Shown: positions 1 to 64,000 of the stretch, piece after piece | How the letters are laid out: every line of letters begins with the position of its first letter | How positions within the stretch are numbered: the stretch's first letter is position 1 | Source: Paenibacillus sonchi | GTDB lineage: Bacteria > Bacillota > Bacilli > Paenibacillales > Paenibacillaceae | Direction of reading: 5' to 3' | Assembly: GCF_016772475.1 (NCBI RefSeq) | Contig: NZ_CP068595.1 | Coordinates: 7,378,001 to 7,442,000, forward strand | Length of the DNA: 64,000 nt | Program-made: the position numbers and the translations under genes | The notes under the pieces: generated by a model | The model's input: only the letters and a program-made list of their open reading frames with translations | Databases searched by the model: none | What the model was told of the DNA's origin: nothing

Positions 1-128
1 TTACCAGATGAATCAGGAAGTAGTCTGGAGTGTTGGCCGGTGTCTGGACTAGATTTATCGGAGGCGCTGCATGCGCTTACAGACATCAGCATGACGATCA
101 GAAGAATGATCCCATGTCTTCTCTTCAT
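1..128 (-). CDS. Start of an ABC sugar-binding lipoprotein (partial)
   Basis: The frame opens at an ATG at 128 behind a purine-rich GGGAAGGGAAG stretch and runs without a stop off the left edge, giving about 42 residues. The protein starts MKRRHG, has a hydrophobic core (IILLIVMLMSVS) and a lipobox ending in Ala-Cys, followed by a Ser/Asp-rich linker. This is the usual start of an extracytoplasmic solute-binding lipoprotein anchored to the membrane. It lies 139 bp downstream of a kinase/regulator pair on the same strand, the common setting for sugar ABC binding proteins in Paenibacillus. The family call rests on the signal peptide and the neighbours, because the ligand-binding part is outside the window. 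Confidence 0.6.
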   Translation of the reverse strand, partial: MKRRHGIILLIVMLMSVSACSASDKSSPDTGQHSRLLPDSSG

Positions 129-267
129 CTTCCCTTCCCTTCTCTCAGTAATAGTACCTTGTTACCTGAGTATATATGATGGATGCCACCTTCGTGACAA
201 AATGCGGCTTACAGTTTGGGTAGAGATATGGGGGAAGTTTGTGCCACGGCAGCAGACATTTCTCCCC

Positions 268-1419
268 CTATAAATCGGACATTTGTATCCCGGATTGGGA
301 AGCTTGCCGGTACTCGCTCGGAAGCATGCCCGTTTTTTCATAAAACACCCGGCTGAAGTATTTCTGGTCGTTATACCCCGTATGCTCGGAAATCCACTGT
401 ATGTTTTTTTGTGTATATTGCAGATATTCCTTGGCCTTGTCCATCCGGATCGAACGTAAATACTCATTGAAGGTCATGCCGATCATATCCTTAAAGCACT
501 GGCTGAAATAGCTGCGGCTCATATTCACTCGTTTGGCCAACTCGGAAGCAATGACCGGATCGGCTAACTCCTCATGCATGGCTTGCACCGCTCTTGCGAT
601 GCATTCTTTGACCTCTTCTGAATATTGGGGCTTACCAATGGCAGCAGCAAGAGACTCTCTTGCCTTATACAGCCATTTTTCGACTTCGAACCAGGCACCG
701 AAGGTCTCCGGCAGTTCAATGTACTGCCTAGTCACAGAGGCGTAGATCCGGTTCCATCCCGGCAATAATGAATTCAGGAGCGCGGTCAGCCTGGCAGGCG
801 GCAGAGCTGCATTTTTCAAATCCTCCAGAAACCTATCGAACTCAGATACTCTATGAACCCAGCCCAGCGAAAGGCCTGCCTTCTTCAGTTCGGCGAGCAC
901 ATCTTCATTGAATGGCGAGGACAATAATAATTTATCATGGCTTGGATCATCCAGATTTTCACTGGGAATGGCTTCATAGAAGCTGTAACTTGTTTGTTGT
1001 ACCTCATCACTTACAGCGGGAGCAGCAATCTTCGTCTTCTCTTCCAGTATTCTTCCTCTGATTCTGCCCATTACCTCATCATAACTATCTGTTTCCAGTT
1101 CAACCTTGGCTATATAATCAATAGCCCCCAGTCTCAGGCAATCCTGAATATATTCAAAATCCTGATGAAGCGTCAGCACCACTATAGAGATATGGGGATA
1201 TTGCTTCCGTACGATCCGCATGAACTCCATACCCGACATGACAGGCATGGCCAGATCGGTAAGCAATAAGTCCACCTTATGCTCCGCCAGAAATTCCAGC
1301 GCCTTTTCACCGTTCTTGGCTTCTCCTACTACCTCCATGCTGTATTCTTTCCAAGGAAGCATTGACATCAGCCCTTTGCGCACCAGGTTGTCGTCATCCA
1401 CGATCAGGACCTTAATCAT
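268..1419 (-). CDS. AraC-type response regulator (YesN-like)
   Basis: This 383-residue protein has a CheY-like receiver at about residues 1-120, with acidic Asp8-Asp10 and the phospho-acceptor Asp55 in LLLTDLAMP. A linker of about 160 residues follows, then an AraC-type double helix-turn-helix at about 280-375 (MSRSYFSQCFKDMIG and YNDQKYFSRVFYEKTGMLP). It would be phosphorylated by the YesM-like kinase whose gene overlaps its start by 8 bp (translational coupling), and would then bind DNA to control sugar transport genes. The likely target is the binding-protein operon that starts at 128. It is shorter than many YesN proteins, which exceed 500 residues, because the linker is short. Confidence 0.92.
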   Translation of the reverse strand: MIKVLIVDDDNLVRKGLMSMLPWKEYSMEVVGEAKNGEKALEFLAEHKVDLLLTDLAMPVMSGMEFMRIVRKQYPHISIVVLTLHQDFEYIQDCLRLGAIDYIAKVELETDSYDEVMGRIRGRILEEKTKIAAPAVSDEVQQTSYSFYEAIPSENLDDPSHDKLLLSSPFNEDVLAELKKAGLSLGWVHRVSEFDRFLEDLKNAALPPARLTALLNSLLPGWNRIYASVTRQYIELPETFGAWFEVEKWLYKARESLAAAIGKPQYSEEVKECIARAVQAMHEELADPVIASELAKRVNMSRSYFSQCFKDMIGMTFNEYLRSIRMDKAKEYLQYTQKNIQWISEHTGYNDQKYFSRVFYEKTGMLPSEYRQASQSGIQMSDL

Positions 1420-3163
1420 TCGGCAGTACCTCCATGCTTGGTAATTTCAAGTAGACCGTCGTTCCTTTACCCAACTGGCTGTGGATCTCCAGGCTGGCTA
1501 GACTTCCATACTGGTTCTCGATCATTCGTTTAACATAGCTCATTCCGATGCCCATACCCGCCCTCTGTTGTTCAACCTGCTTCTGATGGAGCAGCTTCCC
1601 GATATCCTCTTCCGAAATGCCCGCCCCGTTATCATAGACAGATATTATAATTTGTCCTCCAGCCTTCTCTACTTCCACCTGAATATATCCCTCATCATGA
1701 AGTCCGTGGTAGAGTGAATTCTCCAGAATCGGCTGTAAGATAAACCGGGGAATCGCGAGTTCCAGCACATCGTCAGCCACATGAATCCGTACATCAAAGG
1801 CGAAATCATACCGGACCTGCTGGAGCGTTAAATACTGCCTAATCGAATCGACTTCCTCACGGATGGTGGAGACTTGTCCTCTTTTGCCCAAATTGTAATA
1901 CAGCAGTTTATTGAGCGAGACCACGAGCTTGTCAATTTCCTTCTGTCCATTCATCACAGCCAGCCAGTGGACCGTATCCAGAGTATTCATCAAAAAATGC
2001 GGGTTGATCTGATACAGCAGCTTCTCTACCTCCAGGTCAGCTCTTCCTTTCTCTTTGACCTCGACTTCCTGGATTAGCTCCGAAATTTGATTCTTCATAT
2101 TCTGCAACTGCTTGAGCAGGAAATCAAACTCCGGAATCTTGATACGCGGAACTTCGGCAAGGACTGTATTCCGCAGGGTGATTGATTTAATCTGATGATT
2201 GAACTGCTGTAGCGGAACGTAGACCATCTTCCATAGAAACCAGGCAATCAGCAGGCTGACGGCAAGAAACAGTAAGAATAAGTAGATCATTTGAATAACC
2301 CAGCGGTTCTTCTCCTTGTTGTATTCGTCTTTGGGAATCAGTGAGACTACGCTCCAACCCTGATTACTGGTGCTCTCAAACCAATAATATCCGCTCTGCA
2401 GTCCGGACCCGTTGTTGGATCCGGTATCGTTAAAGTAGTGATTCATGGCAAAATCCGCAGGTACATCGCTAAACGCAATTCTCTTATCATTATCCAGAAT
2501 CAAGTAATAGGATGCATCCTCCAGTTTATTCTCAAAGATAGATGGGGTCATCTTGAAGCCTGACTCGACATAAACATACATATCATCAGGATCTCCGGGC
2601 AAATCCACCTTACGGAGTGCCGAAATCACATATTCGTCATTGTACCGTTCATTGCTGATATGAGGCCCAAAATATGAGATTCTAAAATACTCGGCCAGCA
2701 GTGGCAAGCCATTTATCTCATAATCCTCCTTAACGGTGGTGCTATTGAACATATAGGTGCCTTTAACTTTTGAATAGTACATCATCAGGCCGATCGTGGG
2801 GTTGGTAAAAGAAACCAGATTTAGTTCCGTATTAATCTCTTCCGTTAGCACTGCTCTTTCAAACTGCTTGTCCGTAGAGAGCAACGAATCCACTTTCTTG
2901 CCGATGCTGCCTTGGAGTGCAAGCTGTTGAGAGACATGATTCAAATTGCTGATCGTTCTCTCCAGGGATAATTCCGCCTGCTTCAGATTGCTGCGCACAC
3001 TGCTCTCCAGATTGCCCGACAGAATTGAAGACATTGTATGATAAGACAGCAGCACGACACACATAAAGGGAACCAAGGTACCGCTTGCAAAAATGAACAT
3101 GATCCTCTTCTTCATCGTCGCCTGCTGAAAATAATTCATAATCAGCCTAAATGCGCCCACCAC
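1412..3163 (-). CDS. Sensor histidine kinase (YesM-like)
   Basis: This 583-residue membrane kinase has a first membrane helix at about residues 18-40 and an extracellular sensor region to about 290. A second helix (about 295-315), a HAMP-like linker and the His_kinase motif YQINPHFLMNTLDTVHW follow; the His is the phospho-acceptor. The C-terminal ATPase domain shows YDNGAGISEED and GIGMSYVKRM. The start is GTG, with an AAGGGGG site a few bases upstream. The next ATG, nine codons in, has only a weak site. It is the partner of the overlapping AraC-type regulator. The signal is unknown, but kinases of this type usually sense sugars or the loaded binding protein. Confidence 0.92.
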   Translation of the reverse strand: MVGAFRLIMNYFQQATMKKRIMFIFASGTLVPFMCVVLLSYHTMSSILSGNLESSVRSNLKQAELSLERTISNLNHVSQQLALQGSIGKKVDSLLSTDKQFERAVLTEEINTELNLVSFTNPTIGLMMYYSKVKGTYMFNSTTVKEDYEINGLPLLAEYFRISYFGPHISNERYNDEYVISALRKVDLPGDPDDMYVYVESGFKMTPSIFENKLEDASYYLILDNDKRIAFSDVPADFAMNHYFNDTGSNNGSGLQSGYYWFESTSNQGWSVVSLIPKDEYNKEKNRWVIQMIYLFLLFLAVSLLIAWFLWKMVYVPLQQFNHQIKSITLRNTVLAEVPRIKIPEFDFLLKQLQNMKNQISELIQEVEVKEKGRADLEVEKLLYQINPHFLMNTLDTVHWLAVMNGQKEIDKLVVSLNKLLYYNLGKRGQVSTIREEVDSIRQYLTLQQVRYDFAFDVRIHVADDVLELAIPRFILQPILENSLYHGLHDEGYIQVEVEKAGGQIIISVYDNGAGISEEDIGKLLHQKQVEQQRAGMGIGMSYVKRMIENQYGSLASLEIHSQLGKGTTVYLKLPSMEVLPND

Positions 3164-3342
3164 CTTGCCCCCTTTTTGCTGAATTGCTTCTCATTGTGAC
3201 ACTAAAAGCTAACATTCGACATTTTTAAAGGCTGCACCTGCAAGCGCTTAAACGAATTGTTGCTGAATTCTTATTCATATTAATTCAAGCACTGTATGCT
3301 AAATGACAACGAGGCTAGGCTGATAATACTTATCAATAGGGC

Positions 3343-3391
3343 AAAAGACTCTCTGTTATCTGCATGCTTTCAGCAAATAAAAGAGAGTTTT
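3343..3391. terminator. Terminator-like hairpin in the kinase/MerR gap
   Basis: Arms around ACTCTCT and AGAGAGT, extended by AAA/TTT with one bulge, enclose a 27-base loop and are followed by TTTTATTTC. Nothing else was found in the 587-bp gap 3164-3750 apart from the MerR operator at its right end. No gene ends next to it, so it may be a relic. Confidence 0.35.
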
Positions 3392-3710
3392 ATTTCAGTT
3401 GAAGAACAGGCACTGCGTGGCAAGAGTACATCTGGAACATGTTGCATAAGAGTATGGACCCTATGAACTTGTAGCCGGCCACTACTGCAATACGATCCTT
3501 CTAATTCTGGAATGGCACTTTTTTAAAAGAGAACGAATTCTCCAAAGCGCAAGCTTTGCAATATTTAAATATTTGCCGCAAGCGACAGCCTTTCAGTGCC
3601 AGGATCAACCTTCACAAATTAGGTCTGCTATACTGCATTGTTTATGGATGTAACATAATTAAATATTTCTTTCAGCATATTTTTGTAATATGATCGTATT
3701 AATACACTTC

Positions 3711-3732
3711 ATCTTAAAGCCAACTTTAAGAT
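3711..3732 (+). promoter_or_regulatory. AdhR-like operator before the MerR gene
   Basis: A perfect inverted repeat has arms ATCTTAAAG and CTTTAAGAT around CCAA. It touches the ribosome-binding region of the MerR gene that starts at 3751, which suggests autoregulation. The CTTAAAG-N4-CTTTAAG form matches what is known for Bacillus subtilis AdhR, an NmlR-type MerR regulator. A second copy with one mismatch lies in the SDR promoter at 4146-4176. Confidence 0.7.
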
Positions 3733-3750
3733 AAGGAGAGGAAGAATCCT

Positions 3751-4137
3751 ATGTTTAGCATAAATGAAATCGTAAAAATAACAGGACTCCCCGCTTCAAC
3801 TCTACGTTATTATGAAGAGGTTGGAATTCTACCCGTTGTAAACCGGAATTCCGGCGGAAGGAGAGAATACTCCGAGGAGATTTTGGAGTGGCTGGAATTA
3901 ATTATTGCCCTGAAGAATACAGGCATGACAATCGAGGAGATCAAAGCGTATACAGACCTTATCTTGCAAGGGGATGAGACACTGGATGCGAGAAAGGATT
4001 TTTTATCGGCGCACAAAATGAAAGTTGAAAAGTCAGTACTGCAAACCCAATTACATTTGGAAAAAATAATACGCAAAATTGCAATTTACGATATATTAAT
4101 GTACAAACAGACATCAGACAAAAAAGCCTTACTCTAA
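3751..4137 (+). CDS. MerR-family regulator (AdhR/NmlR-like)
   Basis: This 128-residue protein has the MerR winged-helix at residues 2-70 (INEIVKITGLPASTLRYYEEVGILP) followed by a long dimerisation helix to about 115. The start ATG follows AAGGAGAGGAAG. The matching operator lies upstream and again in the promoter of the adjacent SDR gene, so it should activate that gene, as AdhR does for carbonyl-stress genes. It contains no cysteine at all; residue 52, near where AdhR carries its sensing Cys, is Ile. A thiol-based sensing mechanism therefore cannot operate here and the inducer is unknown. Confidence 0.9.
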   Translation: MFSINEIVKITGLPASTLRYYEEVGILPVVNRNSGGRREYSEEILEWLELIIALKNTGMTIEEIKAYTDLILQGDETLDARKDFLSAHKMKVEKSVLQTQLHLEKIIRKIAIYDILMYKQTSDKKALL

Positions 4138-4145
4138 CGTGTGAT

Positions 4146-4176
4146 TTGACTTCAAGCATACTTTAAGTAGTAGACT
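4146..4176 (+). promoter_or_regulatory. MerR-type promoter of the SDR gene
   Basis: A -35 TTGACT and a -10 TAGACT are separated by 19 bp, the over-long spacing typical of MerR-activated promoters. The spacer holds the half sites CTTCAAG and CTTTAAG around CATA, matching the operator at 3711-3732 with one mismatch. Confidence 0.7.
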
Positions 4177-4207
4177 ATGATGCATAACTACTTAGAGGAG
4201 TGATTAT

Positions 4208-5053
4208 ATGTCTTTGCAGGAAAAAGTTTGGATTATCACTGGATGCTCTACCGGCTTTGGGCGTCACATCGCGAAGCATGCAATTAATGCAGGTTACAAG
4301 GTTGCAGTCACTGCACGCAATCTTGAAGCGATCCGGGATATTACAGAAGGCCATGAAGAAAATACGCTTACTTTGCCGTTAGATGTAACAAACAAAGATC
4401 AGATTAACAGCGTGGTTTCTAAGACAATTGAAAAATTCGGCCATATTGATGTATTAGTAAACAATGCCGGCATTGGTTATTTTGCTTCCGTTGAAGAAAG
4501 TATCGAAGAAGAAACACGGAAGATGTTCGAAATCAACTTCTGGGGTCTTATGCATATGACCAATGCCGTCCTACCGTATATGCGAAACCGGAAGTCCGGC
4601 CATATTATTAATTTCTCTTCCATCGGCGGCTTAGTCTCTTTCCCTACACTTGGTTACTATCACGCTACGAAATATGCCCTTGAGGGTATTTCTGAGAGTC
4701 TTGCTCAAGAAGTAGCGTCATTCAATATTCATGTAACATTGATTGAACCCGGCTCCTTCCGCACTGATTGGGGCGGTCGTTCTTCAGTAAAAACCGAGAC
4801 ACTAATTTCTGATTATAGTGAATCCTCAGTAGGCCAAATGTTGAACTTTTTACAGCAAGGAGGCGGGCAAGAAGCGGGTGATCCTGCAAAGGCTGCAGAA
4901 GCAGTTATCATGGTCGCTCAAGCCGATAAACCACCGCTTCGTCTACTTCTTGGTGAAGGAGCCTATCTGGGTGCCACAACTAAATTTACAAACTTACTTG
5001 CAAGTATAGAAGAATGGAAAGAGACAACACTCAACGCTGATTTTAAAAACTAA
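4208..5053 (+). CDS. Short-chain dehydrogenase/reductase
   Basis: This 281-residue cytoplasmic oxidoreductase of the classical SDR family has the cofactor motif TGCSTGFG at residues 11-18, NNAG near 88, and the catalytic Ser plus YHATK near 150. The start ATG follows GAGGAG with 7-bp spacing. It would interconvert a carbonyl and an alcohol using NAD(P)H; the substrate cannot be read from the sequence. Its promoter carries the operator of the MerR regulator just upstream, so the pair forms one inducible unit. A hairpin terminator follows at 5073-5109. Confidence 0.92.
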   Translation: MSLQEKVWIITGCSTGFGRHIAKHAINAGYKVAVTARNLEAIRDITEGHEENTLTLPLDVTNKDQINSVVSKTIEKFGHIDVLVNNAGIGYFASVEESIEEETRKMFEINFWGLMHMTNAVLPYMRNRKSGHIINFSSIGGLVSFPTLGYYHATKYALEGISESLAQEVASFNIHVTLIEPGSFRTDWGGRSSVKTETLISDYSESSVGQMLNFLQQGGGQEAGDPAKAAEAVIMVAQADKPPLRLLLGEGAYLGATTKFTNLLASIEEWKETTLNADFKN

Positions 5054-5072
5054 TCATCTGTTGTCTCAATTT

Positions 5073-5109
5073 AAAGTGTTGTCTGACTACTATAGTTGGA
5101 CAACACTTT
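5073..5109 (+). terminator. Terminator of the SDR gene
   Basis: An 11-bp perfect stem (AAAGTGTTGTC with GACAACACTTT) and a 15-base loop are followed by a T run, starting 20 bp after the SDR stop. Confidence 0.85.
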
Positions 5110-5165
5110 TTAATTGCTCATCCGTAATAGGAGCGGAGCAAACAGGTACTCCCCCCTTCTGCAAT

Positions 5166-6124
5166 TCAGCTTATCGAATGAGCTACTTCCTCAATAATTT
5201 CCTTGCATGTATTAATTTGTTTGATCCCTCCTGCTGCTGGCGAGATGCTCAACGTCCCATTCACTAAATCACCTTCCAAAATGCCTATTTTGATCCCATC
5301 TTTATAATATTTTAAGGCTTCTTCTTTCTGCCCGTTCTTTAGTAGCTCATAAGCTTTTTTTCCTGCTTCAGTTGGAATCGTTCTTTCGTTCGCGCCTTCT
5401 AATTCTAGAAAATCTTCACTGTTTACATTTATAATGGCTTGCTTGGCAGTAATGCTCGCAGGATTCTCCAGTGCAGTAATAAATCTTGTTCCCATGTAGA
5501 CACCTTCTGCTCCCATCGCAAATACGGCTTTGGCACCTTTCCCATCAACAATTCCTCCCGCTGCAATAACAGGTACGCTAACAACGGATGTAACTTGAGA
5601 TACTAGAGAGGATGTACTTATATCGTACTGGCTAATGTGCCCTCCTGCTTCTCTTCCCGTAACAATTAAGGCATCGACGCCTAACTGGTCTGCTTCAATC
5701 GAACTCTGAACTGTAGGATTAATAGGTCTATATAATATTGTAAAACCATGTTTCTTCAATTTTTCCACTTCACTTCTGATCATTTTAAAACCAATTGCAA
5801 CGACAGTTTTCACTTGTTCCTCAACTAAGACATCAAATAAAGCATTGGTAAAAGGAGAGCTTTCATCTTCGTTATGAGGAAATATATAATTAACTGCAAA
5901 CGTTTTATTCGTTAGTTGTTTCACTTTTCGGATTTCCGACTTAAGATTTCCAGAGAATTGTTCAAGACTGGAAGCGGGCATATTTTGCCCGGCATTAGGA
6001 CCTAATACCCCAAACCGCCGGCATTAGATACAGCCGCAACAAACTCAGCCGATGTCACCCAGTTCATAGCTGCTGAGATTACCGGATAGTCAATATTTAA
6101 TAGCTTAGTGATACGATTATTCAT
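5166..6124 (-). pseudogene. NAD(P)H-dependent flavin oxidoreductase / nitronate monooxygenase, one-base frameshift
   Basis: Two frames join into one 319-residue TIM-barrel flavoenzyme if one G is restored at the C run 6008-6011 (four present, five needed). The N-terminal part (from ATG 6124) reads NYPV-type sequence with AAMNWVTSAEF and SNAGGLG. The longer part continues with VTGREAGGHI, carrying the family's catalytic His, and the FMN-phosphate region AAGGIVDGKGAKA. The family oxidises nitronates or acts as a FabK-like reductase. It is transcribed divergently from an HxlR regulator. As written, the product would stop at residue 41. The rest is intact, so either a sequencing error or a very recent mutation is likely. 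Confidence 0.8.
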
Positions 6125-6174
6125 AAAATATTCCCCCTATTTGAGTAAGCTGATTATATTTCATATAATAAAGT

Positions 6175-6215
6175 TAACTCCCCAAACTTAAAAGTAGGCA
6201 ATAAAAGTGGAGTTA
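6175..6215. promoter_or_regulatory. Inverted repeat in the oxidoreductase/HxlR divergent promoter
   Basis: TAACTCC at 6175-6181 and GGAGTTA at 6209-6215 form an inverted repeat between the two divergent genes. It is a plausible HxlR binding site, inferred from position only. Confidence 0.3.
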
Positions 6216-6256
6216 GTATCATTTAATGTACTATGTACAAGAGAGGGATAAATGAT

Positions 6257-6616
6257 GTGACTAGAATATGCAAAGACGGCTTTCAAAAAGAATTTATAGA
6301 AGAATATCCTGTAATTTTTGGTATGGCGTATACACAGCATGTGCTTTCTGGGCGCTGGAAATTTCTTATTCTTTGGTTTTTAAAAACAAAGGAACACCGT
6401 TTTGGTGAAATCAAAGCATTGTTAAATGATATTTCACAAGGGTCTCTAACCAAGCAATTACGTGAATTAGAAAAGGATGGTCTGATATACCGTAACGTTT
6501 TTCCAGAGGTACCTCCTAGAGTGGAGTATTCACTAACACCAAAAGGGTGTGAGTTCCTCCCCATTCTAGAGATGATGGAGAGCTTTGGATTGAAGTTTGG
6601 AAAAACGATCGATTGA
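6257..6616 (+). CDS. HxlR-family transcriptional regulator
   Basis: The winged-helix HxlR domain fills the protein (VLSGRWKFLILWFL, FGEIKALLNDISQGSLTKQLRELEKDGLI, PRVEYSLTPKG). I chose the GTG at 6257 because GAGAGGG lies 9 bp upstream; an earlier ATG at 6233 has no ribosome site. This gives 119 residues. A single Cys near the N-terminus (VTRICKDGF) fits redox- or electrophile-sensing members of the family, but sensing is inference. It is divergent from the flavin oxidoreductase gene, its probable target. Confidence 0.88.
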   Translation: MTRICKDGFQKEFIEEYPVIFGMAYTQHVLSGRWKFLILWFLKTKEHRFGEIKALLNDISQGSLTKQLRELEKDGLIYRNVFPEVPPRVEYSLTPKGCEFLPILEMMESFGLKFGKTID

Positions 6617-6666
6617 AGCCTGACAAGCAATAGTGTGAGAATTAGATAGCTAAAAAGAATGCAGCA

Positions 6667-6706
6667 AAAGCAAAAGACATCCATAATTGTGGATGTCTTT
6701 TGCTTT
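6667..6706. terminator. Bidirectional terminator between HxlR and TetR genes
   Basis: A 17-bp perfect stem with a 6-base loop (TAATTG) and A/T-rich outer arms lies between two convergent genes. The right arm overlaps the TetR stop codon by two bases. Confidence 0.85.
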
Positions 6707-7385
6707 AAGTTGAATATAAAGCTTTTGATACCTTTAATGTTAAATAATCAATTTTGGGCACAATTAGATTATCATCCACCAAAAAGAGCTTCTCAGGCCT
6801 AAACAACTGTATCTTTTTTAATTTGTAAAAGTCATAAAGCACCTGTTCAACCGTCAAATGATTCATTAGTAGGTATTTAGTATCTAACATGGTGGTCAGT
6901 AATTGATCTTGCAAAATCAAAACTTGCCCATTTAATTCATTGAAAATTCCATTTTTAATTCCTTCATTGTAAAAGTTGAGCAATTGTTTTTCGCGCTCTT
7001 GTATGACAATAAACAATTGTTCATATATCTCTGGATATTCACTGGATAGATCTCTCTTGTATTCCTCAGTAATAAATGTAGAAAGTGAAACCGATTGCTC
7101 AAATAACTGTTGAAAACGGGCAGCATACAAACTTTCTTCATTTGGGGGATCAAGTATTATCATTTCCTTGAAAAATTCAATAAAAGAATTTGTGACGATT
7201 TGGATAATTTCTTCTTTTGTAGAGAAATATTTATACAAAGTCACTCTACTTATATTCATTATTTTTGCAATTTCATCCATTCGTAAAGAATGAAATCCAC
7301 TTTTATTTATGCACGGTAACAATCTAAAAAGTAATTTGTTCTGGGTTTCACGAAACTTCTCCATATTTTTTTGCTCATCCTTCAA
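6705..7385 (-). CDS. TetR-family transcriptional regulator
   Basis: This 226-residue protein has the TetR helix-turn-helix at about residues 25-65 (MDEIAKIMNISRVTLYKYFSTKEEI) and an all-helical ligand domain after it. The start is TTG, chosen because AAAGGGGGGA lies 5 bp upstream. It is divergent from an aldo/keto reductase gene whose -35 is overlapped by an inverted repeat, so it probably represses that gene. The ligand is unknown. Confidence 0.9.
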   Translation of the reverse strand: MKDEQKNMEKFRETQNKLLFRLLPCINKSGFHSLRMDEIAKIMNISRVTLYKYFSTKEEIIQIVTNSFIEFFKEMIILDPPNEESLYAARFQQLFEQSVSLSTFITEEYKRDLSSEYPEIYEQLFIVIQEREKQLLNFYNEGIKNGIFNELNGQVLILQDQLLTTMLDTKYLLMNHLTVEQVLYDFYKLKKIQLFRPEKLFLVDDNLIVPKIDYLTLKVSKALYST

Positions 7386-7446
7386 AATGGTCCCCCCTTT
7401 TTTACATAGTATAACTGAAGATTCATGTTTTATAAAGAAAACTATC

Positions 7447-7494
7447 TTTACACTTATTATTAAACTTGTAAACTTTGTTCGTTAGTGATATGAT
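7447..7494 (+). promoter_or_regulatory. Aldo/keto reductase promoter with candidate TetR operator
   Basis: A -35 TTGTAA (7466-7471) and a -10 TATGAT (7489-7494) are 17 bp apart. TTTACA at 7447-7452 and TGTAAA at 7467-7472 form a 26-bp inverted repeat over the -35. That is the expected place for the divergent TetR repressor to bind. Confidence 0.5.
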
Positions 7495-7527
7495 AATCCC
7501 GATTCCAATAACAGAGGAGTGACCGAA

Positions 7528-8496
7528 ATGAAAACACGCAAACTAGGCAACAGTGAAATTACAGTATCGTCGATTGGTTTAGGACTTATGGGAATGTCTG
7601 GTTTATATGGTCACAGTAATGACGAACAGTCGATACAAACAATTCAGAGAGCAATAGACCTCGGTGTTAATCTCTTAGATACTGCAGATGTTTATGGAAA
7701 TGGGCATAACGAAGAATTACTCGGACGAGCATTAAAAGGTCGGCGAGAGCAAGCGATTGTTGCTACCAAATTCGCACATGGACCGAACTTCCAAGGAGTT
7801 AACGGTCATCCGGACTATGTTAAAAAAGCGGTAGAAGATAGCCTGCTCCGATTAGATATCGACTATATTGATCTTTATTATCAACATCGTGTTGATCCTA
7901 ACGTACCTATCGAAGAAACAGTTGGAGCGATGGCAGACCTCGTTAAGGAAGGTAAAGTGCGCTATCTTGGCCTATCCGAAGCATCAGCACAAACTATAAG
8001 ACGTGCTCATGCTGTACATCCTATATCTGCGCTACAAACCGAATACTCCCTTTGGAGTAGAGATGTAGAGGCCGAAATTCTACCTGTTGTCAACGAATTG
8101 GGAATCACATTTGTTGCTTATAGTCCTTTAAGTCGTGGATTTATATCCGGAGAACTACGCAAATTTGAGGATCTTGCAGAGGACGATGTCCGTAGATATT
8201 TACCACGATTCCAAAAAGAGAATTTCCAAAAGAACGTGGATATCGTTGATGAGATTACAAAGATCGCCAAAGAAAAAGGCAGTACACCATCGCAACTGGC
8301 ATTGGCATGGTCATTAGCAAAAGGAGCACTTCCAATCCCTGGAACGAGACGAGTTAGTTTTCTAGAGGAAAATGCAGGAGCTTCGGACATTGTGCTAACT
8401 CCAGATGACTTAGCGCGTATTGAAGCTGTTAGCCCTCAGTCTGCTGTTCAAGGTGGTAGATACGATGATATCAGCATGAAAGGTTTAAATATTTGA
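7528..8496 (+). CDS. Aldo/keto reductase
   Basis: This 322-residue NADPH-dependent (alpha/beta)8 oxidoreductase starts [19 protein letters not shown]. The catalytic tetrad is visible as Asp51, Tyr56, Lys81 and His120 ([20 protein letters not shown]), and the C-terminal cofactor region includes PIPGTRR. A GTG at 7519 is excluded as the start because it overlaps the GAGGAG ribosome site that serves ATG 7528. It would reduce aldehydes or ketones in the cytoplasm. Control by the divergent TetR protein is inferred from the operator. Confidence 0.93.
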
Positions 8497-8520
8497 AGGT
8501 AAAGTTAGTTTAATGACACC

Positions 8521-8575
8521 AGCGGCAGTCTAAGACTTTATTATAGAAGTCTTGGTACGCCGCTGTTTCTTTTAA
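8521..8575 (+). terminator. Terminator of the aldo/keto reductase gene
   Basis: Outer arms AGCGGC/GCCGCT and inner arms AAGACTT/AAGTCTT form a stem followed by TTTCTTTTAAT, 25 bp after the stop codon. Confidence 0.8.
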
Positions 8576-8598
8576 TACAACAATCTAAAACTCATTAT

Positions 8599-8744
8599 TC
8601 ATTGAACAATTACCGAGCAGCTAAGGTGGTCCCGAATTGCAATATCTTGATCGTGATTGCCGAATCCGGAACCATAGAGAGTCACTCCTCCTACGTTTAC
8701 AGCCTGCTTGTCATCCACGCACGAAGCGTCAAGAACGAATCCTG
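8599..8744 (-). pseudogene. Possible coding relic of unknown origin
   Basis: One minus-strand frame reads like the C-terminal end of a real protein (AGFVLDASCVDDKQ, then VGGVTLYGSGFGNHDQDIAI) and ends at a stop, but no start or ribosome site precedes it. I do not recognise the family. It could also be chance. Beyond this and the terminator, the gap 8497-8824 shows nothing. Confidence 0.22.
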
Positions 8745-8824
8745 CAGCTTAATATCCTCGAGGGTTACCTCTGACATACATTCTTCATGTGCAAGGCCCA
8801 GAGTGAGTAAAGAAAACTGGCCGC

Positions 8825-9694
8825 TTAACGCATTCGCAGATGTTTTGGAGTGACACCAAAGGCTTTTTTAAACATTCGGTCAAAATACCCCACGGTTTCA
8901 AATCCGGTCATTTCGGCAACTTCCGAAACGGTATTCCCCGTAGTCAGCATTAATTCTCTAGCCTTATTCAACCTGAACTGAATTAGATAGTCCACAGGAG
9001 AAGTATCCGTCCCTTCCTTAAAGCAGCGCAACGCCTCGCTTTTACTTACCTTTGCAGCAGATGCAATATCCAAAAGGCGAAGTTTCTCCCTATAGTTCTC
9101 ATAAATGTACTCCAGCATCATCCGCAGCCGTGCCTGAGTGTTCAGAAAACTAGGTGTTTGTGGCAATTCCATGCAGGAGTGCCGATGTAAGTACAAACTG
9201 CGCCATATGGACGCGATACCAATCTGAACGTCAATCTCTTTTGTTTCTTCCCCTGAATTCAATAGATGGAAGACAGTCTGCAAATTTCGTATGATCTCTT
9301 CTTGCCAATGAATACGGCTGCTCAAATATAAGCATGAAATGGAGGAGTACAGAAGGGGTTGTACAAATTTTTGGTATACCGTCTGATTACCACCCGACAC
9401 TAACTCCGGAGAAAACACGATGTTGGGCACAATCGCTCTCCTACTAGCTTTATAACCGTGAATAATCCTCGTATTTATGAAAATCCCATCTCCTTCGCTG
9501 AGCGGCACGGACTTTTCGCCTATCCAATAGTCCGCATGCCCTTCCTGGATGAAAGCAAATTCCACTTCATCATGCCAGTGGCGGTTAATGCAGTGATTTG
9601 AAAACTGTGCGGTATCGTCTACATAATATTCAATCGGAAATTGCCGGGAGCCGTGTGTTGCCATCTCCTTCATTTGTTCGTCCGTGACTACCAC
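8825..9694 (-). CDS. AraC-family regulator with cupin sensor
   Basis: This 289-residue protein has an N-terminal cupin-like ligand domain (NRHWHDEVEFAFIQEGHADYWI) and a C-terminal AraC double helix-turn-helix at about 190-289 (LLDIASAAKVSKSEALRCF, VGYFDRMFKKAFGVTPKHLR). The start is GTG behind AAAGGGGGGAG. It is divergent from the MFS transporter at 9836 across a 141-bp AT-rich gap and probably controls it. The ligand is unknown, probably a small metabolite. Confidence 0.9.
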   Translation of the reverse strand: MVVTDEQMKEMATHGSRQFPIEYYVDDTAQFSNHCINRHWHDEVEFAFIQEGHADYWIGEKSVPLSEGDGIFINTRIIHGYKASRRAIVPNIVFSPELVSGGNQTVYQKFVQPLLYSSISCLYLSSRIHWQEEIIRNLQTVFHLLNSGEETKEIDVQIGIASIWRSLYLHRHSCMELPQTPSFLNTQARLRMMLEYIYENYREKLRLLDIASAAKVSKSEALRCFKEGTDTSPVDYLIQFRLNKARELMLTTGNTVSEVAEMTGFETVGYFDRMFKKAFGVTPKHLRMR

Positions 9695-9835
9695 AACTCT
9701 CCCCCCTTTTGGCGATATAGTACTACATTATGAATTAATTATGCAAGAAAAACACTATTTCTCTGTGATATATTTGAACTCGTGTTCAGAAATTTCCCTG
9801 GACTCCCGTTTTCGACAACATCGCAGGAGGGTACT

Positions 9836-11026
9836 ATGGCAAGACTTCTATTATTGATTATCTTCATTGCATTTATCAGCTTGGGGATCCCAGATTCACT
9901 TTTTGGCACAGCTTGGCCAGCCATTAACCAAGAGTTCGGATTACCGGTTTCGGCAGCAGGATACGTCACATTCGCCATTTCTGGATGTACAATCATTTCG
10001 AGTTTGATTAGCGCTAAGGTGATTAACAAGTACGGTACCGGCAAGGTCACTGCAATCAGCGTCATTATGACTGCTGCTGCACTGCTGGGCTTCGCTTATT
10101 CATCGAATATACTATGGTTGTGCCTGTTTGCTCTTCCGCTCGGACTGGGAGCTGGAGCTGTAGATTCGGGGCTCAACAACTACGTGGCGCTCCATTATAA
10201 AGCCAGCCATATGAATCTTCTGCATTGCTTTTATGGTGTCGGGGTTTCCATCAGTCCTTATCTGATGTCACTTTCGCTTTCTGAACAGAACAACTGGCGG
10301 GAAGGTTATTACACGGTTTCTCTGATTCAGGGTGTTATCGCACTCATCGTCTTGCTAACCTTGCCTGTATGGAAGAAAGCTAACCGGAGCCTTCAAGAAG
10401 ACAGGGGGAATGTATCCAAAACAGTCAGTCTTGCCTATCTGTTTAGGCTACCTTCAGCAAGAGCGGCATGGATGACCTTTATCAGTTCCTGTGCAATCGA
10501 GACAACCGCAGGCATCTGGGGAAGCACTTTCCTGGTACATACCAAAGGCTTGTCCGTAGAAAGTGCAGCCAAATACCTCACCTTGTATTATATAGGGATG
10601 ACAGCAGGAAGACTGCTCTCTGGTCTCCTAGCAGATAAGCTGTCGAGCTGGAAATTGATCCACATTGGACAAAGCATCCTAGCCGCCGCGCTAATAACAC
10701 TTATGCTACCCATTCAATCAGAATTCTCTGCTTTCGCCCTGTTCATGGTCGGTTTTGGAATCGCGCCTATTTTCCCCAACCTCACCCATCTGACACCAGC
10801 AAATTTCGGAAAAGACATCTCACAGTCGATGATGGGAGCCCAGATGGCTGCCTCCTATGTGGGGATTACAATAATGCCGCCACTGTTTGGTTTACTGGCG
10901 CAAGGGATTGGTATGAAGTTATTCCCCTATTATCTGGCGGCTCTATTCGTAATCATGATCTTGTCGATAACAACACTAATAAGAAGATTGAAAAAACAAA
11001 ACCTATATGCTCCCGCCAAAAAGTAA
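9836..11026 (+). CDS. MFS transporter
   Basis: This 396-residue integral membrane protein has about 12 hydrophobic helices. Loop motifs include SAKVINKYGTGKVTA after helix 2 and GRLLSGLLADKLSSWK near helix 8, typical of the fucose-permease-like branch of the major facilitator superfamily. ATG 9836 follows GCAGGAGGG with 4-5 bp spacing; an upstream GTG at 9782 lacks a site. The substrate may be a sugar or a drug, and the sequence does not decide. The neighbouring divergent AraC regulator is the likely controller. Confidence 0.88.
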   Translation: MARLLLLIIFIAFISLGIPDSLFGTAWPAINQEFGLPVSAAGYVTFAISGCTIISSLISAKVINKYGTGKVTAISVIMTAAALLGFAYSSNILWLCLFALPLGLGAGAVDSGLNNYVALHYKASHMNLLHCFYGVGVSISPYLMSLSLSEQNNWREGYYTVSLIQGVIALIVLLTLPVWKKANRSLQEDRGNVSKTVSLAYLFRLPSARAAWMTFISSCAIETTAGIWGSTFLVHTKGLSVESAAKYLTLYYIGMTAGRLLSGLLADKLSSWKLIHIGQSILAAALITLMLPIQSEFSAFALFMVGFGIAPIFPNLTHLTPANFGKDISQSMMGAQMAASYVGITIMPPLFGLLAQGIGMKLFPYYLAALFVIMILSITTLIRRLKKQNLYAPAKK

Positions 11027-11107
11027 AAAAATCCAAGGGATAAACCCTTTTGTCACCAATACAAAACAAATTTAACATGGGTTCTGATAGTTGAAGCATA
11101 CAAATGA

Positions 11108-11133
11108 GACGAAGCGGAGAATCCAGCTTCGTC
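11108..11133. terminator. Terminator hairpin after the MFS gene
   Basis: An 8-bp stem GACGAAGC/GCTTCGTC with a 10-base loop is followed by TTATTTCTTTT on the plus strand. It sits between the MFS gene and the GH78 relic. Confidence 0.65.
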
Positions 11134-11154
11134 TTATTTCTTTTACAACTGTTG

Positions 11155-11907
11155 TCATTTTATATAGCTTAACTGTTCATCCATCTGATCCAGCAATTCT
11201 GCTGGCAGTGAATAGATCGCAGCCAGATCCCGGAGGGAGGACACACCTACGGAAGCGCCCAGATCATTCGGATTAATTCCAGCCTGTTCAGATATCATTG
11301 TCCGGATTAAGGATGCAGCCTCATCGTGGCGCAGCAGCTCAACCAGCGGGGTTCTTGTGCTCATTTCCCTCAAATAACTCTTTGACGGCAGGTAGTGGAT
11401 TGAATAGCTGCCGCTCTGCAATTCCAGCCGTACCTCTTCTCCCTGCTGCTCACCGGTGATGCCGGCCTGCTCCCAAGTAAGACCGTTGACCTCTATATCC
11501 TTTAAATGGGTATGGGTAATCGAACGCGGGCTGATGCGTTAAAAGGTATTTCGAAATTGAAGCCTAAATGCCCTTGCTCATTGATATCCCAGCCACGCTG
11601 CGATACATCCATTCCACAATTGCGCCGTAGGCATAATGGTTCAAGGAATTCATACCTGTACCGCTAATCGTTCCGTCCGGTAGGATGGAATTCCACCGTT
11701 CCCAAATGGTCGTTGCACCCAGCTTCACGGCATTAAAGCCAGCTCGGGTAATCGTCATTGAGCAAAAGGGTATAAGCAAGATCGTTGCAGCCATGGGTTG
11801 TCAGTACATGATTTAAGTAAGGTGTCCCGACAAACCCTGTTTTCAGATGATTGCGGTCTGCTTTTAACCGCATGCGCAGAGCCTCAACAACTTTGCCGCT
11901 GTACCCC
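11155..11907 (-). pseudogene. C-terminal relic of a GH78 alpha-L-rhamnosidase, several frameshifts
   Basis: Pieces of a GH78 C-terminus follow in order but in different frames. LKTGFVGTPYLNHVLTTHG and NDDYPSWL come first. A +1 A near 11740 (TTTAATGCC where TTTATGCC would keep frame) precedes GATTIWERWNSILPDG and MNSLNHYAYGAIVEWMYRSV. Then come NEQGHLGFNFEIPFNASARV and a final 130-residue stretch ending DQMDEQLSYIK. About 600 N-terminal residues and part of the barrel end are missing. The upstream edge is fused to an FGGY kinase fragment. Compare the intact GH78 at 25436-28168. No function is expected. Confidence 0.75.
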
Positions 11908-12663
11908 TTCAACCGCCATCCCTGGTTGATAGGCTCCGGTACCAATTGATGCTGCAATCTGGTCATGGCATCCGGATACGATGATGATATTTCTGCCGAT
12001 GCCCAGTTCCTCCGCCACCGAGCTTCTAATCTTCCCGGCAATAGTACCAATCTGAACCGGATTGGGCATCCAAGCCTTGTCGATACCGGCATATTCCAGA
12101 ATAGCTTCATCCCACTTCAGATGATTGATATCAAAAGCCATCGTCCGGCTGGCCAGAGAGTAATCCATCTGCTGCACACCGCTCAGCATATAGACGATAA
12201 AATCGCCGAAACAGCAAATGCCTTGGCATTCTGTTGCCTGACCCGGCCGTTGTTCGCGAGAATACATCAGCTTGGAAACGCTGTACATCGGATTCGGATT
12301 CAAGCCCGTCGTTCGGGTTATATACGCTTTGCCAAAATGATTGGTCAAGCGGTCGCATTGCTCTTGACCATCGGGATGCGTATATAACAGAGAAGGAGCC
12401 ATGGGCTCCATTTGGTGGTTCAGCCATATAGCAGCTTCTCCGAAGGAAGTCACTCCGATCGCTTCTAGAGGTACCTGGATCTGAAGTGCCGCTTCCCGCA
12501 AAACATCTTTGGTATAACTCCATACCATTTCCGCATCCAGAGTGTGTTTATCCGTCTGCTCTGTAGGGTACTCTTTATAGGCTTCACCCAGAAAGTGTCC
12601 TTCCCGGTTATAGATCGTACATTTGCATCCGGTCGTCCCGATATCAATTCCCGCAATAGCCAT
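11884..12663 (-). pseudogene. N-terminal half of an FGGY carbohydrate kinase, truncated
   Basis: Starting at ATG 12663 behind GGAGGTGAACAAC, the frame encodes the first FGGY domain: GIDIGTTGCKCTIYN (phosphate-binding loop), ITRTTGLNPNPMYSVSKLMY and SGCHDQIAASIGTGAYQPGM. Homology stops near 11907. The frame then runs a few codons into GH78 DNA and stops at 259 residues, where the family has about 500. The second ATP-binding domain is absent, so the enzyme cannot be active. A deletion between the kinase and a neighbouring rhamnosidase gene explains the join and suggests a lost rhamnose-type catabolic operon. Confidence 0.8.
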
Positions 12664-12804
12664 TGTTGTTCACCTCCATTTATAGCAAATTTGCTTTGCT
12701 CCTTGATGATCTTAACATTTGATCTATTAATCGAAATAGTAATATTCGTTCCGATAAATAGTCATTTTGTTTATAGGCAACCTTAATTCGCAAACAAAAA
12801 AACA

Positions 12805-12847
12805 AAACCGCCCCGGGCAGCTGTTGTATGGCTGCCCGGGGCGGTTT
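12805..12847 (-). terminator. Terminator of the GH3 gene
   Basis: A perfect 17-bp stem with a 9-base loop is followed on the minus strand by TTTTGTTTTTTTG. It lies 22 bp after the stop codon (12869-12871) that the GH3 gene would use if its C-terminal frameshift were repaired. Confidence 0.9.
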
Positions 12848-12930
12848 CTAATTCATAAATTCGTTATTTCAGTGAATTCGTAAACTTACATTTAATATAT
12901 TGGTTACACAAAATTGCAGGTCAGCCAAGG

Positions 12931-15414
12931 TTATGCTCTCTCCCCTGCTTCAATGGCCGAAACAATATCATCGATATTCTGTTGAGACCCCGGCATTTGC
13001 AAGTCATTTCCTGCTTTAATGCATAGCGGACTGGAGGATATAGGATACTTATGAATCTCATCAGTCAGTTTATTGGAAGTGTACCAATCGGTCATTACAA
13101 CCCCCGCAAAGCCCCATTCATCTCTTGCAGCGGATTGAATTAAATCAAAATGATTGGCTGCATGCGTCCCATTAATCAGATTGTAGGACGTCATAATGGA
13201 CAAAGGTCTTGATTCTTTCACTGCGATTTCAAAACCTTTAAGATAAATTTCACGTAACGTCCGTTCACTGACATGCGCATTAGTAAACATTCGATTATCT
13301 TCATGGTTATTCGCAGCAAAATGCTTTAATGTCGTACCCTGACCGGGATAGTATTGTACCCCTCTTGTTTCAGCTGCTGCACATTTTCCTGTAAGCAACG
13401 GATCTTCAGAATAATATTCAAAATTACGTCCGCACAAAGGATTTCTGTGTATATTCATGCCAGGAGCCAACCAAAGGTGGACATGGAATTCCTGCATTTC
13501 CTTTCCGACAATCTTGCCAATGTGCTCAATTAAGTTCATATCCCATGATTGAGCAAGTGAAGTCGCAACCGGGATAGCTGTACAGTACTGATAATAATCC
13601 ACTGATCCTTCCGGTCCTGCTTCGGGGAGTGGATTATAATCAAATCCCATAATTTCTCCGCCAGGCAGCAATTCTCTGTCTGCAGTTGCTCTGAAATGGG
13701 GTGTTAGCCGTAAGCCTGCCGGCCCATCGGCCAGAACTATACTTCTAATCCCTCTATCTTCCAGTGTCGCAGTTTCTCCGCCAGCTCCTGGTACAGTAAT
13801 TGCTGCATTAGCGACGACAGTTGCCCGGCCTCCCGAGGTTCCCACACAAAGCTCCGCCATTTCTTGTACAGTAAGCTGGGCTATTAGCTCTTCTGAAGTA
13901 AATTGTTTATTTTTAACTTCATCAATTGTAATTTTGACATCCGGATACTGATCAAGGTATGTGGGTCTTTCGCTTTGATACTTTATTAACTGAAGCAGAA
14001 TCTCAGATGGATCTAGGGTCAATATTTTTGCATTTTCTTTTTCAAACGCTTCGGAGGCATAAGAATATGATGAGATGTTTCGGGAACTTATCTCTTCCAT
14101 CGGTTCATCCATCGGGAACAGATTTTTTAACTGCACGGTTTTGACGGTGCTGGATAAATGTATCGCGGCTTCAATTTTAGTGTTTCTGGAGGCATTGCCC
14201 ACACGGATATAATAGGTACCCGCTTCCATAACCCATGCCGCTTCCTTCTCACTATAGGATGCCATGCTGCTTACCGGAAAAGAAATGGTGAGTATCTCAT
14301 CTCCTCCGGGGGCAAGCAATTGTGTTTTGGCAAACGCAGATAATTCTTGATATGGTTTTTCCAATGATCCAGCCGGAGCAGAGGTATAGATTTGTACAAC
14401 TTCTCTGCCGGGATGAATTTTACCGATATTTTTAACCTCAACAGTAACCGATATATTCTCCTCATTCACCGTTATATCCAGCGTCTGGATTGAGAACTCT
14501 GTATACGCTTTCCCGTATCCAAAGCAATAGTTTGGCGTAATGTTGAACGTATCGAAATAGCGATAACCTACATAAATGCCTTCCGAGTAATATTCATCGT
14601 CTACATCTCCATTCATATGACTGTATGTATCGGAAGAAGGGTAGTCCAGATAGTTCGAGGCCCATGTATCAGTCAGCTTGCCGGATGGAACCGTCTTTCC
14701 GAACAAAACATCCGTTACTGCAAAACCGGTAATGTTTCCCAGCTGTCCGATCATCAGAATCGCATTAATCCCCTGAATTTGCAACAATTCCGTTGTATCT
14801 ATAATCCCTCCAATGTTTAACAATAGAATAAACTTTTTGTAGGAGGCGGCAAGTAAACGAATTGCCTCTAGTTCTTCTTCTGCTAATTGAAATTCTCCCC
14901 TGGTATTATTTCTGTCTTTACCTTCTCCGGAATTTCTGGCCAAAACATAAACCGCAGTATCTGTACCGGATTCATGAATATCTTTGGTCGTTACTGCCTG
15001 TACATGCGGTTCCAGAAAAGGATTTTTCAAATAGTAAAGAACGCCGGCAGACGATCCGTATTGTTTTTTTACAGCTTCCAGCTTCTCTGTGTATGTTTGC
15101 TTGGCTTGTGCCACACACTGGTCGTATTCACCCAGCCAATTCTTAGTTGTCACAGTATAACCCGCTTTTTCCAAACCTTGTTCAATAGCCACAACCACTC
15201 TGGAATTGACATCCCCGGATCCGGTGCCCCCTTTTACAGTATGTCTTGCCCCATTTCCGAAGAGAGCTACTTTTTTTGTTTGGGCTGATAACGGCAACGT
15301 TCCATCATTCTCCAACAACACCATGCAGTTAGCTGCAAGCGCACGAATGGTTTCCATGTGCGTCTGTTCTCTTTTACTGATTTCTGGCGACGTTGGTGCA
15401 TAAAATGTAGTCAT
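12931..15414 (-). CDS. GH3 beta-glucosidase-type enzyme, circularly permuted, C-terminus frameshifted
   Basis: The order of domains is the reverse of canonical GH3. The (alpha/beta)6 sandwich comes first (about 20-230, with SGEGKDR carrying the acid/base Glu), then a fibronectin-III-like domain (about 305-410), then the TIM barrel (about 520-827, VMTDW with nucleophile Asp776). The same order is known from Ruminococcus albus and Butyrivibrio enzymes. It has no signal peptide, so it is cytoplasmic. The start follows AAGGAGGATCTGA. The frame ends at AGERA, but the next frame continues SITLADLQFCVTNILNVSL to a stop at 12869, the usual GH3 end. One base is missing (or two extra) in the GAGAGAG tract at 12936-12942. 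The repaired protein is about 848 residues. Confidence 0.9.
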   Translation of the reverse strand: MTTFYAPTSPEISKREQTHMETIRALAANCMVLLENDGTLPLSAQTKKVALFGNGARHTVKGGTGSGDVNSRVVVAIEQGLEKAGYTVTTKNWLGEYDQCVAQAKQTYTEKLEAVKKQYGSSAGVLYYLKNPFLEPHVQAVTTKDIHESGTDTAVYVLARNSGEGKDRNNTRGEFQLAEEELEAIRLLAASYKKFILLLNIGGIIDTTELLQIQGINAILMIGQLGNITGFAVTDVLFGKTVPSGKLTDTWASNYLDYPSSDTYSHMNGDVDDEYYSEGIYVGYRYFDTFNITPNYCFGYGKAYTEFSIQTLDITVNEENISVTVEVKNIGKIHPGREVVQIYTSAPAGSLEKPYQELSAFAKTQLLAPGGDEILTISFPVSSMASYSEKEAAWVMEAGTYYIRVGNASRNTKIEAAIHLSSTVKTVQLKNLFPMDEPMEEISSRNISSYSYASEAFEKENAKILTLDPSEILLQLIKYQSERPTYLDQYPDVKITIDEVKNKQFTSEELIAQLTVQEMAELCVGTSGGRATVVANAAITVPGAGGETATLEDRGIRSIVLADGPAGLRLTPHFRATADRELLPGGEIMGFDYNPLPEAGPEGSVDYYQYCTAIPVATSLAQSWDMNLIEHIGKIVGKEMQEFHVHLWLAPGMNIHRNPLCGRNFEYYSEDPLLTGKCAAAETRGVQYYPGQGTTLKHFAANNHEDNRMFTNAHVSERTLREIYLKGFEIAVKESRPLSIMTSYNLINGTHAANHFDLIQSAARDEWGFAGVVMTDWYTSNKLTDEIHKYPISSSPLCIKAGNDLQMPGSQQNIDDIVSAIEAGERA

Positions 15415-15477
15415 TCAGATCCTCCTTTTTATCTTCAAAAGAATGCGCTTCCATCATACTGCTTTTACATGTTCCCA

Positions 15478-15494
15478 ACTTGCATAAGTTTATG
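15478..15494. promoter_or_regulatory. Candidate AraC operator upstream of GH3
   Basis: ACTTGCATAAGTTTATG lies 64 bp from the GH3 start. Nearly the same 17-mer (ACTTGCACAAGTTTACG) lies 68 bp from the isomerase start at 19816-19832. The match and equal spacing suggest one regulator, most simply the AraC protein encoded at 15610. Confidence 0.55.
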
Positions 15495-15609
15495 ATTAAG
15501 TAGCTACAAATTTACGGTGAAAGTTCTAGCGGCTTTTCCTTGAAAAGAGTCGAAATTAACGGCTTCAACTGATATAGTTAAATATATAGATTGAGGGGAA
15601 GACAAATGA

Positions 15610-16587
15610 ATGAAAAAGGAATTTGAAATTATAGACCACCCCAGTATCAAACATCTTAATATTTTCTTAGTGGATATGGACTATCGTACCTCTCATCTGC
15701 ATAGGGAACTGGAAATTGATCTCGTGCTTGAAGGCAAACTGGACATTCATTCCAAGCAACAGGTCTATCGATTGAACCCTGACTCCTCTATACTGTTAAA
15801 TACCAATCAGCCGCATGAAATCCGAACCTTAGAAAGCAAAACGACCATTTTATGCCTGCAGATTTCACCCCACTTTTGCAAAAACTATTTTCGGGGAATT
15901 TCCAATATTGTTTTTGATTCCGTAACTTTGGAGCAGCATATAACCGGAGATACCTATACATATATAAAATCCCTAATGATTGAAATGGCATGGCAGTATT
16001 TCGCAAGGCCAAAAGGCTTTGAATTTTCTTGCATGAGTATGCTGAATTTATTATTCGGGGTTCTTTTGAATAACCTGCCTTATCACCAAATTAGCGACGA
16101 TGAAAAAAACAAAACTATGGTAAAGGTTGAACGTTTGACCCGGATATTAAATTATATCGATGAGCATTATACCCACAAAATCCGTCTGTCCGATATCGCA
16201 GAAAATGAAGGTCTTTCGATGACCTACCTATCCCAGTTTATCAAAGAGAATCTAAATCAATCCTTTCAGGATTATGTAAACAACCTTCGCTTCAGTTATG
16301 CTAAAAAACTTCTAGCTGAAGGTATGAAACTGCTAGATATCTGCTTGGAATGCGGGTTCTCCGATTATAGATACATGAATAAAGCTTTCCTTGATAACGT
16401 TGGCTGTACACCCGGTGAATACAAGAAAAAGGTTTTGAAGGACAACATCACAAGAAGTATACCAAGCCCTTTAAATACGGTGGAAAACTATTATTCTGAG
16501 CAGAATACGCTAAATCTCTTACAAAAGCTGCGCCAGAAACATCTTTCTGTTCTTCGTGAATGTCCTAATCCTTTGCTAGGAATATAA
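15610..16587 (+). CDS. AraC-family regulator
   Basis: This 325-residue protein has an N-terminal cupin-like domain (HLHRELEIDLVLEGKLDI, NTNQPHEIRTL) and the AraC double helix-turn-helix at about 180-285 (LSDIAENEGLSMTYLSQFIKE, DYRYMNKAFLDNVGCTPGEY), plus a 40-residue tail. ATG 15610 follows GAGGGGAAG; another ATG at 15606 is out of frame. It is divergent from the GH3 gene and convergent with the aldolase operon. A shared 17-bp element before both suggests that it coordinates glycoside cleavage with sugar catabolism. Confidence 0.9.
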   Translation: MKKEFEIIDHPSIKHLNIFLVDMDYRTSHLHRELEIDLVLEGKLDIHSKQQVYRLNPDSSILLNTNQPHEIRTLESKTTILCLQISPHFCKNYFRGISNIVFDSVTLEQHITGDTYTYIKSLMIEMAWQYFARPKGFEFSCMSMLNLLFGVLLNNLPYHQISDDEKNKTMVKVERLTRILNYIDEHYTHKIRLSDIAENEGLSMTYLSQFIKENLNQSFQDYVNNLRFSYAKKLLAEGMKLLDICLECGFSDYRYMNKAFLDNVGCTPGEYKKKVLKDNITRSIPSPLNTVENYYSEQNTLNLLQKLRQKHLSVLRECPNPLLGI

Positions 16588-16605
16588 AAATAAACATCAA
16601 ACATA

Positions 16606-16644
16606 AAAATCAGCGATTCTCCGTTTAAGAGAATCGCTGATTTT
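16606..16644. terminator. Bidirectional terminator, AraC / aldolase
   Basis: A perfect 16-bp stem with the 7-base loop CGTTTAA and A/T runs on both sides, between convergent genes. Confidence 0.9.
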
Positions 16645-16664
16645 ATTTTCGCCTAAAATAAGTG

Positions 16665-17522
16665 TCAAGCCTTGTTATAAGAATCAAACAAGTCCATTTT
16701 TTCCATGACTTTTTCTTTAATCGATTCAACCGTTGCCGGAATCAAATCAATCATTCCCTTGTTGAAAGAGGTGAAATGACGGAACATCGCTTCCACAGCA
16801 GCTGTGTTGATATCTGTAAAGATATTCACTTTGCTGATCCCTGACCGAATGGCTTGTTTAAAATCAGAATCGCTTAATCCGGAGCCCCCATGCAGAACCA
16901 AAGGAACGGAAGTCGTTCTATAGATCGTTTCTATTCTCTCAAAATCCAGCATAGGCGGACGTTTATAAGCTCCGTGTGCAGTTCCTACCGCGATGGCCAG
17001 GGCATCGATACCGGTTTGATCTACGAAATTCTTCGCTATTTTAGGATCCGTAAATAATGCGCTGGGATCCTCCGTTGCATGTTCACCTTCATATGAACCT
17101 TCATTATCGCCCACATGACCTAATTCCCCTTCAATAGTAGCGCCGAAGGAATGCGCGAGCTTCGCCATCTCTTTAACTTTACGGACATTCACATCATACG
17201 ATTCCAGAGAACAATCATACATGATGGATGTAAATCCAAGCTCCAGCGCCTTTGCGCACGCACCCTCTGTCATACCGTGGTCCAAATGAATGGCGACCGG
17301 GACTTTGGCCTTCTTCGCCATAGGAATTAAATAGTAAGCTGCTTCCTCCAATGGACAGTAAGAGAAAAATACCTCCGCAGTCCCCATTATTACCGGAGAA
17401 CTCGCTTGCTCCGCAGCTGCAATAATGCCTCTTGCCATTTCCAGATTCACAGCATTGAACATGCCTATACCATACTTCCCTTTTCGTGCCGGCAGCAAAA
17501 CTTCGTTCATATTCACTAACAT
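16665..17522 (-). CDS. Class II ketose-bisphosphate aldolase
   Basis: This 285-residue zinc aldolase of the FbaA/GatY/IolJ family shows the zinc-binding HLDHG, FTSIMYDCSLES, EGELGHVGDNEG and LHGGSGLSDSDF with the phosphate-binding VNIFTDIN. I chose ATG 17522 because GAGGGGG sits 9 bp upstream; longer in-frame versions reach into the kinase gene without a ribosome site. It splits a ketose phosphate into DHAP and an aldehyde. It is the last gene of an operon with an isomerase and a PfkB kinase; the gap to the kinase is 22 bp. Confidence 0.92.
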   Translation of the reverse strand: MLVNMNEVLLPARKGKYGIGMFNAVNLEMARGIIAAAEQASSPVIMGTAEVFFSYCPLEEAAYYLIPMAKKAKVPVAIHLDHGMTEGACAKALELGFTSIMYDCSLESYDVNVRKVKEMAKLAHSFGATIEGELGHVGDNEGSYEGEHATEDPSALFTDPKIAKNFVDQTGIDALAIAVGTAHGAYKRPPMLDFERIETIYRTTSVPLVLHGGSGLSDSDFKQAIRSGISKVNIFTDINTAAVEAMFRHFTSFNKGMIDLIPATVESIKEKVMEKMDLFDSYNKA

Positions 17523-17544
17523 CTTCCCAACCCCCTCGTTTACA

Positions 17545-18681
17545 TTACATTTGACAAATTTTTCGTTTTTCCCAACCACTATTAATTTTCTGCTGGAGCT
17601 CTTCAATTGCAAGTAATCCACTTAATGGATCAAACTCGGTTACACAGGAGGCCCCTGCCGCAGCAGCCAACTGAAGGCTTTGTTTAAGGGAGTATCCATT
17701 TAACATGGCGTACAAGAAAGCGGCGATACTCGTATCCCCGGCACCTGTTGCCGATACAAGGCGATCCGGAATATAGCTTTCTTCAAAATGCTCCAGTTCT
17801 GTCCATTCGGAAATGCACATATCCGGAATAGACAACTGGTTAAAAATATCTTCATTTTCTGCCCGGTAATACAATCCTAACGCACCGCATTTCAATAATA
17901 ATACTTTTGCCCCCATACCCAGAATTTTATCGGCCAAAGGTTTTACGTCCTCGCTGATTGACAATATTTCAATGATGTCTTTTCCGGCAGCCCGTTGTTG
18001 CCAGTCGACGTATCGCTCATGGTCAATCATGTAACAGAGTTCTTCGATACTCGGAACAAAAATATCAACGTAAGGAAGTATCCTGCGCAGAATAGTTTCC
18101 CAGTCCACATGGCCTGCTTCAGACTTGGGATCCACAGCAGCCATATCCAGAGATGTAACAACCCCTATTTCTTTTACCATCTTAAATATCCGTATTAGCT
18201 GCTCGCCTTCATGTTCATACATCCGCTTCATCAACGGCGGATAGCCGAAATGGAACAAATTCGCTTCCTTGATAGCATCCAGAGAGAGGTCCTCATAAGT
18301 AAAGGTATTGTTGCTTCCGGGACTATGCAGAAAGATCCGGTCAACTCCGGGAGCAGCCAAAACGATGGTATACGATGTATTTGAATCATTGCTTACAGCC
18401 ATATAACTTGTATCCACATAGTCATTTAAAAGATCAAGAACAAGCTTTCCGAAGGCATCTTGTCCGATTTTCCCGTTTAGACTGACGTTTGCACCGAATA
18501 AGTTCAAAGCCAGGCCGGTATTTGCCACGACCCCGCCGGTATGAATATCGGCACCCTGCATATGGACCAATTTCCCTGGCAACAGGATATCATTGAGATT
18601 GGAGTTTTTATCGAGCGGGAATTTCGGCGTAATATCCAGACATACATGTCCTGCTACGACAACTTTTTTCTTGTGGGGCAA
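17545..18681 (-). CDS. PfkB-family carbohydrate kinase
   Basis: This ribokinase-fold sugar kinase has about 378 residues. The N-terminal motif is GHVCLDITPKF, the substrate region GGVVANTGLALNLFG, and the C-terminal ATP/anion-hole motif SATGAGDTSIAAFLYAML with catalytic Asp in GAGD. TTG 18681 is preferred because AAGGAGGTG lies 8 bp upstream. The in-frame ATG 18708 has only a weak site and lies 5 bp after the isomerase stop. It is probably the phosphorylation step between the upstream isomerase and the downstream aldolase. The exact sugar is not clear. Confidence 0.9.
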   Translation of the reverse strand: MPHKKKVVVAGHVCLDITPKFPLDKNSNLNDILLPGKLVHMQGADIHTGGVVANTGLALNLFGANVSLNGKIGQDAFGKLVLDLLNDYVDTSYMAVSNDSNTSYTIVLAAPGVDRIFLHSPGSNNTFTYEDLSLDAIKEANLFHFGYPPLMKRMYEHEGEQLIRIFKMVKEIGVVTSLDMAAVDPKSEAGHVDWETILRRILPYVDIFVPSIEELCYMIDHERYVDWQQRAAGKDIIEILSISEDVKPLADKILGMGAKVLLLKCGALGLYYRAENEDIFNQLSIPDMCISEWTELEHFEESYIPDRLVSATGAGDTSIAAFLYAMLNGYSLKQSLQLAAAAGASCVTEFDPLSGLLAIEELQQKINSGWEKRKICQM

Positions 18682-18713
18682 TGTCTCCGCACCTCCTTGG
18701 ATAGGCATTACTG

Positions 18714-19748
18714 TTAATCAATCCCCATCAGCAGGTTCATCACATACATTTCCAGTCCCTCGAAATCCCTATTTTCTACACATTGCTTCTGGAACTCATA
18801 ATCAAAACGTTTGGCCTTTTCTTCCAATGTTCTTACAATATTCAAGCTATTCTCCAAATGTTTATAACGGTCTTGATCCTTTGTGGTTCTCATCGCCTTG
18901 ACATCAAGTCCCACATATTCACCATTGGAGCCGTAATTATTTTCAACCAGCACTTTAATCTGATTAAAGGCCTGACGAAGGTTCTCCACACCGAAGCTTT
19001 TGTCTTGATCGAATTTCAAACCGTTCTGATCATTCAGGTGGACACCCCACAGCTTATTCATTGCCAAAGCAAATCCGATTTCGTGGGATGGATCAAGCCC
19101 CGCCAATGTTGCATGCGCAGACTCAAGCAAACCACCGACTCTTGAAGGATCTATAGTTGCAGCTGATACGGCAAGAACATGGCCGAGTGTTCCACAAATA
19201 CTCCGGTCAATGGGCTCATTCGGTTTGGGTTCGATCAAGATTTTAATTTCAGCATCATACTGCAGCATTTTATTGATTGCATCTATCAATTGCTTAGTTG
19301 CTGTAACCGGACTCTTACTTTCAGCACAAAGCGTTCCTTCTCTGGCAAGCCACAAAACAACTTTGTCACAGCCCAATTCGTTAGCAATATCAATGGAGCG
19401 ATAGGATCTCCACATTGCAAATTCTCGGTCTTCTTCAGATCCGGACATGAATCCACCGTCCACTGTATGTCGGTCCATCCATAATCTGGGCGCTACAAAT
19501 TCGGCAACCAAATTATACTTGTCCAGAAGGGCCTTCACTTTTCTGGCTTCAGTTTTTATTTCTTCATCTGTCAGAACGTTCATATTGGGCACTGCATCAT
19601 CGTCATGGAATTGGATTGCGCTGAACCCCATTTCAGCAAAAGTTTTGATTTTCTCTTCAAAATCGATTTCCGTACGGGTTGCCGGCCCGTAAGTATCTGC
19701 TCCATCATGAACATTCCAAGGGCCGACAGAAAACTTAAACATAGACAT
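18714..19748 (-). CDS. Xylose isomerase-like sugar isomerase
   Basis: This 344-residue TIM-barrel protein has the signatures of the shorter, Streptomyces-type xylose isomerases: FHDDDAVP (catalytic His region), LIEPKPNEP (metal Glu), GVHLNDQNG and VGLDVKAMRTTK (metal Asp). The start follows AAGGAGATGGCTTA. It would convert an aldose to a ketose ahead of the PfkB kinase and class II aldolase. It is the first gene of that operon. A 17-bp element shared with the GH3 promoter lies 68 bp upstream. The substrate may not be xylose, because no xylulokinase is present. Confidence 0.85.
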   Translation of the reverse strand: MSMFKFSVGPWNVHDGADTYGPATRTEIDFEEKIKTFAEMGFSAIQFHDDDAVPNMNVLTDEEIKTEARKVKALLDKYNLVAEFVAPRLWMDRHTVDGGFMSGSEEDREFAMWRSYRSIDIANELGCDKVVLWLAREGTLCAESKSPVTATKQLIDAINKMLQYDAEIKILIEPKPNEPIDRSICGTLGHVLAVSAATIDPSRVGGLLESAHATLAGLDPSHEIGFALAMNKLWGVHLNDQNGLKFDQDKSFGVENLRQAFNQIKVLVENNYGSNGEYVGLDVKAMRTTKDQDRYKHLENSLNIVRTLEEKAKRFDYEFQKQCVENRDFEGLEMYVMNLLMGID

Positions 19749-19815
19749 TAAGCCATCTCCTTATATAAGCTAGTATAATGTTGCTTATCTAATGTAGTTC
19801 ATCTCTGATAGGATG

Positions 19816-19832
19816 ACTTGCACAAGTTTACG
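19816..19832. promoter_or_regulatory. Candidate AraC operator upstream of the isomerase operon
   Basis: ACTTGCACAAGTTTACG differs at two positions from the element at 15478-15494. It is followed by two CCTACA repeats (around 19850-19870), which may be further half sites. Confidence 0.5.
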
Positions 19833-19894
19833 TTTTTCAACCTACAATATTGCTTTTAGACCTACATTTTAATTATTTATGGAAATAAAAAAGG

Positions 19895-19920
19895 ATGAGC
19901 GGTATATACCGCTTATCCCT
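19895..19920 (-). terminator. Terminator of the zinc dehydrogenase gene
   Basis: The arms GGATGAGCGGTA and TACCGCTTATCC form a 12-bp stem with one G-T pair, followed by TTTTTTATTTCC on the minus strand. Confidence 0.8.
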
Positions 19921-19944
19921 CTACACAGTTTTCTTACAATAAAA

Positions 19945-21060
19945 TTAGTGTTCACTCTGGTAGATAATTTTACAGCCTTCCATACTGATGTTCTTCTCGA
20001 AGGCTTCAGTAAGATTATCAATGCTGTAACGATGCGAGATAATTGAGGTAATCGGAATGCCGCGAAGTGTACATTCTTTCAGAAATTCGCATGCCTGCAA
20101 CCAGTCTTTTGATGCGTAGGTCCAGGAACCGATTACTTTAATCTCTTTGTTGCAGATATCCAGATGGGGATTATAAGATGTTTCTCCGTTGTTAACAAAG
20201 AAGCCCAATTCACAGAGCGAGCCGCCGCGTCGTACATAGTTCCAGATCATGGATGCCGCTTTCGGCGATCCGGTCACCTGGAAAGCCATTTCAGCACCGA
20301 GCCCCCCCGCAACCGCTTTGACCGCAGCTACAGGATCTGCCGTTTGGGAAATGTTCACCACTTCGGCAGCGCCTAATTGTTTGGCCAGGTCTAGCCGCTT
20401 CTGATCGGCATCCAGGGCAATAATGTTCCGTACTCCCATTGTCCGTACCAGGCCCAATAAGAGCAGCCCAATCGGACCGCATCCTTGGATGAGAACATAG
20501 GAATCATGTTTGAAATTGAAAATTTCCTTAGCCTTCTCTACCGCATGAACGACAACTGCAGCCGGCTCGATTAAAATCCGCAAATCGGTATCCATATCGC
20601 TCACATTAAACACAACGCCGCCCGCATTCACTTTCATGTAATCCCCGAACCAGCCGTTAAAGTAATGTGCTTCTCCAGGCAGCAAACCGAAAATCTCTCC
20701 ATTCCCACACAAATGAATCTGCTCCGGATGGTTCAGACAAATATCGCATTTGCCGCAGGGCTTGAGGCCGGTTACGATTTTATCACCGATAGCCAGCGGC
20801 TTGCCTGAATAGTCTCTGGTTACGTTTTTACCGAGCTTTACAATGGTACCGGTTCCTTCATGCCCCAGATGGACCGGAATATAACCGAACGGATCGCCCT
20901 TGTATTCATGAACATCCGTTCCGCAAATGCCGCATCCGTCCACACGGACCAGAATCTCCTCATCATTGATTTCGGGAATTGGAAGTTCTTTGATTGTAAT
21001 TTCCCGATTGCCGGTTAATACTGCAATTTTCCCTGTTGCTGGAATAGCATACTCTTTCAC
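19945..21060 (-). CDS. Zinc-dependent medium-chain alcohol/polyol dehydrogenase
   Basis: This 371-residue protein has catalytic zinc ligands in GCGICGTDVHEYKG and LGHEGTG. Four cysteines in CGKCDICLNHPEQIHLC bind structural zinc, and the NAD motif is GCGPIGLLLLG. The start is GTG behind AGGGGGAATCCGA. It would oxidise a polyol or secondary alcohol with NAD. Upstream of the isomerase-kinase-aldolase operon on the same strand but ended by its own terminator, it may feed that pathway with a ketose. A perfect palindrome in its promoter suggests control by the adjacent TetR protein. Confidence 0.92.
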   Translation of the reverse strand: MKEYAIPATGKIAVLTGNREITIKELPIPEINDEEILVRVDGCGICGTDVHEYKGDPFGYIPVHLGHEGTGTIVKLGKNVTRDYSGKPLAIGDKIVTGLKPCGKCDICLNHPEQIHLCGNGEIFGLLPGEAHYFNGWFGDYMKVNAGGVVFNVSDMDTDLRILIEPAAVVVHAVEKAKEIFNFKHDSYVLIQGCGPIGLLLLGLVRTMGVRNIIALDADQKRLDLAKQLGAAEVVNISQTADPVAAVKAVAGGLGAEMAFQVTGSPKAASMIWNYVRRGGSLCELGFFVNNGETSYNPHLDICNKEIKVIGSWTYASKDWLQACEFLKECTLRGIPITSIISHRYSIDNLTEAFEKNISMEGCKIIYQSEH

Positions 21061-21093
21061 TCGGATTCCCCCTAAAGTAAAATAATTATATTA

Positions 21094-21107
21094 GTGAATT
21101 AATTCAC
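21094..21107. promoter_or_regulatory. Perfect palindrome, candidate TetR operator
   Basis: GTGAATTAATTCAC is a perfect 14-bp palindrome 33 bp upstream of the dehydrogenase start. It lies just downstream of a TATAAT-like sequence (21112-21118) on the minus strand. A repressor there would block the dehydrogenase gene. Confidence 0.45.
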
Positions 21108-21224
21108 AATAAATTATAGTCTTTCGTTTTTTTTAATGCAGTTCTCATTCCAGTGAATCTGTCAACAATCGTTACACATCAGACAGAATAGATCAAAACG
21201 TTACAACTTCAACTATATGTAAAC

Positions 21225-21785
21225 TCAAAAGCTTTCTGTATCAGCTAGAGGATACAGGCACAGATATATTTTTTGCGGCATTAAGTCGATTAACAGCGAA
21301 GCCATATATTCTGGGGATTGTCTCATTCCATGAAGTACCCAGTCTCCGGTCATATCCAGTGCTGAGCGGCAATAGTATTGGAGCAGCATATCTATATCCT
21401 CCGTCACCGTTCCTCTTTTCCGGATTATCTCCCTGAAAAAGTGATAGATGCACTCATAATCATAACGCAGCAAACTGTTGTAATCGGAGGATGAAAAAGC
21501 AGAGATGAAAAAATAACAGTCCTCTTTCATCAACTTCAGCTTCTTAATCAGTCCTTCCTCAATAGTGAGGCTTAGCCCCATTTGTCTGATCGTCTTTTGC
21601 ACAATTTTATCAAAGTACCAGTTTACCAGATCATATTTATCTTTAAAATTACGATAAAGGGTTTGCCGCGTTGTTCCGCAATGGGCAACGATTTCACTCA
21701 CCGTTATTTTGTCCAACGGTGTAGTCTTCATTAATTCCTTAACTGCAGTGGCTAAGGCATACTTTGTCCGTTCCTGAAATTCCAT
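21225..21785 (-). CDS. TetR-family regulator (DhaS-like)
   Basis: This 186-residue protein has an N-terminal helix-turn-helix (ITVSEIVAHCGTTRQTLYRNFKDKYDLVNWYF) of the type found in DhaS-like regulators, and a helical C-terminal domain. ATG 21785 is chosen because AAGGAGC lies 6 bp upstream; an earlier ATG at 21809 has no site. It follows the AraC gene by 27 bp, so the two are probably co-transcribed. The palindrome before the adjacent dehydrogenase is the likely target. Confidence 0.88.
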   Translation of the reverse strand: MEFQERTKYALATAVKELMKTTPLDKITVSEIVAHCGTTRQTLYRNFKDKYDLVNWYFDKIVQKTIRQMGLSLTIEEGLIKKLKLMKEDCYFFISAFSSSDYNSLLRYDYECIYHFFREIIRKRGTVTEDIDMLLQYYCRSALDMTGDWVLHGMRQSPEYMASLLIDLMPQKIYLCLYPLADTESF

Positions 21786-21812
21786 AGGTTTGCTCCTTTG
21801 CCAAGCCATTTG

Positions 21813-22901
21813 CTATTGTATATCTGGGCCGCAGTACTTTTCTCTATATTCTTTCGGCGTATAACCATGCTTCGCTTTGAATATCCGGTAAAAATGGGAG
21901 CGGTTAGAGAAGCCGAGCTTGTGTACAATGTCGGAAATACTGTCGGTGCTGTGAATCAGCAGAGCTTCCGCCTCCTTCAAGCTGAAAGTTTGACCATATT
22001 CAAGTATGCTTGCTCCGGTATTTTTTTTGACAATACGGTTGAGATAGTCAGGGTTATAATTTAGCAGGCTCCCCAGCTCGCCTCGCGAGATATGGCCTTT
22101 TCGCTCTTCAAGCAGATAGGATATACGCATAAACAGAAGATCTTCAGGATTGGAGGAAAGGCCCACGCGTTTGGTATTGTATAAAGTCATATCTTCCAGC
22201 AGGAAGAACATCCGGGAGAACAGACCTTTCACCATATAGGACCATCCCGGTTTCTGGCTTAATATTTCCATGATTAACTCGTTGATTAAGCGCTGCATCC
22301 TGTCCGTGAAACCAGAGTTGGATCTCGTATCATTCATGAAAAAGTTTAAATACTCTTTGCGGTGTTGATCCCTTTTGTTCAAGCTATCCGATATGAACTC
22401 ATAAACCATGTTGGTATGATTAACAGGCTTGTTGCTCTCCGTATACAGTAAATCGTTTAGAATGACCTCCCTAATGTAATCGTGCGAAATACAAAAATAC
22501 ACCGCGTTGAAATCCGTTGAAAATTCTTCGACATGTCTGGTATTAAGCCCGAGCAAACACACATCGCCACTGCCATAACTGCAACAGGTATCTTCAATGT
22601 AATTTAGTACTTCACCGCTGATCACATACATGAATTCAAAGTAATCGTGATTATGGATTGTCCGCCGATTATAGTGGGACTGAAGTTCTTTTTTGGATAA
22701 AGAGCGAAGATAATGTTGCCCGGGTATTACTGTATTCACAATTAAAGCCGCATCCTCATTGCTTAAGTCACAATACATGCTGAAAATGCTGTATGGCATG
22801 GTAAGATTGTACTGCTCTGGAATAGAGCTGCCTGCATTTTGAACACGCAGTGCCTTATTCCATTGTACCTCTGAAGCGCTTTGAAATTTGATTGAGCTCA
22901 T
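21813..22901 (-). CDS. AraC-family regulator
   Basis: This 362-residue protein has a cupin-like N-terminal part (NRRTIHNHDYFEFMYVISGE, LLGLNTRHVEEF) and the C-terminal AraC domain at about 255-355 (RGELGSLLNYNPDYLNRIVKK, FSNRSHFYRIFKAKHGYTPKEY). The start follows AAGGGTTGTCCT. It is upstream of the TetR gene on the same strand and may regulate the dehydrogenase or the isomerase operon. The ligand is unknown. Confidence 0.9.
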   Translation of the reverse strand: MSSIKFQSASEVQWNKALRVQNAGSSIPEQYNLTMPYSIFSMYCDLSNEDAALIVNTVIPGQHYLRSLSKKELQSHYNRRTIHNHDYFEFMYVISGEVLNYIEDTCCSYGSGDVCLLGLNTRHVEEFSTDFNAVYFCISHDYIREVILNDLLYTESNKPVNHTNMVYEFISDSLNKRDQHRKEYLNFFMNDTRSNSGFTDRMQRLINELIMEILSQKPGWSYMVKGLFSRMFFLLEDMTLYNTKRVGLSSNPEDLLFMRISYLLEERKGHISRGELGSLLNYNPDYLNRIVKKNTGASILEYGQTFSLKEAEALLIHSTDSISDIVHKLGFSNRSHFYRIFKAKHGYTPKEYREKYCGPDIQ

Positions 22902-23043
22902 AGGACAACCCTTCTTACTTTAGTCTGTTTTTGATACACTTCAAGCGGATTAACGACTGTTATCAGCTTTGAGGTAATCTGCCAGTAGCTTCCGGGTTTT
23001 AAAATCAGTGATTCCGTTTAGCTTCAAACTGTCTAAACAAAAA

Positions 23044-23073
23044 TCTGACGCCGCTCAATGTGGCGGCGTCAGA
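23044..23073 (-). terminator. Terminator of the GH78-GH3 operon
   Basis: A perfect 11-bp stem (TCTGACGCCGC with GCGGCGTCAGA) is followed on the minus strand by TTTTTGTTT. It lies about 180 bp after the GH3 stop, beyond an esterase relic. Confidence 0.88.
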
Positions 23074-23094
23074 CTATTTGCTTGTTTTATTAAT

Positions 23095-23245
23095 CAAGTA
23101 GAAACGGTACCGTCCTTTAAAAAAGGCGGATTTTACAGCTTTTACATAGTCCTCAGGAATAGTTGGGACAAGGCCACGGGTTCCGCTTCTAACCTCCACC
23201 AGGAAGGACTAATACCGCTGGGCGTTTCTTTATCTTGACAATTCA
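23095..23245 (-). pseudogene. Relic of an acetyl-xylan-esterase-like alpha/beta hydrolase
   Basis: Between the GH3 stop and the terminator one frame reads KRPAVLVLPGGG and another EAEPVALSQLFLRT. These match the start of the esterase at 52068-53096 (EKRPAILILPGGGY, then REAEVVAAPYMKAG). The catalytic Ser region and the rest are gone. It suggests that this operon once ended with such an esterase. Confidence 0.4.
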
Positions 23246-23250
23246 CCGCT

Positions 23251-25406
23251 TTATAGCCAGAACTTACTTGACAGGCAATCTACTGAATTCCCTCCCACAA
23301 AAACTTCAAATTCTCCTTCTTCAATAACATAATTCATACTCATGTCATAGTAGCCCATTGCCTGATAGGGCACTTTAAAGACGACTTCGCTTTCCACTCC
23401 TGCCTGCAATGGAATCTTCGCAAAATCAACCAGCTGCTTTACCGGTCGGACCCGCTTCGCCACGATATCGCGGATATAACACTGGATAATCTCATTCCCT
23501 TCACGATCTCCGGTATTCCTTACCTTAACGGACACCCTGATCCCTTCCTGCTCCTTACTCACCTGCAGATCAGAATATGCGAATTTGGAATAACTTAAGC
23601 CATACCCGAAGGGATAAAGCGGCTCCAGCGGTGTATCTAGATATTTTGAAGTGAATTTGCTTTTTCCACCTGGTCGGCCCGTATTTATATGTGCATAATA
23701 AACTGGACATTGCCCGCTAGCATAAGGGAAGGTAGTGGTTAATTTAGCGGATGGGTTTACTTTCCCGAACAGTATATTTAGAATGGCATTCCCCGCTTCT
23801 ACCCCGGATGCCATGCCTCTACAATTGCATGTACATTATCTGCTACCCATGGCATTGCTAGGGGCCGTCCATTAAACAGAACGGCAATCACCGGTTTTCC
23901 TGTCTCTACTAATTTCTTTAATAAATTTATCTGTTCTTGAGGTAGCTCGATAGATGCACGACTGGCTGCTTCTCCACTCAGATTTTTGGATTCTCCAATG
24001 GCAGCGATATAAACATCGCAATCTTCAGGAACCATTGTACCTTCAGGCATAAAAATATAGTCAATCCCTTGAGCCTTACAAGCATCGACAAGGCTTACAC
24101 AGTCTTCTCCGTCAGCTTTGATCGCCCAGGCTCCTGTCATTTCTCCTCGGTTATTGGCCAGTTCACCGGCAATTCCCAGCCGTACTCCAGTTTTTAAAGG
24201 CAGCAAATTTCCTTCATTTTTCAGCAGAACGATGGATTTCTCGGCCGCTTCTCTTGCCAGGGCACGGTAAGCTGGCTTCAACATTGCAACTTTCTCGCGT
24301 TCTTCGGTAGTGCGGTACGGATGTTCAAATAATCCCAATTCAAACTTAACCCGCAATACGTCAGCAACAGCTCTGTCCAGAACTTGTTCATCCACAGTAC
24401 CGTTAGTAATCAGTTCGACTAGCGAATCGCTGTACGCATTCGAGGTCATATCCATATCAAGCCCGGCTTCGATCGCTTGCTTGGCAGCATCTGCAGTATC
24501 CACGGCAATTCCATGGGTTACACATTCAGCGATGGCATTCGCATCGCTGATGGTCATACCATCAAATCCCCATTGTTTACGAAGTACATCTGTAAGCAGC
24601 CATGAATTCACTGTGCACGGGATTCCGTTAATATCATTAAAAGCAGGCATAACCGCTCTTGCCCCGGCTCTGACACAGGCTTCGAACGGTGGCAGATACT
24701 CTTCAAATAATCGCTGGATTGACATATCTACACGGTTGTAATCTTTCCCGGCTTCTGCCGCTCCGTAACCGGCAAAATGTTTAATACAAGCCGCCATGGC
24801 ATCTTCCTTGGTCAAATCATCCCCCTGGAATCCCTTAACCTTAGCAGCACCATACTTGGAAGACAGCAAAACATCTTCTCCTGCACCTTCACTCACTCGG
24901 CCCCATCTGGCATCTCTGGATACATCCACCATTGGAGCAAAAGTCATATGAACGCCACCAGCAGTTGCTTCTTCGGCCGCAATTCTTGCTGTTCTTTCCC
25001 AAAGCTCTGGCTCCCATGCACAGCTTTCCGCCAGCGGGATAGGCGTAACAGTGCGATAACCATGAATGACATCGTATCCAAATAAAAGAGGGATTCCCAA
25101 ACGGGTTTCCGTTACCGCTATTTTCTGCAAATCATTCGCCGTTTTCGCATCGTTTAGTCCATTGTAAGAACCGATTCTCCCTGCTTTCAAGTCTTCCTCA
25201 TGAAAGTCCTGTTTCGCAGTACTCATCATATTTTGGAAGTCGGCTTTACTGATTCTCCCGTCGTATACCATGTTTACCAATTCTTCAAAGCTTACGTCAA
25301 ATGCTCCTACCAAAGAAGGCCCGCACTGTTGCAGTTGACCTACCTTCTCTTCAATAGTCATCTTCGTCAGTAAGGTTTGAATTTCATTTTCATAATTTTT
25401 CTTCAA
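23251..25406 (-). pseudogene. GH3 beta-glucosidase, canonical domain order, one-base frameshift
   Basis: Two frames join into a 718-residue GH3 enzyme if one G is added at the C run 23802-23805 (AWHPG then VEAGNAILNILFGKVNPSAKL). The order is canonical: TIM barrel first (about 1-340, DGMTISDANAIAE with the nucleophile Asp), sandwich domain (about 370-560), fibronectin-III-like end. The start is TTG 25406 behind CGGAGGAA, 29 bp after the GH78 stop. It has no signal peptide, so it is cytoplasmic. It probably removes beta-linked glucose or xylose from imported glycosides after the rhamnosidase. It is the only non-permuted GH3 here. The break probably reflects sequence error. Confidence 0.82.
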
Positions 25407-25435
25407 TTGGGTTCCTCCGAAAGATGTGAAATATA

Positions 25436-28168
25436 TTAAGCACCTACTGAAAAACGGTAGTCGCCGCTTCCTACGGAAATGCATTGTCCGTCCGGCAAAT
25501 ACACCCTAGCTCTTGTATTTACAGGCACACTGCATTCATAGATCAAACCATTTTTCGTTTTTTTCCACCTGGAACGAATGGTTCCATAAGGGCATTCATA
25601 ACTGGCTTCGGCGTGTGTTAGCGTGCCGCCAATAATTGGTCGAAGCTCAAACTCCCGATACCCAGGCGCCTCGAACAATGGAGTAATTCCTGCCACCCTA
25701 CTGAATAAAAAGTCGCAGACAGCACCATAGCTATAATGATTATAAGAACCATGATGCCGATCCATCCCGTCCCAGTTTTCAAGAATGGTCGTGCTGCCGA
25801 GCAGGACTGCATGCAGCCAGCTTGGATTCTCAGTTTGCTCTAAAATCCGGAAAGCAATCTCTGAGTATCCGTAATCCACCAGTACATGAAGTAAAAAAGG
25901 CGTGGATAGAAAGCCGGTATTCAGACGATAGTTATTATTTTCTATTTCCTTTAGGAGCTGCTTTACAACACTCTCGCGCTTTTCTTCTGAACAGAGATCC
26001 ATAGCAAGTACCCGAACATAAGCCGCCTGATGGCCTGGTTCGATAACCCCGTCATCTCCGATCAAGTACCTATCATAAACTTTACGGATTTTGTCCGCGA
26101 TCTTCTTGTATTTCGTACAGTCCTCTTGATTGCCCAAGATCTGCGCCATATGCGCCACATTTTCGGCGGAACGGCACATATAAGCAGTTGCTACGCGTGG
26201 ATTGCCATGTGTTCTCATCCGTATGATTGCTTCTGCTACAGATTCCCCGGTATCTTCTTTCGTGATAGGCTCCAGCCATTCTCCGAAGTGCATCTTTGTG
26301 TCAAAAATATAATCAGCATCTAATTCTCCTTCTTCATAATTTAGATACTGCGATTCCTGCTCATACAGCGGATTATGCTCTTTTGCACAGGCAAGCATAT
26401 AATCGACCCATTTTCTGGCTGTTTCATATTGATTAACGAGAATTTGTTTGTCACCATAACATAGATAAATCATGTAAGGAATCCACACCGCTGCGTCTCC
26501 CCAGCCGGCACTGTCCTCACCTATGCTGCCATTTCCGCTAGGACCGGCTAACGCCCATAAAGGGTTGTCCTTTATGTTCCGTTCCAGTTCCACCGGATTG
26601 TGAACACTACTGGTAGAAGGGAAAGTGATGCCGACTTTTCCACTCGCATATTGCTCCAGCGATAGATCTTTAAGCCATTTTTCAAAGAAGGAATATACAT
26701 TCATAAAATCAGCAGCGGTCCGTACATAAATCTGGGCATCACCAGTCCAGGCATTCCGCTCACGGGTCGGGCAATCCACCGGGACATCCATGAAATTCCC
26801 TTTCTGACTCCAGAAGCTATTCAGTACGAGCTTGTTAATTAGCAGGTTGGAGCAAATAAAGCTGCCTGTCTCTTCCATATCGGAATAAACGGCGATTGCC
26901 GTAAAGTCTCCTTCGTTGATGTCTTCATTGTAGCCCTCCACAAGAACATACCGGAAACCGAAAATAGAAAATAACGGACAGTATTCCTCTTCAGCATTTC
27001 CGGAACAATAATAAATCACTTCCTGGAATTCAGAGGACTGCAGGACGCCATGCTTAATGTTGTCGAGCGAAAAACACCCGTCCTTGAGATCTTCCCCATG
27101 GACTAATCTTATTTTCTGGCCCGCTTTGCAGTTTTTCAGCTTCATTTTTACATATCCGGCAATATTTTGGCCAAAATCAAGTACCAGCTGTCCCGCTGCA
27201 TCCCGGAACGGCTGTGCAGTGAACTGCTCTTTTTCTCTGACCGGGACACTGCTGCTGGCAATTAATCGGACATCTGCATGCTCGGTTGTACAGTGCACGT
27301 TCATCCATGAATTGTCATCGAACACGGCCAATTTCCAATCCACAAATTCCTTTCTAGCGTCAAAAATGTCGCCCATGAGCATATCGGAAGCCAGCATGCC
27401 CCCCGTAGCGTATTTAAAGCGCTCATCTGTACCTATTACTTCCCTTTCACCGTTTTCATAGGTTAATTCGATCTGTCCAAAATAGTGCAGCTTATAGCCA
27501 AAGTTATTCTTAACGGTTCCGCCGGTCATTCCCCGCCACCAGCCATCGCCAAGCATGACCGCCCAGGCATTTGAACCTTCCTTCAGCAGCTTAGTGATGT
27601 CGTACGCCTGAATCTGAATTCTGGCATAATAGCTTGTCAGTCCAGGCTTAAATTTATCCTCCGTACCGGTATGTCCATTGATCCAAAACTCATAAAGCCC
27701 ATGTGCTGTCTGGTAAATACGCGCCTGCTTAAGTCCAGGCTTCACTTCAAGCGTTCTTCGCAAATACGGTGCCGGCTTCCTATCCTCGATATCAATCTCT
27801 GATTCAGGTTCAATCCATTTCGCCTGCCAGTCCGCCGGATGAAGCAATCCCATCTCGAATCGTGCAAATTCACTATGAGCGGTTTCTTGGATACCAGTTT
27901 CATCGACTGTTGTCACAGATAAATTCCAGTTCACTTGTTGTCTGCTTACCAATTCTGCTCCATCATAGCGGATGAACTGACTTTCACTGCCGGTAACTAT
28001 TCCGCTATTCCAAATTACCTCTCCGTTAGAATAAGCAATAAGCTGGTAATTGGACTGTATCACTCCAATCTTGTCACTGTTCAGTTTCCACGAGAACCGC
28101 GGCCGCGGCTCGTCAAGTCCCAATGGATTACAAAGATATTCAGTCCTTAGGTCATATATATGAAGCAA
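25436..28168 (-). CDS. GH78 alpha-L-rhamnosidase
   Basis: This cytoplasmic protein of about 910 residues has N-terminal beta domains (YLCNPLGLDEPRPRFSWKL; YQTAHGLYEFWINGH). The catalytic (alpha/alpha)6 barrel carries VDCPTRERNAWTGDAQI, GWGDAAVWIPY and WDGMDRHHGSYNHYSYGAV, and a C-terminal beta domain follows. These are hallmarks of family 78, which removes terminal L-rhamnose. A GTG at 28204 is possible, but GGAG lies 6 bp before TTG 28168, which I prefer. It follows the permease genes and precedes GH3, so the operon imports a rhamnosylated glycoside and trims it inside the cell. Confidence 0.93.
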   Translation of the reverse strand: MLHIYDLRTEYLCNPLGLDEPRPRFSWKLNSDKIGVIQSNYQLIAYSNGEVIWNSGIVTGSESQFIRYDGAELVSRQQVNWNLSVTTVDETGIQETAHSEFARFEMGLLHPADWQAKWIEPESEIDIEDRKPAPYLRRTLEVKPGLKQARIYQTAHGLYEFWINGHTGTEDKFKPGLTSYYARIQIQAYDITKLLKEGSNAWAVMLGDGWWRGMTGGTVKNNFGYKLHYFGQIELTYENGEREVIGTDERFKYATGGMLASDMLMGDIFDARKEFVDWKLAVFDDNSWMNVHCTTEHADVRLIASSSVPVREKEQFTAQPFRDAAGQLVLDFGQNIAGYVKMKLKNCKAGQKIRLVHGEDLKDGCFSLDNIKHGVLQSSEFQEVIYYCSGNAEEEYCPLFSIFGFRYVLVEGYNEDINEGDFTAIAVYSDMEETGSFICSNLLINKLVLNSFWSQKGNFMDVPVDCPTRERNAWTGDAQIYVRTAADFMNVYSFFEKWLKDLSLEQYASGKVGITFPSTSSVHNPVELERNIKDNPLWALAGPSGNGSIGEDSAGWGDAAVWIPYMIYLCYGDKQILVNQYETARKWVDYMLACAKEHNPLYEQESQYLNYEEGELDADYIFDTKMHFGEWLEPITKEDTGESVAEAIIRMRTHGNPRVATAYMCRSAENVAHMAQILGNQEDCTKYKKIADKIRKVYDRYLIGDDGVIEPGHQAAYVRVLAMDLCSEEKRESVVKQLLKEIENNNYRLNTGFLSTPFLLHVLVDYGYSEIAFRILEQTENPSWLHAVLLGSTTILENWDGMDRHHGSYNHYSYGAVCDFLFSRVAGITPLFEAPGYREFELRPIIGGTLTHAEASYECPYGTIRSRWKKTKNGLIYECSVPVNTRARVYLPDGQCISVGSGDYRFSVGA

Positions 28169-28213
28169 ATTAATCTCCGTCCTTTCATCAGCCGTTGTTT
28201 TCACGCCACTGAG

Positions 28214-28324
28214 TTACATGTATATTGATCTTTTCAGATTCTTTATAAATAAAGACAACACGTCCGTTTCCGTAGCATCCATTAGAGCAAGAATAGATAA
28301 TGCTGCTTTCATTTTTTTCTTCAT
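28214..28324 (-). CDS. Small 36-residue ORF, possible relic of a binding-protein signal peptide
   Basis: ATG 28324 has a very strong GGAGGTCAAGATTC site. The product starts MKKKMKAALSILALM, like a lipoprotein signal peptide, but has no lipobox and ends after a charged tail. It lies between the YtcP and GH78 genes. It is most simply the truncated start of a former solute-binding protein gene. A real small peptide cannot be excluded. Confidence 0.35.
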   Translation of the reverse strand: MKKKMKAALSILALMDATETDVLSLFIKNLKRSIYM

Positions 28325-28363
28325 ATGAATCTTGACCTCCCATTCCTGATCAGGCTTGTCGTC

Positions 28364-29236
28364 CTACTCCTTCACTGCCCCAATCACTATACCTTTCGCA
28401 AAGAATTTTTGGAGGAAGGGATAGATCAGCAAGATCGGCAAAGCTCCGATGAAGATTTGGGCAGAATTCAGGGACAATGCATTGAATTTCGCTGCGGCTT
28501 CTGCATTCTTGATATCAATATTTGGCATCGATATAGCGGCCTTCAGGAACGTACTCATCGGGGCGTTTTCCGGCTTCATATAGATTTGACCCGCCAACCA
28601 TTCATTCCATTCTCCTACCACTGTGAACAGTCCTACTGTTGCCATGACCGGCAGCGACAAGGGCAACATCACTCTCAGATACACTTTCCAGTGCCCGGCA
28701 CCATCTATAAATGCTGCTTCTTCCAGCTCCTGCGGTAATGCCTTGAAAAAATTCATAATCAGGATGATATTAAATACATTGATCATCGTCGGCAGGATCA
28801 GCGCCCATATGGTGTTATACAGACCCATTTTGGTCACCACCAGATACGTCGGAATCATCCCTCCGTTGAAAAGCATGGCTACAATAAAAAATCCGACAAA
28901 CCACTTGTAGCCCGCAATCCCTTTCTGTCCTCCGCCTTTGGACAGTACATAAGCTGCCATACTGGTCACCGTCAGCCCCAACGTTACACTTAACAAGGTC
29001 CGTTCCACCGAAATCCAGAGGGAACGAAGCAATTGGGTATCTTCCAGCGCCCTGCTGTAGGAGTTCAAATTCAACCCAATCGGCCAAAAGGTTACTTTAT
29101 TGGCAGAAACAGCTGCACTGGAACTTAAGGATACAGACAAAACATGAAGAAACGGCAGGATGCAGATCACGGCCAGCATGACCATGATGATATTGTTGAT
29201 GAGTTGAAATGTACTGAATTGGGCTGTTCTACGCAT
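28364..29236 (-). CDS. ytcP: Carbohydrate ABC permease, YtcP type (copy 1)
   Basis: This 290-residue membrane protein has about six helices and the binding-protein-dependent permease EAA loop (EEAAFIDGAGHWKVYLRVMLPLS) near residue 195, which docks on the ATPase. It begins 11 bp after LplB and pairs with it. No ATP-binding gene is nearby; in this family a shared MsmX-type ATPase usually powers many importers. It is nearly identical to the protein at 42020-42892 (Gln6 versus Lys6 and Met versus Leu in ENAP-STF). The start follows AGGAGTGGACCT. Confidence 0.93.
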   Translation of the reverse strand: MRRTAQFSTFQLINNIIMVMLAVICILPFLHVLSVSLSSSAAVSANKVTFWPIGLNLNSYSRALEDTQLLRSLWISVERTLLSVTLGLTVTSMAAYVLSKGGGQKGIAGYKWFVGFFIVAMLFNGGMIPTYLVVTKMGLYNTIWALILPTMINVFNIILIMNFFKALPQELEEAAFIDGAGHWKVYLRVMLPLSLPVMATVGLFTVVGEWNEWLAGQIYMKPENAPMSTFLKAAISMPNIDIKNAEAAAKFNALSLNSAQIFIGALPILLIYPFLQKFFAKGIVIGAVKE

Positions 29237-29247
29237 AGGTCCACTCC

Positions 29248-30189
29248 TTAGAAAATCTTATAATCTGCAACTTTGTAGGCGAGCCGGTATCCGCCTAGAA
29301 TCAGGATCAGGCCCACTACAGACTTGAACAATCCGATCGCTGTACCGAAACTGAAATTCCCGCCGATCAAACCGATACGGAACACGAAGGTATCAATGAT
29401 ATCGCCGCTCTCATAGACCAGCGGATTGTACAAGTTGAAGATTTGGTCAAAGCCTGCATTGAGCACACCGCCCAGGGAGATCGTCAGCATGACACAGATA
29501 GTGGGGATCAGGCTGGGAAGGGTAATATTCAACATTTGTTTCAGTTTGTTCGCTCCGTCAAGCTGAGCGGCTTCATATAGAGCCGGATTAATGCCCACCA
29601 GGGCCGCCAGATAAATGATGGACCCGTAACCGAATTCTTTCCATGCATCCGTAAAGAGCACGATTGGCACAAACCAGTGGTTGCTGCCCAGAAAGAACAC
29701 GGGCTCGTGACCCAAGGCTTTCAGCAGTTGGTTCACTAAGCCATATTCCGGATTCAACAGCTGAATGAAGATACCGCCGAGCACCACCCAGGAAATGAAG
29801 TGAGGCAGAAACACAAAGGTTTGAACCGAGGTGCGCAGAAATTTGTGTTTCACCTCATTGATCAGCAGCGCAAACGCAAGGGTACTGAACATGCCAATGG
29901 CTAATTTGAGAAACGAAATTTTCAGCGTGTTCCAAATGACCTGCATGCTGTCGGGATATTCAAATAAAAACTTGAATTGGTCTAGTCCGACCCAGGGAGA
30001 TTTGGAAATCCCCAGAGAGGGCTTATAATCCTGAAAGGCCATTAACAGGCCGCTCATGGGTACATAGACAAAGATTGCGGTCAGTACCACAGCGGGCAGG
30101 AGCATAAGGTATAATCCCCAGCTACCTTTTTGTCTAGTAAATTTCTTTTTTTTTGCCGGTACAGCAGGTACAGCAATATTCATGCCCAT
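29248..30189 (-). CDS. lplB: Carbohydrate ABC permease, LplB type (copy 1)
   Basis: This 313-residue membrane protein has six predicted helices (first at about 25-45, LYLMLLPAVVLTAIFVYV) and the EAA-type loop YEAAQLDGANKLKQMLNITLP near 210. It forms the heterodimeric channel with YtcP. It starts behind GGGAGGATTTAGACA. Its own promoter (30229-30290) and the terminator upstream (30324-30359) separate it from the binding-protein gene, which is unusual because these are normally one transcript. Copy 2 differs at three residues. Confidence 0.93.
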   Translation of the reverse strand: MGMNIAVPAVPAKKKKFTRQKGSWGLYLMLLPAVVLTAIFVYVPMSGLLMAFQDYKPSLGISKSPWVGLDQFKFLFEYPDSMQVIWNTLKISFLKLAIGMFSTLAFALLINEVKHKFLRTSVQTFVFLPHFISWVVLGGIFIQLLNPEYGLVNQLLKALGHEPVFFLGSNHWFVPIVLFTDAWKEFGYGSIIYLAALVGINPALYEAAQLDGANKLKQMLNITLPSLIPTICVMLTISLGGVLNAGFDQIFNLYNPLVYESGDIIDTFVFRIGLIGGNFSFGTAIGLFKSVVGLILILGGYRLAYKVADYKIF

Positions 30190-30228
30190 TGTCTAAATCC
30201 TCCCACCTGATTCTTGTAATCTATTTTC

Positions 30229-30292
30229 ATTATAGTGATGGGCATTTCGGCTTGATATAAAGCAATGCAAATACCAATAACGCATTCTAAAT
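30229..30292 (-). promoter_or_regulatory. Promoter module before lplB copy 1
   Basis: On the minus strand TTTATATCA is followed 18 bp later by TATAAT (-10 at 30229-30234), with AATGCGTTATTGGTATTTG upstream. No good -35 hexamer is present. The same arrangement recurs at 32119, 37184, 43886, 45777, 50991, 59837 and 61782, so it is a shared activator-dependent promoter. Confidence 0.7.
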
Positions 30293-30323
30293 ATTATAAT
30301 TATGGAGGCCGGCGTCCAAAAAG

Positions 30324-30359
30324 AGCGGTCTTGATGCGTGAATCCACATCAAGACCGCT
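30324..30359 (-). terminator. Terminator after binding-protein gene copy 1
   Basis: A perfect 13-bp stem with a 10-base loop is followed by CTTTTTGG on the minus strand, 14 bp after the binding-protein stop. It ends or attenuates that transcript before the permease genes. Confidence 0.88.
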
Positions 30360-30372
30360 GATCAATAATAGG

Positions 30373-32085
30373 TTATTTGACGGAATCGTACCATTCATTG
30401 ACTTCTTTAGTAATGGTATCGCCGCCCGAAGACTTCCATTTCTCTACAAATTGATCAAACGCATCCACCGGAGACTGTCCATAGATGATCTTCGAGAATG
30501 TCTCCATTTGCATTTTTTGCAGCAGCTCATTTCTGGACGACATGGTTGACGTTACCGGACCCATGTAATGTTCCTTTACGCGCGAGGATTCTTCATCCAT
30601 GGAAATAAGCATCGCATCGTACACGATTCTTTGTAATGGATTGGTGTCGTCTGCAATCCCAAGAGCTTGCATAAAGGCACGATCTTTCTCGGTGAGTTCT
30701 TCTTTCTTTGCCACTTTTAATGTTATTTCCTTCATCTTTGAGGCAACATCCGGCATGCTTCCAAAAATGTAATCGTTCGAATTAATTTTTCCACCGGGAA
30801 TCTCTTTCTCATCGGTTACAATCTTTCCATCTTTGACAACATATTGGTAGCCCTCCTGAAATCCTTTGAAATATTCAAGCGGATTATCGGATTCGTAGAC
30901 AGCATACATCGAGTTCATATAATGAAAGTAGGCTTGAAGCGCTTCATCCGAAATATCTTTATTGATCACGGTCCCGCCGGATATCGTAAAATAGGTGTGC
31001 AAAGCTGGGCCATTGACCCCATTAGGCAACGGATAGGGTTTGAACATCGCCGTAGGGTTGGTCGCGAGCAGCATGGAACCCGGATATTGGATGAAGAAAG
31101 AAGGCGCTGCGACAATCCCAACCTTATTGGATGTGACCGCGGTGACAATTGTATTGGGGTCATGTAACGCAATATCGCTCGCAAAATACCCTTTATCCTT
31201 CCACTCTTTCATCTTCATTAAGCCCTGCTTGACCCCCGGTAGAATTGAACCATTTTGAAGCTTGCCGTCTTCTCCTGGATACCATCTTTCCGGCATGGCC
31301 CCGTAAAGTCCAAAGATCCAGGCTCCGTCTCCAAGGAGGTTGCCAGTCATCTTATCCTTCATGGCAAAATCCAGGGCAAACGTATCTTTCTGCCCATTAC
31401 CGTCGGGATCCTGATTGACGAAGGCATCCATGACCGTTTCCAGCTCTTCTATTGTAGTAGGTGCTTTCAACTTGAGCTTGTCCAGCCAGTCCTGACGGAT
31501 CCATAAAACGTTGTTTGCTTGCCCGTAATCTGTAGAAGTTCCTGGAATCGCCATCTTTTTACCGTCTCGAGTGACCGATAACCAGGGATCCTTTATATCG
31601 GCTAACGCACTTTTCCAAGTTGGAGAGGCATATTTCTCGAACACTTCTTCCACTTCCATGAACTTGCCCGAATCGATGAGAAGATTGGTGTTAGCGGGAC
31701 TGCCCGACATCACGATATCTGGCAATTCGTCGTTCGCAGAGAGCATGAGTTTCAATTTCGTATCATACGAACCATCCGTACCGCCGCCTGTCCATAAAGT
31801 TTTAATCTGTACGCCAAATTTGTCCTCGGCCCAGCGGGTGAATACATTGTCCGTAACGGATTCCCCTTCTCTATATTTAAAGCCCGGATTTACTCCCATA
31901 ACGGTGGTAAACGACGCTGCCGGTTCGATCTTGCCATTCACGATATTCAGCTTCTTCGTTGCCTCTGGTGTTGCCTCACCCTTCTCGGCCCCGTCGCTGT
32001 TATTTCCATTGCTACAACCGATTAGCGCAGTAGTGAGTAACCCAACAGAAAGAACGGTAGCTAACCATTTTGATTTCATATTCAT
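30373..32085 (-). CDS. ABC solute-binding lipoprotein, LplA type (copy 1)
   Basis: This 570-residue protein has a signal peptide and lipobox (TTALIGCSN), a Gly/Glu-rich linker, and a large periplasmic-binding fold. LMLSANDELPDIVMSG and VLWIRQDWLDKL are typical of the LplA/YtcQ oligosaccharide-binding group. It is lipid-anchored outside the membrane and delivers sugar to LplB/YtcP. The first 50 residues differ from copy 2 (44030-45739), while the mature part is nearly the same; differences cluster in a few short stretches (for example NLLGDGAW versus STLGDGSW) and near the C-terminus. The start follows GGGGGTTTGA. Confidence 0.93.
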   Translation of the reverse strand: MNMKSKWLATVLSVGLLTTALIGCSNGNNSDGAEKGEATPEATKKLNIVNGKIEPAASFTTVMGVNPGFKYREGESVTDNVFTRWAEDKFGVQIKTLWTGGGTDGSYDTKLKLMLSANDELPDIVMSGSPANTNLLIDSGKFMEVEEVFEKYASPTWKSALADIKDPWLSVTRDGKKMAIPGTSTDYGQANNVLWIRQDWLDKLKLKAPTTIEELETVMDAFVNQDPDGNGQKDTFALDFAMKDKMTGNLLGDGAWIFGLYGAMPERWYPGEDGKLQNGSILPGVKQGLMKMKEWKDKGYFASDIALHDPNTIVTAVTSNKVGIVAAPSFFIQYPGSMLLATNPTAMFKPYPLPNGVNGPALHTYFTISGGTVINKDISDEALQAYFHYMNSMYAVYESDNPLEYFKGFQEGYQYVVKDGKIVTDEKEIPGGKINSNDYIFGSMPDVASKMKEITLKVAKKEELTEKDRAFMQALGIADDTNPLQRIVYDAMLISMDEESSRVKEHYMGPVTSTMSSRNELLQKMQMETFSKIIYGQSPVDAFDQFVEKWKSSGGDTITKEVNEWYDSVK

Positions 32086-32118
32086 TCAAACCCCCAAATA
32101 TTTTTTGATTACGCTTTC

Positions 32119-32180
32119 ATTATAGAAACATATTCCCGGCCATGAAATAACGGATAAGCAACATTCGATATCTCAATCCA
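32119..32180 (-). promoter_or_regulatory. Promoter module before binding-protein copy 1
   Basis: The minus strand carries GAGATATCGAATGTTG, then TTATTTCA, then 18 bp, then TATAAT (32119-32124). It is a variant of the module at 30229. Almost the same sequence stands before the relic at 61782. The remaining gap to 32357 shows nothing else. Confidence 0.65.
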
Positions 32181-32357
32181 AACCACAATTCGAAAAATGC
32201 TAACTGTAACTTGTCAACTGTGCTGAATCTTCCTCCCCTGATATTAGCTTGCCAATATCCACACCTGCGTAATCCTGGATACTAAATTGAATCTCTTTAT
32301 TAACACTGGCAATATCTCATTTTAAACTTAATTGAGACTTTGAATAAACAACAAAAA

Positions 32358-32385
32358 GCTGACGTCGTCTATCGTCAACGTCAGC
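32358..32385 (-). terminator. Terminator of the GH43-esterase operon
   Basis: Arms GCTGACGT and ACGTCAGC (8 bp) are followed by TTTTTGTTGTTT on the minus strand, 45 bp after the last esterase gene. Confidence 0.82.
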
Positions 32386-32429
32386 CATAAAGGTTCTATT
32401 TTATCCATTTCAATAGAAATTATTCACAT

Positions 32430-33536
32430 CTAACCTTCAAGTAGGTCCAGACCTGCATCATACACATTTCCATTCACGGCACTCCACAGCCAATCCCGAA
32501 GGCTAGTGCCATGTTTGACCGGACGATAAAATTCGGGGTCGTGAATTAGGGTATGCGTTGTACCCATAGATTCCGAGTACATCTCCCCAATCGGGTTATC
32601 GAATAGGAAGATGCCGATGCCGGGAATTTCGGACTTCAAGGCATCGACCATCTCCTTGAGATCCTTCTCGAATTGCAGACACTGTTCCCGCTTCACTTCT
32701 AAGGTGCCCTGATCAATATAGTGTTGATACATGGCAAAAGCAGTATCTCTAATGGAGTTGATATAAAGATATCGAACGTCATTCCCCTTCTCGGCATAGA
32801 GGGTACGCATCCAGTCAAGGCAGATATTTGGACCCTGGAGCGGCTCCCATATCCGTTCGCTCACCTGCCAGATGTTCTGTGCTATTGTCTTCCACTCGTC
32901 ATTAAGTAACAAAGCGCTATCAGGGCAGCAGGTTACATCACGGCACTCCGGAAAATAACTCATGACATCCGAAGTTAAGGCTGCAGCGCCGAAAGCACCG
33001 CCACTTGTCCCCGTAATCAACAGTTTTGTCGGTGTAGATAGATGTTTCGTCGCTTGCTCCATAAGCCCGCTGTAGTTGGAGTACCCATGATGGTGCAGCA
33101 CCGCAGGGGAGCCGTCTTTTGCTGTATAATGATAATCGCCATTTCCCACATGAAAATCTCCTGTAGCGTAGCTGACGAAGATGAAACTCCAGTTCCTAAA
33201 AGGATTATCCGGTGTGTCATCAAAGATTCCGCGATTAAATGCCAAATCGTTAAATTGCAATGCCTTATCATCAACATAAAAATTCTCTTCTTGCGCACCT
33301 AACCGAGTTGGCCGTGCGGCCGTATAAGCATTCAATGATACGCCTCCCCCCACAAAGAAGACGATAAGCCCCGGCTCCGTTCCTTTACGCATGTAGCCCC
33401 AGTAAGGCGAACCCCCTGCACAAATAGCTCCGGGAACCGGGACTCTATACCACTGACCTGGGTCTGGCACTCCCTCTAACACAGGTAATTGATGCTCTTG
33501 GAGAAATTTTTTATACTCTTCTACATTATCAAACAT
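32430..33536 (-). CDS. Pectinacetylesterase-like hydrolase (paralogue 1)
   Basis: This 368-residue alpha/beta hydrolase resembles the pectinacetylesterase/Notum family. It has an oxyanion GGGVSLNAYTAARP, FVSYATGDFHVGNGDY, a paired-His HHHGYSNYSG, and the nucleophile in ITGTSGGAFGAAAL (Ser in GTSGGAFG). Family members remove acetyl or acyl groups from polysaccharides. There is no signal peptide, so it is cytoplasmic, unlike the secreted pectin enzymes. It is the last gene of an operon with another paralogue, a second hydrolase and a GH43-like enzyme. Further paralogues lie at 33574, 55648 and, as a relic, 51530. Confidence 0.78.
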   Translation of the reverse strand: MFDNVEEYKKFLQEHQLPVLEGVPDPGQWYRVPVPGAICAGGSPYWGYMRKGTEPGLIVFFVGGGVSLNAYTAARPTRLGAQEENFYVDDKALQFNDLAFNRGIFDDTPDNPFRNWSFIFVSYATGDFHVGNGDYHYTAKDGSPAVLHHHGYSNYSGLMEQATKHLSTPTKLLITGTSGGAFGAAALTSDVMSYFPECRDVTCCPDSALLLNDEWKTIAQNIWQVSERIWEPLQGPNICLDWMRTLYAEKGNDVRYLYINSIRDTAFAMYQHYIDQGTLEVKREQCLQFEKDLKEMVDALKSEIPGIGIFLFDNPIGEMYSESMGTTHTLIHDPEFYRPVKHGTSLRDWLWSAVNGNVYDAGLDLLEG

Positions 33537-33573
33537 TAGCTTTCGCTCCTTTAAAGTTTTGGTCCTTTCAACG

Positions 33574-34662
33574 TTACAGCTCTATACTAGAAACGGTTCC
33601 ATTTAGGGCATTCCACAACCATTCCCGTAGACTGACGCCATCTTTGACGGGCTGGAAAAACTCGGGGGTGTGAAGGAAGGTATGCTGTGTACCTAGGAGC
33701 TCCGAATCAAGCCCCGTTTCGGGGGTATCCAGCAGGAATATTCCAATGCCGGGGATTTCGGCCTTCATCACATCGGTCATATCCCTAAGATCCTTTTCGA
33801 ATTGCAGACTCTGTTCCCTCGTAAGCTCCATAGTACCGTGATCAATAAAATGTTGGTACGTGGCCAGCGCACTATCCCTAATGGAGCATATATAGAGATA
33901 CCGAACACTGTCACCCTTCTCAGTGTAGAGGGCTCGCAGCCAGTCAAGGCAAATATTTGGACTGTGCAGCGGATTCCATATCCGTTCATTTGCCTGCCAG
34001 ACATGCTGAGCAACTGCCTGCCAATCGTTATAGAGCATCAAAGAGCTATCCGGGCAGCAGGTCACATCCCGGCACTCCGGGAAATAATCCATGACATCCG
34101 CAGCTAAAGCCGAAGCACCGAAAGCGCCTGCACTGCCGCCGGTGATCAGCAGTTTCGTTGGTGAGGATATAAATTCTTGAGCTTTATCCATAAGCCCCCG
34201 ATAGTTCCGATAGCCATGATGATGCAGCACAGCAGGTGAACCGTCTATTGCTGTATAAGGGTAGTCGCCATTCCCCACATGGAAGTCACCTGTCGTATAG
34301 CTTACCAAGATGCAGCTCCAGTTCCGGAACGGATTATCTTGGGTAGGGTCAAAGATGCCTCGCGTTGCGAATGCATCGATGTACGGCAACGCTTTGCCGT
34401 CAAAATAAAATGTCTCCGATGTCTCATTTAACTTATTGGGACGTGCCGCCATATATGCATTCAGTGATACACCTCCACCGGAGAAATAAACGATAAGGCC
34501 CGGCTCTGTTCCTTTCCGCAGGAACCCCCAGTAAGGCAAGCCATCTGCACTAATTGCTCCGGGAACCGGGAGCCTGTACCATTGTCCGGCTTCCGGCTCC
34601 CCCTCTAATACCGGGAATTGCTCGGGAAAATATTCTCTTAACTCTTCGTCATTTTCAACCAT
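33574..34662 (-). CDS. Pectinacetylesterase-like hydrolase (paralogue 2)
   Basis: This 362-residue paralogue of the neighbouring gene has the same landmarks: VYFSGGGVSLNAYMAARP, VSYTTGDFHVGNGDY, HHHGYRNYRG and the nucleophile elbow ITGGSAGAFGASAL. Two adjacent cysteines (CRDVTCCPDSS) after the elbow are kept in the paralogues at 32430 and 33574. The start follows AAGGAGCGCTGTCAT. The gap to the downstream paralogue is 37 bp. It is cytoplasmic. Side by side with its sister it may act on a different acyl position. Confidence 0.78.
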   Translation of the reverse strand: MVENDEELREYFPEQFPVLEGEPEAGQWYRLPVPGAISADGLPYWGFLRKGTEPGLIVYFSGGGVSLNAYMAARPNKLNETSETFYFDGKALPYIDAFATRGIFDPTQDNPFRNWSCILVSYTTGDFHVGNGDYPYTAIDGSPAVLHHHGYRNYRGLMDKAQEFISSPTKLLITGGSAGAFGASALAADVMDYFPECRDVTCCPDSSLMLYNDWQAVAQHVWQANERIWNPLHSPNICLDWLRALYTEKGDSVRYLYICSIRDSALATYQHFIDHGTMELTREQSLQFEKDLRDMTDVMKAEIPGIGIFLLDTPETGLDSELLGTQHTFLHTPEFFQPVKDGVSLREWLWNALNGTVSSIEL

Positions 34663-34678
34663 ATGACAGCGCTCCTTA

Positions 34679-36034
34679 TTAGATTAATAGCCGGCCTTGG
34701 ATCTCATCCAGTACATCCGCAAGTTCCGGTTTTGCAGCCATTGCTGCACAGAATGTATCGACTAATTCCTCACGATTGTGTTCGCCAAACTCTGACAGCT
34801 CCTCAAGAACCTCCTGACGGTTCATAGCAACCGATCCATAGACGATATCATCGATGCCAGCCTTCCCGGGAATCAGGAATCCTTTCCCCGCATACCGCTC
34901 AGCCATGAGCGCCAACTTCCCGACGGTCAGCCAGTTTGTTTCCCTGGACGACCTCTGAAGCTGTGCATGTATGTAATCAGTGGCGTCAATGGGCCCGAGA
35001 TCCATTTTTTTGAAATGTCCCCCTTCTGCTTCGGCATTGCCTTCATCGAATACAACGATGTTGAAACGTTTGGTTCTATCGAAGGAGAGCTTGAAATTTT
35101 CACCTGATGTTTGCGGTGCCGGACAGAGATGCTCAAATAAATCATCTGCAGGAAGCATTTCAGCCATTGATCGCTGCACCTTTTCTTGAAGCGGAAACTC
35201 CGACATACGGATACGGAATCCCTCGGGAAGGGACTCGTCCAGATCAGCATATGTAAATCGTTTTGTCAATTGATCAACGGGTACCAATAAGTCAGAGGTA
35301 AAATGAGAAAATAATATCGGATCGGTAAAACATCCTGCCATGAAGGATGGAGACATAGCGTTCCAAATCTCACTATTGGGATTCTCCTCGATCTTTGCCA
35401 GAATTGGAGCAAACTGTCCGAAAATGGCACCAACTATAGGCACAGGAATCACTTCCAGGCAGCGGATGAAGTCTTTTCGTTCCTCTTCAGTTAGCGTTTC
35501 CAGAACATCCTTGTTATGATTGTTTGCTGACTGAAGATACTTCATGTTAAACAATATATTTGTAATACCACTGAAGGAAATGGAGCAGCAGATTCCAAGA
35601 TGCAGAACAGACAACATCTGCGTCATATAGCCGCCGGCGCTTCCGCCGCTGACTACGATACGCGTCCGGTCGATGCCAGGCTGCTTCCTGACTGCTGATA
35701 ATGCGGCGCTATTGAATATCAGGTCGTCGTCCACCAGGCTTCCGTTATACTCTGGCTTAAAATCAATCGGTGTCGATACAGCCCAGCCGTTCATCAAATA
35801 AAGGTTCAACGTGGCGTCATTCTCGGGCATTTCGTAATGCGCGATGAACACCAGCGGCTTTGGTTCAGGTGCCGGTTCCGGTAGATAGATACGGATATAA
35901 CGCCGGCATACGGTGCCGTCTTTTGAAATGAACGGAATTTCAATATCCCGTTTCTCAACGGAGAAAGGCAGTTCCTGCTCTTTAACATTTGCTTCCGATA
36001 AAAGAGCCATCACTTTTCGGATATCACGTTTCAT
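34679..36034 (-). CDS. Alpha/beta hydrolase, peptidase S9/acetyl-esterase-like
   Basis: This 451-residue cytoplasmic hydrolase has a beta-sheet-rich N-terminal stretch (about 20-65), the oxyanion region FIAHYEMPEN, and the nucleophile elbow VVSGGSAGGYMTQML near residue 135. A substantial lid domain follows, with a late NIVVFDEGNAEAEGGHFKK that probably carries the catalytic His. The substrate is not clear; its place between a GH43-like enzyme and two pectinacetylesterase-like genes favours an acylated glycan fragment. The start follows GGAGGAACATGT. Confidence 0.75.
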   Translation of the reverse strand: MKRDIRKVMALLSEANVKEQELPFSVEKRDIEIPFISKDGTVCRRYIRIYLPEPAPEPKPLVFIAHYEMPENDATLNLYLMNGWAVSTPIDFKPEYNGSLVDDDLIFNSAALSAVRKQPGIDRTRIVVSGGSAGGYMTQMLSVLHLGICCSISFSGITNILFNMKYLQSANNHNKDVLETLTEEERKDFIRCLEVIPVPIVGAIFGQFAPILAKIEENPNSEIWNAMSPSFMAGCFTDPILFSHFTSDLLVPVDQLTKRFTYADLDESLPEGFRIRMSEFPLQEKVQRSMAEMLPADDLFEHLCPAPQTSGENFKLSFDRTKRFNIVVFDEGNAEAEGGHFKKMDLGPIDATDYIHAQLQRSSRETNWLTVGKLALMAERYAGKGFLIPGKAGIDDIVYGSVAMNRQEVLEELSEFGEHNREELVDTFCAAMAAKPELADVLDEIQGRLLI

Positions 36035-36058
36035 ACATGTTCCTCCTCCGCTCCAGGA

Positions 36059-37110
36059 TTAATCATAGTCTTCGATGCGCCACTCGTCTTTCCAGTCTAG
36101 GTAGGCCATCTTCCCGTCGAACCGGAAGGGCAGCCATACATAATCCGCTTTATGTGTATTCTCATTCACATTAAAAGTGGAAGCGGTGAACGTAACAGGT
36201 TCATCCTGACGGTCCGGATTGAAGTACCGGTCATAAGCGTCCGAAAGAATGTCATACGTAACCATTCCTTCTTCATCGGTAATCCAACGATCAGCCAAAG
36301 CAATATAAAGATCTTTTTTCTTCGGATGCTTGAATATCGAAGATACCTGGGAACAGAAGGAGGTATTCGTAGGATCATTCACATGCGGATTACCCAGAAT
36401 TTCAAATGGGCCGTGGAAGGTCCGTGAACATGCAACTTCTGATGGATTCGGATTGTAACTTGTCGTACCAGAGGTCACCAAATAATGCAGGTTTTTTCTT
36501 GTAAAATATGCCGGTGCTTCGCGGACGTAAGGCGGATAAAGATTTGGGAAATGAGTTGAATAATATCCCGTTACACCCGTATAATCTGCGGTCAAATCTG
36601 CACAAATCAATTCACTGTGAACCCTTTCGAAGTAATAATACGCTTTCCCGTCCCGTGCAACCGCCAGGTCGAAATCACCGGCGCTCATATTTAACGGGCG
36701 GTACTTGGTTGTAATCATAGTATAGGGCCCCAGCAATCGATCTGCGGACATTATGGTCAGGGTTTGGGTGCTATCCTTTTCCATTATTTTCAGGAAGCAA
36801 ATATACTTCCCGGTATTCTTGTTGAAAATAATGTGTGGACGGTCCATATAACTGGTTGGATGAAGCGAAGAAGCAGGATCATTTTCCACAGGGGGAATAA
36901 TCACCCCTCATCTTGCCAATTGTAAAGGTCCTTGGACGAATAACAACGGACTCCCCAGTGCCAGATTCCGCTGCCCGGAGTTGTCTTCCCCTTGTTCTCA
37001 CCGTACCAATAGAAAGTATCATTCTCGTAGAAGATGGAACCTGCGTGAGCTTGAATTCGTTTGCCTTCCGTATCCAGCCAGATTTGCCCCGGTTTAATTG
37101 ATGTTTGCAT
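36059..37110 (-). pseudogene. GH43-like glycosidase, one-base frameshift
   Basis: Two frames join into a 350-residue protein if one G is added at the C run 36904-36907 (YNWQDEG then VIIPPVENDP). It looks like a five-bladed beta-propeller of the GH43 type. It has HAGSIFYENDTFYWYGENK, MDRPHIIFNKNTGKYICF, SAGDFDLAVARDGKAYYYF and LYPPYVREAPAYF, which carry the expected acidic residues. It resembles the exo-galactanase/arabinosidase side of GH43; the exact subfamily is uncertain. It has no signal peptide. It is the first gene of the esterase operon, directly behind a promoter module at 37184. The start follows AAAGGATCC. Confidence 0.72.
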
Positions 37111-37183
37111 AGATGATTTGGATCCTTTCTTGATATCAGATTTTAGTCATATGCTGACAAATCTATACTTACCTCACAGCTTA

Positions 37184-37250
37184 ATTATAGGTTCCTGTAT
37201 TTACGCGTTGATATAAAGGAATCCAAACATATATATCTCATTTCTAATAT
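37184..37250 (-). promoter_or_regulatory. Promoter module before the GH43-esterase operon
   Basis: On the minus strand GAGATATATATGTTTGG, ATTCC and TTTATATCA are followed after 19 bp by TATAAT (37184-37189). It is one of the best examples of the recurrent module. It lies back to back with the promoter of the response regulator gene at 37359. Confidence 0.75.
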
Positions 37251-37275
37251 GCGGCTGAATTCCAATCTATAGACA

Positions 37276-37304
37276 TTGCAAGCCGGCCAACAGATTCATA
37301 TAAT
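37276..37304 (+). promoter_or_regulatory. Promoter of the response regulator gene
   Basis: A -35 TTGCAA (37276-37281), a 17-bp spacer and a -10 TATAAT (37299-37304) are present. The 22 bp at 37294-37315 are identical to 45930-45951 before the kinase gene. Confidence 0.75.
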
Positions 37305-37358
37305 GGGGTTACCTCAAGCAGAAATGGGAGATCAGCAACCAACCGGAGGAATCAAATT

Positions 37359-38969
37359 ATGTACCAACTGCTTATCGTTGACGACGAAACCTCGGTCGTA
37401 GACAGTCTGGCAATGACTGTGCAATGGAAGGATTATGGAATAGAAGAGGTTCATTGTGCATACTCGGCTCAAGAAGCACTGCTCATTGCGGCCAAGCATT
37501 CGATAGACATTATGATCACTGACATTCAGATGCCTGAAATGTCCGGATTGGAATTGATCGAAGTGATACAGCATTATTCGCGCAAAATCCGCTGTATCAT
37601 TCTTTCGGGCCATGACGAGTTTGAATATGCCAGGAAAGCCATGGCTTATCAGACACTGGATTACTTGCTGAAGCCAATCGATTATACAGAGTTAATTAAC
37701 TCTGTTAAGAAAGCGATTCAGCAGGTGGAAGAGGAGTGGAAGGAAGTGATATCCTTCCAGCGCATTAAGCAAACGCTGGAGGCTAATCTCCCGCTACTGC
37801 GGTCACAGCTGCTTAACGACCTGCTCAAGAACAAGATCATCCGCCATGAGGTTTTGGAAGAGAGACTTGCTCTGGTAGGCGTTCCCTTCCGGTTCGATGA
37901 CCCCTACATGATGATGGTTGTTCGCATGGAGGAGGACTTCTCAGGGTACGACCTTCAATCCTTATCGCTCCTTGAATATGCCGTAACAAACATTGCTGAT
38001 GAAGTGTTCCAAAAACTGTTCAGTTTATGGCATTGTGTCACCGAGCAGGGATATTTAGTTTTTCTCATCAAAGGCAACCAGCAAGACGCTTTGCATTTGG
38101 TGGATTCGTTCGCAGTAAAGCTGCAGAATCATGTCCAAAAATTCCTGAAAGGCTCACTCTCAATCTGCCTAAGCAATATCGCCAAGTTTCCTGGCGACCT
38201 GCAAAACTTATATCTGGCTGCAATCAACGCCATTAACCGGAATATCGGAAATAATAAAAGCTTCTTCCTGACCATTAATGAAAAAAGTGAGCAGCCTCAG
38301 AGCTCCATCATCAAAAAATTATATGCTCCGCCTGCACTTTCAACGCTGCTGGACTCAGGCAACTGGGACGAGGCGATTGCCAAGATCGATGAATTGCTCG
38401 TTGTCGGCGGCAATGCAGACGAACAATCTCACGATCTTTCACAGGATCAATTATTTACGGTGCTGCTATATCTCTCATCCTCATTCACGATGTGTTTCCA
38501 ACCCAATGGGTCCAGTCTATATGATCAGATGGGACCAGAATTCGATTTGTTGCTCCGCAAGAAGGGACATCTTTCAAGACAACGAATCTATGACTGGGCC
38601 AGTAAAATTATAGCAGCACTAAAAGCTAAGACGTCGACTCAAATGGAGAATGCGCAACAGCAGATTGCCGCTAAAGTCCGGACGTTTATTCATGAACATT
38701 TGTCCGAGGGGATTTCACTGCAAATCATTGCCGACCATGTGGGGCTGCATCCTGTTTATCTCTCCAAAATTTACAAGACGGTTATGAATGAAACGATTGG
38801 TGATTATATTTTTCAATTTCGAATGGAAAGAGCCATACATCTCCTGCGAAATACCGACTTAAAAATAGCTGAAATCAGCGATCAGCTGGGCTTTCAGGCC
38901 ACCCCCCATTTCATTAAAATTTTCAAAGAACATTTTGGCACGACGCCGCAGGACTACCGGAATCGTTAA
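37359..38969 (+). CDS. AraC-type response regulator (YesN-like)
   Basis: This 536-residue protein has a receiver domain at 1-120 with phospho-acceptor Asp55 in IMITDIQMPEMSG, a long linker with predicted helices, and the AraC double helix-turn-helix at about 435-536 (LQIIADHVGLHPVYLSKIYKTV, FQATPHFIKIFKEHFGTTPQDYR). The start follows CCGGAGGAATCAAATT. No kinase gene adjoins it; the likely partner is at 45971-47647, whose promoter shares a 22-bp identical block. It is divergent from the GH43-esterase operon and is the best candidate to bind the recurrent promoter module. Confidence 0.93.
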   Translation: MYQLLIVDDETSVVDSLAMTVQWKDYGIEEVHCAYSAQEALLIAAKHSIDIMITDIQMPEMSGLELIEVIQHYSRKIRCIILSGHDEFEYARKAMAYQTLDYLLKPIDYTELINSVKKAIQQVEEEWKEVISFQRIKQTLEANLPLLRSQLLNDLLKNKIIRHEVLEERLALVGVPFRFDDPYMMMVVRMEEDFSGYDLQSLSLLEYAVTNIADEVFQKLFSLWHCVTEQGYLVFLIKGNQQDALHLVDSFAVKLQNHVQKFLKGSLSICLSNIAKFPGDLQNLYLAAINAINRNIGNNKSFFLTINEKSEQPQSSIIKKLYAPPALSTLLDSGNWDEAIAKIDELLVVGGNADEQSHDLSQDQLFTVLLYLSSSFTMCFQPNGSSLYDQMGPEFDLLLRKKGHLSRQRIYDWASKIIAALKAKTSTQMENAQQQIAAKVRTFIHEHLSEGISLQIIADHVGLHPVYLSKIYKTVMNETIGDYIFQFRMERAIHLLRNTDLKIAEISDQLGFQATPHFIKIFKEHFGTTPQDYRNR

Positions 38970-38997
38970 GCTTATACTTATTGATCAATTACGCGCG

Positions 38998-39040
38998 AAA
39001 AGGCTCCCTGGTAATTTTCAACAATTACCGGGAGCCTTTT
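38998..39040. terminator. Bidirectional terminator, regulator / GH3
   Basis: Arms AAAAGGCTCCCTGGTAATT and AATTACCGGGAGCCTTTT form a long stem with one G-T pair and a six-base loop. It lies between convergent genes and has U runs on both sides. Confidence 0.9.
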
Positions 39041-39057
39041 TGGCTAGGATACACCAT

Positions 39058-41870
39058 TTACTGAAGCTGACTGCCTGGGGCTGCCATTGCTTGGAGAATA
39101 CGTTCTTCCAAAGAACTTGTCATAATGATCTTGAACCCCTTCACTTCCATTCCGCTTTGACCAAAGACCAACCTGAAATGTACAGTTTTTTGTAATATTG
39201 GCTGCTGGATATCAAAGGATATAGTTTTCCATTCCGTATCCTCTCCTGTCAACGTAAGGGTTAGAAGGATGTCATTATCATGAAAGATGCTCACAGGGAT
39301 TTGGGCAAGTTGACTGTTCCCGGCCGCCGCGCGGCAAGTCAACTCCACTCGATAAAGTCCACGCTCCTGCAAGATAGCTCGAAGATACGTACTCTGTCCT
39401 CTTGAGGTATCAAATATCTCCCCTGGCACAATAGCCTCCTTCTCCACAGGAACCGAAATCATCTCCAGGACTACATCGCCTTCCTCTTTCCGGTATGCAG
39501 TCAATGCCTTGTCCAGCTCTGTTTCCAATCCCTGCATCCGGTTAAAGGCTGTTGTTCCCATCAAATAGCGACAAATATTCATTGCTGAGCGCTGATATTC
39601 ACCGCGTGTTACCGTTCCCTTTTGCATAGCTTCTGCGGAGTTATCCCCTCTGGCGTTCTGCTCGGAGTCGCTCACTACCATGAACAAGTCATTCTGTGCC
39701 CTTATCATTGCTGCCACATTCTGGACACTGCCTTCTTCTCCTTCGTCATTTCCCATTGCCCACCAATCGGTCATTACAATCCCTCTGAAGCCCCACTCTC
39801 CCCGCAGAATTGTGGTTGTAAGATCATAGTTGCTGGCAGACCAATAGCCATTGATCGGGTTATACGAGGTCATAACCGAAATCGCATTGCCCTCTTTGAC
39901 CGCCATTTCAAACCCGCGCAGATAAATCTCCCGCAGGGCCCGTTCCGAAACTACTGCCTCTACTGTGTTACGATGGGCCTCCTGGCTGTTGCACGCAAAA
40001 TGTTTGATGGTGCCCGTCACATCATATGGATTCATACCATGCAGTTGGGCAACCACCATCCGGCCTGTCAGGAACGGGTCCTCACTAAAATATTCAAAAT
40101 TCCGGCCATTCAGAGGATTACGGTGGATGTTCATTCCCGGTCCAAGCAAAGTGTCTACATGGTTTTTCCGCAGTTCCAAACCTTCGTACATATACAGTTC
40201 TTTCAGCAATTCTTCGTTAAAAGTACAGCCCAGGCAGGTTCCATTGGGCATGGAAAATGCTAAATTGCCACAGTCCATTCGAATACCGCTCGGACCATCT
40301 GCTGAGCAGGCAACGGGGATTCCGAAAGCTTCCAGCCTCTTTGTAACACCGCCGAATGCACCGGCTGTGCCCGGTGTAACCTTTGGACTGCTCATGCCTT
40401 CGCCGCGCACAATACAGCATAAATCTTCATCCGAAAGTTGAGCAATATAATCCTCCATGCTGACTATGCTCGATTTCACATCTGTCAGCTTATATCCTTT
40501 GTCACCAGTATAAGGGATTTCTTCTGGAAGAGTTTCCTCGCGGCGCGCCTTCGGTTCTATGGTCCGTAATGGAACCGGTTCATAGATCAGACTACCGTCA
40601 GGGGCACAGCGCATTCGCTCAAATGCAGCAACCGGTGCCATGGCCTCTTGTAACTGCTCCAGTACCTGAAGCTTGTCTATGGCAATGCTGCCGCAAGATT
40701 TCGCCTCCCTCACATGATCCCCCACATGGAAGATGTAGCTTCCAGCCTCCAATACCCAAGCCGATTTACAGCCCGTGATTCCTGAATCATCATAGGACGC
40801 TATTGCTTTATGGGGAATTTCAATTTCAACGGATTGTTTCACGCCCGGAAGCAGCTCTTTGGTTTTCGCAAAGCCGGCGAGTACGCGGGCTGACTTACCC
40901 AGCTTGCCTTGCGGAGCTTGACAGTAGACCTGGATGACCTGTTTCCCCGGTCTGTTTCCGGTATTGGTGACTGTAACATTAATCTGGACACTGTCGTTCA
41001 ATTGCTCTATCCGTTCTGTCCGTGTTTCAAATGTGGTGTAGGACAGGCCGAAGCCAAATGGATACAAGACACGGTCTTTGGCAAAAGTCTCAAAGTAGCG
41101 GTATCCAACATAGATATCTTCCTGGTAAAAATTGCGTTTTGATCCCCCATGATTAGCCGTGGACGGATAATCCTCAATGTCCCTTGCTATGGTGTCCGTC
41201 ATTCTCCCGCTCGGACTTACCCTTCCAGTCAATACATCGAGAACACCGTTTCCGCCTTCCTGTCCACCTTGCCAGACATACATCACAGCAGAAGGTTTAT
41301 ATTTCTCCACCCACTTCATATCTATGATGTTGCCCACATTCAGCAGCACCACGGTCCGTTCAAATCCATTGCATACCATTTCCAACATAGCTTTCTCGGC
41401 TTCTGTCAGTAAATAGCTACCGGCTTCCGGCTTGTTATCCTGATCTTCCCCGGCTGTGCGACCAAGCAAGACGATTGCCGTTTCTGACTCCTTAGCCGCT
41501 TGCATAACCAGATCAGCATCAAGCAGCATTTCTTCTTGGAACCACGGTTCCTTACCCCAACCCGCACCTTTCTCAAACGGATGCTCTTTCACCCAATCGA
41601 GATAAAACTGCTTTACCGTCTGATTGATCTCATAGCCTTCTTTACTTTCCAAAGCCTCTGCAATGCCAACAACGTATTTGGTATTGACCATCCCCCGGAA
41701 CCGGTACCGCTTTTGTAATAGTTAAACTGTGATCGGCCAAACAGCGCGACTTTTCCCCCTGGTGCAAGCGGCAAAACATTGCAGTCATTTTTAAGCAGTA
41801 CAACACCTTCTGCTACGGCTTGCCGCGCTTTCGCAGCGTAGAGTTGCAAGTCAAAGTTTGTCTCACTCAT
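39058..41870 (-). pseudogene. GH3 beta-glucosidase-type enzyme, permuted, extra C-terminal domain, one-base frameshift
   Basis: Adding one G at the C run 41692-41696 joins two frames (SGTGSGG then MVNTKYVVGIAEAL) into 937 residues. The order is permuted: sandwich domain first (AGEDQDN with the presumed acid/base Glu), fibronectin-III-like, then TIM barrel (LLGPGMNIHRNPLNGRNFEY; IVMTDWWAMG with the nucleophile Asp). A further 120-residue beta-rich domain from about residue 805 (YLRAILQERGLYRVELTC; TVHFRLVFGQSGMEVKG) resembles a carbohydrate-binding module. ATG 41870 is preferred because AGGAGG lies 9 bp before it and abuts the earlier ATG. It is downstream of the duplicated permeases. Confidence 0.85.
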
Positions 41871-41887
41871 CTCTTTCATCCTCCTAT

Positions 41888-41965
41888 CAGAGCTTGGTCA
41901 GTTCGTTCACAATTTCAATAACACACGCTTCCAGCTTCAGGCCATCAAGTGCAAGCCCCAATCTA
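41888..41965 (-). pseudogene. Possible C-terminal relic of an esterase
   Basis: A frame without a start reads LALDGLKLEACVIEIVNEL and stops just before the GH3 ribosome site. It resembles the end of the hydrolase at 56923 (EDCAVEIVKAIREL). Only the tail is left, so the call is weak. Confidence 0.25.
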
Positions 41966-42019
41966 TGGTGCGATCATTCTTCTTCTTTGAATAACTGTAT
42001 TTTTATCAGGCTTGTCGTC

Positions 42020-42892
42020 CTACTCCTTCACTGCCCCAATCACTATACCTTTCGCAAAGAATTTTTGGAGGAAGGGATAGATCAGCAAGATCGGCAAAGC
42101 TCCGATGAAGATTTGGGCAGAATTCAGGGACAATGCATTGAATTTCGCTGCGGCTTCTGCATTCTTGATATCAATATTTGGCATCGATATAGCGGCCTTC
42201 AAGAACGTACTCAGCGGGGCGTTTTCCGGCTTCATATAGATTTGACCCGCCAACCATTCATTCCATTCTCCTACCACCGTGAACAGCCCTACTGTTGCCA
42301 TGACCGGCAGCGACAAGGGTAACATCACTCTCAGATACACTTTCCAGTGCCCGGCACCATCTATAAATGCTGCTTCTTCCAGCTCCTGCGGTAATGCCTT
42401 GAAAAAATTCATAATCAGGATGATATTAAATACATTGATCATCGTCGGCAGGATCAGCGCCCATATGGTGTTATACAGACCCATTTTGGTCACCACCAGA
42501 TACGTCGGAATCATCCCTCCGTTGAAAAGCATGGCTACAATAAAAAATCCGACAAACCATTTGTAGCCCGCAATCCCTTTCTGTCCTCCGCCTTTGGACA
42601 GTACATAAGCTGCCATACTGGTCACCGTCAGCCCCAACGTTACACTTAACAAGGTCCGTTCCACCGAAATCCAGAGGGAACGAAGCAATTGGGTATCTTC
42701 CAGCGCCCTGCTGTAGGAGTTCAGATTCAACCCAATCGGCCAAAAGGTTACTTTATTGGCAGATACGGCTGCACTGGAACTTAAGGATACAGACAAAACA
42801 TGAAGAAACGGCAGGATGCAGATCACGGCCAGCATGACCATGATGATATTGTTGATGAGTTGAAATGTACTGAATTTGGCTGTTCTACGCAT
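42020..42892 (-). CDS. ytcP: Carbohydrate ABC permease, YtcP type (copy 2)
   Basis: This 290-residue inner-membrane permease has six helices and the EAA loop EEAAFIDGAGHWKVYL. It differs from copy 1 only at residue 6 (Lys for Gln) and in ENAPLSTF (Leu for Met). It ends 140 bp before the GH3 ribosome site. Such near identity of whole channels suggests a recent duplication or gene conversion, with specificity left to the binding proteins. Confidence 0.93.
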   Translation of the reverse strand: MRRTAKFSTFQLINNIIMVMLAVICILPFLHVLSVSLSSSAAVSANKVTFWPIGLNLNSYSRALEDTQLLRSLWISVERTLLSVTLGLTVTSMAAYVLSKGGGQKGIAGYKWFVGFFIVAMLFNGGMIPTYLVVTKMGLYNTIWALILPTMINVFNIILIMNFFKALPQELEEAAFIDGAGHWKVYLRVMLPLSLPVMATVGLFTVVGEWNEWLAGQIYMKPENAPLSTFLKAAISMPNIDIKNAEAAAKFNALSLNSAQIFIGALPILLIYPFLQKFFAKGIVIGAVKE

Positions 42893-42903
42893 AGGTCCAC
42901 TCC

Positions 42904-43845
42904 TTAGAAAATCTTATAACCTGCAACTTTGTAGGCGAGCCGGTATCCGCCTAGAATCAGGATCAGGCCCACTACAGACTTGAACAATCCGATCGCTGTA
43001 CCGAAACTGAAATTCCCGCCGATCAAACCGATACGGAACACGAAGGTATCAATGATATCGCCGCTCTCATAGACCAGCGGATTGTACAAGTTGAAGATTT
43101 GGTCAAAGCCTGCATTGAGCACACCGCCCAGGGAGATCGTCAGCATGACACAGATAGTGGGGATCAGGCTGGGAAGGGTAATATTCAACATTTGTTTCAG
43201 TTTGTTCGCTCCGTCAAGCTGAGCAGCTTCATAGAGAGCCGGATTAATGCCCACCAGGGCCGCCAGATAAATGATGGACCCGTAACCGAATTCTTTCCAT
43301 GCATCCGTAAAGAGCACGATTGGCACAAACCAGTGGTTGCTGCCCAGAAAGAACACGGGCTCGTGACCCAAGGCTTTCAGCAGCTGGTTCACTAAGCCAT
43401 ATTCCGGATTCAACAGCTGGATGAAGATACCGCCGAGCACCACCCAGGAAATGAAGTGAGGCAGAAACACAAAGGTTTGAACCGAGGTGCGCAGAAATTT
43501 GTGTTTCACCTCATTGATCAGCAGCGCAAACGCAAGGGTACTGAACATGCCAATGGCTAATTTGAGAAACGAAATTTCCAGCGTGTTCCAAATGACCTGC
43601 ATGCTGTCGGGATATTCAAATAAAAACTTGAATTGGTCTAGTCCGACCCAGGGAGATTTGGAAATCCCCAGAGAGGGCTTATAATCCTGAAAGGCCATTA
43701 ACAGGCCGCTCATGGGTACATAGACAAAGATTGCGGTCAGTACCACAGCGGGCAGGAGCATAAGGTATAATCCCCAGCTACCTTTTTGTCTAGTGAATTT
43801 CTTTTTTTTTGCCGGTACAGCAGGTACAGCAGTATTCATGCCCAT
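42904..43845 (-). CDS. lplB: Carbohydrate ABC permease, LplB type (copy 2)
   Basis: This 313-residue partner of YtcP copy 2 has the EAA-type loop YEAAQLDGANKLKQML. It differs from copy 1 at three residues (Thr5 for Ile, NTLEIS for NTLKIS, VAGYKIF for VADYKIF). As in copy 1 it has its own promoter module (43886) and is separated from the binding-protein gene by a hairpin. Confidence 0.93.
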   Translation of the reverse strand: MGMNTAVPAVPAKKKKFTRQKGSWGLYLMLLPAVVLTAIFVYVPMSGLLMAFQDYKPSLGISKSPWVGLDQFKFLFEYPDSMQVIWNTLEISFLKLAIGMFSTLAFALLINEVKHKFLRTSVQTFVFLPHFISWVVLGGIFIQLLNPEYGLVNQLLKALGHEPVFFLGSNHWFVPIVLFTDAWKEFGYGSIIYLAALVGINPALYEAAQLDGANKLKQMLNITLPSLIPTICVMLTISLGGVLNAGFDQIFNLYNPLVYESGDIIDTFVFRIGLIGGNFSFGTAIGLFKSVVGLILILGGYRLAYKVAGYKIF

Positions 43846-43885
43846 TGTCTAAATCCTCCCACCTGATTCTTGTAATCTATTTTTT

Positions 43886-43950
43886 ATTATAGTGATGGGC
43901 ATTTCGGCTTGATATAAAGCAATGCAAATACCAATAACGCATTCTAAATA
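43886..43950 (-). promoter_or_regulatory. Promoter module before lplB copy 2
   Basis: It is nearly identical to the module at 30229-30292 (TTTATATCA, 18 bp, TATAAT at 43886-43891) because it lies inside the duplicated segment. Confidence 0.7.
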
Positions 43951-43980
43951 TTATAATTATGGAGGCCGGCTCCAAAAAAG

Positions 43981-44016
43981 AGCGATCTTGATGCGTGAAT
44001 CCACATCAAGACCGCT
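43981..44016 (-). terminator. Terminator after binding-protein gene copy 2
   Basis: It is the counterpart of 30324-30359, with one A-C mismatch in the 13-bp stem (AGCGATCTTGATG), so it is probably weaker. It is followed by CTTTTTTGG on the minus strand. Confidence 0.75.
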
Positions 44017-44029
44017 GATCAATAATAGG

Positions 44030-45739
44030 TTATTTGACGGAATCGTACCATTCATTGACTTCTTTTGTAATGGTATCACCGCCCGAAGACTTCCACTTCT
44101 CCACAAATTGATCAAACGTATCCACAGCAGCTTCGCCGTAAATAATTTTTGAATATGTCTCCATCTGCATTTTTTGCAGCAGCTCGTTTCGGGCCGACAT
44201 GGTCGACGTTAGCGGACCCATGTAATGCTCCCTTACGCGCGAGGATTCTTCATCCATGGAAATAAGCATCGCATCGTACACGATTCTTTGTAATGGATTG
44301 GTGTCGTCTGCAATCCCAAGAGCTTGCATAAAGGCACGATCTTTCTCTGTGAGTTCTTCTTTCTTTGCCACTTTTAATGTTATTTCCTTCATCTTCGAGG
44401 CAACATCCGGCATGCTTCCAAAAATATAATCGTTCGAATTAATCTTTCCACCGGGAATCTCTTTCTCATCGGTTACAATCTTTCCATCTTTGACAACATA
44501 TTGGTAGCCCTCCTGAAATCCTTTGAAATATTCAAGCGGATTATCGGATTCGTAGACAGCATACATCGAGTTCATATAATGAAAGTAGGCTTGAAGCGCT
44601 TCATCCGAAATATCTTTATTGATCACGGTCCCGCCGGATATCGTAAAATAGGTGTGCAAAGCTGGGCCATTGACCCCATGAGGCAGCGGATAGGGTTTGA
44701 ACATCGCCGTAGGGTTGGTCGCGAGCAGCATGGAACCCGGATATTGGATGAAGAAAGAAGGCGCTGCGACAATCCCAACCTTATTGGATGTGACCGCGGT
44801 GACAATTGTATTGGGGTCATGTAACGCAATATCGCTCGCAAAATACCCTTTATCCTTCCACTCTTTCATCTTCATTAAGCCCTGCTTGACCCCCGGTAGA
44901 ATTGAACCATTTTGAAGCTTGCCGTCTTCTCCTGGATACCATCTTTCCGGCATGGCCCCGTAAAGTCCAAAGATCCAGGATCCGTCTCCAAGGGTGCTGC
45001 CAGTCATCTTATCCTTCATGGCAAAATCCAGGGCAAACGTATCCTTCTGCCCATTACCGTCTGGATCCTGATTGACGAAGGCATCCATGACCGTCTCCAA
45101 CTCTTCAATTGTAGTAGGTGCTTTCAACTTGAGCTTGTCCAGCCAGTCCTGACGGATCCATAAAACGTTGTTTGCTTGCCCATAATCTGTAGAAGTTCCT
45201 GGAATCGCCATTTTTTTGCCGTCTCGAGTGACCGATAACCAGGGATCCTTTATATCGGCTAACGCACTTTTCCAAGTTGGAGAGGCATATTTCTCGAACA
45301 CTTCTTCCACTTCCATGAACTTGCCCGAATCGATGAGAAGATTGGTGTTAGCGGGACTGCCCGACATTACGATATCTGGCAATTCGTCGTTCGCAGAGAG
45401 CATGAGTTTCAATTTCGTATTATACGAACCATCCGTAGCGCCGCCTGTCCATAAAGTTTTAATCTGTACGCCAAACTTGTCCTCGGCCCAGCGTGTGAAC
45501 ACATTGTCCGTAACAGATTCTCCTTCTCTATATTTAAAGCCCGGATTTACTCCCATAACGGTGGTAAACGACGCTGCCGGTTCAATTTTTCCATTCACGA
45601 CATTTAGTGTTTTTGTTTGCGTGTTCGCCTTTTTATTTTCGCCGCTGCCCTGATTATTAGTATTACTGCAACCCAGTATCCCTGTCGTTAGCAGCGTTGC
45701 AGTAAGTGCTGTGGTCAGCACTCTCGTTTTCATGTTCAT
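44030..45739 (-). CDS. ABC solute-binding lipoprotein, LplA type (copy 2)
   Basis: This 569-residue lipoprotein has the lipobox TTGILGCSN. ATG 45739 follows AGGGGGTTCTAC; a longer frame from 45793 would run through the promoter. The mature domain matches copy 1 closely, but signal peptide and linker are unrelated, and scattered replacements occur (GGATDGSYNT for GGGTDGSYDT; EAAVDTFD for QSPVDAFD). It is divergent from the YesM-type kinase, so kinase and binding protein probably work as a sensing pair. Confidence 0.93.
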   Translation of the reverse strand: MNMKTRVLTTALTATLLTTGILGCSNTNNQGSGENKKANTQTKTLNVVNGKIEPAASFTTVMGVNPGFKYREGESVTDNVFTRWAEDKFGVQIKTLWTGGATDGSYNTKLKLMLSANDELPDIVMSGSPANTNLLIDSGKFMEVEEVFEKYASPTWKSALADIKDPWLSVTRDGKKMAIPGTSTDYGQANNVLWIRQDWLDKLKLKAPTTIEELETVMDAFVNQDPDGNGQKDTFALDFAMKDKMTGSTLGDGSWIFGLYGAMPERWYPGEDGKLQNGSILPGVKQGLMKMKEWKDKGYFASDIALHDPNTIVTAVTSNKVGIVAAPSFFIQYPGSMLLATNPTAMFKPYPLPHGVNGPALHTYFTISGGTVINKDISDEALQAYFHYMNSMYAVYESDNPLEYFKGFQEGYQYVVKDGKIVTDEKEIPGGKINSNDYIFGSMPDVASKMKEITLKVAKKEELTEKDRAFMQALGIADDTNPLQRIVYDAMLISMDEESSRVREHYMGPLTSTMSARNELLQKMQMETYSKIIYGEAAVDTFDQFVEKWKSSGGDTITKEVNEWYDSVK

Positions 45740-45776
45740 GTAGAACCCCCTGATGATGTTTTTTGAATTCACTTTA

Positions 45777-45842
45777 ATTATAAAAATTCGCATACGGTTA
45801 TTAAATAACGCTTTCGCAACATCACATATCGTATTCTAAACA
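45777..45842 (-). promoter_or_regulatory. Promoter module before binding-protein copy 2
   Basis: On the minus strand ACGATATGTGATGTTG and TTATTTAA are followed after 18 bp by TATAAT (45777-45782). It lies outside the duplicated block but keeps the same layout. Confidence 0.6.
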
Positions 45843-45911
45843 GGCGTGATAGCGGAATTTAAACATCAATATCGCATTCCAAAGTTATGTTCATATTCCA
45901 AGTGATACGCA

Positions 45912-45940
45912 TTGCCACTAGAAGCACAAATTCATATAAT
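45912..45940 (+). promoter_or_regulatory. Promoter of the kinase gene
   Basis: A -35 TTGCCA, a 17-bp spacer and a -10 TATAAT (45935-45940) are present. The 22 bp at 45930-45951 are identical to the regulator promoter at 37294-37315. Confidence 0.75.
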
Positions 45941-45970
45941 GGGGTTACCTCTTTGCAAAGGATTGTTGTC

Positions 45971-47647
45971 ATGTTAAAGCAATATCGAACCTTTCTCAGC
46001 GCGGTAATTATTATTTTATTTTCAACGATAGTTGTCTTGATGATGTATTCTTACACCGTGGAGACTAGTTTAAGCACTGTGAAAAAGGATATTGAAACGA
46101 ACAACCTGAACCGACTGCGTATCTTGGTCAATTCCTTAGATTACAATGTTGAGCAGCTTGACATGCTGTCTGTTGCTCTAAATGCGGACTCCAAAATGGG
46201 GCTGCTGAAATCTGTGGACCTGATGGATAATTACGATCAGGATCAGCTTATGCTTGATCTCTCGGACAAAATGAAACTGCAAAGCTTTACACAGGGCTGG
46301 AATGTCCAAATTGACATTTACTCAACCCTGCTGAACAAATGGGTAGGTTCATCTCAAAACCAGTCACCCCCACCAGCTGACTTGGCAGAAGGGCAATGGA
46401 TATTGGATAGGTCACAAAAGTTATTCTCCATGTACAGGAAATATGATCAGTTTACGGTTCGGGTAACCTTTCCTAAGGCTAATTTGGAAAATATGCTAGA
46501 CTCGGCCAAGTTAGAAAATAATGATCCCTTTTTTTATTACTCTGATTCCATCATCATAGCAAACCGTTCCTTTCATACCACTCAAGTCCAGGAACTGGTC
46601 TCCAAAATGTCACCAAAGATGCGGGATAAAAACGAAGGAACCGAGTTAATAACAGCCGGTAATATAGATTATATGGTCAGTTTTTTGAAAGCGGAAACAT
46701 TAGGTTGGTACATGGTGGATTATGTTCCTCTGGACAAAGCGCTCCAACCCATTGTAAGGACACAAGTCTTCTTTTACATCACCTGTGTTCTGTTATTTTT
46801 GTCCGGAATGGTAACGGTCATTTTTTTCTACCGGAAAGTACAAGTCCCCATTCTCACCTTGCTGAAAGGTGTCCGTCATCTACAAAAGGGCGACTTCTCG
46901 CACCGGATCAGCAGAACGTCCAATGCTGAGTTTGCTATTCTTTATCACAATTTCAACCATATGGCACAGCAAATCGAAGACTTGATTGAAAATGTATACA
47001 AAGAAAAAATCATTTCAAGAGAAGCATTGGTTAAACAACTGCAGGCTCAAATTAACCCGCATTTTTTATATAATTGCCTGTTCTTTATCAACAATATGAA
47101 CCGTATGGGAAATGACGAAGCTGTGAATGCCATGACCCAGAACCTGGCTGAATATTTCAGGTATACAACGCGGATTAACGATCCGCTTACCACCCTTGAA
47201 AAAGAAATTGGCGTTGTCCGTAATTATCTTAATATCCAGAGTTTGCGAATCAACCGCCTGCATACGCAAATCAATATTCCGGAATCCATGATGTCCTTGC
47301 TTGTTCCCAAGCTGCTTATTCAACCGTTGGTAGAGAACAGCGTAATTCACGGAATTGAGAAGAAGCAAAGTGCCGGGCTTATCCACATATCCGGTACTGA
47401 CGTTGGAGACCGGTACTCTTTGGTTGTAGAAGACGACGGGAGAGGCATGCAGCCGGAAGAGATCCAGAGCCTGCTGCACCGTATTGAACAACCGCTGGAT
47501 GAGACAATGGGCTGCGCCTTATGGAACATACGGCAACGAATGCTTATTCAGCTAGGCTCCAAAGCGAGCTTAAATATTGCTCAGAGTAAGCTAGGTGGAA
47601 TTCGCACTGAGCTGATCTGGGATAAAAGCAGCCAACCAGAGGAATAG
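45971..47647 (+). CDS. Sensor histidine kinase (YesM-like)
   Basis: This 558-residue membrane kinase has a first helix at about 10-30, an extracellular sensor region to about 255, a second helix (VFFYITCVLLFLSGMVTVIFF), and HAMP (PILTLLKGVRHLQKGDFSHRI). The His_kinase motif is QAQINPHFLYNCLFFINNM and the ATPase motif VEDDGRGMQ; the final Gly-rich box is weak (MGCALWNIRQRM). I chose ATG 45971 (AAAGG 9 bp upstream), because an earlier ATG at 45887 lies upstream of the promoter. Its regulator is probably the one at 37359-38969, 7 kb away and with a matching promoter. Confidence 0.92.
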   Translation: MLKQYRTFLSAVIIILFSTIVVLMMYSYTVETSLSTVKKDIETNNLNRLRILVNSLDYNVEQLDMLSVALNADSKMGLLKSVDLMDNYDQDQLMLDLSDKMKLQSFTQGWNVQIDIYSTLLNKWVGSSQNQSPPPADLAEGQWILDRSQKLFSMYRKYDQFTVRVTFPKANLENMLDSAKLENNDPFFYYSDSIIIANRSFHTTQVQELVSKMSPKMRDKNEGTELITAGNIDYMVSFLKAETLGWYMVDYVPLDKALQPIVRTQVFFYITCVLLFLSGMVTVIFFYRKVQVPILTLLKGVRHLQKGDFSHRISRTSNAEFAILYHNFNHMAQQIEDLIENVYKEKIISREALVKQLQAQINPHFLYNCLFFINNMNRMGNDEAVNAMTQNLAEYFRYTTRINDPLTTLEKEIGVVRNYLNIQSLRINRLHTQINIPESMMSLLVPKLLIQPLVENSVIHGIEKKQSAGLIHISGTDVGDRYSLVVEDDGRGMQPEEIQSLLHRIEQPLDETMGCALWNIRQRMLIQLGSKASLNIAQSKLGGIRTELIWDKSSQPEE

Positions 47648-47692
47648 TCTCCCATTGTCAAGTTGATGAAACTATATAGAGTTCCAAAGGAT

Positions 47693-47743
47693 AAGGCAGT
47701 AGATGATCTGGATTGTATCACAATCAAGATCATCTACTGCCTT
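47693..47743 (+). terminator. Terminator of the kinase gene
   Basis: A perfect 17-bp stem (AAGGCAGTAGATGATCT and its complement) with a 17-base loop is followed by TCTATTTTG. Confidence 0.88.
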
Positions 47744-47805
47744 TCTATTTTGTCCGTTTGGACATGCCATCCATGTGATCAGGGAAGTTTGGTTACTTGG
47801 CTAAT

Positions 47806-47937
47806 TCATTGCCCTTTTCGATCATAAACCTGCTCCAATTGGGCATAAGGGATCCCTTTAAATACTGTGTAAGTCGGATTTCCGCAAGGTATTCCCTCCA
47901 CCAGACCTGCCAGAGTTTGAACTTTTCGAAACTTCAT
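47806..47937 (-). pseudogene. N-terminal relic of a type-B carboxylesterase
   Basis: The 43-residue frame reads KVQTLAGLVEG, then YTVFKGIPYAQ. This is the standard N-terminal signature of type-B carboxylesterases; compare TGKIKG and VFLGIPYG in the intact gene at 58110-59711. Everything after the first 32 family residues is missing, including the Ser elbow. The rest of the gap 47744-48179 holds only the hairpin at 48019. Confidence 0.55.
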
Positions 47938-48018
47938 TATTGCAATCTTCTTTTATATCATTGGCTGGGATAATCCTAATCTTCATCTGCTTACTCGCTG
48001 TGCGGTCAAGCACACAAA

Positions 48019-48046
48019 ATAGGTTCTCATCTACCCGAGAACCTAT
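48019..48046 (-). terminator. Hairpin downstream of the GH3 gene
   Basis: A 10-bp stem ATAGGTTCTC/GAGAACCTAT with an 8-base loop is followed on the minus strand by TTTTGTG. It is a possible terminator for the GH3 gene ending at 48180. Confidence 0.5.
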
Positions 48047-48179
48047 CCGCTCATTATTTAACGAAATGACCTTAATTTTCTTAACTATATATAAGTTCAA
48101 GACTCGCATCCTAACGGTTCTATTCACTCAGAATCATTGAAGAACACAGATATTGCAAATTTTTATACCGACAGATCTG

Positions 48180-50857
48180 TCATGCCTCTCGATACTTGAG
48201 AACGACCTTGATTAGATCAACCAGGTTCTTCTGCACCCGGGCCCGAGATAGATCACCGGACTTCAGTGCTGCTTCGATTGGCGTAACCAGGGTGTCATCA
48301 GGACTTCCCGGTGCCAACCAACTTACTCCTGCGGCAAGTGGGGCTGCCATCCCTTCATCGCCATAGCCGTTCCAGTCTGTCATGACATAACCCGTAAAGC
48401 CAAATTCCTCCCGCAGGATGCCGCGGAGCAGCTCCTCGTCATTTGAGCAGTAGGCACCGTTTGCCGCGTTGTAGCCGGTCATCACCGTGTCCGGTTTATT
48501 TACTTCAAAAGCGGTTTCAAATGCAGCCAGATACAACTCCCTGGCAGTACGTTCACTCATAATGCTGTGGTTGGTGTTACGCATAGTCTCGGCGTTGTTG
48601 GCGAAGAAATGTTTCATGCAGCTGGAGATACCGGATTCTTCAAATCCACGGCTCTCCTGGCCAGCCATACGACCGGCGAGGAACGGATCTTCACTGAAGT
48701 ACTCCGTATGCCGTCCACAGAGTGGATTACGCTGCAGGTTGAGAGCCGGAGCCAGCAGACAATGCAGATTCATGTCTTTGGCTTCCCGGGCAATGGCGGC
48801 ACCCTCGGCATAAGATAGCTCCTCGTTGAAGCTGGCGCATACCGTAGTGGAGACTGGGAAGCCAATGTTGACCTCGAACATGTTGAGACCATTGTTTCCG
48901 TCGGCAAAGAAATAGTCCGGTATCTCATATTTGTCCAGGGCTTCTTCATTGAAAAGAGTTCCCGCATAGCCGTTATCCTCGATGCCCCAGCCGGTTTGGC
49001 CGCCAATACTCAAGCGGGCTAACTCGTAGTCGGTCATCTGGGCCACAAACTGTTCTACCAGCACAGGATCTTTCACCAGCTCGGGGAAACGGATCAGACG
49101 TTCCACAGTATGCTCGATAGGAACATCACCATCGCCACCAACAGCGGCACGGCTATTTTTGAAAGGAAGCTCCCCCCGCTCTCCTCCGCCGTATACACTT
49201 TGGTCATTTCGCCTTGAGGATAGGTCCCGTTAGAGTTTTTGGCGGACAGCTCCTTGATTGGGAAGGGAGGTGCTATTCTGTTCTTGACCTGGGATACTAT
49301 GATCTTGTCTGCAACGTCCACTGACCAGACCAGCGTTGTCCTATTGGGGGCTCCGCCAAGAAGAAAACTTATTCTTCCCGGTTCGATGATCCACGCTGCC
49401 TCAGCTTCGCTGTAGGATTTCAGTCGCTTCTCACTGACCTCTAGGCAGAGAATCTGAGCCTCGCCAGGGAGCAATTCCTTAGTCTTGGCGAAGGCCACCA
49501 AACGCTTGTCCGGTTGCTCCAGTTCTCCGCCTTCAAAGTGGGCATAAAGCATAACGACTTCCTTGCCTGCTCTGGTGCCGGTATTTGTAACTTCAATGTC
49601 CATCTGCGTACCGCAGGCATCCGTTTTGGCGGCTGACTTCAGTTTGGTATCAAAAGTCGTATAACTGAGACCATGACCGAACAGGTAGGCAGCGGGTTTT
49701 TGGAAGGTATCGAAGTAGCGGTACCCGACATACAACCCTTCTTCATACACCGTGGTGGCGTATTGAATTGGGGCTCCTACGGATTTCTTTGCGATCTGAT
49801 CTTTGGTCAGGAAGTTCGGAGCACTCGGATAATCGTGGTAGTCGTAGGCCCAGGTGTTAGGCAGCTTGCCGGAGGGATTGACTGTTCCATCGAGAATTTC
49901 GGCCAAGGCACGGCCGCCAGCCATGCCGGAAAGTCCAGTCAGCAGGACGGCGTCTACATCGTATTCCTCAATCCATTTTGTTTCAATGGGATGAGCCACA
50001 TTCAAAATTGCAACCGTTTTCCCAAAGGTAGCAGTGACTTTTCGAATCAGCTCCCGTTCTTGATCGGTCAGGTAATAACCGCCCTTATCCATAGGAACAT
50101 CATGGGCTTCACTGCTACCGCGGGTGATGAAAACAACAGCGGTTCCACTGAGGTCCTTGGCTCGAGTAACCATATCCCCCGGTGGAAAGACATCCCTCTC
50201 TTCGGTATAGAAATCATACAGCTCCTGGTTGAGCTTCAAGGAGGAGTACTTCTCAATACCTTCCTTCACCCGGATACCGTAACGGGGATTAATTTTACCA
50301 GCACCCAGACAGCCCAGCCGGAAGACCACTGCGGCAGCGCCGAAGACGTTCACACAGCTACCTGATGACAGGGGAAGCGTATTATTGTTCTTCAACAAAA
50401 CTGCGCCTTCACGGGCTGCCTGCAGCACGATGGCGTCATGCTCCGGGTATTTGACACCGGGCTCGATCCGGGGCAGGGTCTTAAGCTTGAAGATGAATTC
50501 CGAAATCTCTATACCATCGGTGTCATAAGCACCAGCATAGCGGACTTCATGTTCCTTGTTGTATTCAAGCAGGTATTTCCGGACAATGATACCGACCAAC
50601 TGCCCGAACATCGCCGTGGGCTTTTCGATCAATGGAGCTTCAGTGGCCTTGCCGTCGATATAAACCATGCCGGGTTGCTGGGGATCGATGTGCTTGGAAG
50701 ACTTGATACAGAAACAGCCAGAATAGACCAAGGAGATCATAGACTCCCGGCGATCCATTTCGTCAAGATTGTAGACAGGCTTCTGGAGAAAAGACATAGC
50801 TGCCTGGTTGTCGTCATGCAGTCCAGCAAGTAATTCAAATGTTCCGTCGATTGGCAT
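48180..50857 (-). pseudogene. GH3 beta-glucosidase-type enzyme, permuted, one-base frameshift
   Basis: Adding one G at the C run 49172-49177 joins the two frames (TAEESGG, then ELPFKNSRAAVGGDGDVPIE) into 892 residues from ATG 50857 (GAGGG 6 bp upstream). The order is permuted: about 90 extra N-terminal residues, sandwich domain (TRGSSEAHD with the presumed acid/base Glu; AHPIETKWIEEYDVDAV), fibronectin-III-like domain, then TIM barrel (LLAPALNLQRNPLCGRHTEY; YVMTDWNGYG with nucleophile Asp). It is cytoplasmic. It stands alone behind promoter module 50991. Confidence 0.83.
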
Positions 50858-50990
50858 AAAATTCCCTCTTTTCTTAGTCATGGAGCATCCGGCTGTCGCC
50901 GGATCACACAGTCATTTTCTTCGCACAAGTAAGTTAATCATGTAATTTAAAAGTGCATCATGACCGCTCTCCTGTGCGCTTATCTATTTA

Positions 50991-51055
50991 ATTATAGGTC
51001 CCCCCAATTATTCGATGATATAAAGGAATTCAAACATTCGTATCGCATTTTAAGT
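50991..51055 (-). promoter_or_regulatory. Promoter module before the solitary GH3
   Basis: On the minus strand GCGATACGAATGTTTG, AATTCC and TTTATATCA are followed after 19 bp by TATAAT (50991-50996). It borders the IS630 relic. Confidence 0.72.
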
Positions 51056-51149
51056 TCTGCAACATATATATGAGCCGCTCATTACCTTGGCAAATGGTCT
51101 TAAGCATGGTTGCCTTCTTGTCGCAACGAGCGTTCAGAGGCCGATGGTT

Positions 51150-51299
51150 TGACGCGCGACTGAGCAGATTACCGATCTCTTCAAACGTATGTCCTTCCAG
51201 ACGAAGATGGACGGCCAGGTACCTTTCATAGAGTCGTTTGTCCGAGGTTTGTTTCATCACTGCATTCAACCGCTCGATTTCTTAGTATCTCATGTTCAT
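51150..51299 (-). pseudogene. N-terminal relic of an IS630-type transposase
   Basis: The frame reads EIERLNAVMKQTSDKRLYERYLAVHLRLEGHT and FEEIGNLLSR, the helix-turn-helix start of IS630-family transposases. A stop codon lies five codons after the presumed ATG at 51299. After the first 45 residues the match is lost. No DDE catalytic part or terminal repeats are visible nearby. Confidence 0.55.
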
Positions 51300-51529
51300 C
51301 ACCGCCTTCGGGTAAATTATTACTATTCTTTACCCGATTTGGCGATTGGAGTGACTTTGACAGTTTCTTAAACGCGTTCTATATACATCATTATCTGTTA
51401 ATGGAGCTGTTAGCTTAATTGGAATGGATATGAAAAACAACACCTCGAAAGAGGCATTGCTTGTTTGAATACATAACTTTATTGTGAAGTTCCTGATGCG
51501 AAGCCGTGAGTAATGGATTTGCAGCATTC

Positions 51530-52016
51530 CCATTCACTGCAACCCCACATCCACTTCTGGTGGCTGACGCTATTCTTTGCCGGTTAGGAAAACCTAGGGG
51601 CTAGAATAAACGTATGCTATGTAGCCAGAAAATCCGGATCAGAACCAGCATCTGGGGTGTCTAGTAGGTAGATGCCCATACTGGGGATCTGGGTTTCCAT
51701 CGCATCGACCATTTCCTTAAGATCCCTCTCAAATAGCAGACTCTGCTCCCGAGTCAGCTCCAACGAACCTTGATCAATTTAATGTTGTTGATACATGGCT
51801 AACGTACCATCCCTGATGGAGCACACATAAAGATAACGGGCATCGTTTCCCTTTAGGCATATAGGGATCGCAGCCAGTACAGACGCCCAAGTAAGGCAAG
51901 CCTTCTGCACTAATTGCTCCAGGAACCGGAAGCCCGTACCATTGTCCTGCCTCCGGCTCTCACTTTAACACCGGTAACTGATGCTTTAAAAGAAGTTTTT
52001 CAATATGTCCAAACAT
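51530..52016 (-). pseudogene. Relic of a fourth pectinacetylesterase paralogue
   Basis: From ATG 52016 (GGAGCG site) the sequence reads KHQLPVLK, a stop, then EPEAGQWYGLPVPGAISAEG, matching the intact paralogues. After GLPYLG about 190 residues are deleted, including the nucleophile elbow. It resumes with ARYLYVCSIRDGTLAMYQQH, LTREQSLLFERDLKEMVDAM and IYLLDTPDAGSD, with further stops. An imperfect hairpin at about 51435-51465 may be its old terminator. Confidence 0.7.
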
Positions 52017-52067
52017 GCACCAGCGCTCCTTTTGGGCTAATATAAAATTCTTTCTGTTTGCAGCAGA

Positions 52068-53096
52068 TCAGCGCACGTTGGAGCGCTGCTGGAGCGCTGC
52101 ATCTATCTGTTCAATGGCACTTTCCGGCTGGCCGATCATTGTCATCAAATCCCTAAGCTTGATATTCTTGAAAAACGGGGTCATATTCAACCCTTTTCCC
52201 GTTTTCTGCGCTACAATCGCGTCCAGAACCGCAATGACCTCGGTCAGCAGCTGCTGCACTTCAACCGGCTGCTTCCGCAAATGGGCCATGGTGCAGTCTG
52301 CAGACAACATCTCATCCCAGTCTCCGCTAACTTTACCAGAACAAGCAGGGGCACCGAGGCCGTCCGCCTGCAGTGTGCCGAACACATCTTTCAGCCATTC
52401 GATGCTGTCCTGTACCCAATGCGAGACACGATTGCAATTTTTATTAGGATTCAAGTAGCTTTCACCGGTGCTAAATCCATGCATACCATAGGCATAGATA
52501 TGAGACTCAAACATAATTCCATTGTCAAGCAGCGCCTTTTCAAAGTCTACCGTATCCTGCACTGGCACAATACTGTCATCCCGAGTGGCGAACAGGAAAA
52601 AGGGACAGGTATCTTTGTCGACATCATTAATCGGCGAAGGCATTCCCGGCTGGCACATATCTGCTGTTTCTTGTGATAGAGCCGCGTAACCGAGGATCGC
52701 CGCATTAGGCCGGTGCTTGCCTTTAGTGGCTGCACAAGCGGCCAGATGTCCGCCAGCCGAAAATCCGAGAACCGCGATCTTGTCCGTCTGCACATGCCAT
52801 TCATCCGCCTTGCTAAGGATCAGCTCCATAGCCTGCTCGTAATCATTAAGTGGATTGGGCCAATCCTTGTGCTCTCCCGTAGAATAACGAAGAATGAAGG
52901 CTTGAAATCCGGCCTTCATATAAGGAGCAGCGACAACCTCTGCTTCCCGGTCAGAGCAGAAGCTATATCCACCGCCAGGCAGAATCAGAATGGCTGGGCG
53001 CTTCTCCAACTTGCCAAATTCGCCGCCTACATCTTGAATCCAAGCCGAAAACTTAACATTTCGTGTTTCATTCAAAATCAATTCATGTACTTTCAT
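52068..53096 (-). CDS. Acetyl-xylan-esterase-like alpha/beta hydrolase with C-terminal extension
   Basis: This 342-residue protein has an oxyanion motif LILPGGGYSFCSDREAE, a nucleophile elbow VLGFSAGGHLAAC near 118, an acid region LFATRDDSIVPV and a His in YGMHGFS. This is the BD-FAE/acetyl esterase pattern. After the hydrolase domain an extra 90 residues of predicted helix (PVEVQQLLTEVIAVLDAIV; IKLRDLMTMIGQPESAIEQI) follow, not usual in this family. It has no signal peptide. It starts 5 bp after the GH3 stop and is translationally linked to it, so it probably deacylates the sugar that the GH3 cleaves. Confidence 0.85.
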   Translation of the reverse strand: MKVHELILNETRNVKFSAWIQDVGGEFGKLEKRPAILILPGGGYSFCSDREAEVVAAPYMKAGFQAFILRYSTGEHKDWPNPLNDYEQAMELILSKADEWHVQTDKIAVLGFSAGGHLAACAATKGKHRPNAAILGYAALSQETADMCQPGMPSPINDVDKDTCPFFLFATRDDSIVPVQDTVDFEKALLDNGIMFESHIYAYGMHGFSTGESYLNPNKNCNRVSHWVQDSIEWLKDVFGTLQADGLGAPACSGKVSGDWDEMLSADCTMAHLRKQPVEVQQLLTEVIAVLDAIVAQKTGKGLNMTPFFKNIKLRDLMTMIGQPESAIEQIDAALQQRSNVR

Positions 53097-53101
53097 ATCA
53101 T

Positions 53102-55609
53102 TCAGACTCCCATTCCATTAATGATAGATGGCTCTGTTTGGGCTTCCGTCAATCGGAGCGCTATACGGATAATGCGTGAGGCACAATCCTGAACTTCCTT
53201 ACGTGTCAGCATGACAGCTTTATTGGTGCCAGCAAGGGCCGTCAACACATCCGTGTAATCCATTTCGCCGCCGGGCATCATCACATCGTTGCCAGCCTTA
53301 ATGCTCTTTGCTGCCGTAGCGTAAGGATACTTTTTAACCCCATGTTGAACACCGCCAACGACCCAGTCCGAAATCACTATCCCGTCAAAGCCCCATTCCT
53401 CGCGTAAAACACCGTCGATAATGTCTTTACGCTCAGAGGTGTGAACCCCGTTGAGTAAATTGTAGGAGGTCATTAAGGTGTGGGGCTGTGATTCTTCGAT
53501 GCAGATTTTGAACCCGCGCATATAGATGTCCCGCAGAGCTCGCTCGCTAACGACACTGTTGGAGCGGAAACGGTTAGTTTCCTGATTGTTAGCTACGTAG
53601 TGCTTAATTGTTACACCACAGCCGGGATGACGCTGCACACCCAGCGTAATGGCTGCAGCCACTCTGCCACTGATAAGCGGGTCTTCGGAGAAATATTCAT
53701 AATTCCGGCCGCATAGTGGACTACGGTGTATGTTAAATGCCGGAGCAAGCCACAGATGCACACCAAAGCGCTTCATCTCATCACCTACGATATCACCGCA
53801 GGCTCGGCAGAAATCCAGATTCCAGCTTTGAGCTAGAGCCGTACCGATAGGCAATGCGGTACAATACTGGTCGAAAATCCTGCCACTACGCTCCGCTTCG
53901 CCCGATTTTTGCAATCCGAGAGCCTCCATCACCGTATCATCCATATAATCAAGAAGTGCCGACGGAATTGAATCTCCTACGGCATAAACGCCCGATTCAT
54001 CCACACCGTACTGACGGCTGAGCCGCAGACCGGCCGGACCATCTGACATGACAAGAGAAGGAACGCCCTTTTCTTTCAGCCGCGTGGTGGTCTCCCCAGC
54101 CGCACCTGCTACCGCAAAGGCTGCATTGCCGATGACACTGCCGCTCTCGTTGCCGGAGCGATAATGCCCTACACAGAGCCAGGCCAATTCACTGTCTGAT
54201 AAGCCTTCGACCAGATCCCGTACAGCAGAGTCGATTTCCGGCACAACAGGCTTCAACACTGCGGCAAAAGCATTTGCACTAAGAACCAATACCGGAGCAT
54301 TGGCTCTTTCATCGGCTTCCCCGGCATAAGTCCATTGCTGCGCTTCCGGCTTCCAGTCGTCGAAATCCGGCGTGCCGCCTGCGTGGGACAGCTGCCGTAT
54401 AATTAACTCTTGGTCCATCCGAATGATGCCGCAAATACGGGTGTCCCGGCTGCTGTTTCCTACACGCAGCAGATAATCACCCGCTTCCAGCACATCAACC
54501 GCCCGCTCTGTGTCGAATGAGGACAACTCTTCCATTGCAAAGCTCAAGGTAACCTGCTGAGACTGCGCTGCAGCCAGCTCTTCGGTCTTGGCAAAGGCCG
54601 CGAGCGTCTGGAATGGCTGGTCCAGTTTGCCTGAAGGAACCGAGACGTACAGTTGAACTACCTCCTTACCAGAAGTAGAACCCATGTTTTTAACAGTTAC
54701 GGTCACATTGACATGGCTGCCGTCCAATGAGACAACTGACTCAACAATACGGAATTGCGTATAGCCCAGACCGTAACCAAAGGGGAAAAGCGGTGTTTTG
54801 GCTGCGCTGTCAAAATAGCGGTAGCCGACATATACGCCCTCGCGGTAGCGGGTATCGTCCTCTTGGCCGAAATCTCCAATCTGGGAATAATCATCCCAGG
54901 CAGACCAGGTTGCAGTCAGCTTGCCGGAGGGATAGCTTTGGCCGAGAAGCACATCCGCGAGCGCATCGCCGGTAACCACGCCCAACTGGGACAAAATCAG
55001 GATATTGGGCACCTCTAACACCGGTGTCAGGTCGACCACACCGCCCACATTTAGCACCAGCATAAAGTGACTGTAGGTTTTTGCAAGATTTAAAATGTCA
55101 CGAATCTCAGTCTGGGTCAGCTTCAAATCACCGTCTACAGCATTGCGATCCGATCCTTCCCCTGAAATGCGCGAAAGCACGTAAATCGCCGTATCGCCCG
55201 CTCCCTCAAACGGCAGTTCGTATTCCGGTTCCGGCATCACCGCGCCCATGCCCAGCATAATCGCTGGAACGCCGGTGGCCTGAGCCTTGGACTTGATGCC
55301 AGCAACAAACTCCTGATGAGCCTGCTTCTGCACACGATCATAACGATCAATCCAGTCCTTGGTGGTTATAGTAAAACCAGCATTCTCCAAGCCTTGCTCC
55401 ACTGTGACATAGAACCTAGAATTCACGTCACCTGATCCGGTACCGCCTTTGATCGTCTGGCGCGAGCCACTGCCGTACAGGGCGATCTCACCAGTATTTC
55501 TAAGTGGGAAATCGCCATTTGTCTTCAACAGAACCATACATTCTGATGCATGATTCCGTAAGGTATCGATGTGCTCCAATTCATAGGGGTATAATTCCAA
55601 TAACGTCAT
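53102..55609 (-). CDS. GH3 beta-glucosidase-type enzyme, permuted, intact
   Basis: This GH3 of up to 835 residues, in one frame, has the sandwich domain first (KGGTGSGDVNSRFYVTVEQG; ISGEGSDRNAVDG with acid/base Glu), fibronectin-III-like domain (EVVQLYVSVPSGKLDQPFQT), then TIM barrel (LWLAPAFNIHRSPLCGRNYEY; GIVISDWVVGG with nucleophile Asp). The ATG at 55609 is only 1 bp after AAAGGAG; TTG 55600, 10 bp after the site, is the likelier start. It has no signal peptide. It is between a pectinacetylesterase-like gene and an esterase in a five-gene cluster. Sequence closest in the window is the GH3 at 12931. Confidence 0.93.
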   Translation of the reverse strand: MTLLELYPYELEHIDTLRNHASECMVLLKTNGDFPLRNTGEIALYGSGSRQTIKGGTGSGDVNSRFYVTVEQGLENAGFTITTKDWIDRYDRVQKQAHQEFVAGIKSKAQATGVPAIMLGMGAVMPEPEYELPFEGAGDTAIYVLSRISGEGSDRNAVDGDLKLTQTEIRDILNLAKTYSHFMLVLNVGGVVDLTPVLEVPNILILSQLGVVTGDALADVLLGQSYPSGKLTATWSAWDDYSQIGDFGQEDDTRYREGVYVGYRYFDSAAKTPLFPFGYGLGYTQFRIVESVVSLDGSHVNVTVTVKNMGSTSGKEVVQLYVSVPSGKLDQPFQTLAAFAKTEELAAAQSQQVTLSFAMEELSSFDTERAVDVLEAGDYLLRVGNSSRDTRICGIIRMDQELIIRQLSHAGGTPDFDDWKPEAQQWTYAGEADERANAPVLVLSANAFAAVLKPVVPEIDSAVRDLVEGLSDSELAWLCVGHYRSGNESGSVIGNAAFAVAGAAGETTTRLKEKGVPSLVMSDGPAGLRLSRQYGVDESGVYAVGDSIPSALLDYMDDTVMEALGLQKSGEAERSGRIFDQYCTALPIGTALAQSWNLDFCRACGDIVGDEMKRFGVHLWLAPAFNIHRSPLCGRNYEYFSEDPLISGRVAAAITLGVQRHPGCGVTIKHYVANNQETNRFRSNSVVSERALRDIYMRGFKICIEESQPHTLMTSYNLLNGVHTSERKDIIDGVLREEWGFDGIVISDWVVGGVQHGVKKYPYATAAKSIKAGNDVMMPGGEMDYTDVLTALAGTNKAVMLTRKEVQDCASRIIRIALRLTEAQTEPSIINGMGV

Positions 55610-55647
55610 TCTCCTTTTATTAAAAAGTATGGTGGCGTAAAAATTAT

Positions 55648-56757
55648 TTATGCGTCAAGAAGTTCCATACCTACATCGGAAACCGTATCATTCACGGCAC
55701 TCCACAGCCAATCCCGCAGGCTGATGCCGCCTTTGACTGGACGGGAAAATTCGGGATCGTGGATCAGCGTATGCATTGTCCCCATTAACTCTGGTTGTAA
55801 ATTCTCAGTCGGGTTCTCGAACAGAAAAAAACTAATGCCGGGGATCTCATTCTTCAGCGTATCAACCATCTCTTTGAGATCCTTCTGGAATTTCAGGCAG
55901 TGTTCCCTCGTAATTTCCATAGTGCCACGATCAATATAGTGTTGATACATTGCGAAAGCACTATCTCTAATGGAATTAACATATAGATACCGTACACCAT
56001 CCCCCTTCTCGGCATAGAGGGCGCGCAGCCAATCAAGAGTAATATTTGGACCCTGAAGCTGCTTCCAAATTTTTTCGTTCGACTGCCAGACATTTTGGGC
56101 TATTGTATTCCATTGGTCATAAAGAAGCAAAGCACTGTCAGGGCAGACAGTTACATCACGGCAATTAGGAAAATAACTCATGACGTCTGAGGCCAGAGCT
56201 GAAGCACCGAAGGCGCCCCCGCTTGTGCCGGTAATTAGCAGTTTTGCTGGTGTTGAAAGATGCTTTACTGCTTGCTCCATAAGCCCGCTGTAATTGGTGT
56301 AGCCATGATGATGCAGCACAGCTGGAGATCCGTCCGGTGCTGTATAGTGATAATCGCCATTTCCCACATGAAAATCACCTGTAGCATAGCTGACAAAGAT
56401 GCAGCTCCAGTTCCGGAAAGGATTCTCCGGCGCATCATCAAATATTCCCCGGTCAAATGCCGCATCGTTAAACGGTAATGAATTCTCGTCAAAATAAAAA
56501 TTCTCACCCGGTACACTTAGCCGTGTTGGCCGCGCTGCCGTATATGCATTAAGTGATACGCCTCCACCTAGGAAGAACACAATGAGGCCTGACTCTGTTC
56601 CTTTTCTCAGATATCCCCAGTAAGGAGATCCTCCTGCACAAGTAGCTCCTGGAACCGGGACTCTATACCACTTTCCTGGATCTGGTACACCCTCCAATAC
56701 TGGTAACTGATGCTCTTGCAGATACTTTTTATATGCTTCAATATTATTATCCAACAT
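55648..56757 (-). CDS. Pectinacetylesterase-like hydrolase (paralogue 3)
   Basis: This 369-residue protein starts at ATG 56757 (AAAGGAGC, 7 bp spacing); the frame extends ten codons further without a site. The landmarks are as in the other paralogues: FFLGGGVSLNAYTAARP, VSYATGDFHVGNGDYHY, HHHGYTNYSG, ITGTSGGAFGASAL. It is closer to paralogue 1 (32430) than to paralogue 2. The Cys-Cys after the elbow is reduced to one Cys here (CRDVTVCPDS). It is cytoplasmic and is followed after 38 bp by GH3. Confidence 0.8.
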   Translation of the reverse strand: MLDNNIEAYKKYLQEHQLPVLEGVPDPGKWYRVPVPGATCAGGSPYWGYLRKGTESGLIVFFLGGGVSLNAYTAARPTRLSVPGENFYFDENSLPFNDAAFDRGIFDDAPENPFRNWSCIFVSYATGDFHVGNGDYHYTAPDGSPAVLHHHGYTNYSGLMEQAVKHLSTPAKLLITGTSGGAFGASALASDVMSYFPNCRDVTVCPDSALLLYDQWNTIAQNVWQSNEKIWKQLQGPNITLDWLRALYAEKGDGVRYLYVNSIRDSAFAMYQHYIDRGTMEITREHCLKFQKDLKEMVDTLKNEIPGISFFLFENPTENLQPELMGTMHTLIHDPEFSRPVKGGISLRDWLWSAVNDTVSDVGMELLDA

Positions 56758-56861
56758 AAGCTTCGCTCCTTTAAAGTTATTCTCCAATACAAAAAAGCGT
56801 GTTCATAATTGGCTCTAAAATAGAGTTAGTCATTCCGCTCTAACTACACTCTCACTTTTCC

Positions 56862-56922
56862 TGATAACGCTCCCATCCATACAAATACTTTCCAATAATG
56901 GAATCCAAACATGCATTTTGAA
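56862..56922 (-). promoter_or_regulatory. Degenerate promoter module between two esterase genes
   Basis: GCATGTTTGGATTCCATTAT on the minus strand matches the upstream half of the module at 37184. No TATAAT follows at the proper distance, so it is partial or inactive. Confidence 0.35.
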
Positions 56923-58080
56923 TCAAAGCTCGCGAATCGCTTTGACGATTTCGACGGCGCAATCCTCACTCTGTGGAACAATGCCGAATGTACTGTTGCC
57001 AACACTGCTATGGGTCTGACCTTTATAACGGATAATCCGCACAGGAACATTCGCCTTGGCCAGCTGGCTGCCATAAAATTCACCTTGAAGGCGAAGTGCG
57101 TCAAATTCGCTGGTGATGATCAGAGCCGGCGGCAGGCCCGTAAAATTTCCTGCCAGCATGGGTGACGCATACGGATCTGATGGATCGGCATCTCCCAGAT
57201 AACCAGCTATCATGATATCCATATGCGGATCATGTTGGGGGTCCTTAATCTCAGGGACGAACCTTTGTGTCTCAGGTGCAACAGTAAATTGAGACGGATC
57301 CCATGTATAGCCAGCGGCGGTTCCATCCTTTGCTAAAAGAACTGCAGGAACCATCGGAATTTGCAATGCAATCAAGGGAAGACCTTCGTCCCGGGCCCGG
57401 AGCGCGAGTGCAGTGGTATAATTGCCGCCCGCACTTCCGCCTCCTACAGCGATCCTGTTCTTATCAACACCATAAACTTCTGAATGTTCGTGAATGTGCT
57501 TCAAGACGTTATAGCAATCATTCAGGCCATTTGGATACTGGAACTCCGGTGACAGGGAATAATCAATATCAAATACTACTGCATCCGCTTTTTCGGCAAT
57601 GTATCTCAAGAAATTATCGTTCCCTCTGGGATGGCCCGCAAACCAGCCTCCGCCGTGAATATGAATGAAGGAGGGGCGCAATCCGCTTTCATCACCAGGT
57701 ACATTGTAACGCCAGAGTCCTACCCGGTTTCCGTGAAGCATCAGCTCCTCCAGTTGTACGTCGATATCGCGTTCAAATAACTCTTCCTTGAAAGTAGAAT
57801 CAGAAGCCGAACCTTCCATCACATTACGAAGGGCAACCAAAAATTGCTCTGGACTCATTTGGCTCATCATTGCATCCAGTGTTGCGTTTGTGTTCTCTGT
57901 AATAGCTCCATCAGCCCGGGTAAGTGCTGCCGGATTAATGGTTTCAATTACCCATGGATCCATATAACCCTCCCGCTCTTCGCCGGGAATCTTTTTGACC
58001 TGGATAGTAACTCCGTTTAACTCAACAGTTTCATAATTATCCTGCAAGTGTTTAAGATCCGATTCATCATATTTCCTCAT
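56923..58080 (-). CDS. HSL-family alpha/beta hydrolase (esterase)
   Basis: This 385-residue cytoplasmic esterase of the hormone-sensitive-lipase group has oxyanion motif HIHGGGWFAGHPRG, nucleophile elbow VGGGSAGGNYTTAL near 215, acid region ITSEFDALRLQGEFY and a late His in GQTHSSVG. The N-terminal cap of about 130 residues fits the family. The start follows AGGGAGGATAGTT, 29 bp after the carboxylesterase. It probably removes short acyl groups. Confidence 0.9.
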   Translation of the reverse strand: MRKYDESDLKHLQDNYETVELNGVTIQVKKIPGEEREGYMDPWVIETINPAALTRADGAITENTNATLDAMMSQMSPEQFLVALRNVMEGSASDSTFKEELFERDIDVQLEELMLHGNRVGLWRYNVPGDESGLRPSFIHIHGGGWFAGHPRGNDNFLRYIAEKADAVVFDIDYSLSPEFQYPNGLNDCYNVLKHIHEHSEVYGVDKNRIAVGGGSAGGNYTTALALRARDEGLPLIALQIPMVPAVLLAKDGTAAGYTWDPSQFTVAPETQRFVPEIKDPQHDPHMDIMIAGYLGDADPSDPYASPMLAGNFTGLPPALIITSEFDALRLQGEFYGSQLAKANVPVRIIRYKGQTHSSVGNSTFGIVPQSEDCAVEIVKAIREL

Positions 58081-58109
58081 AACTATCCTCCCTAAATAAT
58101 ATTGTCTAC

Positions 58110-59711
58110 TTAAAAGAGTGCCAGAATATCGTGAATAGTTTTAAAGGGATCATATTTCCAGGTACATTTCTCGTCAAATAACATTGTTTTCTTATCTTCC
58201 ACGGTGAATTCAGGCCAATCCAGCTCATCCGTTTCCGGAGAACCGGTCCGGACAAAAGAAGCAAAGGAATGCGCCAAGAGCCGTGAAAGCTTCTCAGCTT
58301 CTTCATGATAAACAGCACGAAAAATCAATGGTAATTCAGCTGTATGCCACGCACAAGCCAAACCTTCCATGCCAGGTATCGGAGTATCATAGGTCGTCAT
58401 ATAATGCCATACCGGCGCAGTCTTTTGCCCTGCTTTTGCAATGGCCGATTTATAGGCTCCCCCTCCTAGAAAATGACGCATGGAAACAATTTGCACTAAA
58501 ATCTGCCATGGACGTTTTTGGTCGTTGCACGCATTCCGGAAGGTCTGGATTAGCGTGTCTACATTACTTTCTGACAGGCCTTTTAAGGATTGCACCTCCG
58601 CAAATTCTTGATTAAGCAGTTCTGTTCTTGCATCTTCCCAAGTCATCTTCGGATTCTTTAATAAGTCCATATGCAGTTCTTCCTCTGAAGCACCTACCAG
58701 AAGCGGCACCTCTGCTGAAACAGCATAGGCTTTATACTCACGTTCAACATTAAATGGAATATGTACCCCATCCGGTGTTGGATAAAAAGGAGTAGTGTCT
58801 TCCTGTATCAACCTTAACCCTCGAAGACTATCCGTTATCGTTTCTGCAGGTAATTCCAGAAGCTTTCTCCAGTCCTCTTTTGCAATCCCCAATTGTTCCA
58901 AAACTTTCAAGGTTTCTGCCGTCCCTTGTTCTTTTGTTTTGGCTCCGATCGGAATGGATCCGCTAATATTAATTGCTTTTGAAAACAGGCCTTTTGCAGC
59001 AGGCATCGCCATCAGGTGTCCGATTTTTATTCCGCCGCCGGATTCACCAATTAAAGTAACATTAGCTGGATCACCGCCAAACTTTTGAACATTGTTCTTG
59101 ACCCACTGCAGAGCCATAACCAGGTCTAACTGCCCTACAAGTCCAGAATTAGCGTATGCCTCATCAAACTCTCCAAGATACAGTCCGCCAAAAATATTTA
59201 ATCTATGATTAACGGTCACAATCACTACGTCTTCTTCATCCACCAACGAATCACAAATGGCTGCGGTTACTGCACCCGAGCCGGATGTATAACCACCGCC
59301 ATGAATATAAACCATGACCGGCCGTTTTTTCTCATCAACTCCAGGAGTTACCACGTTCAGTACTAAGCAATTCTCATCGCAATATTCTTTACTCTTGTCA
59401 AATGGAATACCTCCGGTAAAATGATTCCCATAATCCAGCAGTATTTTTCTCACTGGTTCCGGTACTCCTTCAAGTGACCCCTGCTCTTGCATTGCAATAG
59501 GACCGTAACGCGTGCAATCCCATATACCGTCCCATTGAAGAGCGGGACGGGGCTCTTTGAAGCGGTATTCTCCATCGCAGTTGTCACCATAGGGAATCCC
59601 TAAAAAAACACCATTCCCATTCCGATTAAACCCTTTGATTTTCCCGGTATTAATCTCTACAACCGGATTAGCTTCCTTAACCAGTGACCACCCTTTTTCT
59701 CCATATTTCAT
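58110..59711 (-). CDS. Type-B carboxylesterase
   Basis: This 533-residue protein has the family signatures TGKIKGFNRNGNGVFLGIPYG, VMVYIHGGGYTSGSG and nucleophile elbow LIGESGGGIKIG near 228. The acid region is near residue 335 (SEEELHMD), and the catalytic His near 438 (LACAWHTAELPLIF). It has no signal peptide. It is the first gene of a cluster behind promoter module 59837. The family cleaves diverse carboxyl esters; acylated glycosides are likely here from the context. The start follows GGGAGAGTTGCTTCT. Confidence 0.92.
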   Translation of the reverse strand: MKYGEKGWSLVKEANPVVEINTGKIKGFNRNGNGVFLGIPYGDNCDGEYRFKEPRPALQWDGIWDCTRYGPIAMQEQGSLEGVPEPVRKILLDYGNHFTGGIPFDKSKEYCDENCLVLNVVTPGVDEKKRPVMVYIHGGGYTSGSGAVTAAICDSLVDEEDVVIVTVNHRLNIFGGLYLGEFDEAYANSGLVGQLDLVMALQWVKNNVQKFGGDPANVTLIGESGGGIKIGHLMAMPAAKGLFSKAINISGSIPIGAKTKEQGTAETLKVLEQLGIAKEDWRKLLELPAETITDSLRGLRLIQEDTTPFYPTPDGVHIPFNVEREYKAYAVSAEVPLLVGASEEELHMDLLKNPKMTWEDARTELLNQEFAEVQSLKGLSESNVDTLIQTFRNACNDQKRPWQILVQIVSMRHFLGGGAYKSAIAKAGQKTAPVWHYMTTYDTPIPGMEGLACAWHTAELPLIFRAVYHEEAEKLSRLLAHSFASFVRTGSPETDELDWPEFTVEDKKTMLFDEKCTWKYDPFKTIHDILALF

Positions 59712-59836
59712 AGAAGCAACTCTCCCAATCCTAATCCAGCACTTTGGATGAAGTTCTTATTTCCTAACATTTTATATCTTTCACTTTTTTCGTAAACCAT
59801 CCTACTGCTCCCCTCATTTTCATCGGTCACAATATA

Positions 59837-59897
59837 ATTATAGGTCCGGGTATTTAGCGGTTGATATAGAGGAATATAAACATACATATCTCGTTAT
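59837..59897 (-). promoter_or_regulatory. Promoter module before the carboxylesterase cluster
   Basis: On the minus strand GAGATATGTATGTTTA, ATTCC and TCTATATCA are followed after 19 bp by TATAAT (59837-59842), with GGACC just before the -10, as in two other copies. Confidence 0.73.
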
Positions 59898-59919
59898 TAA
59901 GTTGTCGGTACACAATTAT

Positions 59920-59953
59920 AAAAAAAGCTGACGCCATTGTACTTCGCGTCAGC
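59920..59953 (-). terminator. Terminator of the tannase gene
   Basis: Arms GCTGACGC and GCGTCAGC (8 bp, 11-base loop) are followed on the minus strand by seven Ts, 55 bp after the stop. Confidence 0.85.
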
Positions 59954-60008
59954 AAAGCTAGTATCTTTGCCTGTATGATAAATTATCTCATTTAACTGAG
60001 TTGTACCA

Positions 60009-61559
60009 TCAAGCCAGGTACTCGGGAGCAGGTTTTGGAAAATCCCCAAAGATCCGTTTCTCTTTCCTATAATTTTCCGGATTATTCGGATCTCCCGATT
60101 CATATACCGCTTGGTTCGGATAGGCGTATACAGGCCTTTCATATTCGTATTCGTCTAATAAAAAACCATTCAGCAAAGAGCTATTTTTAAAGGCAACAGG
60201 AAGTAGCCGTTCTGGAGCAATCCCCTCTTCTACCCATAAGGAAAGTGCGGTAAGCGCGTCATGCTCTCTATCCTTGGGCGTTGCCCGGAATCCGATTCCA
60301 ATGTCCTGAACGCCTGGACCATCGAAGACATGAGCAAGCCCCGGGATGATGAAATACCGAAAGAACGATTGCGTATTCTCTAGACCGTTCTGTGCTTCGA
60401 TCACCCGCTCATAGTATTGTAGGGAGTCCGTGTACGGAATAATCGGGTCGGCCGTGCCGTGCAGCATGATGATTTTTCCGCCGGCGTTCTTAAAATCCTG
60501 CAATTCTGTGCTATTTGCATTAAGAATCGGGGCCAACTGTTCGTCAACGAAATCTACATCATGATTAAAATCAAACTTCGTGAAGTCAAAGTCTTTGCCG
60601 AAAATCCAGCGGAATAGATAAAGAAAACCTTTAGCAAACTCATCCTTATTGCTTTGAGCGGAAAGCCCCAAAGGAAAACGCTCGCTGCCATGTACATTAA
60701 CCGGAGCAAAAATCCGTTCTCCTGTTACTGGGTTTACAGGACCGTTATAGATGATTTCCAATGCACGGATCTGTGTATCATTCAACAGTTTACCGTCTTT
60801 AAAAATATTCGTATTAACGGTTATCTGATCTGGCTGTGCCATAAAATGGTCTCCAGGGATGCATCCGCCTTCGGCGCCGTAATGCGCAAGGATCTGCTCC
60901 GTAACGGTTGCAGCCTGTTGTTCGTCAAACCCGGCATCCGGATCCTGGGTTAAGGCCAGCCAATTCCATATGAAAGCAATGTGTAAATGCGTACGATTAT
61001 TGGCTGGTGCCGTTGCCAGAATCCCATTGTAATCTTCCGGATACCGTTGTGCCTCCATAAGGCCTTGCTGACCACCAGTGGAGCCTCCTGTAAAATAAGA
61101 AAATTTAGGCGCTCTACCATAAAACGCTTTAATAATTTCCTTTGCAACGACTGTCATAAGGTGCGTTGCCCGATAACCGAAATCAACCCATCTTTCCGGC
61201 TTACCTATAAGCGTATCCGGGTCCGGGGAGGTCCCCATATCTGTATTGGCTGTAGCATATCCGCGACGGATTCCATTAATCAAAGAAAATCGGTCTATGG
61301 TACCTGCGTGGCCCCCGTTTCCAGTCCCCAGGAAGTTACTGTTCCAATCGGTGAGTGGCATCCATACTTCGATCAAAATATTCGATTCGCCTTCCGGGTT
61401 CAATCGAACGCAAACGCGACAGTACTCTGGAAGTGGTTGCAACGGCAAGTTAAGACCGAAATCCGGCACACCAGCTTGCACAAATTCGAATTTTGTAATT
61501 TCTCCATTTTTAATTATCAGGGATTCCAGTTTCCCTCTTGCTTCGTGTTCAATTAACAT
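60009..61559 (-). CDS. Tannase/feruloyl-esterase family protein
   Basis: This 516-residue protein of the tannase family (PF07519) has ILIEVWMPLTDWNSNFLGTG, elbow FTGGSTGGQQGLMEAQRYP (nucleophile Ser) near 165, and ALEIIYNGPVNPVTGER. The C-terminal acid and His regions are MLHGTADPIIPYTD and IPGLAHVFDGPG. The family hydrolyses phenolic esters such as galloyl or feruloyl groups. There is no signal peptide, so it would act on imported phenolic esters. The start follows AGAGGGGGCATAGAC. Its promoter is probably the module at 61782, inherited from a deleted binding-protein gene. Confidence 0.88.
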   Translation of the reverse strand: MLIEHEARGKLESLIIKNGEITKFEFVQAGVPDFGLNLPLQPLPEYCRVCVRLNPEGESNILIEVWMPLTDWNSNFLGTGNGGHAGTIDRFSLINGIRRGYATANTDMGTSPDPDTLIGKPERWVDFGYRATHLMTVVAKEIIKAFYGRAPKFSYFTGGSTGGQQGLMEAQRYPEDYNGILATAPANNRTHLHIAFIWNWLALTQDPDAGFDEQQAATVTEQILAHYGAEGGCIPGDHFMAQPDQITVNTNIFKDGKLLNDTQIRALEIIYNGPVNPVTGERIFAPVNVHGSERFPLGLSAQSNKDEFAKGFLYLFRWIFGKDFDFTKFDFNHDVDFVDEQLAPILNANSTELQDFKNAGGKIIMLHGTADPIIPYTDSLQYYERVIEAQNGLENTQSFFRYFIIPGLAHVFDGPGVQDIGIGFRATPKDREHDALTALSLWVEEGIAPERLLPVAFKNSSLLNGFLLDEYEYERPVYAYPNQAVYESGDPNNPENYRKEKRIFGDFPKPAPEYLA

Positions 61560-61631
61560 GTCTATGCCCCCTCTCGCTTTTTCAATCTAATTTTAAGAGC
61601 CTCTTCGCTCTTCTAATGACCTATCACAAAG

Positions 61632-61860
61632 AATGCTTGTTTTTAAGCAGTAGCTTATTTCTGGACGACAAGGTGGACGCTACCGGACCATGTAATGTTC
61701 CCTTTACACGCGAGGATTCTTTAGCAGTTTTGAGCATCCCAACAGAAAGAACAGCAGCTACCCATTTTTAATTACGCTTTCATTATAGAAATATATTATC
61801 AGCCATGAAATAACGGATAAGCAACATTCGATATCTCATTCCAAACAACCATTCAGATAG
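61632..61860 (-). pseudogene. Relic of a third LplA-type binding-protein gene with its promoter
   Basis: 61632-61712 matches the 3' part of copy 1 (around 30505-30590). 61724-61860 matches its 5' end and promoter (around 32030-32170). The internal 1.4 kb is missing. The promoter module is well kept (GAGATATCGAATGTTG, TTATTTCA, 18 bp, TATAAT at 61782-61787). Reading frame is lost. The scar sits right before the tannase gene, which it may now drive. Confidence 0.8.
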
Positions 61861-61943
61861 TGCTAGCTGCAACTCTTTTAATTTATATTCATTTGTGTTA
61901 TCTAATTTCTTGTCAATATAAACACGAAGTGATGTGAAAAAAC

Positions 61944-61976
61944 TCCCAATAAACTCAAAGCGAGTTCCTCGGGAGC
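61944..61976 (-). terminator. Terminator-like hairpin
   Basis: Arms CTCCC/GGGAG with inner ACTC/GAGT are followed on the minus strand by TTTTTTCAC. It could end the hydrolase transcript from 62165. The rest of 61977-62164 shows nothing. Confidence 0.45.
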
Positions 61977-62164
61977 CTTACTTTGGTTAACACCGTCACC
62001 TTATAGCGCCGGCTTGAAAGCTGTTATTAAATCATTTTCTTTTAGTTATGGAATAATTTAGGTGTACATCTAAGTCGAACCATTCCTATCTTTAATTAGG
62101 GGTCCCGGGTTCGGATATAGTGTTCGTCCAAACGAATCATCGACCACATTGTTTGGTTAATTAG

Positions 62165-63190
62165 TCATTTATTAAATATATTTTGGAGCAACTCAATTTT
62201 ATATTGTTCACCCGCTTCGGTATTTTCGATATCAACTACACTAACAGTCTTGCCGTTTTCATCCGTCTTGTCGACCGTATACCCATGTTTAGTATCGAAG
62301 TATTTAATATTCGTATAAATGCCCACTTTCTCCAAGATCTGTGCATATCGTTCCCCCTGCAAATGAAGCGGGTCTTGCTTCCCAAGGATAAAATAAGCAG
62401 GGGGAAGCTTCTTCAGTTCTTCCGCTGAAGCATGGGGGAGATAAAATTGGGTCATCAGCTGGTATATCAGGAGAGAAGGTTTTATGGAGCTGTCCAATTA
62501 AGCCAGTAAACATTCCTAAATCGTCTTCTTCGGGCCCAGCAAAGTCAAGAAAGGGCATTTCCAGGAGTTGCGCAGCAATTTTAATGTTTTCTCTTGAAAG
62601 GAGCAGCGCAGTACCAGCAGTAATATGTCCCCCAGCACTTCCCCCGCTAATGACAACATTCTCAGGTTGAACTTTCAAAGATTCTGCATTTTCCTGCAGC
62701 CATTTTATCGTATCAACCATTTCTTCTTGTTGATAAGGGAATGGCTCTGTTTGAAGCAGTTTGTAGTTAATATTGACAACGACGCAGTTAACTGAGTCTG
62801 CGACCTTTTTCATATATTCATCCACATCGATGGCGTCCAGACTGATCCATGCACCACCATGCGCATAGACAAACACCGGAAGATCTTCCGTGCGTCCTTC
62901 TGGTTCATACCAGATGGCCTCTACAGGGTTCTTTCCATCTCGTTCAATGACGATTCTCTTGCCTAAAGTATCCTTTGCATTCGCTTCTTTTCTGATCGTA
63001 ATAGCGTTTTGCTTTATTTTCATGACGCCAAACTTACTCACTTTCGTTCCACCTGCGGTATTAAACCAATCATACGCTAATACACCGATGCCTGCGATTG
63101 CAATAGACGCGATAAGGATAGCAACTCTGTAGCGCTTGAAAAAACTCTTTTTTCTGAAGCCTGTTCTGAAATCCCATTATTTTTACTCAT
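62165..63190 (-). pseudogene. Membrane-anchored alpha/beta hydrolase, two frameshifts
   Basis: Three frames join into a 341-residue protein from ATG 63190 (GAGAGGTT site). It starts MSKNNGISEQASEK, then has a single membrane helix (YRVAILIASIAIAGIGVLAY). The hydrolase part has oxyanion YAHGGAWISLD, elbow VISGGSAGGHITAG and C-terminal LPPAYFILGKQDPLHLQGE, with a late His in KHGY. The breaks are at the A6/T6 runs 63139-63153 (one base missing) and the G run 62434-62438 (one base extra). The net change is zero. The domain would face outward. It is the only esterase here outside the cytoplasm. Confidence 0.75.
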
Positions 63191-63489
63191 ATAATAACCT
63201 CTCTCATTTTGTAAATTGACGAAAACACTTTAGTTTGTTGTTCATTAACTACCGATTCAATCACTTTTGATTTTGTTCCTGAATAAATGCCAGCAACCTC
63301 TTCAATTAGACAATCCTCCTAACCCTTTTAATTTTTTTAAGGTGACTAAATAAGTGATATTTTGACTCCGTATCTTCGTTCTTTCATATACTATTAGTAG
63401 AAACTAAACTGAAAATAAACTGATGTAAAATAGTGCAATTGATTCACAGCTCATAAGTGTGTTTTTTCCTAAGTAAGATGCAATGCCTT

Positions 63490-63720
63490 TCTGAATCCAA
63501 GATTATTCAGGATTGGCAATTGCCTCATTCAAAAGTTGCTGTTTAAACGATCGGGCGTACCTATTCGCGGCTTCATGGAAGCAGCTGACTTGAGCCAACC
63601 TTGCCGTAAATCGAGTACTCTCCCCTAGTTGGAGTTACCAAACCGCAAATCATCTTGAGAATCGTGGTTACCCCGCTCCATTCTGCCCGACAAGGAATTC
63701 CGAACACGTTACTTGGAACC
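63490..63720 (-). pseudogene. Relic of an ABC transporter ATPase
   Basis: Broken minus-strand frames read FQVTCSEFLVGQNGAG (Walker A start), TILKMICGLVTPTRGEYSIYG after a lost Lys-Thr, and QQLLNEAIANPE where the Walker B approach would be. Signature and Walker B motifs are absent. It resembles the ATPases of lantibiotic or bacitracin exporters. The rest of 63191-63489 and 63721-63878 shows no gene. Confidence 0.5.
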
Positions 63721-63878
63721 CAGAATTCACTAAGAGCTTGGCAAAAATGCTGGTGTGTCTTTAAACGTGTATTAACCTGTAACGTAACGATTTGCTAGAA
63801 CCGAAGTGCAAAGTTAAAAAGTTTCATCTTCATTAGGTAGTATTGGTGCAGGAAAATTATATTTAAATCACTTTTCAT

Positions 63879-63928
63879 AAAATAAAATGCGAGCTCTGAA
63901 AGATGATCAGAAGCTCGCATTTTATTTT
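63879..63928. terminator. Bidirectional terminator near the right edge
   Basis: A 21-bp stem (AAAATAAAATGCGAGCT with its complement and CTGA/TCAG) has one bulged base and A/T runs at both ends. The gene it served is not visible. 63929-64000 shows nothing. Confidence 0.75.
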
Positions 63929-64000
63929 TGGTACAAGGTCGAATTAATATACAAATTTATTCTTATAGTTTAACCAGAATGTGAAATGTCATCAGTTAAA

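Follow-up and report, generated by a model that had tools for sequence, protein, structure and literature searches.

A candidate direct-repeat operator for a YesMN-type response regulator in a plant-glycoside gene cluster of Paenibacillus sonchi

In Escherichia coli, AraC acts at pBAD through araI1-I2, a direct repeat whose half-sites lie about 21 bp from each other, the inner one abutting the -35 box; AraC does not belong to the response regulators but is itself bound by its ligand. The arrangement of the sites described here is like that of araI1-I2, whereas their sequence is different.

The closest known systems include the pneumococcal TCS07 (YesMN) and TCS09 (YesNM), YesMN-type systems of Firmicutes that likewise consist of a YesM/YesN-type kinase and regulator, TCS07 being tied to host glycan genes (PMC11034029, as far as the parts covered go). 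In the same parts, a candidate motif for RR07, [CTWWWWWWAG]-N39-60-TSS, is given, and for YesN a candidate motif is mentioned with no clear repeat found (PMC11034029). The operator considered below is different: it is a direct repeat of 20-21 bp and keeps a close distance to the -10 box. In Clostridium cellulolyticum, XydS/XydR also places an AraC-type response regulator on a plant-polymer gene cluster; in the sections covered, no consensus AraC/XylS site was identifiable, and the promoters were predicted with clear -35 boxes, unlike most of the targets described here (PMC3572039). A literature search, mostly at the level of abstracts, returned no description of a Paenibacillus YesN operator or of the present motif, nor does the motif appear in the parts covered of PMC10766802, PMC11034029 and PMC3572039. 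The operator thus seems to be new, but of a known kind, namely an AraC-type site of a YesMN system. Many such systems must exist in Paenibacillus, since this genome alone has 59 PF06580 matches.

The window analysed here is a stretch of 64,000 nucleotides of the P. sonchi genome, in which a sequence-only reading had proposed at least eight minus-strand sites with one shared motif. All eight are present where they had been placed, each coordinate being the end of a TATAAT box, and are named here by these numbers (Table 1). The shared motif was also confirmed, with variants: GATAT-N2/3-ATGTT-N9-TTATNTCA-N18/19-TATAAT is the common form, from which 30229 and 43886 depart with GTTAT and GTATT, 50991 with GATAC, 59837 with CTATATCA, and 45777 by ending in TTTAA. 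All eight are one operator, a direct repeat whose half-sites read approximately TTTAGAATGCGATAT and TTTGGATTCCTTTATATCA and are offset by 20-21 bp. Because the inner half-site ends 18-19 bp before TATAAT, it covers the -35 position; this overlap fits all eight window sites with a -10 box, the transcription starts being predicted from sequence. The number had been understated, for three more sites lie to the right of the window and one further pair lacks a -10 box. The former, in the adjoining stretch C1:7442001-7462000 (L075), are at 5034(-), 7561(-) and, weaker, 11600(+), and score from 51.6 to 27.3 bits. Downstream of the sites lie the binding-protein, permease, GH43-esterase, GH3 and carboxylesterase genes that had been named as their targets. 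The cluster as a whole has about a dozen similar switches, before genes for the uptake and cutting of plant glycosides.

Table 1. Regulatory features of the cluster, in window coordinates
Feature	Position	Strand	Remarks
Transferred segment	23250..60677	.	Main blocks 96.8-98.3% identical in DNA to G258; rpoB region 80.6%
Operator (outer and inner half-site) and -10	30229..30291	-	Before permease operon permB1-permC1-GH78-GH3
Operator and -10	32119..32182	-	Before binding-protein gene SBP1 (30373-32085)
Operator and -10	37184..37247	-	Before GH43, S9-like hydrolase and two pectinacetylesterase-domain genes (36904-32430; Pfam)
Putative RR1 promoter, TTGCAA-17-TATAAT (GGGGTTACCTC)	37276..37304	+	28 bp separate its -35 from the divergent GH43 operator upstream
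RR1, YesN-type response regulator, proposed activator	37359..38969	+	Receiver, GGDEF-like middle domain, C-terminal AraC HTH
Operator and -10	43886..43948	-	Before permB2-permC2-GH3 (43845-39058)
Operator and -10	45777..45840	-	Before SBP2, a binding-protein gene (ORF to 44030, start probably at 45739)
Ninth operator pair, no -10	45845..45883	-	44 bp upstream of SBP2 operator, beside kinase gene
Putative HK1 promoter, TTGCCA-17-TATAAT (GGGGTTACCTC)	45912..45940	+	Pair 45845-45883 ends 28 bp upstream of -35
HK1, YesM-type histidine kinase, proposed cognate kinase	45971..47647	+	Start shifted from 45887 to 45971
Operator and -10	50991..51054	-	Before split GH3 gene (50881-48180)
23-base operator remnant	56894..56916	-	Operator intact before PAE3 gene in G258 (L176:5872)
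Operator and -10	59837..59900	-	Before carboxylesterase, alpha/beta hydrolase, PAE-domain, GH3 and BD-FAE genes (59711-52068)
Operator and -10 on binding-protein promoter fragment	61782..61845	-	Upstream of tannase/feruloyl-esterase gene (61559-60009)

The direct repeat can be measured. Over 13 site clusters the two half-sites agree at 10.0 of 19 positions once the offset is adjusted for the gap; shuffling the positions gives 5.6 +/- 1.05, and none of 5000 shuffles attained the observed value. An inverted repeat (GATAT...ATATC) was considered and rejected, its best alignment giving 7.8 of 19. In 37 distinct sites from 15 relatives and G113, the agreement is 9.8 of 15 against 4.6 +/- 1.06, which supports the direct repeat and does not prove it, since these sites were chosen by a matrix that holds both halves. 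Two direct-repeat half-sites about 20-21 bp apart are what is expected of an AraC-type class II site. The claim that the promoters lack a good -35 box holds for 12 of the 13 site clusters (2-4 of 6 matches to TTGACA) and fails for one, which lies in OVF10 (5 of 6).

The eight sites are not independent. Those at 30229 and 43886, with identical operators, are copies of one permease promoter, and 32119, 45777 and 61782 belong to one binding-protein promoter family, in which 45777 is more diverged and 61782 is a fragment, so that about five promoters remain. It might then be thought that the sites are alike only through recent promoter duplication, with no common regulator, and the near-copy pairs 30229/43886 and 32119/61782, together with the spacer pieces (AAATAC, G-ACC) that 37184 and 59837 have in common, speak for this. 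Yet the operator is common to about five promoters while most spacers between operator and -10 box differ, and both half-site core and geometry are kept in relatives whose RR1 is 54-66% identical; we consider duplication by itself extremely unlikely as the explanation.

A matrix built from the eight sites gives them 48-58 bits, against a maximum of 21.4 in 40 Markov-2 simulations of the window. Because scoring the training sites is circular, one of the five promoter groups was left out in turn, and every held-out site then exceeded all 2,468,460 control positions, the weakest, 45777, by a narrow margin (17.1 against 16.1 bits). The motif could have been equally frequent elsewhere; it is not, for 1.2 Mb of this genome (60 slightly overlapping stretches, of which 47 were set on the other YesM-kinase loci) held no match of at least 20 bits to this first matrix (maximum 17.4), and reversed patterns matched none of 394 genomes. 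In the window itself, the matrix scan found no operator near the second YesMN pair (268-3163). The regulon does not reach beyond a single gene cluster. An extension of the geometry to YesMN loci in general was unconvincing, same-geometry repeats before TATAAT numbering 16 in 1.88 Mb of YesM-locus strands and 2 in 0.52 Mb of others.

We conclude that the sites are very probably operators of RR1, a YesMN-kind AraC-type response regulator, within an HK1-RR1 activation scheme. RR1 has the domains of such a regulator, with a receiver (PF00072, 6.7e-24) and an AraC HTH (PF12833, 1.1e-19), and the expected residues D55 and the K105 region were read by eye. Its matches in the PDB are to separate domains only: nearest by sequence to the receiver are 6swf, 6swb, 3cu5 and 6swl, and to the HTH SoxS 7w5w, 12aw, 6swi, 3oou and 3lsg ("yesN"), the 6sw chains being, we presume, Geobacillus regulators. 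An RR1 orthologue (E at most 1e-170) occurs in 20 of 394 Paenibacillaceae genomes, and all 20 RR1 loci hold the operator, three of them weakly. Fifteen of these loci were picked for an RR1 orthologue alone (54-66% identity), regardless of motif, and were left out of a second matrix, trained on the sites of G113 and some other loci. All 15 have a paired operator of at least 24 bits (best per locus 24.1-53.6; 38 sites in total); the 1.2 Mb control reaches at most 23.2, and eight paralogue loci (34-45% identity) at most 20.0. This supports the earlier suggestion that one AraC-type activator, probably RR1, would bind them. In three of the 15 (G217, G218 and G271) the sole site scores 24.1 bits, hardly more than the control, and its -10 box is poor. 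Some relatives have weak -10 boxes such as TAAACT and TACACT; an open reading frame of at least 120 aa starts within 350 bp downstream of 39 of 40 relative sites. In G032, whose regulator is 45% identical, no operator upstream of the kinase rose above the control. Two pattern scans of the 394 genomes, the second with a pattern written after the RR1 loci had been seen, matched 10 genomes, nine of them with RR1 (Fisher p about 3e-12, kinship ignored). These strict patterns recover only nine of the 20 RR1 genomes, and the operator is therefore far from invariant.

HK1 is likely to be the kinase for RR1, judging from its domains and neighbourhood. As read from 45887 to 47647, it has PF06580 (1.6e-21), HAMP (3.3e-8) and HATPase_c (1.1e-6) domains and the expected motif HFLYN, as a YesM-type kinase should. 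The two genes are usually, though not obligatorily, adjacent in such systems; in the window they are 7 kb apart. In 10 of 16 relative loci an HK1 homologue directly adjoins RR1, and in the other six it lies apart or was not seen in the stretch examined. Both genes have ordinary-looking sigma-A-type promoters, predicted from sequence, without an operator in the position found at the targets, so that the switch would exist before induction. HK1 would then sense a ligand, probably one of the oligosaccharides or glycosides that the SBP/permease set handles, and phosphorylate RR1. Two RR1 DNA-binding domains would occupy the two head-to-tail half-sites, two helical turns apart and with the inner half-site on the -35 position, and would recruit RNA polymerase to promoters whose -10 box is good but which mostly lack a usable -35.

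RR1 could instead bind as a repressor, or the sites could be there for looping or for controlling HK1 and RR1 divergently. The operator does lie over the -35 position, and the pair that lacks a -10 box stands close to the HK1 promoter. Since 28 bp separate the divergent operators from the -35 boxes of RR1 and HK1 downstream of them, some effect on these genes is possible. The targets mostly lack a -35 box, however, which fits the need for an activator, and the position of the operator relative to the -10 box is nearly uniform, as had been claimed for the spacing; we regard repression or looping as very unlikely. Somewhat less remote, but still improbable, is that the operator is bound by a different regulator (the second YesMN pair, for which cross-talk is possible, or a stand-alone AraC protein) and that RR1 merely travels with it. 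The window does encode other AraC-type proteins (268-1419, 8825-9694, 15610-16587 and 21813-22901), and one carrier, G021, keeps operators without RR1. Against this, the other AraC-type genes fall outside the transferred segment; what recurs beside the operators in 16 relative loci is RR1, HK1, permeases, SBP, GH3, GH78 and BD-FAE, in a search with 34 window proteins (8825-9694 left out) that kept the best match per place only. Since RR1 was the basis on which all these loci were selected, what counts is the presence of operators in them, in contrast to the eight paralogue loci, which do not exceed the control.

Switches and regulator genes included, the cluster seems to be a recent transfer between bacteria that are only distantly related. 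It is far more alike than housekeeping DNA both between G000 and G258 and between G021 and G257 (blocks 90.8-98.4% identical against 80.6% for the rpoB region), and the identity of about 97-98% against about 81% in the first pair indicates that regulon and regulator moved together, between genera. Identity to G258 is lower, 83-92%, in those regulon parts that lie beyond the right end of the window. Genes for an integrase, ParA and ParB lie at L075:13680-17197, with no homologues in the examined parts of the other carriers, and no tRNA marks a boundary in the window, L075 or L093.

G021 is a counter-example to the link between operator and RR1, since it has six operators and HK1 but no RR1. It also lacks GH43, a weak sign since GH43 is absent in G113 too. 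On its contig, HK1-SBP-permB-permC is joined directly to GH3b, as a deletion between permease copies would give. RR1 was perhaps lost with the segment between two permease copies, or its absence may be an assembly collapse. With a regulator whose operator is defined, a recent transfer and a carrier that seemingly lacks the regulator, it becomes possible to test specificity, cognate kinase and target set directly.

Within the cluster of the window, the position of the inner half-site shifts by 1 bp against that of the outer one and the spacer to the -10 box changes oppositely, gap and spacer summing to 21 in 11 of 13 site clusters, so that the distance from outer half-site to -10 box is fixed. 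One may speculate that contact with polymerase is set by the outer subunit rather than by the subunit over the -35 position, and that regulator, operators and targets move between genera as a self-contained regulon; we hold this combined proposal to be rather unlikely. Among the relatives, 33 of 40 sites also give a sum of 21, but a single form, gap 3 and spacer 18, makes up 29 of the 33, and five of nine gap-2 sites have spacer 18, that is, no compensation. If the proposal were true, the operator might show which RR1 subunit touches RNA polymerase.

Two smaller observations concern single sites. The paired arrangement upstream of the SBP2 operator recurs in L059, L176, L180 and L184. The remnant at 56894 matches L176:5868-5890 at 100%, with sequence missing on both sides, and scores 14.5 bits against 48.6 for the intact L176 operator.

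All eight operator sites claimed by the sequence-only reading were recovered in the window, with 48-58 bits against at most 21.4 bits in 40 simulated windows. When each of five promoter groups was left out in turn, the held-out sites outscored all 2,468,460 control positions, with a thin margin at site 45777 (17.1 versus 16.1 for the control). In 60 stretches of the P. sonchi genome (7.78 Mb), which cover 1.2 Mb with small overlaps and include 47 on other YesM loci, the operator matrix gave no score of 20 bits or more. A whole-genome search with GATAT-N3-ATGTT-N9-TTATNTCA, allowing three mismatches, found 28 places: three at 0-1 mismatches, all inside the cluster, none at two, and 25 at three, where the reversed control found 19. 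A stricter class-A pattern found four places, all in the cluster, and its reverse none. Because the 1.2 Mb hold no operator of at least 20 bits and good pattern matches lie in the cluster alone, the regulon is local, as had been proposed, but it runs past the window, with three further sites to the right (locus L075). Downstream of one of these is a gene encoding BD-FAE and SLH domains, and downstream of another a short ORF, whose lactamase match is below threshold, and then an alpha/beta-hydrolase gene. No ORF of at least 150 aa was found close downstream of the third, and a site resembling it in genome G021 (L088:64) lies upstream of a GH2 gene.

Features of the cluster and its surroundings; positions are those of the window (G000:C1:7378001-7442000) unless a locus is named
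Feature	Location	Strand	Remark
Operator sites (ends of TATAAT boxes)	30229, 32119, 37184, 43886, 45777, 50991, 59837, 61782	minus	
RR1, YesN-type response regulator	37359-38969	plus	
HK1, YesM-type histidine kinase	to 47647	plus	
Binding-protein/permease promoters and genes	30229-32085; 43886-45739		duplicated
GH3 gene	48180-50881		two ORFs in two frames; single open frame in G258 and G021
Aldolase and pfkB predicted ORFs	16665-18708		77-base overlap; one start probably wrong
Main blocks shared with G258	23250-41931, 42585-51300, 51854-56904, 56915-60677		96.8-98.3% identical
Beyond the main blocks, versus G258	62164-63484		83% identical
L075, right of the window	G000:C1:7442001-7462000		83-92% identical to G258
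Tyrosine-recombinase integrase, then ParA- and ParB-like genes	L075:13680-17197 (G000:C1:7455680-7459197)		
Copy of the HK1/RR1-type promoter	L176, ~5803	minus	TTGCCA-17-TATAATGGGGTT; back to back with the PAE3 operator at 5872

When the half-site cores are aligned, the outer and inner halves of the operator are direct repeats. At an offset of 20, with a one-base gap difference allowed, they are identical at 10.0 of 19 positions (13 site clusters at 80% identity); other direct offsets of 12-33 gave at most 6.9 and inverted alignments at most 7.8. None of 5000 position shuffles reached 10.0, a generous figure because the register was picked by eye; comparison with the other offsets is fairer. 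The cluster has two main forms, a gap of 2 with a spacer of 19 to the -10 box and a gap of 3 with a spacer of 18; gap and spacer add up to 21 in 11 of the 13 site clusters. Of 40 sites in relatives, 33 also give 21, mostly since one form (29 sites) dominates, and five of their nine gap-2 sites depart from the rule. The direct repeat is cleaner in the consensus of the relatives, TTAAGATTGCGTTAT - N5/6 - TTTAGATTGCGTTATATCG. A second operator pair, 44 bp further upstream of the SBP2 site, makes four half-sites; it is also found in loci L059, L176, L180, and L184.

The assignment of RR1 as the regulator is well supported by comparison. Of 394 Paenibacillaceae genomes, 20 have an RR1 match at E<=1e-170, and these belong to 4 of the 19 genera; the named carriers, Paenibacillus pabuli NBRC 13638 and Paenibacillus sp. 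OVF10 (RR1 94% identical in both), are G222 and G257 by identical gene coordinates and were counted once. Operators occur at all 20 loci: at a first five, and at the other 15, where 20 kb around each was scanned by a matrix not trained on them, giving 38 sites and a best score per locus of 24.1-53.6 bits (all at least 24; just 24.1 in G217, G218, and G271). With this second matrix, the 1.2 Mb control reached 23.2 bits, with two scores of 20 or more, and eight loci of RR1 paralogues at 34-45% identity (14 stretches) gave at most 20.0, not above control. In relatives, many of the sites lie in front of genes homologous to those of the cluster (permB, SBP, GH78, and GH3), and an ORF of at least 120 aa starts within 350 bp in 39 of 40 (including two G113 sites). 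Patterns for the two operator forms matched in five and five of the 394 genomes, and their reverses in none; RR1 is present in nine of these ten, and all seven places of the second pattern fall within RR1 loci. Together, the patterns recover just 9 of the 20 RR1 genomes. HK1 is likely the cognate kinase, because it adjoins RR1 in 10 of 16 relative loci. Judging from operator anatomy and family knowledge, phosphorylated RR1 would act on the direct repeat covering the -35 region. We regard the finding as real; the operator and regulon appear to be new, and the kind of system is already known. Conservation over four genera, together with transfer, raises its interest.

G021 carries HK1 (89%) and six operators, and no RR1 match above 35% was found there. 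Its gene order on the contig, HK1-SBP-permB-permC-GH3b, is as though the stretch between two permease copies, including RR1, was lost. RR1 was either deleted naturally in this genome or dropped in its assembly (170 contigs). If the permease copies recombined, the segment could be removed, as G021 seems to show. The split GH3 gene in the window is either a frameshift or a sequence error. In the OVF10 cluster (L059/L183-L185), SBP1, permC, GH3, and tannase are among many genes matching in several frameshift-like pieces; in P. pabuli, SBP1, GH3, and tannase match whole, and the OVF10 sequence is likely of low quality.

The main blocks shared with G258, which belongs to another genus, contain operators, kinase, regulator, and targets together, and identity drops beyond them; over 4181 bp, the rpoB regions show 80.6% identity. 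A second pair, G021 and G257, has parts of the cluster in common at 90.8-98.4%, against 80.6% for the rpoB region. From such sequence comparisons, at least two recent transfers seem to be needed. Among the stretches compared, genes for an integrase, ParA, and ParB flank the cluster on the right in G000 alone, and they may mark a border of an integrative element. Operator turnover is visible: the PAE3 operator, intact in G258, is a 23-base remnant in the window, and the window's tannase gene lies downstream of a binding-protein promoter fragment.

Between 23 and 63 kb, the window holds a permease pair in two copies, binding-protein genes, GH3, GH43, and GH78 glycosidases, and many esterases (pectinacetylesterase-domain, BD-FAE, tannase/feruloyl esterase, and carboxylesterase). 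We infer that the substrate may carry rhamnose and ester groups, for example a pectin fragment or acylated plant glycoside.

The promoters of HK1 (TTGCCA-17-TATAAT) and RR1 (TTGCAA-17-TATAAT) are followed by the same GGGGTTACCTC, and each stands back to back with an operator-bearing operon, with the operator ending 28 bp upstream of the -35 box in both. For HK1, a start at 45971 is better than one at 45887: the promoter falls between the two positions, and MLKQYRTF or MFKQYRTF is common to the relatives, unlike the part that precedes it. The promoter copy in L176, distant from kinase and regulator genes, hints at a single cassette in which the operator and the divergent promoter spread together.
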